Assembly (NCBI GenBank): GCA_017473605.1
Contig: JAFUKM010000003.1
Span: 1-49,347, forward strand
Length of the DNA: 49,347 bases
DNA from: Clostridia bacterium
GTDB taxonomy: Bacteria > Bacillota > Clostridia > Christensenellales > Borkfalkiaceae
Reading direction: 5' to 3'
How positions within the stretch are numbered: the stretch's first letter is position 1; every line of letters begins with the position of its first letter. Positions 1-49,347 of this stretch are shown piece after piece. The translations under genes were made by a program, and so were the position numbers. The notes beneath the pieces were generated by a model that saw only the letters and a program-made list of their open reading frames with translations, was not told where the DNA came from and ran no database searches.

Positions 1-15
1 ATGGTAGCAGTTCAT
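1..15 (-). CDS. 5' tip of a leftward gene cut by the window edge
   Basis: On the minus strand an ATG at 15-13 is preceded by a strong ribosome-binding site, AAGGAGA, at 27-21 with a 5-base gap. Only five codons (Met-Asn-Cys-Tyr-His) lie inside the window, so no function can be given. AT-rich promoter-like sequence lies further upstream on the same strand (about 40-80). The call rests only on the RBS-ATG pair. Confidence 0.4.
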
Positions 16-84
16 ATATTTCTCCTTGGTATAATGTTTTGTGGTTATTATATTTTACCATAGATTTATATGAGCTGTCTATTT

Positions 85-113
85 TTTACAAGTGTTGCAC
101 TTGATAGTATAAT
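85..113 (+). promoter_or_regulatory. Promoter-like sequence facing a terminator
   Basis: TTTACA (85-90), a 17-base spacer and TATAAT (108-113) form a near-consensus housekeeping promoter. The only thing downstream is the hairpin at 127-152, so a transcript would be about 30 bases long. It may be fortuitous. Confidence 0.35.
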
Positions 114-126
114 TCACCATAATAAC

Positions 127-152
127 AAAAGCACCCCGAACGGGGTGCTTTT
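127..152. terminator. Bidirectional intrinsic terminator
   Basis: AAAAGCACCCCG and CGGGGTGCTTTT form a 12-bp stem around a two-base centre, with A and T tracts on opposite sides. It lies 5 bases past the stop codon of the minus-strand XRE gene and most likely ends that transcript. Confidence 0.8.
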
Positions 153-156
153 CATA

Positions 157-408
157 TTATTCCGTTTTCAGTAATTCTTCCAATGAAACGTTCAAGATTT
201 TACAAAAACAAACAAGCTCTATATCGGTAACGAATCGTTGACCGCTTTCTATTCGCTGTACGGCGTTTTTGTCTATATCCAACCCCAAGAGTTGGCATTT
301 CTCCGCAAATATCCTTTGAGACATTTTGGGACTTGCGTTCTTGCGCAACGCGTATAATGTTGCGCCGCAAATATTGTTTTTTCCGTCGGTTGCTTTATTT
401 TTGAACAT
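157..408 (-). CDS. XRE-family helix-turn-helix regulator
   Basis: Small DNA-binding protein of 83 residues. The C-terminal part has the XRE/Cro pattern: a helix with MSQRIFAEKCQLLG, a recognition helix around DKNAVQRIESGQR, then a FVTDIELVCFCKILNVSLEELL dimer-side helix. The frame is open up to 492, but a TATAAT promoter element sits inside that extension, so I start at the ATG at 408. The ribosome-binding site there is poor, leaving the start uncertain. The gene stands alone between two terminators. Two palindromes next to its promoter suggest it represses itself. The target genes are unknown. Confidence 0.75.
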   Translation of the reverse strand: MFKNKATDGKNNICGATLYALRKNASPKMSQRIFAEKCQLLGLDIDKNAVQRIESGQRFVTDIELVCFCKILNVSLEELLKTE

Positions 409-435
409 TTTTCCCGAAACTTCCGTTGATTTGAC

Positions 436-501
436 ATTTTGTGCTTGACAAAATATATTATAGTATGTTACAATCACAAAAATGACACTCATAAAATGTC
501 A
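436..501 (-). promoter_or_regulatory. Promoter and candidate operators of the XRE gene
   Basis: On the minus strand a TATAAT -10 lies at 462-457 with a weak -35. A perfect inverted repeat, ATTTTGT-GCTTG-ACAAAAT (436-454), covers the expected transcription start, and TGACA-N9-TGTCA (483-501) lies just upstream of the -35 region. The same DNA read rightwards carries TTGACA (431-436), 17 bases and TATATT (454-459), so a second, opposing promoter may overlap the first operator. Confidence 0.55.
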
Positions 502-649
502 AAAACAAAAAACTGCAAAGAAGAAATAAAGTATAATAGGTATGATAAAAAGCTTGCCTTAAAATCATATCAAAAGGATTTTTCCATTATTGATAAGACA
601 CAAGACAATGTGTAAGCATTATTATATGCGTATAGAAAAGGATAAACCA

Positions 650-675
650 AAAACGCCCCAATACGGGGCGTTTTT
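650..675. terminator. Bidirectional intrinsic terminator
   Basis: AAAACGCCCC (650-659) pairs with GGGGCGTTTT (665-674) around a five-base loop, with T or A tracts on both sides. It lies 26 bases past the stop of the minus-strand CDF gene. The stretch 502-649 between this hairpin and the XRE control region holds no convincing gene. Confidence 0.8.
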
Positions 676-700
676 CATGGCAATTTTAACCGCATTTCAC

Positions 701-1867
701 TTATACAAACGGGTGTTCCGTTTGTATTACGCAAGCGCACTCGGGGCGTTTTTCCCGTATTTTTTCGCTCACTTGTTTTTCGGCGTCCTTGGCGCACATT
801 TTACAATCGGCGGGGAGAAGCAGGTCGAAGATAAGATTGATATTCGTTTCGCCCTTGGTCATGCGGAAATCGTGTATGGAAAAGCTTTCGTCTACTGCTT
901 TTGCGGCGTTTTGGGCAAGGTCGTGCAATTCGTTTACAAGCGGGTCGTTGACGACGAGCGGGTCAAGATGCACGGTAACGATACAGCCGAATTTTTCGTG
1001 CATATCCCGTTCCATTTTATCCACTTCTTCGTGGGCGACGTTGATATCGGAATCGGACGGCACTTCGGCGTGGAAAGACACGATTTGCCTGCCGGGGCCG
1101 TAGTCGTGCACCATCACGTCGTGAATACCGACGATACGGGGATAGTCTTTTGTAAAGTCGTAAATGCTTTTTATAAACGCAGGGTCGGGAGTAGAACCGA
1201 GTAATAAATCAATCGTTTCCTTGGCGGCTTTGCACCCTGTAAACAGGATAAATGCGGCGACGAGTATCCCCGCCCAACCGTCGATATGCACGCTCCATAT
1301 TCTGGATACGATGGCGCTTGCAAGCACGAGCGCGGTTGCGATACAATCGGAAAGGGAGTCGGCGGCGGCAGCTTTAACGGGAGAAGAATGAATTTTATTT
1401 CCGATTTTACGGTAAAAGACAAACAGCCACACTTTCACAAGAATAGACGCGCCGAGAATAATCAAAGACGCGTTGCCCACGTTGGGAAGAATCGGCTCGA
1501 TAATTTTTTCGATAGAGCCTTTAAGCAGCTCGAAGCCGACGAGAATAATCAGCATATCGACGATAAATCCCGATACGTACTCGTATCTGCCGTGTCCCAA
1601 GGGGTGTTCCTTGTCTACGGGTTTATTCGCAAGCCGCACGCCGAGTAAGGTAACGATGGACGAGCCTGCGTCGGAGATATTGTTAAAAGCGTCGGCGATG
1701 ATGGCGACGGAGAAAGATAAAATACCCATCGTCAGTTTGCCTGCGAATAGGAGTATATTGAGCAAAATCCCCGTCACTCCTGCGAGCGTAGCGTATTTAC
1801 TACGCGTAGACGGATTGTTTACGTCCTTGTTTTTCCCGATAAAAATACGGATTAAAAAATCAGTCAT
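701..1867 (-). CDS. Cation diffusion facilitator, probably Mn(II)/Fe(II) type
   Basis: Inner-membrane metal/proton antiporter of 388 residues with about six transmembrane helices and a long cytoplasmic C-terminal domain. The metal-site helices read DAFNNISDA (helix 2) and DSLSD (helix 5). Zinc CDFs normally carry His-x3-Asp in helix 5, while Asp-x3-Asp is typical of the manganese group; HPLGHGRYEY after helix 2 also fits that group. The start has an AAGGGG ribosome-binding site and a consensus promoter at 1899-1927. It is divergent from a cation exchanger controlled by a Mn riboswitch, which supports a role in manganese export. The C-terminal tail has three cysteines of unknown use. Iron or another divalent metal cannot be excluded. 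Confidence 0.85.
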   Translation of the reverse strand: MTDFLIRIFIGKNKDVNNPSTRSKYATLAGVTGILLNILLFAGKLTMGILSFSVAIIADAFNNISDAGSSIVTLLGVRLANKPVDKEHPLGHGRYEYVSGFIVDMLIILVGFELLKGSIEKIIEPILPNVGNASLIILGASILVKVWLFVFYRKIGNKIHSSPVKAAAADSLSDCIATALVLASAIVSRIWSVHIDGWAGILVAAFILFTGCKAAKETIDLLLGSTPDPAFIKSIYDFTKDYPRIVGIHDVMVHDYGPGRQIVSFHAEVPSDSDINVAHEEVDKMERDMHEKFGCIVTVHLDPLVVNDPLVNELHDLAQNAAKAVDESFSIHDFRMTKGETNINLIFDLLLPADCKMCAKDAEKQVSEKIREKRPECACVIQTEHPFV

Positions 1868-1898
1868 AACAGCCCCTTAAAAAGCTTTGATACGGTTT

Positions 1899-1927
1899 AT
1901 TATATGCCACGCCGTCGGATTTGTCAA
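1899..1927 (-). promoter_or_regulatory. Promoter of the CDF gene
   Basis: On the minus strand, TTGACA (1927-1922), exactly 17 bases, TATAAT (1904-1899): a perfect consensus promoter about 30 bases before the start codon. It lies back to back with the exchanger promoter. Confidence 0.85.
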
Positions 1928-1967
1928 CCGAAAAGGGGAAAAAGACGGAAAACCGTTGTAAAAACCG

Positions 1968-1996
1968 TTGACAAAACCGCCGCCTTGTGGTACAAT
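1968..1996 (+). promoter_or_regulatory. Promoter of the riboswitch-exchanger transcript
   Basis: TTGACA (1968-1973), 17 bases, TACAAT (1991-1996). The predicted transcript start near 2003 coincides with the first base of the riboswitch P1 stem. Confidence 0.85.
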
Positions 1997-2002
1997 CGGG
2001 TT

Positions 2003-2136
2003 GACATAAGGGAGTAGTCGGCTTGAAAAAGTCGTTACGTCTACAACACTGAAAGCAATTTTCAGGCGTAATGGTAAACGACAAGACTTATGCGCAAACG
2101 CCGTAGCGAGCGTGCGGACTTGCGTATAAGTTTTTT
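2003..2136 (+). promoter_or_regulatory. yybP-ykoY (manganese) riboswitch with terminator switch
   Basis: The leader carries the family landmarks GGGAGTAG (2010-2017) near the 5' end and GGTAAACGACAAGACTTATG (2073-2092) near the 3' end of the aptamer. CATAAG (2005-2010) pairs with CTTATG (2087-2092) to close stem P1. The same 3' strand also forms ACTTATGCGCAA (2086-2097) with TTGCGTATAAGT (2120-2131), a 12-bp stem with one G-U followed by T6: an intrinsic terminator. P1 and the terminator cannot coexist, so Mn(II) binding should favour P1 and readthrough. The ligand is known from the family; the switching model is my inference. Confidence 0.82.
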
Positions 2137-2162
2137 ATTTTGGTAAAAGGAGTATCACACAA

Positions 2163-3200
2163 ATGTTTTGGACGATTTTTTGGGCGGTAATAATGCTCGT
2201 GGTCGGATTTACCTTGCTCGTCAAGGGCGCGGATTGGTTTGTAGACGGCGCGGCGGGGCTTGCGGCAAAATTGCGTATTCCGCAGCTTGTTATCGGCTTG
2301 ACGATTGTGGCGTTCGGAACGAGCGCGCCCGAACTTGCCACGTCGGTCATCTCGGCAATCACAGGGGACGTAGGTATTGCAATCGGTAACGTGCTCGGTA
2401 GCAATATTACGAATATTTTGCTCATATTGGGGCTTTCGGCGATGTTCAGCGTATTGCCCGTGCAAAAGGCGTCTTTGAAAATCGATTTACCCGTATTGTT
2501 GGGCACGTCGGCGCTCATCGTGCTGTTGGGTGCGTTTGACGACGAACTCGATAGATGGGAAGGTATCGTTATGGCGTTGCTTCTTGTCGCGTATACGGTA
2601 TTTTTGATTTGGGGCGCGCTCCGTCAAAGGGATAAACAAGCGTCAATTTCCGCTTTGGAAAACCACGAAGTGGTAGCGGAACCGGAAGAACCCGCGCAAA
2701 AGAAAGGCGGCTTTAACGGCTGGTACGTAAAAATGAAAAATTACACGTGGTTTTTGGCGGTGGCGACGATTGTCGGCTTGGGCATCGTCGTAGGCGGCGC
2801 AATGCTCGCCGTAGAAGGCGCGAAAACGATTGCCACGGAAATCGGCGTACCGCAAAAGGTCATCGGTCTTACCATCGTTGCGGTAGGCACGTCGCTTCCC
2901 GAGCTTATCACGTCGGTAGTTGCGGCGAAGAAAGGGGAAACGGATATCGCGGTAGGGAATATCGTCGGTAGCAATATATTCAACGTGTTAATGGTAGCGG
3001 GGCTGTCGGCGGCAATAATGCCGTTGCCGTTCTCTTCGGAAGGGGCGACGTTCCTTTGGGACGGAATTATCGCGCTCGGTTCGGCGGCGCTTTTGGCTTT
3101 GATTGCATACCTGCCCGGGCATAAAATCAACCGCGTCGGCGGCGGCGTAATGCTCGCGGGGTTCGTGGCGTATTACGTATACCTGTTCGTAATGATGTAA
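2163..3200 (+). CDS. CaCA-superfamily cation exchanger (YrbG-like)
   Basis: Membrane antiporter of 345 residues built of two homologous five-helix halves. The alpha repeats are visible: [18 protein letters not shown] with [17 protein letters not shown] in the first half, and [18 protein letters not shown] with [17 protein letters not shown] in the second. These hold the paired acidic residues that bind the ion. Half one ends in a charged cytoplasmic loop near residues 150-185. The family is usually annotated as a calcium/sodium exchanger, but the manganese riboswitch in its leader and the CDF neighbour suggest it exports Mn(II), alone or with Ca(II). The ribosome-binding site is AAAAGGAG. Confidence 0.9.
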
Positions 3201-3237
3201 AAAAGGAAAAATAATTGCAAAAAGCGCATAAAAACGC

Positions 3238-3266
3238 TTGCCAAGGCGAAAAAAATCGTATATAAT
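3238..3266 (+). promoter_or_regulatory. Promoter of rplS
   Basis: TTGCCA (3238-3243), 17 bases, TATAAT (3261-3266). It gives a leader of about 90 bases before the rplS start, showing that rplS is transcribed on its own here. Confidence 0.8.
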
Positions 3267-3280
3267 AGGTAAGACTTCGA

Positions 3281-3336
3281 ACGTTCCGCTGCCTATTTTG
3301 GGCATAACGAGGAGTTATGCAGCGGGTTATGAACGT
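3281..3336 (+). promoter_or_regulatory. Structured rplS leader (L19-leader-like)
   Basis: Three nested stems can be drawn: ACGTTC (3281-3286) with GAACGT (3331-3336), CCGCTGC (3286-3292) with GCAGCGG (3319-3325), and CATAAC (3303-3308) with GTTATG (3314-3319); stems sharing an end base must each give up one pair. Position and size fit the known L19 leader of Bacillota, where the ribosomal protein is thought to control its own mRNA. I did not match it to a covariance model. Confidence 0.6.
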
Positions 3337-3364
3337 ATCGTAAATAACGGAGGTAAAGTCAGAA

Positions 3365-3709
3365 ATGAAAGGATTGATTGAAGCGATTGAAGCAGAAAAC
3401 CTGAAATCGGAAGTACCTGCATTTGAAGTAGGCGACACGGTAAAGGTAGGCTACAAGATTATCGAAGGCGGCAAGGAAAGAGTGCAGAACTTCGAAGGCG
3501 TAGTTATCGCGAAAAAGAACGGCGGTATTTCCGAAACGTTCACGGTACGCCACATTTCCTATGGCGTAGGCGTAGAAAAGACGTATCCCCTTCACTCCCC
3601 GAAAATTGCGTCCATCACGGTTGTAAGAAAGGGTAAGGTAAGAAGAGCGAAGCTTTATTATCTGCGCAAGTTGACGGGCAAAGCTGCCAAAGTCAAAGAA
3701 AGAATTTAA
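3365..3709 (+). CDS. rplS: 50S ribosomal protein L19
   Basis: Full-length L19 of 114 residues, a large-subunit protein at the interface with the 30S subunit. Recognisable family sequence includes [40 protein letters not shown] and [22 protein letters not shown]. The start follows an excellent GGAGGT ribosome-binding site. In most Bacillota rplS follows trmD directly; here trmD is 37 kb away and rplS has its own promoter, leader and terminator, so it forms a single-gene unit. Confidence 0.97.
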
Positions 3710-3737
3710 TAGGAAATTCTCGGAAGAATCCGAAGGA

Positions 3738-3775
3738 GAAAGTCTGCCCAAAGTCAACGGCGGACTTTCTTTTTT
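3738..3775 (+). terminator. Terminator of rplS
   Basis: GAAAGTCTGCC (3738-3748) pairs with GGCGGACTTTC (3759-3769) with one T-G pair, followed by TTTTTT. Confidence 0.85.
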
Positions 3776-3803
3776 GATTTCTAAAAAAATACCTTGAATT
3801 TTG

Positions 3804-3832
3804 TTTACTTTTTCCTGCTTTTAGGGTACAAT
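3804..3832 (+). promoter_or_regulatory. Promoter of comM-dprA
   Basis: TTTACT (3804-3809), 17 bases, TACAAT (3827-3832), about 35 bases before the comM start. Confidence 0.6.
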
Positions 3833-3866
3833 AATAGGGAAAGACATATAATAAGGAAGGGAAAGT

Positions 3867-5402
3867 ATGATAGCGAGAGTGCAAAGCTACGCATTATCGG
3901 GGTTAGACGGCGTTACGGTTACGGTAGAAACGGACGTTTCGAAAGGCTTGCCGGCTTACGAAATCGTAGGCTTGCCCGACGCGGCGGTAAAAGAATCGAG
4001 AGAACGTGTCAGAAGCGCGATTAAAAACAGCGCGCTGGAATTCCCTTTACATAAAATCACGGTCAACCTTGCGCCCGCATACGTGAAAAAAGAAGGCTCG
4101 TCTTTCGATTTGCCCGTGGCGGTAAGTTTGCTCAAAGCAAGCGGCGCATTGCAAGCAGAAACGGAGAACACGGTCTTTTTGGGCGAACTTGCCTTAAACG
4201 GCGATTTGCGTCCCGTAACAGGTGTGCTCCCTGCGTTGATATCGGCGCGCGATAAAGGGTATACGCAGTTCGTTATTCCTTACGGAAACCGTAAGGAAGC
4301 GGGATATATTCACGGCGTAACGGTCTTTGCGGCGAAAACGCTGAAAGAAGTGGTCGACCATTTGTCGGGCATAGCGCCGCTTGCGGCGGTGGAAACCACG
4401 CCTTTCGAAAGAGCGGAAAGCGGAGAAACACGTAGCTACGATTTGTCTTTCGTCAAAGGTCAAGCGGTAGCAAAACGCGCGTTGGAAGTGGCGGTGGCAG
4501 GCGGACACAATATTCTGTTCGTAGGTCCTCCGGGCAGCGGAAAAACGCTGCTTGCCCGCGCAATTCCGTCGATACTTCCCGATATGTCTTTCGAAGAAGC
4601 GTTGGAGATAACGAAAATCCACTCGGTAGCAGGTACGTTGGGCGACGACGGTATCGTGAAGAACCGTCCTTTCCGCAGTCCGCACCATACAGCGACGACG
4701 GTGTCCCTTTGCGGTGGCGGCAATAAGACGGTCCACCCCGGGGAAATCAGTCTTGCCCACGGCGGCGTGCTGTTTTTGGACGAATTGCCCGAATATCAGC
4801 GTTCGGCGCTCGAAGCGATGCGCCAGCCCTTGGAAGACGGCGTGATTACGGTATCGCGCGCAAGCGGTACGGTTACGTATCCCGCGTCGTTTATGCTCTG
4901 CGCGAGTATGAATCCTTGTCCTTGCGGCAATTACGGAAGCAGTAAGCGCCGTTGCACCTGTCGCCCCAACGATATCCGCCGTTATCACGCGCGCGTGTCA
5001 GGTCCACTGTTGGATAGAATTGATATTCAAGTGGAAGTGGACGGCGTAGAGTACGACGATTTGGTATCCGCGGCGGAAGAAGAAACGAGCGCGACGGTAA
5101 AAAAGCGCGCGGACGTTGCGAGAAATATCCAACGTCAACGCTTTATGGACGGTAAAATTACGACGAACGCGGAAATGGGCGAAAAGGAAACGCGTAAGTA
5201 TTGTAAATTGAGCGAAGAGTGTGAAGAAATTTTACGGGACTCGTACGAACGTTTACGCCTTTCGGCGCGCGCCCGTTCGCGTATCTTAAAGGTGGCGCGC
5301 ACGATTGCAGATTTGGAGCTGTCCGAAGATATTTTGCCCGACCACTTATACGAAGCGATTTCCTACCGTTCATATAGCGGTAAACAGGACGAACTCGAAT
5401 AA
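3867..5402 (+). CDS. comM: YifB/ComM Mg-chelatase-like AAA+ ATPase
   Basis: AAA+ ATPase of 511 residues. In Gram-negative bacteria ComM is a branch-migration helicase that helps integrate DNA taken up by transformation; the Bacillota members are presumed to act similarly. An N-terminal ChlI-like fold (residues 1-165, with GLPDAAVKESRERVRSAI) precedes Walker A GPPGSGKT near residue 220, the PFRSPHHTAT motif, Walker B VLFLDELPEY and a four-cysteine segment in NPCPCGNYGSSKRRCTC. The stop overlaps the dprA start by one base, so the two are translationally coupled. Length and domain order are normal for the family. Confidence 0.93.
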   Translation: MIARVQSYALSGLDGVTVTVETDVSKGLPAYEIVGLPDAAVKESRERVRSAIKNSALEFPLHKITVNLAPAYVKKEGSSFDLPVAVSLLKASGALQAETENTVFLGELALNGDLRPVTGVLPALISARDKGYTQFVIPYGNRKEAGYIHGVTVFAAKTLKEVVDHLSGIAPLAAVETTPFERAESGETRSYDLSFVKGQAVAKRALEVAVAGGHNILFVGPPGSGKTLLARAIPSILPDMSFEEALEITKIHSVAGTLGDDGIVKNRPFRSPHHTATTVSLCGGGNKTVHPGEISLAHGGVLFLDELPEYQRSALEAMRQPLEDGVITVSRASGTVTYPASFMLCASMNPCPCGNYGSSKRRCTCRPNDIRRYHARVSGPLLDRIDIQVEVDGVEYDDLVSAAEEETSATVKKRADVARNIQRQRFMDGKITTNAEMGEKETRKYCKLSEECEEILRDSYERLRLSARARSRILKVARTIADLELSEDILPDHLYEAISYRSYSGKQDELE

Positions 5403-6256
5403 TGGAAGAACGTCAGTGTAAAAAATTGGATATAGACGCTCCGCAATACCCAAACGAGTGGAAACTGCTCAAAGACGCGCCGCAGCAGCTGCAATATTTA
5501 GGGGATATCAGTCTTTTGCAAACGCGGAAATTCACGGTAGTGGGGTCGCGAACGACGCCAGCACAAGCGTTAAAGACAGGCAAAGAAATTGCAGGCGAAT
5601 TATCGCAAGCGTTTACGATAGTAACGGGCGTTGCGGACGGCGGAGATACGGCGGCGATAGAAGGCGCACTTTTCAAAGGCGGCAAAGTGATTTGCGTGCT
5701 TGCAGGCGGTTTTTCGGCGTTGCCACAGGGAAATTTGCCGTTGCTTCGGGAAGTGGTAAGAAAGGGTTTGCTGCTCTCTCCTTATCCTTTTACCGAGCCG
5801 GTGCTGAAATATACGTACGAGCATAGGAACAAGCTGCTCGCGCATTTGGGCGAAGGCACGTTGGTACTCGGCGCGGCGGAAAAGAGCGGCGCGCTCATTA
5901 CGGCGAAATACGCCAAGAAAGCGGGGAAGCAGGTATTTGCGTTGCCGTATTCGACGGGCGTGCACGCAGGTATAGGCTGTAACGGCTTAATCAAATCGGG
6001 CGCGCGTTTAACGGAAAGCGCAGACGACGTATTTTCCGCTATGGGATTGGAATACCGTAGCAGACGGTATGCGGTAACGCTTACCGAAACGGAAAAAAGC
6101 GTAGTCAACGTATTAAAAGAGTTGGCGGAAGCGCACGTAAACGAGCTTTCGGCAAGGACGGGAATCCCGATATTCAAATTACGAGCCACGCTTTCGGCGT
6201 TAGAAGTCAAAGGCGCAATCGTATCGCTCGGCGGAAACCGCTACTCGGCAGTATAG
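5402..6256 (+). CDS. dprA: DNA processing protein DprA/Smf
   Basis: Single-strand-DNA binding protein that loads RecA onto incoming DNA during transformation. At 284 residues it is shorter than many DprA proteins because the N-terminal SAM-like domain is nearly absent. The Rossmann core shows VVGSRTTP, then GVADGGDTAAIEGAL in place of the commoner SGLARGID form, EKSGALITAKYA and GCNGLIKSGA. A winged-helix domain occupies the last 65 residues. The gene overlaps comM by one base, and its stop codon runs into a family-1 repeat. Competence itself cannot be inferred, since dprA is kept by many bacteria not known to be competent. Confidence 0.93.
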   Translation: MEERQCKKLDIDAPQYPNEWKLLKDAPQQLQYLGDISLLQTRKFTVVGSRTTPAQALKTGKEIAGELSQAFTIVTGVADGGDTAAIEGALFKGGKVICVLAGGFSALPQGNLPLLREVVRKGLLLSPYPFTEPVLKYTYEHRNKLLAHLGEGTLVLGAAEKSGALITAKYAKKAGKQVFALPYSTGVHAGIGCNGLIKSGARLTESADDVFSAMGLEYRSRRYAVTLTETEKSVVNVLKELAEAHVNELSARTGIPIFKLRATLSALEVKGAIVSLGGNRYSAV

Positions 6257-6258
6257 CG

Positions 6259-6525
6259 GCAGCAGTGGCGAGCTGTCACTCCCAAATTTTCCGTTATCGT
6301 TTATAAATAGCGTTATCATAGACGTGGGGTTAAGGGGCATAGTCCCTTATGGGGTGTAGGGGCAACGCCCTTACGACGCTCTGTCAAGAGCCGCCGATAG
6401 GCGGATAATAGCCCTAATAAAAGCAACCGTAGGTTGCGCTCCCAACGCCGTTAGGCGTTTATGCGGCGAGCCGCCGCTCCCAAGTCTTCCGTTATCGTTT
6501 ATAAATAGCGTTATCATAGACGGGG
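6259..6525 (+). repeat. Family-1 multi-hairpin repeat, full copy A
   Basis: Fills the dprA-topA gap and begins 3 bases after the dprA stop. Consecutive hairpins: TAAGGG/CCCTTA (6331-6349), GTAGGGGC/GCCCTTAC (6356-6374), CTCT/AGAG (about 6380-6390), CCGCC/GGCGG (6391-6404), GCAACC/GGTTGC (6423-6437), AACGCC/GGCGTT (6444-6459), GCGGC/GCCGC (6463-6474). The core is flanked by an identical 34-base direct repeat at 6291-6324 and 6489-6522. No gene, transposase or target-site duplication was seen. The rest of the gap, to 6580, is AT-rich and holds the topA ribosome-binding site. Confidence 0.85.
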
Positions 6526-6580
6526 AGAAAATGAAAAAAGTAAAAATTTTTTATAGCAATATAGCAAAAAGGAATACGAA

Positions 6581-8935
6581 ATGGAACTTATCATCGTAGA
6601 GTCGCCTTCCAAGGCAAAAACCATCTCCAAGTATCTCAAAGGTCAATACCGCGTAGACGCGTCGGCGGGGCATATCCGCGATTTACCCGTGCATACGCTG
6701 GGGGTAGACGTGCATAACAATTTCGAGCCGAACTACGTCAATTCGGACGGAAAAGAAGACGTTATCCGCCGTTTAACGGAAGCGACGAAGAAAGCGGACA
6801 GAGTTTATCTTGCAACCGACCCCGACAGAGAAGGGGAAGCGATTGCTTGGCATTTGCAAACGGTGCTCGGCTTGGACGAACAGGGCAAAAACAGAATCGA
6901 GTTTAACGAAGTGAGTAAAACGGCGATAGAGAACGCGTTAAAAAAGCCGCGTACCATCGATTACGATTTGGTAGACGCACAGCAAGCTCGTCGCGTGCTG
7001 GATAGACTCGTGGGGTATAAGCTTTCTACGCTTCTCAATCATAAAATCGAAGACAAAAACGGCAACGGCAAACGTTCGCTTTCGGGCGGCAGAGTGCAAT
7101 CGGTTGCGCTCCGTTTGGTCGTAGAAAGAGAGCGCGAAATCGCGGCGTTCAAACCGGAAGAATATTGGAATTTAACGGCGGAGCTTCGGGATAAAGCGAA
7201 GGCATACGCGCCGTTTAAAGCGATGATGGAAAAACGCGGCAACCGTAAATATAAGCCGTCGTCTGCGGAAGAAACGGCGCAGGTTTTGGCGGCGATTGAA
7301 CGGGGCGAATTTAAGGTTGTAAAAGTCAAGAAAGCGGTGGTAAAATCGCACGCTCCCGCGCCTTTCACGACTAGCTCGTTGCAACAGGACGCTTCGACGA
7401 AATTGGGCTTTACCGCGCCCGAAACGATGACGCTCGCGCAGCACTTGTACGAAGGTATCGACACGGAAAACGGCGACCATATCGCGTTTATCACGTATAT
7501 GCGTACGGACTCGGTGCGCGTTTCGAAAGAAGCGCAGTATAAAGCGCTTGATAAAATCAAAGAAGTGTACGGGGCGGATTACGTACCCGAAAAACCGAAT
7601 TTTTACGCTTCAAAAAAGGGCGCGCAGGACGCGCACGAGGCGATTCGTCCCATCGATTTGGAAATGACGCCCGAAAAAGCGAAAAAGCTTTTGGACAGAA
7701 AGCATTTTGCGCTTTATAAATTGGTATACGAACGCTTCTTGGCTTCGCAAATGTCGGAAGCAAAATACAACAGCGCACAAATGGAAATCGATAACAGCGG
7801 CTATATTTTCAAGGCAAGCGGCAAAGTATTGTTATTTGCGGGCTTCACGGCGGTATACCAAGACGTATCGGCGAAAAAAGACGACGAAGACGGCGTAGAC
7901 GTATCCAAACTTTTGCCCGATTTAAAGGAAGGGGATATTCTCGATTTGGTATCGATGCAAAAAGAGCAAAAATTCACGAAACCGCCCCTTCGTTATACGG
8001 ACGCGTCGCTCGTTAAAACGATGGAAGAAAAGGGGATTGGCAGACCGTCTACGTACGCGACGATTATTTCGAAGCTTATGCAAAAGTACGTCAAGAAAGA
8101 AGGCAAATATATGGTGCCGACGGCGGTTGCGTACGACGTTGTGGATATGCTCGTCCAATGCTTTGTAGACGTTATGGACGTCGGCTTTACGGCAGGAATG
8201 GAAACGAAGCTGGACGATATTGAAGAAGGCGGCGTAAATTGGCGCGCGGTCATCGGGGATTTCTATCCCGATTTTGAAAAGAACTTGCGCAAAGCTTCCA
8301 ATTACGGCGACGAACAAACGCAGATAACCTGTGAAAAATGCGGACATTTTATGCTGCGCAGAATGGGCAAATTCGGTAAATACTTGGCGTGTTCGAACTA
8401 TCCCGAGTGTCATAATATCGTCAGCGAAACCAAGGAAGAAATTTCGGCTATGCGTTGTCCCAAGTGCGGAGAGAATATGGTGGTCAAGAGCGGTAAATTC
8501 GGCAAATTCTTGGCGTGCCCCAACTATCCCGAATGTAAATCGACAATGCCTATGCCTACGGACGAAGAAGTAAAATACGTCGGAAAATGCCCCGAATGCG
8601 GTAACGCAATGACGGTAAGAAAATCGAAAAAGGGCAAGGAATATTACAGCTGTTCGGGTTATCCCACGTGTAAGTTTATGAGCTGGGATATTCCTACGGG
8701 CGAGAAATGCCCCGCGTGCGGCGACGCATTGGTGAATACGGCGCGCGGCAACGTGAAGTGTAGCAATAAAGACTGCGATTTCCGTATCAAGTACACGAAA
8801 GCGGAAAAAGCGGAAAAGGCGAAGAAAGCGGAAGCCGCGGAAGTCGTCAACGATTTCGAAGCGCCGCCCCTGATGGACGAACCGCCCGAGGTCGGTAACG
8901 GCGGCTATATTTTCAACGGCTACGACGACGAGTGA
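6581..8935 (+). CDS. topA: DNA topoisomerase I
   Basis: Type IA topoisomerase of 784 residues that relaxes negative supercoils through a tyrosine-DNA intermediate. The TOPRIM domain opens with VESPSKAKTISKYLKG and contains DPDREGEAIAWHL. The catalytic tyrosine is Tyr306 in ITYMRTDSVRVS. Four zinc ribbons follow from about residue 580 (CEKCG...CSNYPEC, CPKCG...CPNYPEC, CPECG...CSGYPTC, CPACG...CSNKDC), one more than many homologues. The tail is acidic. The start has an AAGGAA ribosome-binding site. Both ends of the gene abut family-1 repeats. Confidence 0.97.
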   Translation: MELIIVESPSKAKTISKYLKGQYRVDASAGHIRDLPVHTLGVDVHNNFEPNYVNSDGKEDVIRRLTEATKKADRVYLATDPDREGEAIAWHLQTVLGLDEQGKNRIEFNEVSKTAIENALKKPRTIDYDLVDAQQARRVLDRLVGYKLSTLLNHKIEDKNGNGKRSLSGGRVQSVALRLVVEREREIAAFKPEEYWNLTAELRDKAKAYAPFKAMMEKRGNRKYKPSSAEETAQVLAAIERGEFKVVKVKKAVVKSHAPAPFTTSSLQQDASTKLGFTAPETMTLAQHLYEGIDTENGDHIAFITYMRTDSVRVSKEAQYKALDKIKEVYGADYVPEKPNFYASKKGAQDAHEAIRPIDLEMTPEKAKKLLDRKHFALYKLVYERFLASQMSEAKYNSAQMEIDNSGYIFKASGKVLLFAGFTAVYQDVSAKKDDEDGVDVSKLLPDLKEGDILDLVSMQKEQKFTKPPLRYTDASLVKTMEEKGIGRPSTYATIISKLMQKYVKKEGKYMVPTAVAYDVVDMLVQCFVDVMDVGFTAGMETKLDDIEEGGVNWRAVIGDFYPDFEKNLRKASNYGDEQTQITCEKCGHFMLRRMGKFGKYLACSNYPECHNIVSETKEEISAMRCPKCGENMVVKSGKFGKFLACPNYPECKSTMPMPTDEEVKYVGKCPECGNAMTVRKSKKGKEYYSCSGYPTCKFMSWDIPTGEKCPACGDALVNTARGNVKCSNKDCDFRIKYTKAEKAEKAKKAEAAEVVNDFEAPPLMDEPPEVGNGGYIFNGYDDE

Positions 8936-9142
8936 GCCACCGCTGGCGAGTTTTTCTATCTTTCGTTAACGCTTGGAAGATAGGTTATCGTGGACGATAT
9001 AGGTCAAGGAACGAGGTTCCTTGCGCGGCGCAGGGCGCGTAGCTCTGCGACGCTCTGTTAAGAGTTGCCCGTAGGGCAAAACACAGCCCCAAAAAAGCAA
9101 AACGTAGTTTTGCGTTAATCAACGTCGCAAGGCGTTCGTCTA
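8936..9142 (+). repeat. Family-1 multi-hairpin repeat, copy B
   Basis: Begins at the topA stop codon and ends about 15 bases before trmFO. Stems match copy A in order but differ in sequence while staying paired: CAAGGAAC/GTTCCTTG (9005-9023), GCAGGGC/GCTCTGC (9030-9048), TTGCCC/GGGCAA (9065-9079), GCAAAAC/GTTTTGC (9097-9113), and AACGTC/GGCGTT (9121-9136), the only stem with a weakened pair. The 3' flanking module is missing. Confidence 0.82.
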
Positions 9143-9156
9143 AAAAGAGTAAGTGT

Positions 9157-10470
9157 ATGGAAAAAGCAAAAGAAGTTATTGTAATCGGCGGCGGCTTGGC
9201 AGGCTGTGAAGCGGCGTATTATTTGGCGGAGCAAGGAATAAACACGACGCTCGTCGAAATGAAGCCGCAGAAGTTTACGGCGGCGCACGAGAGTGAAAAT
9301 TTAGGCGAGCTTGTTTGTTCGAACTCGCTCAAAAGCAACGATTACTTTGCGAACGCTTGCGGACTCTTGAAGGAAGAAATGCGCCGTATCGGCTCGCTGA
9401 TTATCCATTCGGCGGACGCGACGAGCGTACCCGCAGGCGCGGCTTTGGCTGTGGACAGAGAAAAGTTTTCTTCGTATATCACGGAGAAGATAAAAACGCA
9501 CCCGAATATCACGGTAAAAAGCGAAGAAGTCACGGCGTTACCGTCCACGCAAGCGCGCTACGTCATCGTGGCAACGGGACCTTTGACGAGCGACGCTTTA
9601 AGCAAAGATATTCAAGAAAAATTCGGTAAAGATTTACATTTTTACGACGCGTCCGCGCCGATAGTTTCGGCGGAAAGTATCGATATGGATTGCGCGTTTA
9701 CAGGGGATAGATACGGCAAGGGTACGGGCGATTATATAAACTGCCCGATGAATAAGGAAGAATATTATGCGTTTGTGGACGAGCTGTTAAAGGCGGAAAA
9801 AGCGCATTTGCACGATTTTGAAAAAGGAGAAATATTCGAAGGGTGCATGCCCTTGGAAGTAATGGCGTCAAGGGGAAAAGACACTTTGCGCTACGGCACG
9901 TTAAAGCCCGTGGGGCTTTTCGACGGAGACGGGAAACGCCCGTACGCGGTGTTGCAGCTTCGTAAAGAGAACGAAAACGGCACGGCGTATAATCTCGTGG
10001 GTTTTCAAACGAACTTAAAATTCCCCGAGCAAAAACGGGTATTTTCGATGATACCCGCATTGAAAAACGCAGAGTTTTTACGCTATGGCGTTATGCACAG
10101 AAATACGTTTATCTATTCGCCTCGCGTTTTGAACCGCAATTTTTCGGTTAAGAATAATCAAAGACTGTTTTTTGCAGGACAAATTACGGGTGTGGAAGGA
10201 TACGTGGAAAGCGCGGCAAGCGGTTTGCTTGCGGCGATAGCCGTGGCGGACGAAATTTTAGAAAGAGAGCCGTTTGTTTTGGACGATACAACGGTATGCG
10301 GCGCGTTGCAAACGTATATTTCTACGCCGAATAAAGATTTTCAACCGATGAACGCCAATTTCGGTATTTTAGCGCCTTTGCCTACGCGAATCAAAGACAA
10401 AAAAGAGCGGTATAAAACGTTGGCGTTGCGCGCGTTGGAAACGGTGGAAACCGCATTAAAAAAGCAGTAA
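9157..10470 (+). CDS. trmFO: tRNA uridine-54 C5-methyltransferase (folate, FAD)
   Basis: Flavoprotein that makes ribothymidine at position 54 of the tRNA T-loop using methylenetetrahydrofolate. The 437-residue protein starts with the FAD-binding IGGGLAGCEAAYYLAEQG and the family-typical HESENLGELVCSNSLKS; GQITGVEGYVESAASGLLA lies near the C-terminus. The ribosome-binding site is weak. It heads a tight run with hslV, hslU, hisS and trxA. The placement after topA is the standard Bacillota order, except that xerC, usually between trmFO and hslV, is absent. Confidence 0.96.
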   Translation: MEKAKEVIVIGGGLAGCEAAYYLAEQGINTTLVEMKPQKFTAAHESENLGELVCSNSLKSNDYFANACGLLKEEMRRIGSLIIHSADATSVPAGAALAVDREKFSSYITEKIKTHPNITVKSEEVTALPSTQARYVIVATGPLTSDALSKDIQEKFGKDLHFYDASAPIVSAESIDMDCAFTGDRYGKGTGDYINCPMNKEEYYAFVDELLKAEKAHLHDFEKGEIFEGCMPLEVMASRGKDTLRYGTLKPVGLFDGDGKRPYAVLQLRKENENGTAYNLVGFQTNLKFPEQKRVFSMIPALKNAEFLRYGVMHRNTFIYSPRVLNRNFSVKNNQRLFFAGQITGVEGYVESAASGLLAAIAVADEILEREPFVLDDTTVCGALQTYISTPNKDFQPMNANFGILAPLPTRIKDKKERYKTLALRALETVETALKKQ

Positions 10471-10494
10471 ATATTCTCAAAGAAGGAGAGAACA

Positions 10495-11049
10495 ATGGAA
10501 TTTAGAGGAACAACGATTTGCGCCGTGAAAAAGAACGGCGTAACGGCGATTGCAGGCGACGGGCAAGTTACGCTCGGCGAGCAGGTTATTTTCAAAAACA
10601 CAGCGATAAAAGTACGCCGTATTTTCGGCGGAAAGGTCATTTTGGGCTTTGCGGGTTCGGTTACGGACGCATTTGCGCTCACCGAGCGTTTCGAAGGGAT
10701 GCTCAATAAATTTTCGGGCAATCTCATGCGTTCGGCGGTAGAGCTTGCGGAGCTTTGGAGAAGCGATAAAATCGGCAGAAAGCTGGACGCGATGATGATA
10801 ACGGCGGACGAAAATACGCTTCTTATCCTGTCGGGCACGGGCGAAGTTATCGAGCCGGACGAAGGGGTATGCGCGATAGGCAGCGGCGGCAATTACGCCT
10901 TGGCGGCGGCGCGCGCGTTGTATCAGGAAACGGATTACGACGCGGCGACGATAGCGACGAAAGCGTTGAAAATCGCTTCGGAAATTTGCGTGTTCACCAA
11001 CGACAATATCCGTTTGGAAACGGTTGGCGAAAAGGTAAAGGAGGCGTAA
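10495..11049 (+). CDS. hslV: HslV/ClpQ protease subunit
   Basis: Proteasome-like peptidase of 184 residues that assembles as two hexameric rings capped by HslU. The N-terminal threonine nucleophile must be exposed by processing; here the start MEFRGTTI places Thr6 or Thr7 at the equivalent position. Family sequence includes [26 protein letters not shown] and [25 protein letters not shown] ribosome-binding site fixes the start, and hslU begins one base after the stop. Confidence 0.96.
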
Positions 11050-11050
11050 T

Positions 11051-12358
11051 ATGGATTTATCTCCCAAACAAATCGTATATCGTTTAGATAAATATATCAT
11101 CGGTCAAGACGACGCGAAAAAAGCGGTGGCAATCGCCCTTCGCAACCGTTACCGCCGCGCGCAGCTGCCCACGGAAATCCGCGAGGAAATTACGCCGAAA
11201 AACATCATTATGAAAGGTCCTACGGGGGTAGGGAAAACGGAGATAGCCCGCCGTCTTGCCAAGCTCGTTAAAGCGCCTTTTGTGAAAGTAGAAGCGACGA
11301 AATATACCGAAGTGGGCTACGTAGGCAAAGACGTAGAAGGTATGATTCGCGACTTGGCGGAGTGCGCGTATCGGCTTGTCAAAGCGGAAAAGGAAGAGGA
11401 AGTCAAAGCGAAAGCGACGAAAGCGACGGAGAAACGACTCGTCCGCGCGCTTGCGGAAGCGAAAAAGGACGAAAAGGGCGAAACGGCGAAAGAGCTTTTT
11501 GAAAACGACCTTTTAGAAGGTTTGAGAAAGGGCGATTTCGACAATTTCGTAATCGAAATGGAGGTTGCGGACGTTTCCCAACCCATGGAAGTTATCCCGG
11601 GCGGCGCGGCGATATCGTTGGGCAGTATCTTTGGAGATATAATGCCGCAAAAGAAGAAAAAACGTAAATTCCCCGTCAAGGAAGCGTATCAAATCGTTTT
11701 AAGCGAAGAAGCGTCGAAACTCATCGACGAAGACGCGATAAAATCGGAAGCGTTGTATAGAGCGGAAAACGACGGTATCGTATTCATCGACGAAATCGAT
11801 AAGATAGCGGGCAAGGGCAATCAGCACGGCGCGGACGTATCGAGAGAAGGCGTGCAACGGGATATATTGCCGATAGTCGAAGGTTCGACGGTAGTAACGA
11901 AATACGGTCCGATAAAGACGGATTTCATTTTATTCATCGCGGCGGGCGCGTTCCACGTTTCGTCGATAGAAGATTTGATTCCCGAATTGCAGGGCAGATT
12001 CCCCGTATCGGTGGAATTGAAGAGCTTGACGAAAGACGATTTTGTAAAAATCTTAACGGAGACGGAGAACTCTCTCACCTTCCAATACGCGCAGCTTTTG
12101 GGCGTAGACCATATCGATTTACAGTTTGACGCAGGCGCAATCGAGCGTATCGCGGAAGTGTCGGTAGAGCTCAACGCCACGAGCGAAGATATCGGCGCGC
12201 GCCGTTTGCATACGGTAATGGAATACCTGTTGGAAGACATCTCGTTCAACGCAGGCGGCGATTACCCTACGTTCACGCTTGTTATCGATAGGAAATACGT
12301 CGACGAGCATTTGCAAAAACTCACGGGCGACAGAAACTTAAAGAAATACGTCTTATAA
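11051..12358 (+). CDS. hslU: HslU/ClpY unfoldase ATPase
   Basis: AAA+ ATPase of 435 residues that unfolds substrates and feeds them to HslV. Walker A is GPTGVGKT (about residue 55), the substrate-pore loop is in EVGYVGKDVEGMIRDL, and Walker B is IVFIDEIDKIA. The inserted I-domain, rich in Lys and Glu, covers roughly residues 110-225. It ends EKYVL-like (LKKYVL), as HslU proteins that insert their C-terminus into HslV do. It is coupled to hslV; codY, which often follows, is replaced by hisS. Confidence 0.97.
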   Translation: MDLSPKQIVYRLDKYIIGQDDAKKAVAIALRNRYRRAQLPTEIREEITPKNIIMKGPTGVGKTEIARRLAKLVKAPFVKVEATKYTEVGYVGKDVEGMIRDLAECAYRLVKAEKEEEVKAKATKATEKRLVRALAEAKKDEKGETAKELFENDLLEGLRKGDFDNFVIEMEVADVSQPMEVIPGGAAISLGSIFGDIMPQKKKKRKFPVKEAYQIVLSEEASKLIDEDAIKSEALYRAENDGIVFIDEIDKIAGKGNQHGADVSREGVQRDILPIVEGSTVVTKYGPIKTDFILFIAAGAFHVSSIEDLIPELQGRFPVSVELKSLTKDDFVKILTETENSLTFQYAQLLGVDHIDLQFDAGAIERIAEVSVELNATSEDIGARRLHTVMEYLLEDISFNAGGDYPTFTLVIDRKYVDEHLQKLTGDRNLKKYVL

Positions 12359-12371
12359 AAAGGAAACCATT

Positions 12372-13622
12372 ATGATTAACATACCCAAAGGCACGAAAGA
12401 CGTGCTTCCCGTTGATTCCTATAAATGGCAATACGTGGAAAGCGTAGCGCGCGAAACGGCAAAGCTGTTCGGCGTAAAAGAACTCCGTACGCCCACTTTC
12501 GAGCACACGGAGCTTTTCCAACGCGGCGTAGGCGATACGACGGATATCGTCACGAAAGAAATGTATACCTTTAAAGACAAAGGGGATAGAAGTATTACGT
12601 TAAAACCGGAAGGCACGGCAGGCGCGGTGCGCGCGTTTATCGAAAACGGACTTATCGGCGGCGCAATGCCCACGAAGATGTACTATATCACGCCCGCGTT
12701 CCGTTACGAACGTCCCCAAGCGGGCAGACTTCGCGAATTTCATCAATTCGGCGTGGAAATTTTCGGCGCGAAAGGCGCGCAAACGGACGCCGAAGCGATA
12801 CTCATTGCCGACAGTTTGTTGAAAAAGCTGGGGATAAACGTTAAACTGTATATCAACTCGATTGGTTGTCCTGCTTGTCGCGCGAAATATAATCAAGCTT
12901 TAAAGGCGTTTTTTGCCCCCCATCTCGACGGGCTTTGCTACGATTGCAAAACGCGTTATGAAAAGAACCCGTTGCGCCTGCTCGATTGTAAGGAAGAAAA
13001 CTGCAAAAAAATCAACGCAGCCGCGCCGAAAATGCTCGATTATCTTTGCGAAGAATGCTCGGCGCATTTCGCAAGCTTGAAAACGCATTTAAATAACGCA
13101 GGGGTGGAATACGAAATCGATTCGAGAATCGTTCGCGGGTTGGACTATTATACGCGTACGGTATTCGAGTTCGTGTCTACGTCGATAGGCGCGCAAGGTA
13201 CGGTATGCGCGGGGGGAAGATACGACGGCTTGATAGAAGAGTTAGGCGGCAATCCCACGCCCGCAGTAGGCTTTGCGGCGGGTATAGAACGACTTTTGAT
13301 TGTCATGGAACAATCGGGCGTACAAATCCCGAACGACGATACTCCCACGGTATATATCGCGGGTATGGATACGGCGTGTCGGGAAAAAGCGTTTGCGTTG
13401 GCGACTACGCTTCGCGGCGCAGGTATAAAAGCGGAAATCGACCACATGGAACGTTCGGTGAAGGCGCAGTTTAAGTACGCGGATAAAATCGGCGCGAAGT
13501 ACGTGGCGGTTATCGGCGGCAACGAGCTGGCTGAGGGCAAAGCGAACGTGAAAGAAATGGCAACGGGCAATAGCGAAAGCGTGGCTTTTTCGGATATGGT
13601 CGCATATTTTTCGGGGAAATAA
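12372..13622 (+). CDS. hisS: Histidyl-tRNA synthetase
   Basis: Class II synthetase of 416 residues that charges tRNA-His. Motif 2 lies in YYITPAFRYERPQAGRLREFHQFGVEIFG, the histidine-binding LDYYTRTVFEF motif follows at about residue 258, and motif 3 is in TPAVGFAAGIERL. A cysteine-rich insertion (about residues 165-240, nine cysteines in CPAC, CYDC, CKEENC and CEEC contexts) occurs in a subset of bacterial HisS proteins and probably binds metal. It sits inside the trmFO-trxA run with no leader of its own. Confidence 0.96.
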   Translation: MINIPKGTKDVLPVDSYKWQYVESVARETAKLFGVKELRTPTFEHTELFQRGVGDTTDIVTKEMYTFKDKGDRSITLKPEGTAGAVRAFIENGLIGGAMPTKMYYITPAFRYERPQAGRLREFHQFGVEIFGAKGAQTDAEAILIADSLLKKLGINVKLYINSIGCPACRAKYNQALKAFFAPHLDGLCYDCKTRYEKNPLRLLDCKEENCKKINAAAPKMLDYLCEECSAHFASLKTHLNNAGVEYEIDSRIVRGLDYYTRTVFEFVSTSIGAQGTVCAGGRYDGLIEELGGNPTPAVGFAAGIERLLIVMEQSGVQIPNDDTPTVYIAGMDTACREKAFALATTLRGAGIKAEIDHMERSVKAQFKYADKIGAKYVAVIGGNELAEGKANVKEMATGNSESVAFSDMVAYFSGK

Positions 13623-13648
13623 AAATACTGTAAAAAAGGGGAAGAACA

Positions 13649-13963
13649 ATGGTAAAACACGTAAATCAAGAACAGTTGGAAGAACTTGTAAAAGGGAATA
13701 AAACGGTATTTTGCGATTTTTGGGCGAGCTGGTGCGGACCTTGCCGTATGCTTGCGCCCGTGTTTGAAAGCGTAGCGGAAAAGTACGGCGATAAAGCGGA
13801 GTTTGTCAAAGTGAACGTAGACGAAGAAGAAGCATTGGCGGTAAAATACGGCATTTCTTCGATTCCCAACGTATTGGCGATAAAAGGCGGAAAAGTGGCG
13901 GGCAACAGCCTTGGCTTCGTACCTGCCCCCACGCTTGCGGCGTTTATTGAGAAAAATTTGTAA
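13649..13963 (+). CDS. trxA: Thioredoxin
   Basis: Cytoplasmic disulfide reductase of 104 residues with active site WASWCGPCRML and the conserved cis-proline in SSIPNVLAIKGGK. The ribosome-binding site is AAGGGGAAG. It closes the trmFO-hslVU-hisS run; a stable hairpin overlaps its stop codon. Confidence 0.96.
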   Translation: MVKHVNQEQLEELVKGNKTVFCDFWASWCGPCRMLAPVFESVAEKYGDKAEFVKVNVDEEEALAVKYGISSIPNVLAIKGGKVAGNSLGFVPAPTLAAFIEKNL

Positions 13964-13988
13964 CAAAGGGGCTATACGCCCCTTTGTT
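13962..13988 (+). terminator. Hairpin ending the trxA transcript
   Basis: AACAAAGGGGC (13962-13972) pairs perfectly with GCCCCTTTGTT (13978-13988). There is little T tract, so it may stabilise the 3' end or end transcription only partly, letting some reach the lipoprotein gene. Confidence 0.65.
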
Positions 13989-14005
13989 CATAAAGGAGAA
14001 AAATC

Positions 14006-14452
14006 ATGAAAAAACTCGTTTGTCTTGTATTGGCGTTTGCCAGCGTCGCTTGTTTGGCAAGCTGTAAGAACGAATCGGAAACAGAACTCTCTTACGGGGA
14101 GAAATACATATTGAGAGAGGATATTAACAAGGTTGAAGCCGAGCAATCATATTTTAAGTTTTATAGCAACGGTCAAGCAGAATACCATTACTATAATGTT
14201 ATTCATGGTTACGGCGTTCAAGTTTATAGCTATACTATAAATTTTCGATATAAAGTCGTAGAAGAAGAGAATATGGTATTTTGTTTCTACAACGGCGTAG
14301 AATACGACGAAGCAGATACGACGAAAAGTGCGGATACCGAGTCTATACATAGGCTGATGTACACGGAAGATTTTTTGATGAACGTGACCAACGCGAATAT
14401 GTATTTGACGGAAGATTTTGTGGAAGAAGAATTGCCTAATTTTGGAAAATAA
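14006..14452 (+). CDS. Small lipoprotein of unknown function
   Basis: Predicted secreted lipoprotein of 148 residues. It has a basic start, a hydrophobic stretch and a lipobox LASC with the acylated cysteine at residue 20. The mature part is acidic and rich in tyrosine and phenylalanine, with no motif I recognise. The ribosome-binding site is AAAGGAG. The codon mix is more AT-rich than in its neighbours, as often seen in lineage-specific surface proteins. Confidence 0.8.
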   Translation: MKKLVCLVLAFASVACLASCKNESETELSYGEKYILREDINKVEAEQSYFKFYSNGQAEYHYYNVIHGYGVQVYSYTINFRYKVVEEENMVFCFYNGVEYDEADTTKSADTESIHRLMYTEDFLMNVTNANMYLTEDFVEEELPNFGK

Positions 14453-14487
14453 TCGGCAAGCAGTACACCCGAATTTTTCAACCTTGC

Positions 14488-14613
14488 CTTCCCCTTGACG
14501 GGAAGGTGGCAAGCTGCCACTCCCGAGTCTTTCTATCTTTCGTTAGCGTTTATAAATAGCGTTATCGCCACCCTGCGCCCTTTCCCGTCATTGCGAGCGA
14601 AGCGTGGCAATCT
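14488..14613 (+). repeat. Solo family-1 flank module plus REP-like palindrome
   Basis: Two hairpins, CTTCCC/GGGAAG (14488-14505) and GTGGC/GCCAC (14506-14520), lead into the TTTCTATCTTTCG...AAATAGCGTTATCG module (14529-14567) that otherwise flanks family-1 cores; the core is missing. At 14586-14613 lies CGTCATTGCGAGCGAAGCG and its continuation to GGCAATCT, a REP-like palindrome I have met in unrelated bacteria. Together with the next array this accounts for the 14453-14826 gap, which has no gene. Confidence 0.7.
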
Positions 14614-14625
14614 CAATACAAATCC

Positions 14626-14708
14626 CAGCCACAACTTTTGTCCGTAACACGGACAAAAAACTTCACTTTCGCTCACGGCGAAAACTTCACTACGCAGTAA
14701 CTTCCCTT
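14626..14708 (+). repeat. Family-2 AACTTCACT hairpin array 1
   Basis: Starts with AGCCACAAC, then TTTTGTCCGT/ACGGACAAAA (14636-14658), AACTTCACT (14659-14667), TTTCGC/GCGAAA, AACTTCACT (14683-14691), ACT/AGT mini-palindrome, then a truncated AACTTC. The linkers are exact; the palindromes share no sequence. Confidence 0.8.
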
Positions 14709-14727
14709 AAAATAGCAGAACAAAAGC

Positions 14728-14763
14728 AATCACCCGACGAAGGGGCTTCGTCGGGTGATTTTT
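14728..14763. terminator. Strong intrinsic terminator between convergent genes
   Basis: A perfect 15-bp stem (14728-14742 with 14746-14760, arms beginning AATCACCCGACG) with a GGG loop and TTTTT. It suits the plus-strand lipoprotein transcript best and may also stop the minus-strand rubrerythrin mRNA. Confidence 0.85.
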
Positions 14764-14826
14764 AATTGTTAATGATATGTCATACCAAAGCTAAGCTCGG
14801 TACGTTCAATAGCTGGTAATATTTTA

Positions 14827-15468
14827 TCAATAGTTTTCCGCGCGAACTTGGAAATACGCTTGGGGATGCGAGCAAACGGGGCAAACGTCGGGCGCTTTCT
14901 TGCCAACGACGATATGACCGCAGTTGGAGCATTGCCAAACGGCGTCGCCTTCCTTGGAGAATACCAAATCGCCTTTCACGTTCGCAAGCAACTTTCTGTA
15001 TCTGTCTTCGTGTTCCTTTTCAATCGCCGCAACGCCGTCGAAAAGCTCCGCAATCTTATCAAAGCCTTCTTCGCGCGCTACTTTTGCGAATTCGTAGTAC
15101 ATATCCGTCCACTCGTAGTTTTCGCCTTCTGCCGCCGCAAGGAGATTTTCCGCGGTGGAAGAGATTTCGCCGCCGTTCAAAAGCTTAAACCAAATCTTCG
15201 CGTGTTCCTGTTCGTTTTTCGCCGTTTCTTCGAAAATCGCAGCGATTTGAACAAATCCTTCCTTTCTTGCCTTGCTTGCAAAATAGGTGTACTTGTTTCT
15301 CGCTTGCGATTCGCCTGCAAAAGCGGTTTGCAAATTCGCTTCCGTTCTCGAACCTTTCAATACGGGCTTTTCTTCAAATTGACCTGCTTGCTTGCAAACG
15401 GGGCAAACGTCGGGCGCTTTGTCGCCTTCCGCTACGTAATGACATACTTTACACTCAAATTTTTTCAT
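14827..15468 (-). CDS. Rubrerythrin with two rubredoxin domains
   Basis: Non-heme iron peroxidase that reduces hydrogen peroxide in anaerobes. The 213-residue protein has an N-terminal rubredoxin knuckle pair (Cys6, Cys9, Cys22, Cys25), a ferritin-like four-helix domain with the diiron ligands in [25 protein letters not shown] and [10 protein letters not shown], and a C-terminal rubredoxin (CSNCG...CPVC, about residues 181-202). Classic rubrerythrin has only the C-terminal one; the extra N-terminal domain accounts for the added 22 or so residues. A consensus promoter (15527-15555) with overlapping palindromes suggests tight, perhaps peroxide- or iron-responsive, control. Confidence 0.93.
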
Positions 15469-15526
15469 AACCTTTTACCTCTTTATTCAATCCGCTTATT
15501 AGGATTAAGTTTTATTAACTGATATT

Positions 15527-15555
15527 ATTATAATATAAACGAAAGCGTTTGTCAA
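15527..15555 (-). promoter_or_regulatory. Rubrerythrin promoter with palindromes
   Basis: On the minus strand, TTGACA (15555-15550), 17 bases, TATAAT (15532-15527). The palindrome AAACG-AAAG-CGTTT (15537-15550) fills part of the spacer, and ATATTAT-T-ATAATAT overlaps the -10. The second has the 7-1-7 geometry of Fur/PerR sites but not their consensus, so the regulator is unknown. Confidence 0.75.
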
Positions 15556-15672
15556 TAGATTTTCATAAAAAAACTGAAAAAATTTTTCACACGGAATTTT
15601 AATTGAACTTTTACGAAACATTAACCGTATTATAACGCGCGCGCGATATAATAGGAGAAAAGCTCGGAAAGC

Positions 15673-15701
15673 TTGACAAAAGCGAAAAAAAAGGATATAC
15701 T
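15673..15701 (+). promoter_or_regulatory. Promoter of cls
   Basis: TTGACA (15673-15678), 17 bases, TATACT (15696-15701). The expected transcript start (about 15708) is only 3 bases before the start codon. A second TATAAT at 15647-15652 has no good -35. Confidence 0.75.
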
Positions 15702-15710
15702 ATATATATT

Positions 15711-17315
15711 ATGAAAAAGAAATTGAGCGCAAAAAAACGAAAGTGGATAGAAAGAACGGTGGCGAACGACAGAAGCTATAAGGTATTCTTATACAACCGT
15801 TTTTTCACGTTTTTAGGGGCGGTGCTGTTGCAGTTGGCTGCGTTCGGCTTTCTTACGTTTTTGTTTGTATACAACTCGCGTTACGCCTTTGTCGTGCAAA
15901 TAGTGGTATTCGGGTTGCAGGTTTTGTTTTTGTTGTATATACTCAACCGTTATCCCCGTCCGTCTGCGAAGATGGGCTGGATATTGCTTATCGTAATGCT
16001 GCCGTTCTTCGGCGTGCCTTGGTATTTTTTGAACGGAATGGTACAACCGACGCGGAAAATGCGCAAAAAATTGCATAAAGCGGTAGCGGAGAACCAAGAG
16101 AAAATAGAAGCGTTTTACGGAAAAGCGGAGCTTCCGCAGCCGCAAAACCGCGCGGACGCTTTGACGCGTTATCTTGCGGAGCAAGCGGATTATCCCGTTT
16201 TTTACGACGGAGAAATAAAGTATTATAAAGCGGGGGAAGAAATGTTCCCCGATATGCTGGAAGCGTTGAAAAAAGCGGAAAAATTCATATTGCTCGAATA
16301 TTTCATCATTGCGCACGGCAAGATGTGGAGCGAGATACGTACGATATTGTTGGAAAAGGCGGCGCTTGGCGTGCAAGTGCGCATTATCTACGACGATTTC
16401 GGTTGTATGACGACGTTACCGCCGCGATACGAAAAGTATTTAGAGCTGCTCAGCGAGAATATCAAATGCATGACGTTTAACGACGTAATCCCGATATTTG
16501 CGTTGCGTATGAACAATCGTGACCATAGAAAGATACTCGTTATCGACGGTAAGACGGCGTTCACGGGCGGCGCGAATATCGCGGACGAATACATTGCGGA
16601 AAAACGTAGATTCGGCTATTGGAAAGACACGGGCATACGGGTGCAAGGGGACGCGGTTTCTTCTTTCACGAGTATGTTTATGGATATGTGGAACGCTTTT
16701 TCCAAGGAAAAGGAAGACGTCACGCAGTATTTATTGCCGCGTGAAGGCAAGCGTACGTCGGACGCGACGACTTTGCGTATTCAACCGTACGAAAACTCTC
16801 CTTTGGACGAGCCGAACACGGCGGAAACGGTATATGCGGATATGATAAACCGCGCGCAAAAATACGTATGGATATTCACGCCCTATTTGGTATTGGACGA
16901 ATATATGCGGGAAACGCTTTGCGCGGCGGCAATGCGCGGCGTAGACGTGCGTATCGTCACGCCTGCGATACCCGACAAGAAAATCGTATACCGCTTAACG
17001 CGCGCCAATTACGGCGTGTTGATGCGCGCAGGGGTAAAGATATACGAATACACACCTGGCTTTATCCACGCGAAAAATATGCTTTGCGACGGCGAAAGCG
17101 CGGTGGTGGGAACGATAAATTTGGATTATCGAAGCTTGTACCATCACTTTGAAAACGCGGTGTATTTCAGCGGAGCGGAAGCGGTCAAAGACGTAGAACG
17201 GGATTGTGAAGAAGTATTCGCCGTATCCCGTCTTTGTACGGAAAAGGATACGAGACACTCTTTGATAGGCAAGTTGGTCGATTCTATCTTACGCGTGTTC
17301 GAAACACTTTTGTAA
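15711..17315 (+). CDS. cls: Cardiolipin synthase
   Basis: Membrane phospholipase-D-family enzyme of 534 residues that joins two phosphatidylglycerols to cardiolipin. The N-terminal PLDc_N region has two transmembrane helices (about residues 30-90). The two catalytic HKD motifs are intact: His271 in NRDHRKILVIDG and His453 in FIHAKNMLCDGES. No ribosome-binding site precedes the ATG, and the promoter is so close that the mRNA would be essentially leaderless. It is followed after 12 bases by the zinc-ribbon gene, likely co-transcribed. Confidence 0.94.
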   Translation: MKKKLSAKKRKWIERTVANDRSYKVFLYNRFFTFLGAVLLQLAAFGFLTFLFVYNSRYAFVVQIVVFGLQVLFLLYILNRYPRPSAKMGWILLIVMLPFFGVPWYFLNGMVQPTRKMRKKLHKAVAENQEKIEAFYGKAELPQPQNRADALTRYLAEQADYPVFYDGEIKYYKAGEEMFPDMLEALKKAEKFILLEYFIIAHGKMWSEIRTILLEKAALGVQVRIIYDDFGCMTTLPPRYEKYLELLSENIKCMTFNDVIPIFALRMNNRDHRKILVIDGKTAFTGGANIADEYIAEKRRFGYWKDTGIRVQGDAVSSFTSMFMDMWNAFSKEKEDVTQYLLPREGKRTSDATTLRIQPYENSPLDEPNTAETVYADMINRAQKYVWIFTPYLVLDEYMRETLCAAAMRGVDVRIVTPAIPDKKIVYRLTRANYGVLMRAGVKIYEYTPGFIHAKNMLCDGESAVVGTINLDYRSLYHHFENAVYFSGAEAVKDVERDCEEVFAVSRLCTEKDTRHSLIGKLVDSILRVFETLL

Positions 17316-17327
17316 GGAATAAAACGT

Positions 17328-17642
17328 ATGAGTAAAAAAACGAGAGCGGAAAAACGAGCGGAAGAAGCGCGCATTATAGCGGAAATGGAAGGCGTAACGC
17401 CCGCCGTATCGCAAAATACGGCAAGCACGGAAAATCAAACGGGTAAGTACGCGTCGAATACGGAAAAGATATACTGTAAGCGTTGCAAAAGCGTAATGGA
17501 TAAGGGAGTATGTCCCGTTTGCGGATACCGCGTTTATACGCCTATGGAAGAAGAAACGCGCAAACGTATCCGCGCAATAGTGACGGTGGGCTGCATAGCG
17601 GTTTTTCTCGCGCTGTTTTTCATTTTACGTATCGGCAGATAA
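17328..17642 (+). CDS. Zinc-ribbon protein with C-terminal membrane anchor
   Basis: Unrecognised protein of 104 residues. A charged N-terminal helix rich in Lys, Arg and Glu is followed by a four-cysteine ribbon, CKRC-x8-CPVC (about residues 50-65), and one transmembrane helix at the C-terminus (IVTVGCIAVFLALFFIL). The layout resembles small tail-anchored zinc-ribbon proteins common in Clostridia. Its position behind cls with a good AAGGAA ribosome-binding site suggests a membrane-related role. Confidence 0.75.
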   Translation: MSKKTRAEKRAEEARIIAEMEGVTPAVSQNTASTENQTGKYASNTEKIYCKRCKSVMDKGVCPVCGYRVYTPMEEETRKRIRAIVTVGCIAVFLALFFILRIGR

Positions 17643-17649
17643 ACGTTTT

Positions 17650-17676
17650 CGCCTCCCTTAAAGGGAGGCGTTTTTT
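17650..17676 (+). terminator. Terminator of the cls operon
   Basis: CGCCTCCCTT (17650-17659) pairs with AAGGGAGGCG (17661-17670), followed by TTTTTT. Confidence 0.88.
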
Positions 17677-17705
17677 CTTTTCATAATCTTTCCTGCTTTT
17701 TTCTG

Positions 17706-17734
17706 TTTACAACGGAAAAAAAATATGTTATAAT
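17706..17734 (+). promoter_or_regulatory. Promoter of the YhaO-YhaN pair
   Basis: TTTACA (17706-17711), 17 bases, TATAAT (17729-17734); the AAAGGAG ribosome-binding site follows at 17741. Confidence 0.8.
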
Positions 17735-17757
17735 ACAGGCAAAGGAGCGTTTTTTTT

Positions 17758-18837
17758 GTGAAGATTATACATACGGGCGATATCCATATCGGTTCGGTAT
17801 TGCACAATTTACCGAGCGACAAAGCGAGCTTGCGAAAAGCTGAAATCTTGGACGGATTTCGGCGCATTTGCGCGTACGCAAAGGATAACGGCGTAACGGC
17901 GGTGCTTATCGTCGGGGATTTATTCGAGGAAAACGAAATCGCGTCCGATTTAAAAAAAGAAGTCTTCACGGCGATAGAGCAAGCAAAACCCGTACTCTTT
18001 TTCTACGTAACGGGCAACCACGATATCGGGATATCGCTTGGGCAAACGCCCGAAAATTTCCTGCGTTTTTCGCAAAACAAAGGTTGGGCAAGCTATGCGC
18101 TTGGTGAAAATATCACGGTAACGGGATTGGATGCGGAATATTTCTCCGCGCATAATTTTTCCGCTCTTTCCCTTTCGCCCGACAATTACAATATCGTGCT
18201 GCTGCACGGGGATATACAGGGTAAGCAAGGGGGCAAAGATACCTTGCCTGCGCAGTATTTGCAAAACAAATATATAGACTATTTGGCACTCGGGCATATT
18301 CATACGCCCGACGCGGTAGCAAAACGCTTGGACGCAAGGGGCAGATACCGTTATTGCGGCTGTCCCGAAGGCAGGGGCTTTGACGAAACGGGGAAGAAGG
18401 GTTTTTTCCTTTTGGAGATAGAACGGGGTGCTTTGATAGACGAAAAATTCTATACGTTCGCGCGCCGTGAAGCGGTGGAAAAACGGGTGGATATTTCCGC
18501 TTGCAACGGCTATGCGGATATCGAAGCGGCGGCGTTAACCGCTTTGCAAAACGAGCGTAAGGAAAACGTAATCAAATTGGTGCTTTGCGGAACGTATAAA
18601 GAAGGTATGCGTAAAGATACGCGCCTGCTTGCTTCCCGCCTTTGCGAACGCTTTTTCCACGTAAAGGTAGTGGACGAAAGCCGTTTGTATATCGATTCGA
18701 ATAGCTATATGAACGACTGTACGGAGCGCGGCGAATTTATCCGCGAAATAGCAAAATACAATATAGACCCGCTATTGAAAGAAGAAATTTTAGAAGTAGG
18801 GTTAAAGGCGCTTGCCGGGGAGGAAATCGAACTGTGA
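17758..18837 (+). CDS. SbcD/YhaO-type metallophosphoesterase nuclease
   Basis: DNA exonuclease subunit of the Mre11/SbcD class, 359 residues, expected to bind two Mn ions. All five phosphoesterase motifs are present: GDIHIGS, VGDLFE, GNHD, LLHGDIQG and ALGHIH. It starts at GTG with AAAGGAG ten bases upstream. It overlaps the following ATPase gene by four bases (GTGA), so the two are made together. The partner resembles B. subtilis YhaN more than SbcC, so YhaO is the closer analogue. The role is inferred to be repair of double-strand ends or hairpins. Confidence 0.88.
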   Translation: MKIIHTGDIHIGSVLHNLPSDKASLRKAEILDGFRRICAYAKDNGVTAVLIVGDLFEENEIASDLKKEVFTAIEQAKPVLFFYVTGNHDIGISLGQTPENFLRFSQNKGWASYALGENITVTGLDAEYFSAHNFSALSLSPDNYNIVLLHGDIQGKQGGKDTLPAQYLQNKYIDYLALGHIHTPDAVAKRLDARGRYRYCGCPEGRGFDETGKKGFFLLEIERGALIDEKFYTFARREAVEKRVDISACNGYADIEAAALTALQNERKENVIKLVLCGTYKEGMRKDTRLLASRLCERFFHVKVVDESRLYIDSNSYMNDCTERGEFIREIAKYNIDPLLKEEILEVGLKALAGEEIEL

Positions 18838-21086
18838 AGATTCTTTCCTGTCATATAACGGGCTTTGGCAAGTTTGTCAACCGCGCCTTTGATATGTCGA
18901 AGCCGATAGTGGTATGCAAACAAGAGAACGGCTGGGGTAAAACGACGCTTGCGGACTTTATCGAGTGTATGTTCTACGGTTTGGACAACGGGCGCAAAAC
19001 GAGCGTTTCCGAGAACTTCCGTATGAAGTACGAGCCGTGGTCGGGCGCGCGTTACGGCGGCGCGATAATCATAGAAGAAAGCGGTAAGACGTATCGTATC
19101 GAGCGGTATTTCGGCAAAACGCCGTCGGCGGATACGGCGCGCGTTTTCGACGGTAACAATATGGTATGTTACGACTTTGGCGAGAGAGCGGAACGCTTGG
19201 GCGAAACGCTGTTTGGAGTGGATAGAGAAAGCTATCGCAAAACGGCGTATATTCCGCAAGGAATCACGGAAGAAACGCCGCTTACGGGGGATATTAAGAG
19301 TAAGCTTTTGTCTGTGCTCTCGTCCACGCCGACGGATAGCGGCGCGCAAAAGGCGACGGAGCGTTTGGACGCGGCAGAGCGCGCGCTTCGTGCAAAACGC
19401 CGTCCCGCCAAGGGCAAATTAGACGAGATAGAAGAGCGTTTGACGTATTTGGAAACGCAAAAAGCGGACTGTATCCGCGCGTCGCAAACGTTGCGCGCGC
19501 AACGGGAAACGTTGGCGCAATACGCGCAAAAAATGCAGGGGTATACGGCGGAACTGAATAAGCTTTCCACGTTGTTGGAAGAATATACCCGACGCGGCGA
19601 AATGGCGGCGAACGACGCTGCGAGAAAGGAAATCGAAACGACGTATCAAACGGCAGCCGCCGCATTGCAGGAATTAAAGGCGTTTTTCGGAGCAATAGAC
19701 CCTGCTTCGCTGAATACCGAAGGCTTGGAACAGGGCGTTACGGAATACTACCGTTTAAAAGGGGAAGTTGCGGAAGCGGAAAACAAGCTTTCCGCGCTGT
19801 ACGCAGGTGGCAGAGAGCGGCAAATGTTGCAAACGCAGCTCACGGCGTGTGAAAAGACGTTGGAAAGCTACGAGATGCTGGCGCGCTCGCAGGAGAAAAA
19901 GGAAAAACGGGAGAAAAAAGACGCGCATACGCAGGGCAGGTACGCAAGGAAACGCCGCAAACGCGGTATGCTGTTGCTGTTCATATCCTTTTGCGTAGCG
20001 GTTGTCGGCGCGGTGCTTACGGAAAGCTCCAAAGGCTTCGGGATAGCGCTTCTTGTCGTCGGCGCGCTGGGTACGTTGTACGGCTTTGGCATCGTTTATC
20101 GGCATACGCGCGGTTTGCCGTCGGCAAGAAAACAAAAGTTGGTGTTTGACGACCCTGAAATCGCGGCAAGGTATAAAGCGACGAGAGAAGAGACGGACGA
20201 GCTGTTGCAAAAGCTTTCGCAATATCCTGCGGATACGGAAAAGGAATACGCGTATTTGGCAAAGGAAACGGAAGATAAGAAACTGCGGATAGCGCAGCTG
20301 GAAAGCGCGATAAGCGGCTTTATCGGCAACTTCCGCTTCGAAGCGGTGTACGATTACCGCGCGGCGCTTTCACGGATAAAAGAGAGCGTAGCCGATTACG
20401 TGAGATACGGTCAATCGTTACAAGACTCCGCGCAAAAATTATCCACGCTTGCGCCTGCGCAAAACGGGGGCGTCATCGCCGATTATTCGCGGGCGGATAT
20501 GGAAAATCTTGTCGCCCGAAGAAATCGTTTGGAAGAGGAACGGGAGCGTTTGCGCGGCGAATACGCGCGTTTGAGCGCGGAGGCGGACGGGTTGGAAACG
20601 CGCGCCTTTCAGCTTCGGGAATATCAAGGGGAAGAAATGCGTTTAGAAGAAGAACGCGCGCGGCTCGAACGCCGTCTGACGGCAATACGCGCCGCGAAAG
20701 AGATTTTGACAAGAGCGCGCGCAAATATGGCGACTCGTTATTTAGACCCCGTGGAAAGCAAATGCCGTCGCTATGCGGAAATTTTAGGCTTTGCGCCGAC
20801 GGCTCTTTTACGGTTTAACGGCGAAGGCGTGCCCGTAATGGAAGAGAACGCGTCCTTGCGTGCGATGGGCTATTACAGTACCGGTTTAAAAGAGCTGCTT
20901 GATTTTTGCGTACGGATAGCCTTGGCGGAAACGCTGTTCACAACGCGCCGTCCGCCGCTTATCTTGGACGACCCGTTCGCGAACTTAGACGACGAAAAGA
21001 CGGTACGTGTAAAAACGCTCGTGAAAGAGCTGTCGAACAATTATCAAATCATATACTTTACCTGTAAGCAGGAAAGGACGCTGTAA
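18834..21086 (+). CDS. YhaN-like SMC/Rad50-type ATPase with membrane segments
   Basis: ATPase of 750 residues pairing with the upstream nuclease. Walker A is ENGWGKTT (near residue 32) and Walker B is LILDDPFANLDD near the C-terminus. The middle is coiled coil (about 165-370 and 435-650) interrupted by two hydrophobic helices (about 378-395 and 400-420), a hallmark of YhaN rather than soluble SbcC. It may hold the nuclease complex at the membrane. The GTG start overlaps the preceding stop. Transcription ends at a hairpin just after the gene. Confidence 0.82.
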   Translation: MKILSCHITGFGKFVNRAFDMSKPIVVCKQENGWGKTTLADFIECMFYGLDNGRKTSVSENFRMKYEPWSGARYGGAIIIEESGKTYRIERYFGKTPSADTARVFDGNNMVCYDFGERAERLGETLFGVDRESYRKTAYIPQGITEETPLTGDIKSKLLSVLSSTPTDSGAQKATERLDAAERALRAKRRPAKGKLDEIEERLTYLETQKADCIRASQTLRAQRETLAQYAQKMQGYTAELNKLSTLLEEYTRRGEMAANDAARKEIETTYQTAAAALQELKAFFGAIDPASLNTEGLEQGVTEYYRLKGEVAEAENKLSALYAGGRERQMLQTQLTACEKTLESYEMLARSQEKKEKREKKDAHTQGRYARKRRKRGMLLLFISFCVAVVGAVLTESSKGFGIALLVVGALGTLYGFGIVYRHTRGLPSARKQKLVFDDPEIAARYKATREETDELLQKLSQYPADTEKEYAYLAKETEDKKLRIAQLESAISGFIGNFRFEAVYDYRAALSRIKESVADYVRYGQSLQDSAQKLSTLAPAQNGGVIADYSRADMENLVARRNRLEEERERLRGEYARLSAEADGLETRAFQLREYQGEEMRLEEERARLERRLTAIRAAKEILTRARANMATRYLDPVESKCRRYAEILGFAPTALLRFNGEGVPVMEENASLRAMGYYSTGLKELLDFCVRIALAETLFTTRRPPLILDDPFANLDDEKTVRVKTLVKELSNNYQIIYFTCKQERTL

Positions 21087-21093
21087 GCAAATG

Positions 21094-21120
21094 AAATTCT
21101 CGTGAAAGCGAGAATTTTTT
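21094..21120 (+). terminator. Terminator of the YhaO-YhaN pair
   Basis: AAATTCTCG (21094-21102) pairs with CGAGAATTT (21109-21117), followed by a T tract. Confidence 0.87.
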
Positions 21121-21132
21121 ACTTTGAAACGG

Positions 21133-21161
21133 TTGACATTATATTTTTAAAAAAATATAAT
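21133..21161 (+). promoter_or_regulatory. Promoter of the ABC exporter operon
   Basis: TTGACA (21133-21138), 17 bases, TATAAT (21156-21161): perfect consensus. Confidence 0.87.
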
Positions 21162-21195
21162 AATCTTGTTTACTAGTTTATAAAAGGAGCAGTAT

Positions 21196-22989
21196 ATGGC
21201 AAGTACGGTCAAAACGCTTATCAAGAGCGTAAGGGAATACAAAAAGCCGTCGATAATCACGCCGTTTTTTATGGCGGTGGAAGCTTTTTGTGAGTGTTTA
21301 ATTCCGTTTTTTATGTCGAAGATGATAGACCAAAGCGCATTGTCGCAAGCGAACGCAATGCGGCATATTTTAACGTACGGCGGCATATTGTTGGCGCTTG
21401 CGGCGCTGTCGATGTTGACGGGCGGTTTGGCAGGCAAGTTTGCGGCGACGGCAAGCTGCGGGTTTGCGAAAAATTTACGGCACGATTTATTTTATAGGGT
21501 GCAAAAATTCTCGTTTTCGAACGTGGATAAATTCTCCACGTCGTCGCTCGTTACCCGTTTGACGACGGACGTCACCAACGTGCAGCAATCGTACCAAATG
21601 TGTTTGCGTATCGCAATCCGCGTTCCGTTGCAGTTTATTTTCGCGATTGTAATGAGCTTTGTCATCAATCCGAACTTGGCTTGGATATTCGTATGCGTCG
21701 TGCCTGTATTGGGGATTTTGATATTCTCGATAGTGCGTTACGTTATGCCGTTTTTCCGTCGGATTTTTAAAAAGTACGACGCGCTCAATAACTCGGTGCA
21801 GGAAAACGTAGGCGGTATCCGCGTCGTCAAATCGTTCGTGCGCGAAAAACACGAAACGGAAAAATTCGAAAAAGCGGCGGGGGAAGTAAGAAACGATTTC
21901 ACGAAAGCGGAAAAAATCCTTGCGCTCAACTCGCCGATTATGACGCTGTTTATCAACGTGGCGGTGTTGATTATTTCCTTCTTCGGTGCGAAACTGATTA
22001 TGAACACGGCAACGATAGGCGCGAACAAAGAAGTGGTGGGCGAATTTTTACCCACCGAGCTTTCCGCGCTCATTACCTACGGCGTGCAAATTCTGTCCGC
22101 GCTGATGATGTTCTCTATGGTATTCGTCATGATTACGATGTCGCTTGAATCGGCGCGAAGAATCAGCGAAGTATTGAACGAAGAATCGGACGTCGTCAGT
22201 CCCAAAGACGGCGTTACGCAGGTCAAAGACGGCGAAATCCGTTTTGAAAACGTGAGTTTCAAATACTCGTCGAAAGCGGAAAACTACGCGCTTTCGGATA
22301 TCGACTTAACGATAAAATCGGGCGAAACGGTAGGTATATTGGGCGGTACGGGTTCGTCGAAAACAACGCTTATTCAGCTTATTCCCCGCTTGTACGATAC
22401 GACGGACGGCGCAGTATACGTGGGCGGCGTCAACGTTAAGGATTACGATTTGGACGCTTTGCGAAAGGAAGTTTCGGTGGTATTGCAAAAGAACGTACTC
22501 TTTTCGGGTACGATAAAGGAGAATTTGCGTTGGGGGGACGAGAACGCGACGGACGAAGAGATAGAACGCGTTTGTAAACTCGCCCAAGCGGACGAATTTA
22601 TCCGCTCTTTCCCCGACGGCTACGATACGTATATCGAACAGGGCGGCACGAACGTTTCGGGCGGTCAAAAACAACGCCTTTGTATTGCGAGAGCGCTGCT
22701 CCGCAAACCGAAAATTTTAATCTTGGACGATTCGACGAGCGCGGTAGACACCAAAACGGACGCGTTGATTCGTCACGCGTTCAAGGAAGAAATCCCCGAC
22801 ACGACGAAGATTATCATCGCGCAACGCGTGTCGTCGGTGGAACACGCCGACCAAATTTTGATTTTAGACGGCGGTAAAATCATTGCGAAAGGCAACCATA
22901 ACACGCTTATGGAAACGAGCGAAATTTATCGCGAAATATACGAAGCGCAAACGAAAGGGAACGCTTCGGAAGAAGGGGGTGAAGCGTAA
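21196..22989 (+). CDS. ABC exporter subunit with degenerate ATP site
   Basis: Half-transporter of 597 residues: a six-helix exporter domain (about 20-320) and a nucleotide-binding domain. Walker A is GGTGSSKTT near residue 381, the signature is VSGGQ, and Walker B ends LDDSTSAVD, with Asp in place of the catalytic Glu. In heterodimeric exporters one subunit typically carries such a non-hydrolytic site. The next gene overlaps by one base and supplies the complete site. The substrate is unknown; drug, peptide and lipid export are all possible. The ribosome-binding site is AAAGGAG. Confidence 0.93.
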   Translation: MASTVKTLIKSVREYKKPSIITPFFMAVEAFCECLIPFFMSKMIDQSALSQANAMRHILTYGGILLALAALSMLTGGLAGKFAATASCGFAKNLRHDLFYRVQKFSFSNVDKFSTSSLVTRLTTDVTNVQQSYQMCLRIAIRVPLQFIFAIVMSFVINPNLAWIFVCVVPVLGILIFSIVRYVMPFFRRIFKKYDALNNSVQENVGGIRVVKSFVREKHETEKFEKAAGEVRNDFTKAEKILALNSPIMTLFINVAVLIISFFGAKLIMNTATIGANKEVVGEFLPTELSALITYGVQILSALMMFSMVFVMITMSLESARRISEVLNEESDVVSPKDGVTQVKDGEIRFENVSFKYSSKAENYALSDIDLTIKSGETVGILGGTGSSKTTLIQLIPRLYDTTDGAVYVGGVNVKDYDLDALRKEVSVVLQKNVLFSGTIKENLRWGDENATDEEIERVCKLAQADEFIRSFPDGYDTYIEQGGTNVSGGQKQRLCIARALLRKPKILILDDSTSAVDTKTDALIRHAFKEEIPDTTKIIIAQRVSSVEHADQILILDGGKIIAKGNHNTLMETSEIYREIYEAQTKGNASEEGGEA

Positions 22990-24965
22990 TGGCACAGGCA
23001 ACCACCCAAAGAAGAGTTATGCCCAAAGGACCTATGCGCGGACGGGGTATGCCCGTACCCAAGGGCGCGATTCAAAAAGGCACGTTGGGCAGATTGTTAA
23101 AAACGGCGTTCAAGTACTACAAATGGCAACTCATCGTCGTATTCGTATGTATTCTTATCAGCTCGACAGGTAGCTTGATATCGTCGTTGTTTACGAAAAC
23201 GCTTATCGACGAAATTATCCCCAAGGGCGTAGCGAACGGCTTTGCGGCGGCTGCAAGCGACCTGCTCAAATTGATATTGGTCATGGGCGCTATGTACGGC
23301 GTCGTCGTGCTTGCCACGTTCTTTTACAATCGGTTGATGGCGACGGTTACGCAGGGGCTTTTGTACCATTTGCGAACGGATATGTTCAAAAAAATGCAAA
23401 CGTTGCCGATTAAGTACTTCGATACGCACGCGCACGGCGAGATTATGAGCGCGTATACCAACGATACGGACGCAACGAGACAGCTTATCGGTCAAAGCTT
23501 ACCGTCGGTAATGAGTAACGTTTTAACGTTGCTCGTATCGATAGGCGTAATGCTGACGTTCAGCTTTTGGTTGTCGCTCGTGGTATTAGGCTCTACGCTT
23601 TTAATGACGTTTATCGTGAAGAAGATTGGCGGCAACAGCGCGAAATATATGGTGGCGCAGCAAACGTCGCTCGCAGAAGAAGAAGGTTTCGTGGAAGAGA
23701 TGATGAAGGGGCAAAAGGTCGTCAAAGTCTTTACCCACGAAGAGAAAGCGAAGGAAGATTTCGATGCGCATAACGCAAAGCTGTTCAAGGATAGCGAACG
23801 CGCGCACGTATTCGGGAATATCTTAGGACCGATTATCGGCAACGTAGGTAATTTCAATTACGTGCTGCTTACGATTATCGGCGGACTGTTCTTAACGATG
23901 GGTTGGACGAATTACGGGTTTATCAACGTATTTTCGGGCGGCGGCTTGTTGGAAATCGGTATCATCGTATCGTTTTTGGGTATGTCGCGGAACTTTGCAA
24001 TGATTATCAACCAACTTTCCCAACAAATCTCGATGATAGCAATGGGTATGGCTGGTGCGAGCCGTATTTTCAAATTGATGGACGAAGAGCCCGAACAAGA
24101 CGAAGGGTACGTTACGCTCGTCAATGCGATAGAAGACGAAAACGGCAACTTGACGGAAACGGAAAAGCGTACGGGCGTATGGGCGTGGAAACACTATCAT
24201 AAAGCGGACGGCACGACGACGTATACCCGTTTGCGCGGCGATATCGTAATGGATATGGTGGATTTTTGTTACGTGCCTGAAAAACAGGTATTGACGGACG
24301 TAACGCTGTACGCAAAGCCCGGGCAAAAGATAGCGTTTGTCGGCGCGACGGGCGCGGGCAAAACGACGATAACCAACCTTATCAACCGCTTCTACGATAT
24401 TGCGGACGGCAAAATCCGCTACGACGGTATCAATATCAATAAAATCAAAAAGAGCGACTTGCGCCGCTCGCTGGGGATAGTTTTGCAGGATACCAACCTG
24501 TTTACGGGTACGGTCATGGAGAATATCCGTTACGGTAGATTAGACGCAACGGACGAAGAGTGCGTCGAAGCGGCAAAGCTTGCGAACGCGGACGATTTTA
24601 TCCGTCGTTTGCCCGAAGGGTATAATACGTTGCTTACGAACAACGGCGCGAATTTATCGCAAGGTCAACGCCAGCTTCTCTCGATAGCGCGCGCGGCGGT
24701 GGCGGACGCGCCTGCGATGATATTGGACGAAGCGACGTCGTCGATAGACACGCGCACGGAAGCGCTCGTCAACGACGGTATGGACAAATTGATGCAGGGC
24801 AGAACGGTATTTGTGATAGCGCATAGATTATCGACGGTAAGAAACGCCAACGCGATAATGGTTCTCGACCACGGCAAAATTATCGAACGCGGCACGCACG
24901 AACAGTTGATTGAACAGAAGGGCGTGTATTATCAGCTTTACACGGGCGCTTTTGAACTTGAATAA
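22989..24965 (+). CDS. ABC exporter subunit with canonical ATP site
   Basis: Partner half-transporter of 658 residues. It has a basic, Gly/Pro-rich N-terminal tail of about 40 residues (MPKGPMRGRGMPVPKG), six transmembrane helices, a 60-residue charged insertion between membrane and nucleotide-binding domains (around GVWAWKHYHKADGTTTY), and a complete nucleotide site: Walker A GATGAGKTT near residue 450, signature LSQGQ, Walker B MILDEATSSID with catalytic Glu. The pair therefore forms an asymmetric exporter. The TAATG overlap with the upstream gene indicates coupled translation. Confidence 0.94.
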   Translation: MAQATTQRRVMPKGPMRGRGMPVPKGAIQKGTLGRLLKTAFKYYKWQLIVVFVCILISSTGSLISSLFTKTLIDEIIPKGVANGFAAAASDLLKLILVMGAMYGVVVLATFFYNRLMATVTQGLLYHLRTDMFKKMQTLPIKYFDTHAHGEIMSAYTNDTDATRQLIGQSLPSVMSNVLTLLVSIGVMLTFSFWLSLVVLGSTLLMTFIVKKIGGNSAKYMVAQQTSLAEEEGFVEEMMKGQKVVKVFTHEEKAKEDFDAHNAKLFKDSERAHVFGNILGPIIGNVGNFNYVLLTIIGGLFLTMGWTNYGFINVFSGGGLLEIGIIVSFLGMSRNFAMIINQLSQQISMIAMGMAGASRIFKLMDEEPEQDEGYVTLVNAIEDENGNLTETEKRTGVWAWKHYHKADGTTTYTRLRGDIVMDMVDFCYVPEKQVLTDVTLYAKPGQKIAFVGATGAGKTTITNLINRFYDIADGKIRYDGININKIKKSDLRRSLGIVLQDTNLFTGTVMENIRYGRLDATDEECVEAAKLANADDFIRRLPEGYNTLLTNNGANLSQGQRQLLSIARAAVADAPAMILDEATSSIDTRTEALVNDGMDKLMQGRTVFVIAHRLSTVRNANAIMVLDHGKIIERGTHEQLIEQKGVYYQLYTGAFELE

Positions 24966-25168
24966 GCGGAGAACCTCCGCTGGCGAGTTTTTCTATCTTT
25001 CGGTATCGCTTTTTTGTAACGTTATCGTAAACAAGGAGTCAAGAGGCATTGTCTCTTGCGGATGGTAAAGGCAGAGCCTTTACGACTCTCTGTCAAGAGC
25101 CGCCGATAGGCGGAAGAAAAGCCCCAAGAAAAGCAACCGCAGGTTGCGCTCCAACGCCGATAGGCGTT
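24966..25168 (+). repeat. Family-1 multi-hairpin repeat, copy D
   Basis: Starts at the exporter stop codon with GCGGAG/CTCCGC (24966-24980), then the flank module, CAAGAG/CTCTTG (25040-25058), GTAAAGGC/GCCTTTAC (25065-25083, perfect 8 bp), CCGCC/GGCGG (25100-25113), GCAACC/GGTTGC (25133-25147) and AACGCC/GGCGTT (25153-25168). There is no 3' flank module. With the following terminator it occupies the 24966-25272 gap. Confidence 0.85.
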
Positions 25169-25186
25169 TGATATAATGAAAAATTA

Positions 25187-25218
25187 AAAACGCAGTGCAA
25201 TATTTTGCACTGCGTTTT
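25187..25218. terminator. Bidirectional terminator between convergent genes
   Basis: A perfect 14-bp stem, AAAACGCAGTGCAA (25187-25200) with TTGCACTGCGTTTT (25205-25218). It serves the exporter operon (+) and the small lipoprotein (-). Confidence 0.85.
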
Positions 25219-25272
25219 AGTTGAGCAAAGAAATTTATACGCGCACTTGAATATAAAATTCCTAAATACAAT

Positions 25273-25698
25273 TTAATTATTAGGTACTCTTACATAAACA
25301 GAGAAAGATTGTTCATCTTCATAGAAAAAGACTTCCAGATAGTAATCCTCTTCGTTATATTCCATATAATACAAGTCGGGACTTGTTGCGGATTGTATAT
25401 ACCCGTCGAAGCCATAAGGACGACAACTATCTACATAAGAACGAAAATCACTTTCATCGGCATTTTCCACTTCTAACGATACCCACTCGTTATCTGCGTG
25501 GCGGATATCGTAATCCATTTTTGGTTCGGGGATAATATCACCGAGAAGTTTTGTGGAAGAACTATTTGAGTTGCTCGTTGAATTAGATGAAGAACCGTTA
25601 GAATTATTCTTCGTGCTATCGTCGCAAGCCATAAGACTTAAAGGTATGCAGCAAAAAGATAATAAAGCCATAAGTTTAGTTGCTAATCGTTTTTTCAT
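25273..25698 (-). CDS. Small lipoprotein with Ser/Asn-rich linker
   Basis: Predicted lipoprotein of 141 residues, function unknown. The signal peptide ends in the lipobox LMAC (Cys25). A low-complexity linker of Ser and Asn spans roughly residues 31-49, followed by an acidic, tyrosine-rich globular part of about 90 residues ending in alternating Tyr/Phe strands. The ribosome-binding site AAGGAG fixes the start. The only visible promoter is 250 bases upstream, beyond a long structured leader that ends in a terminator, so expression is probably controlled by attenuation. Confidence 0.8.
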   Translation of the reverse strand: MKKRLATKLMALLSFCCIPLSLMACDDSTKNNSNGSSSNSTSNSNSSSTKLLGDIIPEPKMDYDIRHADNEWVSLEVENADESDFRSYVDSCRPYGFDGYIQSATSPDLYYMEYNEEDYYLEVFFYEDEQSFSVYVRVPNN

Positions 25699-25722
25699 AA
25701 AAATCTCCTTGTTTTATTAAAT

Positions 25723-25940
25723 AAAAAAGTGCGCCAACCGAAGTCAACGCACCGAAAAATGCGAAACTCCAAGTTGTCGCCAAACGAACTTTATCGCAAG
25801 TATAAGCATAGTCATACTATCGAACGGGAGTCGCACTTTTACCAAATGGATTCTGTTCGATTAGTATGATAAAATAGGGGCAAAGTATCCCATAAAAAAG
25901 AAACTACGCCTAATTTGCGATAATATTAAGTTCGTTTGGC
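25723..25940 (-). promoter_or_regulatory. Long structured leader with terminator, possible new riboswitch or ncRNA
   Basis: From the predicted start at 25940 the RNA opens with GCCAAACGAACTT, which pairs perfectly over 13 bp with 25791-25779; TATCGCAA/TTGCGATA (25922-25915 with 25799-25792) extends the stem. Inside are GCGTAG/CTATGC and a two-part hairpin TCATACT..ATCGAAC/GTTCGAT..AGTATGA. A second hairpin (25780-25761) and a UUCG-looped terminator (about 25750-25729, then T6) follow. AAAAGTGCG at 25840-25832 can instead pair with the terminator 3' arm. I recognise no known class; a 6S-like RNA is an alternative. Confidence 0.6.
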
Positions 25941-25946
25941 ATAATT

Positions 25947-25975
25947 AGTATAGCATATATATAATTTTTTATCAA
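25947..25975 (-). promoter_or_regulatory. Promoter of the structured leader
   Basis: On the minus strand, TTGATA (25975-25970), 17 bases, TATACT (25952-25947). The transcript would start on the first G of the closing stem, as is usual for stable structured RNAs. Confidence 0.78.
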
Positions 25976-26005
25976 GTAGTTTTTATTATAAAAAGATATA
26001 AATTT

Positions 26006-26083
26006 TGCCAAAACTTTTTCCAAAGGAAAAAACTTCACTTGATTTATCAAACTTCGCTTTTGCCCCAAGGCAAAAACTTCACT
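26006..26083 (+). repeat. Family-2 AACTTCACT hairpin array 2
   Basis: Palindromes TTTTTCC/GGAAAAA, TTGAT/ATCAA and TTTTGCC/GGCAAAA are separated by AACTTCACT (26031-26039), the variant AACTTCGCT (26050-26058) and AACTTCACT (26075-26083). It lies just beyond the mnmG terminator. Confidence 0.78.
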
Positions 26084-26112
26084 AAAAAAAGGACGGTTGA
26101 CCGTCCTTTTTT
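26084..26112 (-). terminator. Terminator of mnmG
   Basis: AAAAAAAGGACGG (26084-26096) with CCGTCCTTTTTT (26101-26112), immediately past the mnmG stop codon; A and T tracts make it work in both directions. Confidence 0.88.
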
Positions 26113-26113
26113 C

Positions 26114-27985
26114 TTATCTTGTCGCCAGCCAAACCATCAACACGGATACGTCCGCTGGGTTTACGCCCGATATACGGCCTGCTTGTCCCAAATTCATAGG
26201 GCGCACGCGGTTGAGCTTTTCTCTCGCTTCCAATCGAAGCCCTGTAATGCTGTCGTAATCGATATCTTCGGGCAAAGCCTTGTCTTCCAGCTTTTTCGCC
26301 CGTTCAATCATTTCCAAGCCCTGCTTTAAGTATCCTTCATAACGCACGGTAATTTCCGCCGTTTCAATCACGTCTTTGCTGTATTCGTGGAACACGTTAA
26401 AATGCGCCATAATATCCTTTAAGGGGATAGAGCGTTTCAGCATATCGGCATACGACACGCCGCCGCTCGGCTTATCGTAACCGTAGTTTTGGAGAAACGG
26501 GGCGACGTCCTTTAACGGCAATCTCGTCCGCATTTTTTCAAGCAATTCTTCGTATTTTTTCTTGCGACTTTGGTATCTTGCAAGCCGTTCTTCCGTTACC
26601 AAACCGCAAGCGTAGCCCTTTTCCGTCAAACGGAAATCAGCGTTGTCTTGGCGCAAACAAATGCGGTGTTCGGCGCGAGAGGTCATCATACGGTACGGCT
26701 CGTCCGTGCCCTTGGTAACCAAATCGTCGATGAGTACCCCGATATACGCTTCGTCCCTGCGTAAAATAAAGGGGGAAAGTCCACGGAGCTTTAACGAAGC
26801 GTTCAAACCTGCCATAAGTCCTTGCGCCGCCGCTTCTTCGTAACCCGAAGTGCCGTTGATTTGCCCTGCGGTGTATACGCCTTCCACTTTTTTAAATTCG
26901 AGCGAAGGCAATACGTCGAGCGTATCGATACAGTCGTATTCGATAGCGTAGCCGTAGCGCATAATATCGGCTTTTTCCAAGCCTGCCACGGAGGAATACA
27001 TCAAACGCTGTACGTCGTGGGGCATAGAGGTGGACATACCCTGTACGTACACTTCCAAAGTGTCCGCGCCTTCCGGTTCCAGGAAAATCTGATGCCGTTC
27101 TTTGTCCTTGAAACGGACGACTTTCGTTTCGATAGACGGGCAATACCTAGGTCCTGCCGATTGAATAACGCCGTTGTACAAAGGGGAGCGGTCTAAATTT
27201 TCCATAATCACGCCGTGCGTGGTCAAATTGGTATAGGTAAGATAGCAAGGCATCTTGTTTTCGGGGGGAGCGTCGTGCATAAACGAGAAGGGGTAAATAT
27301 CCGTATCCCCGTTTTGAATTTCGCACTTGGAATAATCAATCGTCCGTCCGTCCAATCTCGCAGGCGTACCCGTTTTGAAACGGCGCACGTTAAAGCCGAG
27401 TTTTATAAGACTTTCCGTTAAATGATTGGCAGGCGCAAACCCGTTCGGACCCGATTTTTGTACCACGTTGCCCGTAATGGTTTCGCCGTTTAAATACACG
27501 CCCGTGCAAAGGATAACCGCCTTGCAGGAAATTACGCCGCCGTAGGTTGTTTTCACGCCTGCGCATTTACCGTTTTCCACAAGAATTTCCGCCGCTTCCG
27601 CTTGAATAATGCGTAAATTTTCCGTATTTTCGAGCACCCGTTTCATTTCACGGTGGTAGGCGTTTTTATCCGATTGCGCACGCAAGCTTTGCACCGCCGC
27701 GCCTTTGCCCACGTTGAGCATACGGATTTGTAGCGCCGTTTTATCGGCGACGATACCCATTTCTCCGCCGAGCGCGTCGATTTCACGTACCAAATGCCCC
27801 TTTGCCGTGCCGCCTATAGACGGATTGCAGGGAAGAAACGCGATACTGTCGAGATTGAGCGTCAAAAGGGCGGTTTTGATTCCCGTGCGAGCCAAAGCAA
27901 GCGCAGCCTCACACCCTGCGTGTCCTGCGCCTACGACCACCGCGTCCGCGGCATATTCCAAAAACGTAGTATCTACTTTTTCCAT
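26114..27985 (-). CDS. mnmG: tRNA wobble-uridine modification enzyme MnmG (GidA)
   Basis: FAD enzyme that, with MnmE, adds carboxymethylaminomethyl to U34 of several tRNAs. The 623-residue protein begins with the dinucleotide-binding VVVGAGHAGCEAALALARTG and contains the family motifs NPSIGGTAKGHLVREIDALGG and QINGTSGYEEAAAQGLMAG. The reading frame extends two codons upstream to a TTG, but the ATG at 27985 is preferred; no clear ribosome-binding site is seen for either. mnmE, its usual neighbour, is not in the window; dnaA lies immediately upstream on the same strand. Confidence 0.96.
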   Translation of the reverse strand: MEKVDTTFLEYAADAVVVGAGHAGCEAALALARTGIKTALLTLNLDSIAFLPCNPSIGGTAKGHLVREIDALGGEMGIVADKTALQIRMLNVGKGAAVQSLRAQSDKNAYHREMKRVLENTENLRIIQAEAAEILVENGKCAGVKTTYGGVISCKAVILCTGVYLNGETITGNVVQKSGPNGFAPANHLTESLIKLGFNVRRFKTGTPARLDGRTIDYSKCEIQNGDTDIYPFSFMHDAPPENKMPCYLTYTNLTTHGVIMENLDRSPLYNGVIQSAGPRYCPSIETKVVRFKDKERHQIFLEPEGADTLEVYVQGMSTSMPHDVQRLMYSSVAGLEKADIMRYGYAIEYDCIDTLDVLPSLEFKKVEGVYTAGQINGTSGYEEAAAQGLMAGLNASLKLRGLSPFILRRDEAYIGVLIDDLVTKGTDEPYRMMTSRAEHRICLRQDNADFRLTEKGYACGLVTEERLARYQSRKKKYEELLEKMRTRLPLKDVAPFLQNYGYDKPSGGVSYADMLKRSIPLKDIMAHFNVFHEYSKDVIETAEITVRYEGYLKQGLEMIERAKKLEDKALPEDIDYDSITGLRLEAREKLNRVRPMNLGQAGRISGVNPADVSVLMVWLATR

Positions 27986-28011
27986 AATCAATAATAATTA
28001 GATATAAAGAG

Positions 28012-28123
28012 AGTGAAGTTACGCCTACGGCGTAGTGAAATTTTTTGCGTAGACGCAAAAAATTTGTGGCTGTTTAAATATTAGCAATTACTTTTTGTCC
28101 GTAATACAGACAAAAACTTCACT
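28012..28123. repeat. Family-2 array 3 with opposing ends
   Basis: Opens with the reverse linker AGTGAAGTT (28012-28020), then TACGCC/GGCGTA and TTTTTTGCGT/ACGCAAAAAA, the reverse leader GTTGTGGCT-like ATTTGTGGCTG, and ends with TTTTTGTC..GACAAAAA and the forward linker AACTTCACT (28115-28123). So a reverse array and a one-unit forward array face each other between mnmG and dnaA. No DnaA boxes were seen here. Confidence 0.72.
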
Positions 28124-28125
28124 GA

Positions 28126-28146
28126 TAAAAATAGCGGCTCGCCGCT
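28126..28146 (-). terminator. Terminator of dnaA
   Basis: On the minus strand AGCGGC-GA-GCCGCT is followed by ATTTTT. The hairpin touches the dnaA stop codon. Confidence 0.75.
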
Positions 28147-29489
28147 TACTTTTTCAATACGATATTTTTAATATCGTCGATTTCCTTGGCAATGCGTTCG
28201 TTGAGCTTTTCCAGCTTTTCCATTTTATCCCGCGCATACATAATCGTGGTATGGTCGCGTCCGCCGAGCGTTTTGCCGATAAAATCCAACGGCAGGGAAA
28301 GCATATCGCACATAAGATAAGCGCAAATTTGTCTTGCTTTCGCAAGGTCTGCTTTCTTGCCTTTGCCGAGCAAGTCTTCTCTCGATTGTTTGAAATACGA
28401 ACAAACGGCGGAGATGATTTTTTCGGGTGTAACGTCTTCCTGCTCGGACGGCTCGTTCACCGATTCGTTGAGCGCCTGTTTGGCGAGTTCGAGAGAGATA
28501 GGCTCTTCGTGCAACTTGCTTGCGAAGATAACCTTGGTCAATCTACCTTCCAGCGTTCTTACGTCGTGCCCGGAATTTTGTGCCAAAAATTCAAGTACGT
28601 CGTCGGGCATCACGCACCGTCTGTCGAGCGCCTTTCTTTGCAAAATGGCGATTTTCGTTTCAATGGACGGCGGTTGAATATCGGCAATCATACCCCCTTC
28701 GAAACGGGTACGGAGTCTGTCTTCCAGCGTCGCGATTTCCTTCGGCGGTCTGTCCGAGGTTAAAACGATTTGCTTGTTTTGCGCTGTGAGTTCGTTGAAG
28801 ATGTTAAACAACTCTTCTTGGAGCTGCATTTTACCTTTGAGCTGTTGAATATCGTCAATCATCAATACGTCCACGTTGCGATAGTGGATACGGAACTTGT
28901 TGCCTGCCTTTTGCGTAATGGACGCAACGAATTCGTTTAAGAAATTATCGCAAGTGGTATACAGCACCCGTTTTTCGGGCGCGTTTCGCGCGATATGGTT
29001 GGCGATAGCGTGCATAAGGTGGGTTTTTCCTAAACCCGATTCCCCGTAGATAAACAGCGGATTAAACGCCGAACCGGGTTCTTCCGCTACCGCTTTTGCC
29101 GCGGCGTAAACAAACTTGTTGGTAGGTCCTACGACGAAGGAATCGAAGGTAAAATCCTTGCGGATAGGGGAAGCTTGGAAATTATCGAGCGCGTCGCCTT
29201 CTTCTTCCAAGGTGAACGCGTCGCTCCCTTCCACGTACAAACGGAAATCGTTTAACCCAATATCGCACTTTACGATAGCGTCGCGAAGCTTATCGCCGAT
29301 TTTATTGGTCGTCAACGCTTCGGCGTTGGATTCGGAAGAAACCTGCAACACGATTTTACGGTTGCGGATATCGATAGGCTCGATACCGCGGTTTTCGAAA
29401 AAGTGCGTGAAAGAAATAGGCGAAATCGTCTTTTGCGCCTGTTCGAGAATTTGTTTCCATAAAGTTTGTAAATGCGTATTGTCGGACAT
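28146..29489 (-). CDS. dnaA: Chromosomal replication initiator DnaA
   Basis: AAA+ initiator of 447 residues that binds DnaA boxes and opens oriC. Domain I covers about residues 1-80, a short linker follows, then domain III with Walker A GESGLGKT (about 147), Walker B VLMIDDIQQL, and domain IV with the DNA-binding signature GGRDHTTIMYARDKM near residue 425. The ribosome-binding site is a run of nine G residues. dnaN, which normally follows, is absent; recF diverges from the upstream side. Neither intergenic flank shows a DnaA-box cluster, so this locus may not be the origin. Confidence 0.97.
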   Translation of the reverse strand: MSDNTHLQTLWKQILEQAQKTISPISFTHFFENRGIEPIDIRNRKIVLQVSSESNAEALTTNKIGDKLRDAIVKCDIGLNDFRLYVEGSDAFTLEEEGDALDNFQASPIRKDFTFDSFVVGPTNKFVYAAAKAVAEEPGSAFNPLFIYGESGLGKTHLMHAIANHIARNAPEKRVLYTTCDNFLNEFVASITQKAGNKFRIHYRNVDVLMIDDIQQLKGKMQLQEELFNIFNELTAQNKQIVLTSDRPPKEIATLEDRLRTRFEGGMIADIQPPSIETKIAILQRKALDRRCVMPDDVLEFLAQNSGHDVRTLEGRLTKVIFASKLHEEPISLELAKQALNESVNEPSEQEDVTPEKIISAVCSYFKQSREDLLGKGKKADLAKARQICAYLMCDMLSLPLDFIGKTLGGRDHTTIMYARDKMEKLEKLNERIAKEIDDIKNIVLKK

Positions 29490-29497
29490 AACTGTAA

Positions 29498-29506
29498 CCC
29501 CCCCCC
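29498..29506 (-). promoter_or_regulatory. Homopolymeric G9 ribosome-binding site of dnaA
   Basis: The mRNA reads AAGGGGGGGGG, 8 bases, ATG. The Shine-Dalgarno is thus part of a nine-base mononucleotide run, the longest G/C run I noticed in the window and prone to length change by slippage. Confidence 0.7.
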
Positions 29507-29546
29507 TTGGCGAAATTTTGTCTTTTCGCCGTCGTATGCTTGTCTT

Positions 29547-29574
29547 TTGAGAAATTATTTGATATAATTATAAT
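29547..29574 (+). promoter_or_regulatory. Promoter of recF
   Basis: TTGAGA (29547-29552), 16 bases, TATAAT (29569-29574). The transcript would start near 29581, which excludes the in-frame ATG at 29580 and supports the ATG at 29622. The same AT-rich block may hold the opposing dnaA promoter, for which no good -35 is visible. Confidence 0.6.
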
Positions 29575-29621
29575 ACAAAATGCGCGGAAAAGAAAGCGAT
29601 TTTGACGGTTTTTTTACGATT

Positions 29622-30707
29622 ATGCAAATAAAAAAATTATTCCTTCAAAATTTCAGAAACTACGAATCGGAAAATTTCGAGTTTTCCGAAGGACTTAACG
29701 TCCTTTTCGGCAAAAACGCGCAGGGGAAAACCAACTGCGCGGAAGCCGTTTTTTATCTTTGCACGGGTACTTCGCTCCGTATCCGCCACGATAAACAGCT
29801 CGTCAAAATCGGCGAACAGAGCGCGAAAATCACGGCGGAAGCGGAGAATCGCTACGGCAAAGTGCTTATCGAAGCGGAAATCTCGGAAAACAAGCGTGAA
29901 ATCCGCGTAAACGGCGGTAAAATCTCCAAAAACGCCGATTTGCTCGGTCATATCAACAGCGTGTTTTTCTCGCCCGGAGAGCTGCGTTTAATCCAAGACG
30001 GACCGGACGAAAGACGTCGGTTTATGAACGTTTCGATATCGCAAAATTCCGCGCCTTATTACACGGCGTTGCTTCGGTATAATAAAATACTCGACCAACG
30101 CAACGCGCTTTTGAAAAATCCCGATTATACGCTCGTTTTGGACACTCTTCCCGTGTGGGACGAACAGCTTTGCAAATACGCGGCGACGGTGGTAAAAAAA
30201 CGGGTGGAATTTTTGGATAAACTCGCTCCGTATGCCAAGGAAATGCACGCGTATTTAACGGACAACGCAGAGGAACTTGTCCTGCGCCCCGAACGCAAGT
30301 ACGAAGGCGAAGAAGGAGAGATAGCGCAAACGCTTGCGCGCCGACTCGCCAATAATTACGAAAAGGATATGCGGCTTGGGTTCACGACGGTAGGTCCGCA
30401 CAGGGACGATATCGACGTGTTGATAAACGGAATCGACGCAAAATCCTACGCTTCGCAGGGTCAACAACGTACGGCGGCACTGTCGTTAAAGCTTGCGGAA
30501 GTGCAAATTTTTAAAGAAATTTCGGGCGAGTACCCCGTTTTGATTTTGGACGACGTCATGAGCGAGCTCGACTTACCCCGTCGTAAAAAATTACTTCAAC
30601 GCGTACACGGTATGCAGACTTTGCTTACCTGTACCCACGCCGAACGGGTTTTGTACGGCGCGGATTGCCGCAAAATCCGCATTGAAAACGGAAAGATTAA
30701 AAGATAA
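29622..30707 (+). CDS. recF: Recombination mediator RecF
   Basis: SMC-like ATPase of 361 residues that helps load RecA at single-strand gaps. Starts MQIKKLFLQNFRNYE as other RecF proteins do, with Walker A GKNAQGKT, signature YASQGQQRTAALSLKLAE and Walker B ILDDVMSELD. An upstream ATG at 29580 adds 14 atypical residues and lies at the transcript start, so it is rejected. The ribosome-binding site is poor. It is divergent from dnaA rather than downstream of dnaN. Confidence 0.93.
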   Translation: MQIKKLFLQNFRNYESENFEFSEGLNVLFGKNAQGKTNCAEAVFYLCTGTSLRIRHDKQLVKIGEQSAKITAEAENRYGKVLIEAEISENKREIRVNGGKISKNADLLGHINSVFFSPGELRLIQDGPDERRRFMNVSISQNSAPYYTALLRYNKILDQRNALLKNPDYTLVLDTLPVWDEQLCKYAATVVKKRVEFLDKLAPYAKEMHAYLTDNAEELVLRPERKYEGEEGEIAQTLARRLANNYEKDMRLGFTTVGPHRDDIDVLINGIDAKSYASQGQQRTAALSLKLAEVQIFKEISGEYPVLILDDVMSELDLPRRKKLLQRVHGMQTLLTCTHAERVLYGADCRKIRIENGKIKR

Positions 30708-30711
30708 ACGA

Positions 30712-30788
30712 GCGAAGCTACTGTACTACGCCATAGGCGTAAATGCACTTGCGTAAGCGAACTTTACTTAATACGGTGCTTCACTTTA
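30712..30788 (+). repeat. Family-2 array 4, decayed
   Basis: Contains the intact palindrome TACGCC-ATA-GGCGTA (about 30728-30742) and a TTGCG-TAAG-CGAA hairpin, but the linkers are degraded (TGCACTTGC, AACTTTACT, GCTTCACTT). It ends about 10 bases before the next start codon. Confidence 0.55.
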
Positions 30789-30797
30789 ATAAGAACT

Positions 30798-31625
30798 ATG
30801 AAAGCAGACTTACATTTACACAGTATTTATTCCGACGGCAAGTACACCCCCGACAAAATTTGCGCGATAGCAAAGACAAGGGGACTTTCCTTGCTTTCGA
30901 TAACCGACCACGACACGCTTATGGGTTTAGACGATAAACGCGCGGCGGCAAAGCGCCACGGCTTGTCTTATTTGTCGGGTTGGGAAATATCCGCGTACGA
31001 TAAAGAAGAAAAAATCCATATGCTCGGCTACGGCTGTACGATGGGCGAAGCGTACGAATCCTTCACCCAAAAGCGTAGAGCGGCGTCCTTTGCAAGAGTG
31101 GAAGACAGCGTAAAAAAATGCAACGCTATCGGTATTCCCTTGACGGTGGAAGAAGTACTTGCTATGCGTTTACACGACGACGTTCCCGCCCATACGATGC
31201 ACGTGGCGAGAGCGTTGCAAAAATACGTGTCGGGTACGGACGGTGAAATTTACGAAAAATATTTATCAAGGGGAAAGGTCGCCAATTCCAATATCGGCAG
31301 ACCTACGCCGCGGGAAGCGATAGAGATTATCCACGCGCTCGGCGGCGTGGCGGTGCTCGCCCATCCGGGACGGATTCCCTTTGATTGGACGGAAAAAGAA
31401 AAGCTCGTATCCAAATTGAAAGATACGGGTTTAGACGGAATAGAAGCCTTTTACACGACGCATACTGAAAGGGAAACGGCGTATTTCCAAACGCTTGCCA
31501 AACGCTACGGGTTGTTTGTTACGGGCGGTTCGGATACGCACGTGGAAGATAGTACGCACGCTATCGGCACGCCCGATTATTATGCGCAAAGCGAAAAATT
31601 GCTCGCCTTTATCCAAGCGCCTTAA
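30798..31625 (+). CDS. PHP-domain phosphoesterase
   Basis: Metal-dependent phosphoesterase of 275 residues in the PHP superfamily, closest in layout to the YciV/RNase AM group, which acts on short 5'-phosphorylated RNA or 3',5'-bisphosphonucleotides. Metal-ligand motifs are clear: DLHLHSIYSDG at the N-terminus, SITDHDT, GWEISAY, VLAHPGRIP and GGSDTHVED. The ribosome-binding site is weak, and the start immediately follows a decayed hairpin array. The exact substrate is not decided by the sequence. Confidence 0.88.
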   Translation: MKADLHLHSIYSDGKYTPDKICAIAKTRGLSLLSITDHDTLMGLDDKRAAAKRHGLSYLSGWEISAYDKEEKIHMLGYGCTMGEAYESFTQKRRAASFARVEDSVKKCNAIGIPLTVEEVLAMRLHDDVPAHTMHVARALQKYVSGTDGEIYEKYLSRGKVANSNIGRPTPREAIEIIHALGGVAVLAHPGRIPFDWTEKEKLVSKLKDTGLDGIEAFYTTHTERETAYFQTLAKRYGLFVTGGSDTHVEDSTHAIGTPDYYAQSEKLLAFIQAP

Positions 31626-31671
31626 ACCGTATTGCGCCCCAAATTTACGCGGTACATATAGGGGGTAACGT

Positions 31672-32478
31672 ATGCGAATATCATGCCGTAAACGCCACGT
31701 TCGGACGCTAACGCTCCTGACGGGCGTTTTTTTTATTTTCACGGTCTTGCGTCTTCCGTCCGCACCCGTCCGCGCGCAACAACTGATGTCGGAGTGGAAA
31801 CGGCTTGCTTCATACACCACGTATTATAGCGCAGAGGATAAGGATAGGAGTGAAAATATCCATATAGCCGCGTCGCTTATCGACGATATCGTCTTGCAGG
31901 CGTACGGGGAATTTTCCTTCAATCAAACGGTGGGCAGGCGAACGGCGGACGCAGGTTTTAAGCAGGCGAAAATCATCGTAAAAGGGGAATACGTTTTGGG
32001 TGTGGGCGGCGGCGTTTGCCAAGTGAGCACCACGCTGTATAACGCGGCGCTTTTGACGGGGCTTACGGTAACGGAATTTCATCCCCACTCGTTACGCGTC
32101 GGATACGTACCGCCGTCAAGGGACGCGATGGTATCTACGCAGAGCGATTTGAAACTGTACAATCCGTACGATTACCCCGTACGGCTTCGCGCCAAGACGT
32201 TCGACGGGGGGATACGGATAAGCTTTTACGGCGAGAAAGGGATAGACAGGTACGATATCGTATCGGTAACCTTGGGGGAAATCCCACCGCCGCCGCCCGT
32301 CGTAAAAGAGGGAGACCAAGAAGAAATTTTGCGCGCGCCGAAGAACGGCACGAAGAGCGAAGCGTATTTGGAACGGTATCAAGGCGATAGCTTGGTATCC
32401 CGAAAACGGCTGCGCACGGACGAATATTTGCCCACGCAGGGAATACTCGTCAAAAAAATCGAAAATCCGAGCGATTAA
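31672..32478 (+). CDS. VanW-family exported protein
   Basis: Protein of 268 residues with an N-terminal signal or anchor helix (TLTLLTGVFFIFTVLRLPSA) and the VanW domain: FSFNQTVGRRTADAGFKQAKI, GVGGGVCQVSTTLYNAALLTGL and EFHPHSLRVGYVP. VanW proteins occur in vancomycin-resistance clusters and widely in Clostridia; the biochemical role is unknown, and there are no other van genes here. A C-terminal segment beginning GEIPPPPPVVKEGDQEE looks like a flexible, proline-rich linker plus a short tail. The ribosome-binding site is AGGGGG. Confidence 0.88.
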   Translation: MRISCRKRHVRTLTLLTGVFFIFTVLRLPSAPVRAQQLMSEWKRLASYTTYYSAEDKDRSENIHIAASLIDDIVLQAYGEFSFNQTVGRRTADAGFKQAKIIVKGEYVLGVGGGVCQVSTTLYNAALLTGLTVTEFHPHSLRVGYVPPSRDAMVSTQSDLKLYNPYDYPVRLRAKTFDGGIRISFYGEKGIDRYDIVSVTLGEIPPPPPVVKEGDQEEILRAPKNGTKSEAYLERYQGDSLVSRKRLRTDEYLPTQGILVKKIENPSD

Positions 32479-32503
32479 CTTACGTTAAACTTCGTTCAAA
32501 CGT

Positions 32504-32532
32504 TTGTCTTTTCTTTCAGAAAATGTTATAAT
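32504..32532 (+). promoter_or_regulatory. Promoter of asnS
   Basis: TTGTCT (32504-32509), 17 bases, TATAAT (32527-32532). It lies inside an upstream in-frame extension of asnS and so decides the start codon. Confidence 0.8.
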
Positions 32533-32605
32533 GGAAGAGTATAAAATCGGGGAAAGCGTATTTTTCAAAAGGAAACTCTTTTCCCATTGCAAAAGGTGGC
32601 TTATT

Positions 32606-33997
32606 ATGGAAAGATTGCAACTGAAAGAACTGAACAAATCCCTAACCGCGTACGCTGACAAGGAAGTAACGGTAGCGGGTTGGGCGAGAACGATTCGCGA
32701 TTCCAAGGCGTTCGGGTTTATCGAACTCAACGACGGTAGCTGCTTTAAGAGCACGCAAATCGTATTCGAAAGAGCGAATATAGCCAACTATGACGAAATT
32801 GCGCATACGAACGTCGGCGCGTCGCTTGTCGTTAAAGGCGTAGTGGTGCTTACGCCCGAAAATAAACAGCCGTACGAAATCAAAGCGACGGAAATCCGCG
32901 TGGAAGGGGAATCGACGCCCGATTACCCCTTGCAAAAGAAACGCCACTCCGTCGAATTTTTGCGTGAAATCGCATACCTTCGTCCAAGAACCAACTTGTT
33001 TGGCGCGGCGTTCAGAATCCGTAGCGAAGCGGCGATTGCAATTCATAAATTTTTCAACGAGAGGGGTTTCGTGTACGTGCATACCCCGATTATCACGGGC
33101 AGCGATTGCGAAGGCGCAGGCGCAATGTTTCAGGTAACGACGTTGGATATGAACGCGGAGAAAAAGGCGGGCGAGCCCGATTATAAAGACGACTTCTTCG
33201 GCAAGAAAGCGGCGCTTACCGTTTCGGGACAGCTCAATGCGGAAACGTACGCGATGGCTTTCGGCAACGTGTATACGTTCGGACCTACTTTCCGCGCGGA
33301 ACACTCGAACACGGCGCGTCACGCGGCGGAATTTTGGATGATAGAGCCGGAAATGGCGTTTTGCGATTTGGCAGGGGATATGGACGTAGCGGAAGCGATG
33401 GTAAAATACGTCATCAATTACGTAATGGACACTTGCGCGGACGAGCTGAATTTCTTGAACCAATTTGTGGATAAAGGACTTTTGGAGCGTTTGAAGAACG
33501 TATCGGAAAACGCGTTCGTGCGTTTGACGTATACGGAAGCGATTGAAATTTTGAAAAAGCACGCGGACAAGTTCGACGATAAGAATATCTTTTGGGGTAA
33601 GGATTTGCAAAGCGAGCACGAACGTTTCTTGACGGAATCGGTATTCCAAAAACCCGTATTCTTGACCGACTATCCGAAAGAAATCAAGGCGTTCTATATG
33701 AAACAAAACCCCGACGGAAAGACGGTGGCGGCGGTAGATATGCTCGTGCCGGGAATTGGGGAACTTATCGGCGGTTCGCAAAGAGAAGACGACTACGACA
33801 AACTCGTGGCGCGTATTCAAGAATTGGGTATGGACCCTGCCGATTATTGGTGGTATTTGGATTTGAGAAAATACGGCGGTACGACGCACGCAGGCTTTGG
33901 CTTGGGCTTTGAACGTATGGTAATGTATTTAACGGGTATTTCAAATATCCGCGACGTAGTGCCTTATCCCAGAACGTTCGGCGATTTGAAATACTAA
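32606..33997 (+). CDS. asnS: Asparaginyl-tRNA synthetase
   Basis: Class IIb synthetase of 463 residues that charges tRNA-Asn. The N-terminal OB fold recognises the anticodon ([24 protein letters not shown]); the catalytic core has [27 protein letters not shown] (motif 1 region), [25 protein letters not shown] (motif 2) and [15 protein letters not shown] (motif 3). The ATG at 32606 has AAAAGGTGG upstream and begins the conserved MERLQLKEL sequence; the longer frame from 32504 overlaps the promoter. Its presence means Asn-tRNA can be made directly. Confidence 0.95.
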
Positions 33998-34003
33998 AAT
34001 CAG

Positions 34004-34203
34004 GTGAAGTTTTTACGCAATGCGTAAAAGATAACTTTGTCTAACGACAAGTGAAGTTTTCCGCGTCGCGGAAAGTGAAGTTTTTTGTCCGCTTTGCGGA
34101 CAAAAAGTTAATGCTTATATAAATAAAACCACAACTTTTTTGCGTACACGCAAAAAAACTTTACTGCGAAGCAACTTCACTACGCCATAGGCGTAACTTC
34201 ACT
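34004..34203. repeat. Family-2 arrays 5a/5b, head to head
   Basis: Reverse array: GGTGAAGTT, TTTTACGC/GCGTAAAA (34011-34029), TTGTC/GACAA, AGTGAAGTT (34050-34058), TTCCGC/GCGGAA, AGTGAAGTT (34074-34082), TTTTTGTCCGC/GCGGACAAAAA (34082-34106). Forward array: ACCACAAC (34128-34135), TTTTTTGCGT/ACGCAAAAAA, AACTTTACT, GC-GAA-GC, AACTTCACT (34173-34181), TACGCC/GGCGTA, AACTTCACT (34195-34203). It fills the asnS-plsX gap and ends 26 bases before plsX. Confidence 0.85.
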
Positions 34204-34229
34204 TAAATTCACTCAAAAGGAGACAGCAT

Positions 34230-35285
34230 ATGATTAAAATCGTAGCAGATGCAATGGGCGGCGATTTCGCCCCCGTAGAACAGGTAAAAGGCGTTGTAGC
34301 CGCGCTCAATAGCAATAAAGATATCAGCGTCATTTTGGTGGGAGACGAAACGCAAATCAAAGCGGAACTTGCCAACCATAAATACGACGAAAGCCGTTTG
34401 GAAATCGTACATACGACGGAAACCATCGGTATGGAAGAAATCCCGACGAAAGCGGTAAAGACGAAAAAAGATTCTTCGCTCGTGGTAGCGTTCCGTATAC
34501 TCAAAGAAGGCAAGGCGGACGCGCTTGTATCGTCGGGTTCGACGGGGGCGGTGCTTACGGCGGGCGTGCTCATCTTGGGCAGATTGAAAGGGGTATCCCG
34601 TCCCGCGCTTTGTCCCGCTATCCCCAATTACCGCGGAGAAAGCACGTTTATTTGCGATTGCGGGGCAAACTTGGAGTGTAAACCCGTCAATCTCGTGCAT
34701 TTTGCGGTAATGGCTTCGGCGTACGCGGAAGCGGTGTACGGCGTGAAGAATCCGCGCGTAGGGCTTCTCAATAACGGTACGGAAGACCATAAGGGGTTAT
34801 TGTTGCAACAGGAAGTCAACCATTTGCTCAAAGAAACGGATTGTATCAACTACGTAGGCAACGTTGAAGGCAGAGAATTGATGTACGGCGATATCGACGT
34901 AATGGTTTCGGACGGATTTTCGGGTAATATCGCCACGAAGTCGGTAGAAGGCTGCGCGAAAGCGGTATCGACGATTTTGAAGAACGAATATAAGCGCAAT
35001 ATTTTTACGAAAATAGCGGCGCTCTTCTCGACGGGCGTTATCAAGAATATCAAGAAGAATCTCGATTACGAAGGCAAGGGCGGCGCAATGTTCTTAGGCT
35101 TGCAAAAAGCGGTAGTGAAAGGGCACGGCAACTCGAAAGAACGCGCGTTTGCGGTATGTATCGAGCAAGCGGCGAACGCCGTTCGCGGAGATATGGTCGG
35201 CAAGATGAAAGAAAAGATAGATAAAGTCAATATGGACCAACTCGCCGAAACGGCAAAGACGGCGGCGGAAAACGGGGCGCAGTAA
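34230..35285 (+). CDS. plsX: Phosphate acyltransferase PlsX
   Basis: Makes acyl-phosphate from acyl-ACP for the PlsY step of phospholipid synthesis. The 351-residue protein has the family start IVADAMGGDFAP, SSGSTGAVLTAG, NVEGRELMYGDIDVMVSDGFSGN and a C-terminal amphipathic helix. The ribosome-binding site is AAAAGGAGA. It overlaps rnc by one base. acpP, which normally lies between plsX and rnc, is missing. Confidence 0.96.
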   Translation: MIKIVADAMGGDFAPVEQVKGVVAALNSNKDISVILVGDETQIKAELANHKYDESRLEIVHTTETIGMEEIPTKAVKTKKDSSLVVAFRILKEGKADALVSSGSTGAVLTAGVLILGRLKGVSRPALCPAIPNYRGESTFICDCGANLECKPVNLVHFAVMASAYAEAVYGVKNPRVGLLNNGTEDHKGLLLQQEVNHLLKETDCINYVGNVEGRELMYGDIDVMVSDGFSGNIATKSVEGCAKAVSTILKNEYKRNIFTKIAALFSTGVIKNIKKNLDYEGKGGAMFLGLQKAVVKGHGNSKERAFAVCIEQAANAVRGDMVGKMKEKIDKVNMDQLAETAKTAAENGAQ

Positions 35286-35950
35286 TGCACGCCGTTTTTT
35301 CGGAAATAGAAGAAAAAATCGGATATCGGTTTCGGGATAAAGATTTGCTGAAAGAAGCGTTCACGCACGCCACGTACGCGCATTTGCACGGCGGGAAGGA
35401 TAACGAACGTGTCGAATTTTTAGGGGATACGGTCTTGCAGTTTGCCATCACCGACTATTTGTATAAAAAATACCCTGAAAAGACGGAAGGCGAGCTCACC
35501 CGTTTGCGCGCGAAGCTCGTTTGCGAAGAATCGCTTTTGGGCGCGGTGGAAAACTACGGCTTGGGCAAATATTTGCGTGTCGAAGGGAGTAAAGCCAACG
35601 TAGGGAAAAAGACGTATTCCAGCTTGTTCGAAACGGTAACGGGCGCAATCTATTTGGACGGCGGTTACGAACAGGCGAAGGAATTTATCTTCCGTAGCGG
35701 ACTTGTGGAAAGCGCGCCGAAAGACAAAGACGCGAAATCGCTTTTGCAGGAATATTTGCAAGGCTTGCATAAAGAGCCGCCGAAATACGCAAGCGTGAAG
35801 GAAGGCAAGGATAACGCGCCCACCTTCCGCTGTCAAGCGAGCGCTTTGGGAAAGACGGCGACGGGCGCAGGTAAAAGCAAAAAAAGCGCGGAGCAAGAAG
35901 CCGCAAAGCGGCTTTTAACGTTGCTCCGACAATCAAAAGGTAAAAAATAA
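35285..35950 (+). CDS. rnc: Ribonuclease III
   Basis: Double-strand RNA endonuclease of 221 residues that matures rRNA and mRNAs. The nuclease domain has NERVEFLGDTVL, giving Glu44 and Asp48 of the catalytic set, and Glu116 in SSLFETVTGAIYLDGG. In that motif the family consensus A-D-x-F-E becomes S-S-L-F-E, so the metal-site Asp (Asp114 in E. coli) is Ser113 here. The double-strand-RNA-binding domain occupies residues 150-218. It overlaps plsX by one base and precedes smc, the usual order. Confidence 0.94.
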   Translation: MHAVFSEIEEKIGYRFRDKDLLKEAFTHATYAHLHGGKDNERVEFLGDTVLQFAITDYLYKKYPEKTEGELTRLRAKLVCEESLLGAVENYGLGKYLRVEGSKANVGKKTYSSLFETVTGAIYLDGGYEQAKEFIFRSGLVESAPKDKDAKSLLQEYLQGLHKEPPKYASVKEGKDNAPTFRCQASALGKTATGAGKSKKSAEQEAAKRLLTLLRQSKGKK

Positions 35951-35988
35951 AACTGTATTATACACATAATCACGGAAAGGAGTACATT

Positions 35989-38900
35989 TTGGATTTAAAA
36001 GAAATACAACTCGTGGGTTTCAAATCCTTTGCGGACAAAACGACGATTCGTTTTGAAGAAGGCGTAACGTGTATCGTAGGGCCGAACGGTTGCGGTAAGA
36101 GTAACGTAGCGGACGCCGTGCGTTGGGTGCTTGGCGAACAGTCTGCAAAATCGCTTCGCGGCTCGCAAATGCAAGACGTTATTTTCAGCGGTACGTTGGA
36201 ACGTAACCCGCAGCGTTCGTGCGAAGTTACGCTCGTGTTCGATAACAGCAACCGCATTTTCGATTTAGACGTTGCGGAAGTAGCGATGACGCGCCGTTTG
36301 CAGCGTGTAGGCGAAGATAAATTCGAGAGCAAATACCTTATTAACAATCAACCGAGCCGTTTGCGCGATTTGGTTGCGCTTTTCCACGGTATCGGCTTGG
36401 GCAAAGAAGGCTATTCGATTATCGGTCAAGGCAAAGTCGAACAAATTATGAACGCGAAACCGGAAGACCGCCGCTTGATTTTCGAAGAAGCGACGGGGCT
36501 TATGGTATTCAAATCGAGAAAACAGGAAATCGAGAGAAAGATAGAAGACTCCAACGATAATTTGTTCGTATACCGTCAACGCATCGATGAAGTGCAACGC
36601 CGTTTAGGGCCGCTTGCCAAACAGGCGGAGGCGGCGAAAGAGTATAACGAATATTCGGAAATGCTCAAAGACCACGAAGCCAATACGTATATCTACCGTT
36701 ACGAAAACGCGGAAAACGAAAAGGGCAAGTACAAGAAAGACATTGCGACGATTTCGGATAAGATTATCGATTTGAATACGAAAATCGAGCTTATCAACCG
36801 TAAAATAGAAGAGAATAGAGAAAAGATATCGCAAGCGGATATCCGCTTGACGGAGTTGAACGACCAAAGAGTCGTGCTTTCGGTAGGCAACGAGAGAAAG
36901 GACGGCGAGCTTCGTTTGGCGCAGGAGCGTATCAAGACTTACCGTTCGCAAATCGAAGCGGCGGGCGAAATGTTGGAAGCGAGCAAAATCCGTATCGGGG
37001 AAATCGACGACGAAATCGCGCTTGCGGGCAAGAAACACGAAGAAGACGTGAAAAAGGTTGCGGAGCTGGAAACGCAAACGGAAGTATTGCGCGCGGCGAT
37101 AGCGGCACTCGATAAGAAAATCGAAGTATTCGAAAAGCTTTCGGACGAGAACCGCCAAAGCCAGCTTTCGACGGCAGACGAGCTTTCGGAAATGAAGAAA
37201 AATCTCGGTACGCTGGAAGCGCGTATGGAAGCGACGAAAGACCGCCTTGCGGAAATCGAAGCGGCTATCAATAAGACAAATGAAAGAAAGGAACGTTTGG
37301 AAAACGAGCTTTCTTCGGTAAGAAAGGACTTAAAGCGCTTGCGCGAACTTACTTCTTCGGGGGTAAAAGAATTCGAAGAAAAGCAAGAAGAAGCGCGTGA
37401 AATGCAGCTCACAGTCAACGACTTTAACCAAGAACTGTTCAACGCCAACGGTCAAATCGCTTCGCTTCGCGAGAATTTGGAAATGTATATCAGCCTGAAA
37501 AACCGTTTCGACGGGTATAAAGATTCGGTAAGAAGACTGCTTTCGATATCCAAAACGAATCCCGACGTAGGCAGACACCTTCGCGGCGCGCTTGCGGACG
37601 TAGTATCGACGGAACAAAGATACGAAACGGCGATAGAAACGGCGTTTGGCGGCGCTATGCAAAACGTAGTAACGCCGACGGCGGACGACGCGAAATATTT
37701 GATTGAATACTTAAAGCGCACGGGCGGCGGTATCGTAACGTTTTTGCCGGTAGCAAGTATGCGTCCCCGTCCCGATTCACGTGAAATCCGTCGCGCGCTG
37801 GAAGAACGCGGCGCAATGGGTCTTGCGACGGAACTCGTACAGTACGACGAGTATTATTATAACGTCATTTCCAATCTTTTGGGCAATACTCTTATATGCG
37901 ACAATATCGCCAATGCGACGACGATAGCAAAGAAATACGGCAATATGTTCAAAATCGTAACCTTGGACGGCGACTTGATTGCCACCAGCGGTTCGATGAC
38001 GGGCGGTAGCCGCGGCAGAAACACGGCTTCTCTTTTGTCGCACGAACGTAAAATCCAAGAATGCAAGGATAGCATAGCGGCGAAGCAAAAATACATAGAA
38101 AAGCTGAAAAAAGCGATTGCGGACAGCGAGAAGGCTCGGGAAGAAGCGGAAGCGGCGGTAGACGCGCTCCGTGAAAAGTACCAAGACGCGATGGGCGAAA
38201 TCGCGGCGCTTGCGCAACGCGAAACGGCGCTCAATCAGCAGATAGCGGAAACAGTCAGCGACGTGGAAACGTATTCGGCGGCGCTCGAAGAATTGCAATT
38301 CAAGCTCGCGCAGCTCCAATCGGAAGAAGCAAACTCTTCCATGAGCGAAGAAGAAATTTTATCGCGTAGACAAGGCGCGCAAGCGCAGCTCGAAACGCAG
38401 CGCAGCCAATGCGAAACGTTCAAAGAAGAGCGCGCGGTAAAGAGCGAAACGCTCCGCGCTTCGGAAATTGAATACACGACGAGAAAAGCGGCAATCGAAC
38501 AGTACGAAGAAACGGTTGCGCGTTTGACGGTGGAAAAAGAAGAACTCGTCAAGAAAATCGTCGATATGGAATACGAACGCACGGCAACGCAAACGAAGTT
38601 GAACGGCTTGGAAGCGGAAGCGGCGGAAAAGGAACTGACGGAAGAAGAGAAAGCGGCGGTACAGGCGATTGTAGACGAAATCAACGCGCTCTCGAAAGAA
38701 AAGGAAACAATCAACGCGCACCAGCTTTCTTTGGAAGAAGAAAAGACGTCTTTGCAAGAAACGCTGACGAAGCAATCGGACAAGCGTTATAAATGCGAAA
38801 TCGAAATCAGTAAAATCGACACCAATCTTGAAAATATGCGTGCAAGAGTCGAAGAAGCATACGGGCTTGATTACGAAGGTTGCTTGCCGTATAAAAAGGA

Positions 38901-39597
38901 AGATTATAACGTCGAAGAAGGCGCGAACACGATTACGGTATTAAAGCGTAAAATCACGATGCTGGGCGCTGTTAACCCCCACGCCGTTGAAGAATACGAA
39001 TACGAAAGCGCGCGTCACGAAGAGATGAGCGCGCAACGGGACGACTTGCAAAAAGCGATAGACGATTTGCAATCGGCGCTCGACGAAATCCGCGCGGAAA
39101 TGCTCCGTATTTTCAACGAAGGCTTCGATAAGATTAACGAGAACTTCAAAATCACGTTCAAAGAACTGTTCGGCGGCGGTAAAGCGGAATTGCAAATCGA
39201 TTACGTAGACGGCGAAGACCCGCTTGCGGCAGGTATCGAAATCGTCGCTTGTCCCCCCGGTAAGAAGCTGACGAAGATATCCCTGCTTTCGGGCGGTGAA
39301 AGAGCGTTAACGGCAATAGCGATACTTTTTGCCATCTTGCGTTCGCACCCGATGCCGTTCTGTATTTTGGACGAAATCGAAGCGGCGCTCGACGACGCGA
39401 ACGTGGATAGATTTGCGTCGTATTTGAAGCGTTTTGCCAAGGAAACGCAATTCATTGTAATCACGCACAGAAAACCGACGATGAACCAAGCCGATTCGCT
39501 CTTCGGCGTAACCATGCAGGAAAAGGGCGTATCGAAGATAGTGTCGGTAAAACTTGCGGAAGTAGAGAGCAAGCTCGGCGCAGGCACCGTCGAGTAG
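35989..39597 (+). CDS. smc: Chromosome partition protein Smc
   Basis: Condensin ATPase of 1202 residues that extrudes and aligns chromosome arms. Walker A is GPNGCGKSN near residue 33, long coiled coils flank a hinge at about 510-650, and the C-terminal head has the signature LSGGERALTAIAILFA and Walker B FCILDEIEAALDD. Translation starts at TTG with GGAAAGGAG eight bases upstream; no ATG gives a complete N-terminus. The stop codon lies inside the first hairpin of a family-1 repeat. Confidence 0.97.
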   Translation: MDLKEIQLVGFKSFADKTTIRFEEGVTCIVGPNGCGKSNVADAVRWVLGEQSAKSLRGSQMQDVIFSGTLERNPQRSCEVTLVFDNSNRIFDLDVAEVAMTRRLQRVGEDKFESKYLINNQPSRLRDLVALFHGIGLGKEGYSIIGQGKVEQIMNAKPEDRRLIFEEATGLMVFKSRKQEIERKIEDSNDNLFVYRQRIDEVQRRLGPLAKQAEAAKEYNEYSEMLKDHEANTYIYRYENAENEKGKYKKDIATISDKIIDLNTKIELINRKIEENREKISQADIRLTELNDQRVVLSVGNERKDGELRLAQERIKTYRSQIEAAGEMLEASKIRIGEIDDEIALAGKKHEEDVKKVAELETQTEVLRAAIAALDKKIEVFEKLSDENRQSQLSTADELSEMKKNLGTLEARMEATKDRLAEIEAAINKTNERKERLENELSSVRKDLKRLRELTSSGVKEFEEKQEEAREMQLTVNDFNQELFNANGQIASLRENLEMYISLKNRFDGYKDSVRRLLSISKTNPDVGRHLRGALADVVSTEQRYETAIETAFGGAMQNVVTPTADDAKYLIEYLKRTGGGIVTFLPVASMRPRPDSREIRRALEERGAMGLATELVQYDEYYYNVISNLLGNTLICDNIANATTIAKKYGNMFKIVTLDGDLIATSGSMTGGSRGRNTASLLSHERKIQECKDSIAAKQKYIEKLKKAIADSEKAREEAEAAVDALREKYQDAMGEIAALAQRETALNQQIAETVSDVETYSAALEELQFKLAQLQSEEANSSMSEEEILSRRQGAQAQLETQRSQCETFKEERAVKSETLRASEIEYTTRKAAIEQYEETVARLTVEKEELVKKIVDMEYERTATQTKLNGLEAEAAEKELTEEEKAAVQAIVDEINALSKEKETINAHQLSLEEEKTSLQETLTKQSDKRYKCEIEISKIDTNLENMRARVEEAYGLDYEGCLPYKKEDYNVEEGANTITVLKRKITMLGAVNPHAVEEYEYESARHEEMSAQRDDLQKAIDDLQSALDEIRAEMLRIFNEGFDKINENFKITFKELFGGGKAELQIDYVDGEDPLAAGIEIVACPPGKKLTKISLLSGGERALTAIAILFAILRSHPMPFCILDEIEAALDDANVDRFASYLKRFAKETQFIVITHRKPTMNQADSLFGVTMQEKGVSKIVSVKLAEVESKLGAGTVE

Positions 39598-39866
39598 CGA
39601 GCCGCTACGGGCGAGTCTTTCTATCTTTCGGTAACGCGTATATGTATACCGTCGATATGGGGTCAAGGGACGTGGTCCCTTGCGCGGTGCAGGACGCGCA
39701 GTCCTGCGACACTCTGTCAAGAGCCGCCCTTTGGGCGGAATGAAGCCCCCAGGAAAGCAACCGTAGGTTGCGCCCTAACGCCGTTAGGCGTTACTGCGGT
39801 GGCGAGCCACCGCCCCAAGTCTTTCTATCTTTCGGTATCGCTTATAAATAGCAATATCGTTGACAA
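39594..39866 (+). repeat. Family-1 multi-hairpin repeat, full copy E
   Basis: The first hairpin GTAGCG/CGCTAC (39594-39608) contains the smc stop codon. Core stems: CAAGGGAC/GTCCCTTG (39664-39682), GCAGGAC/GTCCTGC (39689-39707), CTCT/AGAG, CCGCCC/GGGCGG (39724-39738), GCAACC/GGTTGC (39757-39771), AACGCC/GGCGTT (39777-39792), GCGGTGGC/GCCACCGC (39796-39813). The flank module TTTCTATCTTTCGGTA occurs on both sides (39618 and 39821 on). With array 6 it fills the 39598-39995 gap. Confidence 0.87.
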
Positions 39867-39871
39867 ATATA

Positions 39872-39981
39872 AGCCACAACTTTTTGTTCGTAGAACGGAC
39901 AAAAACTTCACTTTCGCCAACGGCGAAAACTTCACTTGATTTATCAAACTTCACTTTTACGCATAGCGTAAAAACTTCACT
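39872..39981 (+). repeat. Family-2 AACTTCACT hairpin array 6
   Basis: Leader AGCCACAAC (39872-39880), then four exact linkers AACTTCACT at 39904, 39928, 39947 and 39973, alternating with TTTTTGT/ACAAAAA, TTCGCC/GGCGAA, TTGAT/ATCAA and TTTTACGC/GCGTAAAA. The spacing is 19-26 bases. It ends 14 bases before the ftsY start, so it lies in the ftsY leader. Confidence 0.9.
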
Positions 39982-39995
39982 ATAAAGGAAATATT

Positions 39996-40892
39996 ATGGG
40001 AATATTCGGTAAACTTTTCGGCGCGCTCAAAAAGACGAAAGAAGGCTTTTCGGGAAAATTGCGCGCCCTGTTTTCCAAAAACAAACTCGGCAACGAGTTT
40101 TATGAAGAATTGGAAGAAATCCTAATCTCGTCGGACGTATCGGTAACGACGGCGGAAGAAGTGGTAGAACGCGTCAAAGCGCAGGCAATATCCGAACGCT
40201 TAAAGGACGAAGAATACGTAATCAACCTGCTCCGTAAGATATTGACGGATATGTTGCAGGAATCGGAAGTAGAGCCGCCCGAATATCCTTGCGTGATTAT
40301 GCTCGTAGGGGTAAACGGCGTCGGAAAGACGACGACGGTAGGGAAACTCGCGCACTATTTCCTTTCGCAAGGCAAAAGCGTTACGGTAGCGGCGGCGGAC
40401 ACCTTCCGCGCGGCGGCAAGCGAACAGCTTTCCGTGTGGGCGGATAGAGCGAAGGTGCGTATCGTTAAACACGAAGAAGGGAGCGACCCGTCGGCAGTTA
40501 TTTTCGACGCGGTATCCAGCGCGAAGGCTAAAAAGACGGACGTTTTAATCGTGGATACGGCAGGAAGATTGCACGTCAAAGAAAACTTGATGAACGAGCT
40601 TCGGAAGATGGACAGAGTGGTTTCTCGCGAATATCCCGAAGCGGACTTTTTGAAACTGCTCGTTTTAGACGCGACGACAGGACAAAACGCCGTCAATCAA
40701 GCAAGGGTATTCGACGAAGCGGTAGAGCTGGACGGGATTGTGCTTACGAAATTGGACGGCACGGCGAAAGGCGGTTTCGTGTTCTCGCTCTCGTCCGAGC
40801 TTTCCCTGCCCGTGTTATACGCAGGCGTAGGAGAGAAGATGGACGATTTGGAAGCGTTCGACGCGGAAACTTTCGTGGAAGCAATCCTGTAA
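39996..40892 (+). CDS. ftsY: Signal recognition particle receptor FtsY
   Basis: SRP GTPase of 298 residues that docks ribosomes carrying membrane proteins to the translocon. The N-terminal acidic A domain is very short; the N domain starts with an amphipathic basic helix (MGIFGKLFGALKKTKEGF) that can bind membrane. The G domain shows GVNGVGKTTTVGKLA (G1), DTFRAAASEQL, DTAGRLHVKENLMNEL (G3) and TKLDGTAKGG (G4 and beyond). It follows smc as in B. subtilis, but ylxM and ffh are absent downstream. Confidence 0.96.
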   Translation: MGIFGKLFGALKKTKEGFSGKLRALFSKNKLGNEFYEELEEILISSDVSVTTAEEVVERVKAQAISERLKDEEYVINLLRKILTDMLQESEVEPPEYPCVIMLVGVNGVGKTTTVGKLAHYFLSQGKSVTVAAADTFRAAASEQLSVWADRAKVRIVKHEEGSDPSAVIFDAVSSAKAKKTDVLIVDTAGRLHVKENLMNELRKMDRVVSREYPEADFLKLLVLDATTGQNAVNQARVFDEAVELDGIVLTKLDGTAKGGFVFSLSSELSLPVLYAGVGEKMDDLEAFDAETFVEAIL

Positions 40893-40932
40893 AAACCACC
40901 CAAGTACGCGTTGAAGCGTAAAAGGACGGATT

Positions 40933-41595
40933 ATGAAAATCGATATTTTAACGTTATTTCCCGAGATGTTCTCCGCTATGCAGGAGAGCATTTTAGGAAG
41001 GGCGCAAAAACAGGGAAAAATCGAAATCAACGTAATCAATTTACGGGATTATACGGAAGATAAACATCTCAAATGCGACGATTATCCTTTTGGCGGCGGC
41101 GCAGGTATGGTAATGATGCCCCAGCCGATAGGCAGCGCGATAGAAGCGTTGGACCCCGAGCATAAAGCGCGGCGGATTTATATGTCTCCCAAAGGAGAAG
41201 TGTTCCGTCAACAAAAGGTATTTCAGCTTTTGGAATACGGGCATTTGATATTGCTTTGCGGACATTACGAAGGGGTAGACCAACGGGTTATCGATTTGTT
41301 TATCGACGAAGAGATATCGATAGGCGATTACGTATTGACGGGCGGAGAACTGCCCGCGATGGTGGTTGCCGATTGCGTCAGCCGTTACGTAGACGGGGTA
41401 ATCAGTCCTTCGTCGCTCGTAGACGAAAGCTTTTCGGAGAATAGATTGGAATATCCGCACTATACCCGTCCGCAGGAATATAAGGGGTTAACCGTACCCG
41501 AAGTATTGCGCAGCGGCGACCACGGCAAGATAGACGCATGGCGAAGGGAGCAATCGTTAGAGCTTACGAAAAAACGCCGTCCCGATTTATTATAA
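40933..41595 (+). CDS. trmD: tRNA (guanine-37-N1)-methyltransferase
   Basis: SPOUT methyltransferase of 220 residues that makes m1G37 next to the anticodon and prevents frameshifting. Family motifs are LTLFPEMF, CDDYPFGGGAGMVMMPQPI, LCGHYEGVDQRV and the trefoil-knot SAM site IGDYVLTGGELPAMVV. The ribosome-binding site is AAAAGGA. Its usual partners rpsP, rimM and rplS are not adjacent. Confidence 0.96.
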   Translation: MKIDILTLFPEMFSAMQESILGRAQKQGKIEINVINLRDYTEDKHLKCDDYPFGGGAGMVMMPQPIGSAIEALDPEHKARRIYMSPKGEVFRQQKVFQLLEYGHLILLCGHYEGVDQRVIDLFIDEEISIGDYVLTGGELPAMVVADCVSRYVDGVISPSSLVDESFSENRLEYPHYTRPQEYKGLTVPEVLRSGDHGKIDAWRREQSLELTKKRRPDLL

Positions 41596-41780
41596 GACGA
41601 CGTATATACGTCGCAATACGGCGTCATACTTGCGTTTTGTCTTGCTCGTGTACGCAACAGTACACTCCCTACGACAAAGCCGCGTCTTCCTTGTCTTGCT
41701 CGTATCTCCGCCGTCTTATGGTAAGAGTTTGAAAACAGGATTTTCTATCTTTTAACTTTTTTGTAGGGTTATCGTGGACG
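41592..41780 (+). repeat. Complex inverted/direct repeat plus partial family-1 flank
   Basis: ATAAGACG (41592-41599), overlapping the trmD stop, pairs with CGTCTTAT (41712-41719) to enclose about 110 bases. Inside are the perfect palindrome CGACGTATATACGTCG (41597-41612), the hairpin GTGTAC/GTACAC, and two copies of TTGTCTTGCTCGT (41638 and 41691 on). At 41741-41780 lies a degraded family-1 flank module (TTTTCTATCTTTTAAC ... GGTTATCGTGGACG) without a core. No gene is present. Confidence 0.65.
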
Positions 41781-41794
41781 AAAATATTAATGAT

Positions 41795-41890
41795 AGCCAT
41801 AACTTTTCGCATGGCCGAAAAACTTCACTTTGGCGAAGCCAAAACTTCACTACGAAGTAACTTCACTTTGACTTTTGTCAAAACTTCACT
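41795..41890 (+). repeat. Family-2 AACTTCACT hairpin array 7
   Basis: Leader AGCCATAAC (41795-41803), then exact AACTTCACT linkers at 41821, 41843, 41859 and 41882, alternating with TTTTCG/CGAAAA, TTTGGC/GCCAAA, TAC/GTA and TTTGAC/GTCAAA palindromes. It ends 23 bases before the rbgA start codon. Confidence 0.9.
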
Positions 41891-41913
41891 TTAATTATAT
41901 TAGGAAAACAACG

Positions 41914-42774
41914 ATGAAAACTATTCAATGGTTTCCGGGGCATATGACCAAAGCAATGCGGGATATGGAAGCCAAGCGCGATTTATGCGACGGTATCGTA
42001 TGCGTATTGGACGCGCGCGCGCCTATTGCCACGGTAAATAAAAATTTCAAAAAGATATTCGGCGAAAAGCCGATTTTATTCGTTTTGAATAAATCGGATT
42101 TAGCGGATGCCACCAAGACGGACGGCTTTGTAAAGCTGTTCGAAAGCAAGGGTAAGTACGTGGTGAAATGCGATTCGACCAATCCTTCGACGAAGCGTTT
42201 GATATTGCAAAAGCTGAACGCGATTACGGAAGAAAAGCGCGCAAGGGCGCAAGCCAAGGGCGTGAATAAAACCTTCCGTTTTATGGTGGCGGGAATTCCG
42301 AATACGGGCAAAAGCACGCTGGTCAATTTAATCAGCGGGCAAAAGCGCGCCAAGACGGGGGATAAAGCAGGCGTTACGCGCGACGTGCGTTGGATAAAAT
42401 GCGGCGCGTTCGACTTGCTCGATACGCCGGGCACGATGCCGCCGTCGTTTGACGAGCAATACCACGCAAGACACTTGGCGTATATCGGCAGTATCAACGA
42501 CGATATCTTGGATATGGACGATATCGCGCTCGAACTGTTGGGCGAGCTTGCTGAGAAATACCCCAACTGTTTAACCGAGCGTTACGGTATTACCGATTAC
42601 AGCGAAAAATTGGGTATGTACGAAGCGCTTTGCAAACGTAGGGGCTTTATTCTGCGCGGCGGAGAATTCGATTACGAGCGCGGCGCAAAAGCGCTCATCG
42701 ACGATTTTAGAAAGGGCAGAATCGGTAAAATCAGCTTGGAATCGGCAAGCGATTACGACAATTTCGAGTTTTAA
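41914..42774 (+). CDS. rbgA: Ribosome biogenesis GTPase RbgA (YlqF)
   Basis: Circularly permuted GTPase of 286 residues needed for late 50S subunit assembly. The G motifs occur in permuted order: NKSDLAD (G4), then GIPNTGKSTLVN (G1), TRDVRW (G2) and DTPGTMPP (G3), with a C-terminal helical domain. The N-terminus MKTIQWFPGHMTKAMR is diagnostic and follows an AGGAAAA ribosome-binding site. The frame extends to 41875, but that part lies inside a repeat array and is rejected. Confidence 0.95.
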   Translation: MKTIQWFPGHMTKAMRDMEAKRDLCDGIVCVLDARAPIATVNKNFKKIFGEKPILFVLNKSDLADATKTDGFVKLFESKGKYVVKCDSTNPSTKRLILQKLNAITEEKRARAQAKGVNKTFRFMVAGIPNTGKSTLVNLISGQKRAKTGDKAGVTRDVRWIKCGAFDLLDTPGTMPPSFDEQYHARHLAYIGSINDDILDMDDIALELLGELAEKYPNCLTERYGITDYSEKLGMYEALCKRRGFILRGGEFDYERGAKALIDDFRKGRIGKISLESASDYDNFEF

Positions 42775-42793
42775 GCAAAAAAAGGAAAAGCGT

Positions 42794-43414
42794 ATGAAAA
42801 AACAATGGAACGCGGAAGAAAAACTCCAATATGAACGTGCTTTGCAATCGCAAGGGATAACGTATATCGCAGGAGTGGACGAAGTGGGTAGAGGCCCTTT
42901 GGCTGGCCCTGTCGTTTGCGCGGCGGTCATTATGCCGCTTGACGAAGATAAACTCGTTGTCGGCGTAGACGATAGCAAAAAGCTTTCGGAAAAGAAGCGA
43001 GAACAGCTTGCGGAAGAAATCAAACAAAAAGCGCTTTGTTATACGATAATCGAGATAGACGAAAAGACGATAGACGAAATCAATATTTTGGAAGCGACCA
43101 AACTCGGTATGAAAAAGGCGATTGAAACGCTGGCAATTCCCCCCGAAACAGTGCTCACCGACGGCAATATGACGATAGATATTAAGTATAAACAGCAAAG
43201 CGTGATTCACGGGGACGCTCTTTCCTATTCGATTGGCGCGGCGAGTATTATTGCCAAAGTATATCGGGATAAACTGATGGACGAGTTTGCCAAAGATTAT
43301 CCCCAATACGGATTTGAGAAGAATAAGGGCTACGGCACGGCGGCGCATATCCAAGGGATAAAGGAGTACGGTTTATGTCCAATTCACCGCAGGACGTTCA
43401 CAAAAAAGTTTTAG
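42794..43414 (+). CDS. rnhB: Ribonuclease HII
   Basis: Removes RNA from RNA-DNA hybrids, including single ribonucleotides in DNA. The 206-residue protein has the catalytic region IAGVDEVGRGPLAGPVVCAAV (Asp-Glu), a central Asp in TVLTDGN, and SIGAASIIAKVYRDKLM. The ribosome-binding site is AAAGGAAAA. The 3' end overlaps yraN by 40 bases. Order rbgA-rnhB-yraN is conserved in Bacillota. Confidence 0.96.
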   Translation: MKKQWNAEEKLQYERALQSQGITYIAGVDEVGRGPLAGPVVCAAVIMPLDEDKLVVGVDDSKKLSEKKREQLAEEIKQKALCYTIIEIDEKTIDEINILEATKLGMKKAIETLAIPPETVLTDGNMTIDIKYKQQSVIHGDALSYSIGAASIIAKVYRDKLMDEFAKDYPQYGFEKNKGYGTAAHIQGIKEYGLCPIHRRTFTKKF

Positions 43415-43734
43415 GTAGGAAAGGGGAAAGGGCGGTAGAAAAATACCTGAAACAATCGGGTATGCAACTGCTTTTCCGAAACTATCAAACGCCGTTTGGG
43501 GAAGCGGATATCATCGCAAAGGATAAAGACGAAATCGTGTTTGTCGAAGTGAAAACGCGCTCGTCAAACGAGTACGGGAGCGGTGCGGAAGCGGTTGGGA
43601 AGAGCAAACAACAGCGGTACTATAAGATAGCGCAATATTACGGATTGCAACACGGCGAAGAAATTAACGCGCGTTTCGACGTCGCGGAAGTGTCCGCCGC
43701 TTTACAAATCGAATACTTTAAAAACGCTTTCTAA
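43375..43734 (+). CDS. yraN: YraN/UPF0102 endonuclease-fold protein
   Basis: Small protein of 119 residues with the UPF0102 pattern: GRKGERAVEKYLKQSGMQLLFRNY at the N-terminus and the Holliday-junction-resolvase-like PFGEADIIAKDKDEIVFVEVKTRSS, where Asp, Glu and Lys form a nuclease-type active site. The function is not established. It overlaps rnhB by 40 bases, and its stop codon lies in a terminator loop. Confidence 0.92.
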   Translation: MSNSPQDVHKKVLGRKGERAVEKYLKQSGMQLLFRNYQTPFGEADIIAKDKDEIVFVEVKTRSSNEYGSGAEAVGKSKQQRYYKIAQYYGLQHGEEINARFDVAEVSAALQIEYFKNAF

Positions 43735-43747
43735 AAAAGCGTTTTTT
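43720..43747 (+). terminator. Terminator overlapping the yraN stop
   Basis: AAACGCTTT and AAAGCGTTT form a stem around CTAA, with a T tract after it. The yraN stop codon lies in the loop. Confidence 0.8.
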
Positions 43748-43768
43748 CATTTTTTTGCGATAATGCCC

Positions 43769-43832
43769 GCAATCCCTTACGCCGCAAGGGATTGCGACGA
43801 TAAAAACACTCTTTCGACAAAAGTGTTTTTTA
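43769..43832 (+). promoter_or_regulatory. Two hairpins and a Spo0A-box-like site before spoIIGA
   Basis: Hairpin 1 is GCAATCCCTT (43769-43778) with AAGGGATTGC (43786-43795). Hairpin 2 is AAAAACACT (43802-43810) with AGTGTTTTT (43822-43830) and T tract, a likely terminator. Its loop holds TTCGACA (43813-43819), the exact complement of the Spo0A box TGTCGAA, about 34 bases upstream of the spoIIGA -10. Confidence 0.6.
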
Positions 43833-43852
43833 TTTGTTTTCAAAATATATGT

Positions 43853-43891
43853 TATAATGTCCCCAATCCCTGGAAACAAAAGGGATTGGGG
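43853..43891 (+). promoter_or_regulatory. spoIIGA -10 element and RBS-masking hairpin
   Basis: TATAAT (43853-43858) lacks a good -35, as expected for an activator-dependent promoter. CCCCAATCCC (43861-43870) pairs perfectly with GGGATTGGGG (43882-43891); the second arm holds the G-rich ribosome-binding site of spoIIGA. Confidence 0.6.
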
Positions 43892-43897
43892 ATTTTT

Positions 43898-44692
43898 ATG
43901 GTCGTTTATATCGAATACGCCTTTTTATGGAATTTTCTACTCGATACCGTGCTTTTATGGCTTTCCTTGCGCGCGGTAAAACGGAAAATCCGCCTATTTC
44001 CTTTGCTCTTTTCCGCGCTTGTCGGCGCGTCGTTCGCGCTTGTTTTTCCTTTGCTCGTCTTACCGAATTGGGCGGCTTACTTGCTCAAATTTTCCGTCGG
44101 CTTTTTGCTTTGCTTCATAGCGTTCGGACGGATAAAGCATAAAAAAGAGTGGGGTAAGTACGCGTTAAATGGCGCGTTTTTCTTCACGTTTACCTTTGCG
44201 TTCGGCGGGGCGATTCTCGGTGTATCGGGTGAAAATCCGCGCAAAGGGATAATCTTGCTGATTTTTGCGTTTTTAACCTTTGTTTCTCTGTTTTTAATAA
44301 GAAAATTATACGCAAAACGGGCGGTAGAAAGGGATTTATACGCCTGTGTAATCGCTTATAAACAAAAGCGTTCCGCCGTTTCGGGCTTTTACGACAGTGG
44401 TAATTTGGCGATATGCAACGGCGCGCCCGTTTGCTTTCTTGCGCCCGACGTTTTTTACGATATTTGGGGAGAAGAAATCGCGCTTGGGGAAATGGAAACG
44501 ACGGGGCAGGTATGCGGCGAAATCGTTTTTTCCACCGTAAGCGGAAAGAAACGCGTAAGGGCGTATTTGGGACGGCTGGAAATCACGTTAAACAAGGGTG
44601 AAACCGTCGTAAAAAAGGCATATTTCGCCCCGTCGGAGAATATGGTATTACGAGAGTACAAGTTGTTGTTAAATTCCCGTATTTTCGAATAA
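43898..44692 (+). CDS. spoIIGA: Sigma-E processing protease SpoIIGA
   Basis: Membrane aspartic protease of 264 residues that cleaves pro-sigma-E in the mother cell after asymmetric septation. Five hydrophobic helices fill about residues 1-135; the cytoplasmic domain has the protease motif GFYDSGNLA with Asp166. The ATG at 43898 begins [13 protein letters not shown], typical of the family; the frame extends further upstream through the hairpins and promoter, which is rejected. sigE follows after 38 bases, the conserved spoIIG arrangement. Confidence 0.93.
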
Positions 44693-44730
44693 AAGTATTG
44701 GACAAAATAACCGAAAATGGAGAGAAAGGT

Positions 44731-45456
44731 ATGAAGATAATGGAGATTTTACGGATTTTTTTGCAAAAAATCAATTACGTGGAAGCGAAAAATACGGTGG
44801 ACTACGTTTGCGGCAACGGCGAAGCTTTGCCTATGCCACTCTCTTCTACTGAAGAGAGTGAAACGTTAAGTAAGATGATAAACGGCGAAGAAGCTGAACG
44901 GGAAAAAGCGAAATCCGATTTAATTCAGCATAATTTGCGTCTTGTTGTATATATTGCCCGAAAATTCGATAATACGGGAGTGGATAACGACGATTTGATA
45001 TCTATTGGCACAATAGGGCTAATTAAGGCGATAAACTCGTTTAAGACGGATAAGAATATCAAACTTGCCACCTACGCGTCAAGGTGTATCGAAAACGAAA
45101 TTTTGATGTATTTGCGGCGCACGGCGCGGCTGAAAAGCGAAGTGTCTTTCGATGAGCCGCTCAACACCGATTTCGAAGGGAACGAGTTGCTGTTATCGGA
45201 CGTTTTAGGTACTTCCGCCGATACCGTATACGGGGATATCGAAGCGAACGCAGAAAAGGAACAACTGCGCGAAGCCTTGAAAAAGCTGACGGAAAGGGAG
45301 CGGAAAATCATGTGCTTGCGCTTCGGGCTTGGGGGTGGCGAAGAGATGACGCAAAAGGACGTTGCGGATTTGCTCGGCATATCGCAAAGCTACATATCGC
45401 GTTTGGAAAAGAAAATTATTTTGCGGTTAAAGAAAGAAATCGCCAAAATGGAATAG
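44731..45456 (+). CDS. sigE: Sporulation sigma factor E (pro-sigma-E)
   Basis: Mother-cell sigma factor of 241 residues. A hydrophobic-amphipathic pro-sequence ([20 protein letters not shown]) precedes the region around [14 protein letters not shown], matching the site where SpoIIGA cleaves. Region 2 reads [29 protein letters not shown] and [19 protein letters not shown]; region 4 ends [21 protein letters not shown]. The ATG at 44731 follows GGAGAGAAAGG; a TTG at 44698 is also in frame but less likely. With spoIIGA it shows the organism carries the endospore pathway. sigG, often next, is absent. Confidence 0.96.
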
Positions 45457-45466
45457 CTTATCAAAG

Positions 45467-45495
45467 CGGCAGGGGGACAGCTCTGCCGTTTATTT
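45467..45495 (+). terminator. Terminator of the spoIIG operon
   Basis: CGGCAG (45467-45472) pairs with CTGCCG (45483-45488), followed by TTTATTTT. Confidence 0.75.
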
Positions 45496-45626
45496 TAATA
45501 AAACGAGAAGTAAAAAAATGTTAAAAATACACTAATTTTTGCTATTGTCGCTTTCAAAAGGAAAATGATAAGATATATATACCCTAATATATATGGCGTG
45601 CGAAATGCGTGCGTAAGGAGAGCGAA

Positions 45627-48600
45627 ATGAAAGCAAAAAGAAGGAAGATTTTTATCGGTGCGTTATCGGCTTTTGTCGTCGCCGCGGCTTCCGTTGCCGT
45701 GGGCGTTAGCGGTGTGAGAACTTCGGCGGAAACGGTGGAATTTGCAACCGATTCTACCAAATGGCAAACGTTGACGGGGATTACCGTGGATTCTACGTAC
45801 GGCTTGGTGCCGTCGGTATTGTCCACGAATAAGTCGGTAATGACGGCGACGGGCGTGAATTTGGAATCCGATTCCAGCGGGACGATAACGTCTGATTTTT
45901 CAGGCGGTAGTTACGGCGTAATGGCGTATTATCTCAAATGGAACGAAGGGACGGACGCGGTTTCTTGGGATTGGAGCACGGGCGCAACTTCCGCGGGAAC
46001 GAACGAATTTTTTACGGACAATAACAGTACGGAGAAAATTACGGCAACGGGCGTAAAAGGCGATTGGGCTGCGGTTGTAATCAGCTATGCGAAAGCGCCT
46101 ATGGTGTTGGAGTGTAACGGCGGAACGATTACGCAAATCGGTTCTTTATGGACGAGCGGCTTCGGTATGTCCGATTATCAATATTTCTTTAAGCAAGAAA
46201 CGCAAATTTCCTATTCGGTTGCGGATACCGATACGGGCGTAACCTATCAGTTCGGATTTTACACGCCCGATTACGGTTTGAAAACGCAGGTCGGTATGAA
46301 TACGACGGGCGGCGTGCAAAATTCTACGAACACGAGATTGCAAGGCGCAGGCGCAATCCGCATTGAAAAAATCGTTGCGGGCGCAGAATTTACGTCGGGC
46401 AACAGCGATTATTTGGCGGGTACGGAAAATGCGATTCCTGCAAGCTTTATCAAAGTGGCGGTAGACGGAAAAGTATCGACGGGCGGAGACGAACCGCCGT
46501 CTACAAGCGTTGAATACGGTACGGATTCTACCAAGTGGCAAACGCTGACGAGTATCGGCGTAGGCGATACGGCGTTAGTGCCTACGCAAACGGACGGTAG
46601 CAGTAATTTCAAGGCAACGACGGTAGACGTCGGCGGAAATTCGGCTGCGACGATTACGTCTGATTTTGCTACGTCGGGAAACTGGGGCGCGATGGTGTAT
46701 ATGTTCAAGTGGAACGAAGGGCTGGACGCGGTTACTTGGTCGTATAATTCTTCCGCTACGGAATACGATTATAATTTTGACGGGGTTATTGCAACGGGCG
46801 CAACGGGAAATTGGCTTGCTCTTATTGTAAAATGTGCAAAGAATCCCGTTGTCGTTGAGTGCAAAGACGGCACGATTACGCAATTTTCCAGCAGTATTTG
46901 GCAAAGTGGATTCGGTAGTGCGGATACGTCAAGCTTATGGAAACAAAAAACGACGGTAAACCTTGCTTTGGCAGATACGGAAACGGGTGTGACGTTCACG
47001 GTTTCTTATGACGCAACGCAAAGCGACGGAACGGAAATTGGCGTAACGGAAACGACTATAAACTATACCTCGACGAATACCCAGCTTCGCGGCGAAGGCG
47101 CGTTTTCCGTATTGAAGGTTTGCGGTAACCCTGCATTTGACGGGACGAGCGCAAATACCGTTAGCGTGAAGGTGGACGATATTGCAAGCGAATATACCGC
47201 AGGGGCGGACGAAGAAGCGGAAAAGCATTGGTCTACGACGGCAAGCTATCCTACCGATTTTACGGACGGCTCGTTTACCCTTGTCGGTATCGGCGACCCG
47301 CAAATGTTCACCAAACAAAGCGCGTTGTATACGGGTATGTACAAGTGGATTGCGGATAACAAAGACGCGTACAATATCCAATACGCGATTAACTTGGGCG
47401 ATACCGTAGACTATGCGTTGGATACCAATCAATGGGCGCTTGCGCAAAGCGCGCATAAACAGTTGCAAGACGTGAATTTGAAGTACGCTTTGGTAATGGG
47501 TAATCACGACTACGAAGGGTATTGGAATTTGTTTGACGGCGAGCCTATGGACCGTACGGCGACGAATTTTGCAACGTATTTCCCGTACTCCACGTACGAA
47601 AGCTGGTTGGGAACGGAAAATTTCGGCGTGTTCGAAGAAGGCAAGATGGAAAACTCTTGGCATAAATTTACGTATGGCGAAGATAAATATTTAATCGTGT
47701 CGCTTGAATACGGTCCGAAAGCGACGGTGGTGCAACAAGCGAAGGAATTGATTGACGCAAACCCCGATTATCACGTTATCGTGGCGACGCACTGCTATCT
47801 TGACGGCAATGCGAACTATTGCAACGACGGTTATATTGACTTGGGACACGACGGCGCTGTAAGCTCCGAACAGCTTTGGGAGAATTTACTCAGTAAATGC
47901 CCGAATATCTTTATGACGCTTTGCGGGCATACCGTTGGTTACGGCGTGGGTACGACGGTGGCGTACGGCGACGCGGGTAATCCCATTATTCAAATGAAAG
48001 TGGACGCGCAAGGTACGTTTAATGACGAAGAAACGCTTATCGCGCTGTATAAGATTAAGGGCACGAGCGTGGAAACGTATTACTATTCGGTATCGAGCGA
48101 CAGATATTATGCGGGCTCGAACTTCTCGCTTGCGCCCGTGCAAGGCAGCGCAGGGACGGACGGCGGTATCGTCGGCGTGGAAATCGGCGCTTCTATCGAA
48201 GATATGCTCGGCTTTGAAAGCAAGGACGGTACGACGCCCGTAGGTACGTATGCTTCTACGGATACGAAAGTGGCGACGGTTGACGAAAACGGCAAAGTGA
48301 CTGCCGTGGGTGTGGGTACGACGACGATTACCTATTCGTTAAACGGCAGACAGTCGGCATATGCGACCAGCGGCGTTATTACGAAATATACCGTGGATTT
48401 GGTGGTTACCTGTTCGCATACGGAAGATACGGGCAACGACCATAGCTGCGATACTTGCGGTACGAAAATCAGCGAGTGCGCGGACGAAGATAAAGACCAT
48501 GCTTGCGATATCTGCGGCGAAACGTTAAGCGAGTGCGCGGACGAAGATAAAGACCACCTTTGTGATATTTGTGGCGAAACGGTAAGCGAGTGTGCGGACG

Positions 48601-49347
48601 AAGACAAAGACCACCTTTGCGATACATGCGGCGAAACGTTAAGCGAGTGCGCGGACGAAGATAAAGACCATAAGTGCGACATTTGCGGAACGGAAATGGG
48701 AACGCACGCGGGAACGGAAACTTCGCATATCTGCGAATACTGCGGAGAAAAAGCAAGCGAGTGTGCAGACGAAGATAAGAACCACGCTTGCGATATTTGC
48801 GGCGAAACGTTAAGCGAGTGTGCGGACGAAGATAAGAACCACGCTTGTGATATTTGTGGCGAAACGTTAAGCGAGTGCGCGGACGAAGATAAGAACCACG
48901 CTTGCGATATTTGCGGCGAAACGATAAGCGAGTGCGTAGACGAAGGCAAGGACCATAAGTGCGACATTTGCGGAACGGAAATGGGAACGCACGCGGGAAC
49001 GGCTACTTCGCATATTTGTGAATACTGCGGAGAAAAAGCAAGCGAGTGTGTGGACGAAGGCAAGGACCATAAGTGCGACATTTGCGAAACGGAAATGGGC
49101 GTACACGCGGGAACGGAAACTTCGCATATCTGCGAATACTGCGGAGAAAAAGCAAGCGAGTGTGTGGACGAAGATAAGAACCACGCTTGCGATATCTGTG
49201 GTACGACAATAAGCGAGTGCGCGGACGCAGATAAGAACCACGCTTGCGATACCTGTGGCGAAAAAGTAAGCGATTGCGCGGACGAAGATAAAGACCACGC
49301 TTGCGATATTTGCGGTAAAACGTTAAGCGAGTGCGCGGATAACGATA
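45627..49347 (+). CDS. Giant secreted metallophosphoesterase, 3' end beyond window
   Basis: Open for at least 1240 codons with no stop before the edge. Start: ATG at 45627 with AAGGAG. Residues 1-34 form a signal peptide (AxA-like TSA). Two related beta-rich domains begin with TDSTKWQTL near residues 41 and 299. A calcineurin-like phosphoesterase follows with GDPQ (Asp557), GDTVD (Asp592), GNHD (Asn626, His627), TH (His722) and GH (His768); the usual D-x-H is D-x-Q. A BIG2-like domain covers about 850-920, then Cys/His repeats from 929. No other gene of this kind is nearby. Substrate unknown; cell-surface attachment would be encoded beyond the window. Confidence 0.88.
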   Translation, partial: MKAKRRKIFIGALSAFVVAAASVAVGVSGVRTSAETVEFATDSTKWQTLTGITVDSTYGLVPSVLSTNKSVMTATGVNLESDSSGTITSDFSGGSYGVMAYYLKWNEGTDAVSWDWSTGATSAGTNEFFTDNNSTEKITATGVKGDWAAVVISYAKAPMVLECNGGTITQIGSLWTSGFGMSDYQYFFKQETQISYSVADTDTGVTYQFGFYTPDYGLKTQVGMNTTGGVQNSTNTRLQGAGAIRIEKIVAGAEFTSGNSDYLAGTENAIPASFIKVAVDGKVSTGGDEPPSTSVEYGTDSTKWQTLTSIGVGDTALVPTQTDGSSNFKATTVDVGGNSAATITSDFATSGNWGAMVYMFKWNEGLDAVTWSYNSSATEYDYNFDGVIATGATGNWLALIVKCAKNPVVVECKDGTITQFSSSIWQSGFGSADTSSLWKQKTTVNLALADTETGVTFTVSYDATQSDGTEIGVTETTINYTSTNTQLRGEGAFSVLKVCGNPAFDGTSANTVSVKVDDIASEYTAGADEEAEKHWSTTASYPTDFTDGSFTLVGIGDPQMFTKQSALYTGMYKWIADNKDAYNIQYAINLGDTVDYALDTNQWALAQSAHKQLQDVNLKYALVMGNHDYEGYWNLFDGEPMDRTATNFATYFPYSTYESWLGTENFGVFEEGKMENSWHKFTYGEDKYLIVSLEYGPKATVVQQAKELIDANPDYHVIVATHCYLDGNANYCNDGYIDLGHDGAVSSEQLWENLLSKCPNIFMTLCGHTVGYGVGTTVAYGDAGNPIIQMKVDAQGTFNDEETLIALYKIKGTSVETYYYSVSSDRYYAGSNFSLAPVQGSAGTDGGIVGVEIGASIEDMLGFESKDGTTPVGTYASTDTKVATVDENGKVTAVGVGTTTITYSLNGRQSAYATSGVITKYTVDLVVTCSHTEDTGNDHSCDTCGTKISECADEDKDHACDICGETLSECADEDKDHLCDICGETVSECADEDKDHLCDTCGETLSECADEDKDHKCDICGTEMGTHAGTETSHICEYCGEKASECADEDKNHACDICGETLSECADEDKNHACDICGETLSECADEDKNHACDICGETISECVDEGKDHKCDICGTEMGTHAGTATSHICEYCGEKASECVDEGKDHKCDICETEMGVHAGTETSHICEYCGEKASECVDEDKNHACDICGTTISECADADKNHACDTCGEKVSDCADEDKDHACDICGKTLSECADND
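48411..49347 (+). repeat. Tandem Cys/His-rich 19-residue repeats within the surface protein
   Basis: About 16 units of the form SEC-A-D-E-D-K-D-H-x-C-D-I-C-G-E-T-x, mostly 57 bases each, alternate with a second unit type (GTHAGTETSHICEYCGEKA) in a higher-order pattern. Each unit offers one lone Cys, a His and a C-x-x-C pair, a plausible zinc site. DNA identity between units is high, so copy number may vary. The array continues past the edge. Confidence 0.9.

Follow-up and report, generated by a model that had tools for sequence, protein, structure and literature searches.

Four stretches of intergenic DNA (copies A, B, D and E) in the window, by which we mean the whole analysed stretch of 49,347 nucleotides, belong to a repeat with a common core of ~137 nt that consists of six small hairpins (P2-P7), and whose stems change in sequence while keeping their pairing. 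Further copies are dispersed between genes through the genomes of a group of uncultured gut Clostridia. We favour, with about even confidence, the view that we are dealing with a small interspersed repeat, neither coding nor autonomous, and that its + strand is selected as folding single-stranded DNA (ssDNA).

We aligned 14 copies from the own genome, which gave a structure of P2-P7 plus a weak P1, and built a covariance model (R1). On the contig of the window, R1 returned only four matches at E ≤ 0.01 (Table 1), and the four copies sit where the first-pass annotation had put them, with the stem arms that it quoted present in the sequence. It had also described a constant linker, CTCTGTCAAGAG. 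This segment is itself hairpin P4 (CTCT/AGAG), and its stem varies in other copies (GAC/GTC, CAAC/GTTG or CGCT/AGCG), around a loop that is mostly GTCA or GGCA, the exceptions being GTTA in copy B and ATCA in one further copy (L005). Nor are the unpaired columns steadier than the stems; among similar copies, it is the unpaired columns that change faster. The P1 stem (GGG/CCC), considered as closing a junction, was 81.8% paired in 150 distinct copies and was dropped as weakly supported. Pair counts for P6 and P7 are impaired by length variation in the alignment. Repeat copies also form tandem arrays with a spacing of ~165 nt.

Table 1. Cores and S units of the repeat in the window, with the hairpins of copy E.
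Feature	Position	Strand	Remarks
Copy A leading S unit	6257..6323	+	begins directly after stop codon of ORF 5402-6256
Copy A core, hairpins P2-P7	6326..6459 (R1 match 6325-6461)	+	
Copy A trailing S unit	6462..6525	+	90% identity to leading S unit over 61 nt
Copy B leading S unit	8936..9000	+	begins after stop codon of topA-like ORF 6581-8935
Copy B core	9001..9136 (R1 match 8999-9138)	+	
Solo S unit, without core	14505..14567	+	
Copy D leading S unit	24966..25030	+	after stop codon of ORF 22989-24965
Copy D core	25034..25168 (R1 match 25034-25170)	+	
Copy E leading S unit	39598..39656	+	after stop codon of smc-like ORF 35989-39597
Copy E core, whole	39659..39792 (R1 match 39658-39794)	+	
Copy E hairpin P2, CAAGGGAC/GTCCCTTG	39664..39682	+	sequence and pair counts
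Copy E hairpin P3, GCAGGAC/GTCCTGC	39689..39707	+	sequence and pair counts
Copy E hairpin P4, CTCT-GTCA-AGAG (formerly 'linker')	39712..39723	+	sequence and pair counts
Copy E hairpin P5, CCGCCC/GGGCGG	39724..39738	+	sequence and pair counts
Copy E hairpin P6, GCAACC-GTA-GGTTGC	39757..39771	+	sequence and pair counts
Copy E hairpin P7, AACGCC-GTTA-GGCGTT	39777..39792	+	sequence and pair counts
Copy E trailing S unit	39797..39866	+	

The outer parts of the four intervals first annotated form a unit of their own, S, that is also found by itself. This unit of 60-70 nt often lies 5' of the core in this species and its nearest relatives; its first hairpin is GCGGTGAGCCACCGC, followed by GTCTTTCTATCTTTCG. 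The topA-like and smc-like names of two preceding genes are assumptions from our own reading. Within the regions fetched from the own genome, 24 S-like sites were found, and 14 of them have a stop codon 20-29 nt upstream of the motif (position -27 in seven, -20 in three, -26 in two, and -29 and -23 in one each). The register is looser in the fetched parts of the closest relative, G061, where 6 of 16 S-like sites have a stop codon at -18 to -30. The letters before S units read as TAA/TAG-type. The core itself starts ≤100 nt from the gene end in 50 of the 82 copies having a co-oriented upstream gene. Within the four window cores, no terminator-like site (GC-rich hairpin plus T-run) was found on the + strand; on the - strand, copies A, B and D each have P6, followed by a T-rich tail, listed as such a site, copy D has P2 in addition, and the core of E has none. 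Among 487 proteins encoded ≤2.5 kb from copies, the 25 largest clusters were read by eye, and no transposase was recognised in them; they are apparently housekeeping proteins, ABC-transporter families or conserved unknowns.

The 14 stop-codon registers speak for the main rival to selection on ssDNA, namely that the element acts as RNA in cis. Placed between operon genes or at the 3' end of an mRNA, the hairpin train would then block 3'-5' exonucleases, or the first hairpin abutting the stop codon would slow translation, as described for REPs. In agreement with this, REPs ≤15 nt from a stop codon stall ribosomes (excerpt of PMC12306157), and 3'-end stem-loops are tied to transcription (excerpt of PMC1590033). 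We consider the two modes of action, taken jointly, rather unlikely for reasons given below.

The first-pass annotation had proposed a covariance-model search of this genome and its relatives, and this search yielded further copies in both. The own genome (G000; 1.11 Mb, 63% complete) contains 25 R1 matches at E ≤ 0.01, the first 19 of which, at E ≤ 1.9e-20, are the 19 strong core copies. Under strict filters and with many assemblies incomplete, R1 matched 25 of 36 sampled congeners (1 to 44 matches per genome), leaving 11 without a match, and 1 of 24 genomes from other families of the order. A broader model, R2, matched 31 of 396 genomes of the order, two of them from the own genus; the own genome and G061 are included, and of the 29 matched genomes beyond these, none belongs to the own family. 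Three of 398 genomes in a phylum sample were matched by R2, the own genome counted. The distant R2 matches (22 loci read) have mainly P2-P3 in common, within GC-rich trains. Scanning named genomes with a pattern yielded 36 stretches. All of these lie in metagenome-assembled 'Clostridiales/Clostridia bacterium' records, and the RGIG records among them have roe deer rectum or cecum as their source. No viral contig carried the core pattern. A pattern for generic GC-rich trains matched none of the 398 phylum genomes, the own genome among them, and was thus too strict to be informative.

From the four window copies it had been proposed that selection acts on the pairing itself, be it of RNA or of ssDNA. 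The larger set supports this, since in it pairs are retained far more often than they are lost. In the 14 own-genome copies, 95.0% of pair cells are paired, compared with 88.4% after shuffling of the 3' letters and 32-54% with slid partners, and two-sided changes occur at 16 pairs against 8.3 in the control. A set of 106 matches (90 distinct) was 94.7% paired, against 76.7% when shuffled, with a covariation score of 0.410 against ~0.14 and two-sided changes at 38 of 40 pairs. For 150 distinct copies we obtained 94.2% paired cells, compared with 75.9% (shuffled) and 30-49% (slid, maximum 48.7%), a covariation score of 0.428 against ~0.14 and two-sided changes at all 40 pairs. The figures of both sets lean towards the model, since the copies were chosen by a model score that rewards pairing, the alignments were fitted to the model and badly decayed copies cannot be counted in a model-picked set. 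The slid-partner controls preserve the relatedness among copies.

Stems also change more slowly than unpaired bases. Among mutual-nearest pairs of copies, the change in stem versus unpaired positions was 0.006 versus 0.061 at <5% distance (5 pairs), 0.050 versus 0.095 at 5-10% (9 pairs), 0.097 versus 0.186 at 10-15% (13 pairs), 0.119 versus 0.253 at 15-20% (6 pairs) and 0.175 versus 0.282 at 20-30% (4 pairs). Two-sided changes accumulate with distance, numbering 0, 3, 20, 8 and 12 in these five classes, next to 0, 4, 11, 3 and 2 one-sided changes and 1, 8, 11, 12 and 6 changes involving a non-pair. Judging from the slow stems and from this distribution, compensation looks stepwise, as under selection, although pair breaks are not rare. 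The same counts bear on template switching at replication, a published mechanism (excerpt of PMC8794818) that would copy one arm onto the other and leave hairpins perfect without selection on pairing. Both the 20 two-sided against 11 one-sided changes at 10-15% distance and the whole-hairpin replacements by which adjacent tandem copies sometimes differ (P5 in L032, P7 in L089) would fit such a process. We nevertheless regard it as improbable, given that stems change less than unpaired positions in the three closest classes, that one-sided and pair-breaking changes outnumber two-sided ones by 13 to 3 at <10% distance among mutual-nearest pairs, and that a strand-neutral process would not yield the excess of GT over AC reported below.

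The presence of copies differs between close relatives. G061 is syntenic with the window; at the gap of copy A it is empty, with diverged intergenic letters and no clear target duplication, as a MITE would leave, noticed by eye, at that of copy B it retains an S-like remnant only, at that of copy D it holds another repeat, and at that of copy E it has S-core-S with different stem alleles. When the 19 loci of the own genome were compared with 12 of the 15 in G061, both flanks matched at two sites (E and L046) and one flank at two more. Given that G061 lacks cores A, B and D in these gaps and that 11 of the 36 congeners (many of them incomplete assemblies) gave no match under strict filters, the adjoining genes seem not to need the element, which argues against a role as RNA in cis.

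Compensation is also seen at shared sites. In the orthologous copy L046/L208, whose flanks share 86 and 88% identity, a U-A pair is replaced by C-G in both P5 and P7, and P2 and P4 have G-U differences, with no broken pair by our reading. In L164/L203, a C-G pair of P2 is replaced by U-A, two P5 pairs become G-U, but two pairs of P7 are lost. At three shared sites (E/L202, L034/L291 and L038/L072), different species have quite different stem alleles, which points to probable replacement or conversion. We take the element for a small repeat of mobile type that turns over rapidly; neither a mover nor defined ends nor a target duplication came to light, which counts against the preferred reading. 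Such alleles in the same gap, together with the resemblance of copies within one genome, could also be left by passive debris, i.e., hairpins shuffled by recombination or gene conversion into genome-specific alleles, the fold having no current function. This has little to recommend it in our judgement, as conversion alone leaves the slow stems, the polarity and the choice of loops unexplained.

The hairpins are polar, with the + strand being the better folder. Under a strand-symmetric counting rule, the single non-Watson-Crick pairs within hairpins were GT in 80, AC in 27 and other in 66 cases, and distinct hairpins with one wobble were GT in 42 versus AC in 14 (p = 2e-4), compared with 319 versus 351 in shuffled sequences. 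DNA parameters make the + strand fold the more stable one in 130 of 150 copies, and RNA parameters do so in 119 of 150; the energy models, whose single-loop table showed no bonus for particular loops, favour the + strand under both sets and do not discriminate between RNA and DNA. Retention of G-U on the + strand is in line with an RNA acting in cis, and so is the orientation of 118 copies scored against their neighbours (++ 62, -- 16, +- 20, -+ 20). This preference for the sense orientation and the many copies near stop codons resemble transcribed hairpins and count against selection on ssDNA. However, the 15 scored antisense (--) copies equal the 59 scored sense (++) copies in pairing (0.991 in both) and in polarity (GT:AC 10:2 and 57:2, respectively), which argues against RNA in cis. 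Because the -- copies pair like ++ copies and keep GT above AC, polarity seems to travel with the element and not with the transcription of its neighbours. Against the preferred selection on ssDNA, we note the lower pairing (0.948 and 0.958) and weaker GT excess (GT:AC 21:11 and 13:7) of the 38 copies in -+ and +- gaps, and that the -- copies amount to just 15. In an orientation test with 63 copies, the upstream gene was + in 41, the downstream gene in 52, and the regional GC skew was positive in 47. Of 22 copies for which upstream gene and region disagreed, 10 go with the gene and 12 with the region. Copies thus track the direction of genes and the skew of the region to about the same extent, and their orientation does not separate transcription from replication.

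The loops of the repeat are of a restricted kind. In 258 distinct perfect hairpins, we counted 167 triloops, 75 tetraloops and 232 closing pairs of the 5'C-G3' type. GNNA made up 57 of the 75 tetraloops (25 GNRA, 32 GNYA), with TNNC and TTCG at zero, and the triloops included GNA in 43 and TNC in 2 of 167 cases. Loops of the d(cGNNAg) type form a general class of stable DNA loops. Background hairpins (≥5 pairs; 40 stretches of up to 20 kb with the repeat masked, stretches overlapping and duplicates merged) had triloops in 1010 and C-G closing in 892 of 3601 cases; GNNA, TNNC and TTCG accounted for 60, 66 and 8 of 1094 tetraloops, and GNA for 70 of 1010 triloops. In terminator-like hairpins of the fetched loci, the counts were 80/352 for triloops, 135/352 for C-G, 15/141 for GNNA and 6/80 for GNA, and the repeat differs from them with Fisher p values of 1e-25, 4e-41, 2e-22 and 6e-4, respectively, bearing in mind that neither terminators nor background hairpins make a perfect RNA control. 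With the repeat included, hairpins of ≥7 pairs from 120 loci already had triloops in 176 of 342 cases. A crude count of E. coli rRNA loops gave 9 GNRA and no GNYA in 16S, and 4 GNRA and 4 GNYA in 23S; these last four weaken the GNYA argument for ssDNA.

In published work, d(GNA) triloops closed by c-g are particularly stable as DNA, the c-g pair adding ~1.9 kcal/mol relative to g-c (excerpt of PMC5815330), and rRNA loops comprise 6% triloops and 42% tetraloops (excerpt of PMC8794818). The same excerpt has GNRA and CUUG stable in both DNA and RNA, and UNCG in RNA only; the GNRA loops of the repeat, stable in either molecule, are therefore a point against selection on ssDNA. Its C-G-closed triloops and the lack of TTCG suggest that the loop types fit ssDNA better than RNA, and dominant triloops without TTCG tell against RNA in cis. 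The same genome holds a second hairpin family, CTTCACT-spaced, with a constant linker and free stems; by our own rule, 18 of its 25 units have a hairpin, and the closing pair is C-G in 18 of 18.

The first-pass annotation had found no named family to fit, and a search of the window against Rfam gave no match reaching gathering score. In positions 39500-40000 (501 bases), a cutoff of E up to 5 brought up two Rfam matches far below their gathering scores, neither of them in the core. A literature search of titles and abstracts, with few subscription journals in its coverage, found no description of this or a similar repeat. We read the element as a variant of BOX/BIME-like repeats, and apparently a new one. 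BOX of Streptococcus pneumoniae likewise has modular intergenic hairpin units in variable number, is rare or absent in less related species, requires no protein of its own and may be co-transcribed; its own features are the boxA/boxB/boxC modules, terminal inverted repeats and a proposed link to ISSpn2 (excerpt of PMC3049150). The present element has a modular order, no terminal inverted repeat noticed by eye and no recognised linked IS, and is set apart from BOX by description, in that its stems vary freely and not the module number alone.

The REP/BIME/REPIN repeats with TnpAREP likewise form extragenic hairpins close to stop codons, with stems that change in a complementary manner, and, in known cases, have an ssDNA substrate (excerpts of PMC6006769, PMC3733652 and PMC12306157), and REP termini are reported to supply stop codons (excerpt of PMC3733652). 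Many extragenic hairpin copies near CDS ends are found here as well, with the 19 high-scoring cores of G000; in contrast to REPs, where one hairpin forms inverted pairs, six different hairpins stand here in fixed order. A GTAG/GTGG tag 0-2 nt 5' of a hairpin was found for 4 of 435 hairpins on the + and 15 of 435 on the - strand (≥6 pairs; 150 cores with 12-nt flanks), and identity with REP was rejected on this near absence.

Two candidate movers were considered. Y1_Tnp (PF01797, TnpAREP) occurs in 14 of 41 genus genomes, including copy-rich G029 and G031, and was not found in G000, G004, G005, G006, G007, G010, G011, G023, G035 and G061. Judging by its absence from copy-rich, near-complete G061 (96%), G011 (94%) and G035 (93%), a Y1 transposase is not needed in general, though its occurrence varies among carriers. 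A reverse transcriptase, as in a group II intron or another RT-linked element, is similarly variable: RVT_1 is present in 8 of 41 genus genomes, carriers G005, G031 and G061 among them, and none was found in copy-rich G011 (94%), G029 (93%) and G035 (93%).

Other families of the order also carry hairpin trains (L165-L184), in several of which the P2-P3 grammar GGGT-CAAGGGGC..GCCCCTTG-CGGGGT-hairpin recurs; they differ in being GC-rich and often P2-P3 alone. The STAXI repeats are tandem and structured as well, and were argued to be RNA, as opposed to ssDNA, from their UUCG loops; they differ in having pseudoknots and frequent UUCG (excerpt of PMC2864571), compared with 0 of 75 TTCG here, where c(GNA)g and c(GNNA)g loops are numerous.

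Under selection on ssDNA, the element would spread, be lost and recombine among intergenic sites. We infer that its + strand folds as ssDNA, for example when exposed as lagging-strand template, and the folded form may be what gets copied, moved or tolerated, which would select for stable DNA hairpins. Landing at stop codons would be tolerated because the start signals of the next gene are spared, and effects at mRNA ends would be secondary.

Covariation commonly counts as the strongest sign that an RNA is functional. In the present case, it is strong in a repeat that turns over fast, has a polarity seemingly independent of the neighbours' transcription and carries loops that fit the rules for DNA hairpins. 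More tentatively, and with some doubt on our part, a whole class of bacterial intergenic repeats may exist that have RNA-like covariation and in which ssDNA is the selected molecule. These would be one-strand trains of c(GNA)g and c(GNNA)g mini-hairpins that evolve by compensation, with the apparently unrelated CTTCACT-spaced family in the same genome under a similar rule. If so, covariation alone would be no proof of RNA, and the loop grammar could serve to discriminate between RNA and ssDNA. Should selection act on ssDNA, screens for RNA discovery would need a DNA-hairpin null, and ssDNA-level selection on the repeats of Clostridia would become testable. If the element works as RNA instead, species of this genus would carry up to ~forty unnamed structured elements per genome.

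Further repeats were observed in the window beside the six-hairpin core (P2-P7). A second family places a constant CTTCACT linker between short hairpins with differing stems, and its hairpin types include GCGAAGC and GCGTAAGC. In a same-gap comparison with the syntenic genome of the closest relative (G061), this family was missing at several corresponding gaps. A third family follows the pattern CTTGCTCGTGTAC...GTACACTCCC..CTTGTCTTGCTCGTATCTCCGCCG, and a tandem relative of it occupies the site of core copy D in G061. The S unit, a separate repeat of 60-70 nt, is adjoined by CGTCATTGCGAGCGAAGCGTGGCAATCTC or a near variant in the window (14585-14615) and at the fetched loci L018 and L025; this repeat, which contains GCGAAGC within its letters, is one known from many other bacteria.

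Repeat features and their positions
Feature	Position	Remark
57-base-unit tandem repeat	window 48330-49347, reaching window end	inside open frame
CTTCACT-spaced family	window 14656-14708, 26013-26083, 30719-30760, 34010-34205, 39901-39980, 41810-41880	differing stems
Third family	window 41596-41730; L196 around 17905-18240 (G061:C12)	
P6, terminator-like	window 6423-6437, 9097-9113, 25133-25147	- strand

Within the core itself, a T-rich tail follows P6 when this hairpin is read on the minus strand; for three of the window's four copies it is listed as terminator-like. In congeners, the core forms tandem arrays with a period near 165 nt (loci L084, L085, L086 and L089). Two adjacent copies at L089 are nearly identical, except for the letters of P2 and for P7, which is replaced as a whole. 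At the orthologous copies L046 (1501-1520) and L208, the upstream gene has its stop codon within the P2 arm (GGGTTAAGGGG), so that this codon is supplied by the element.
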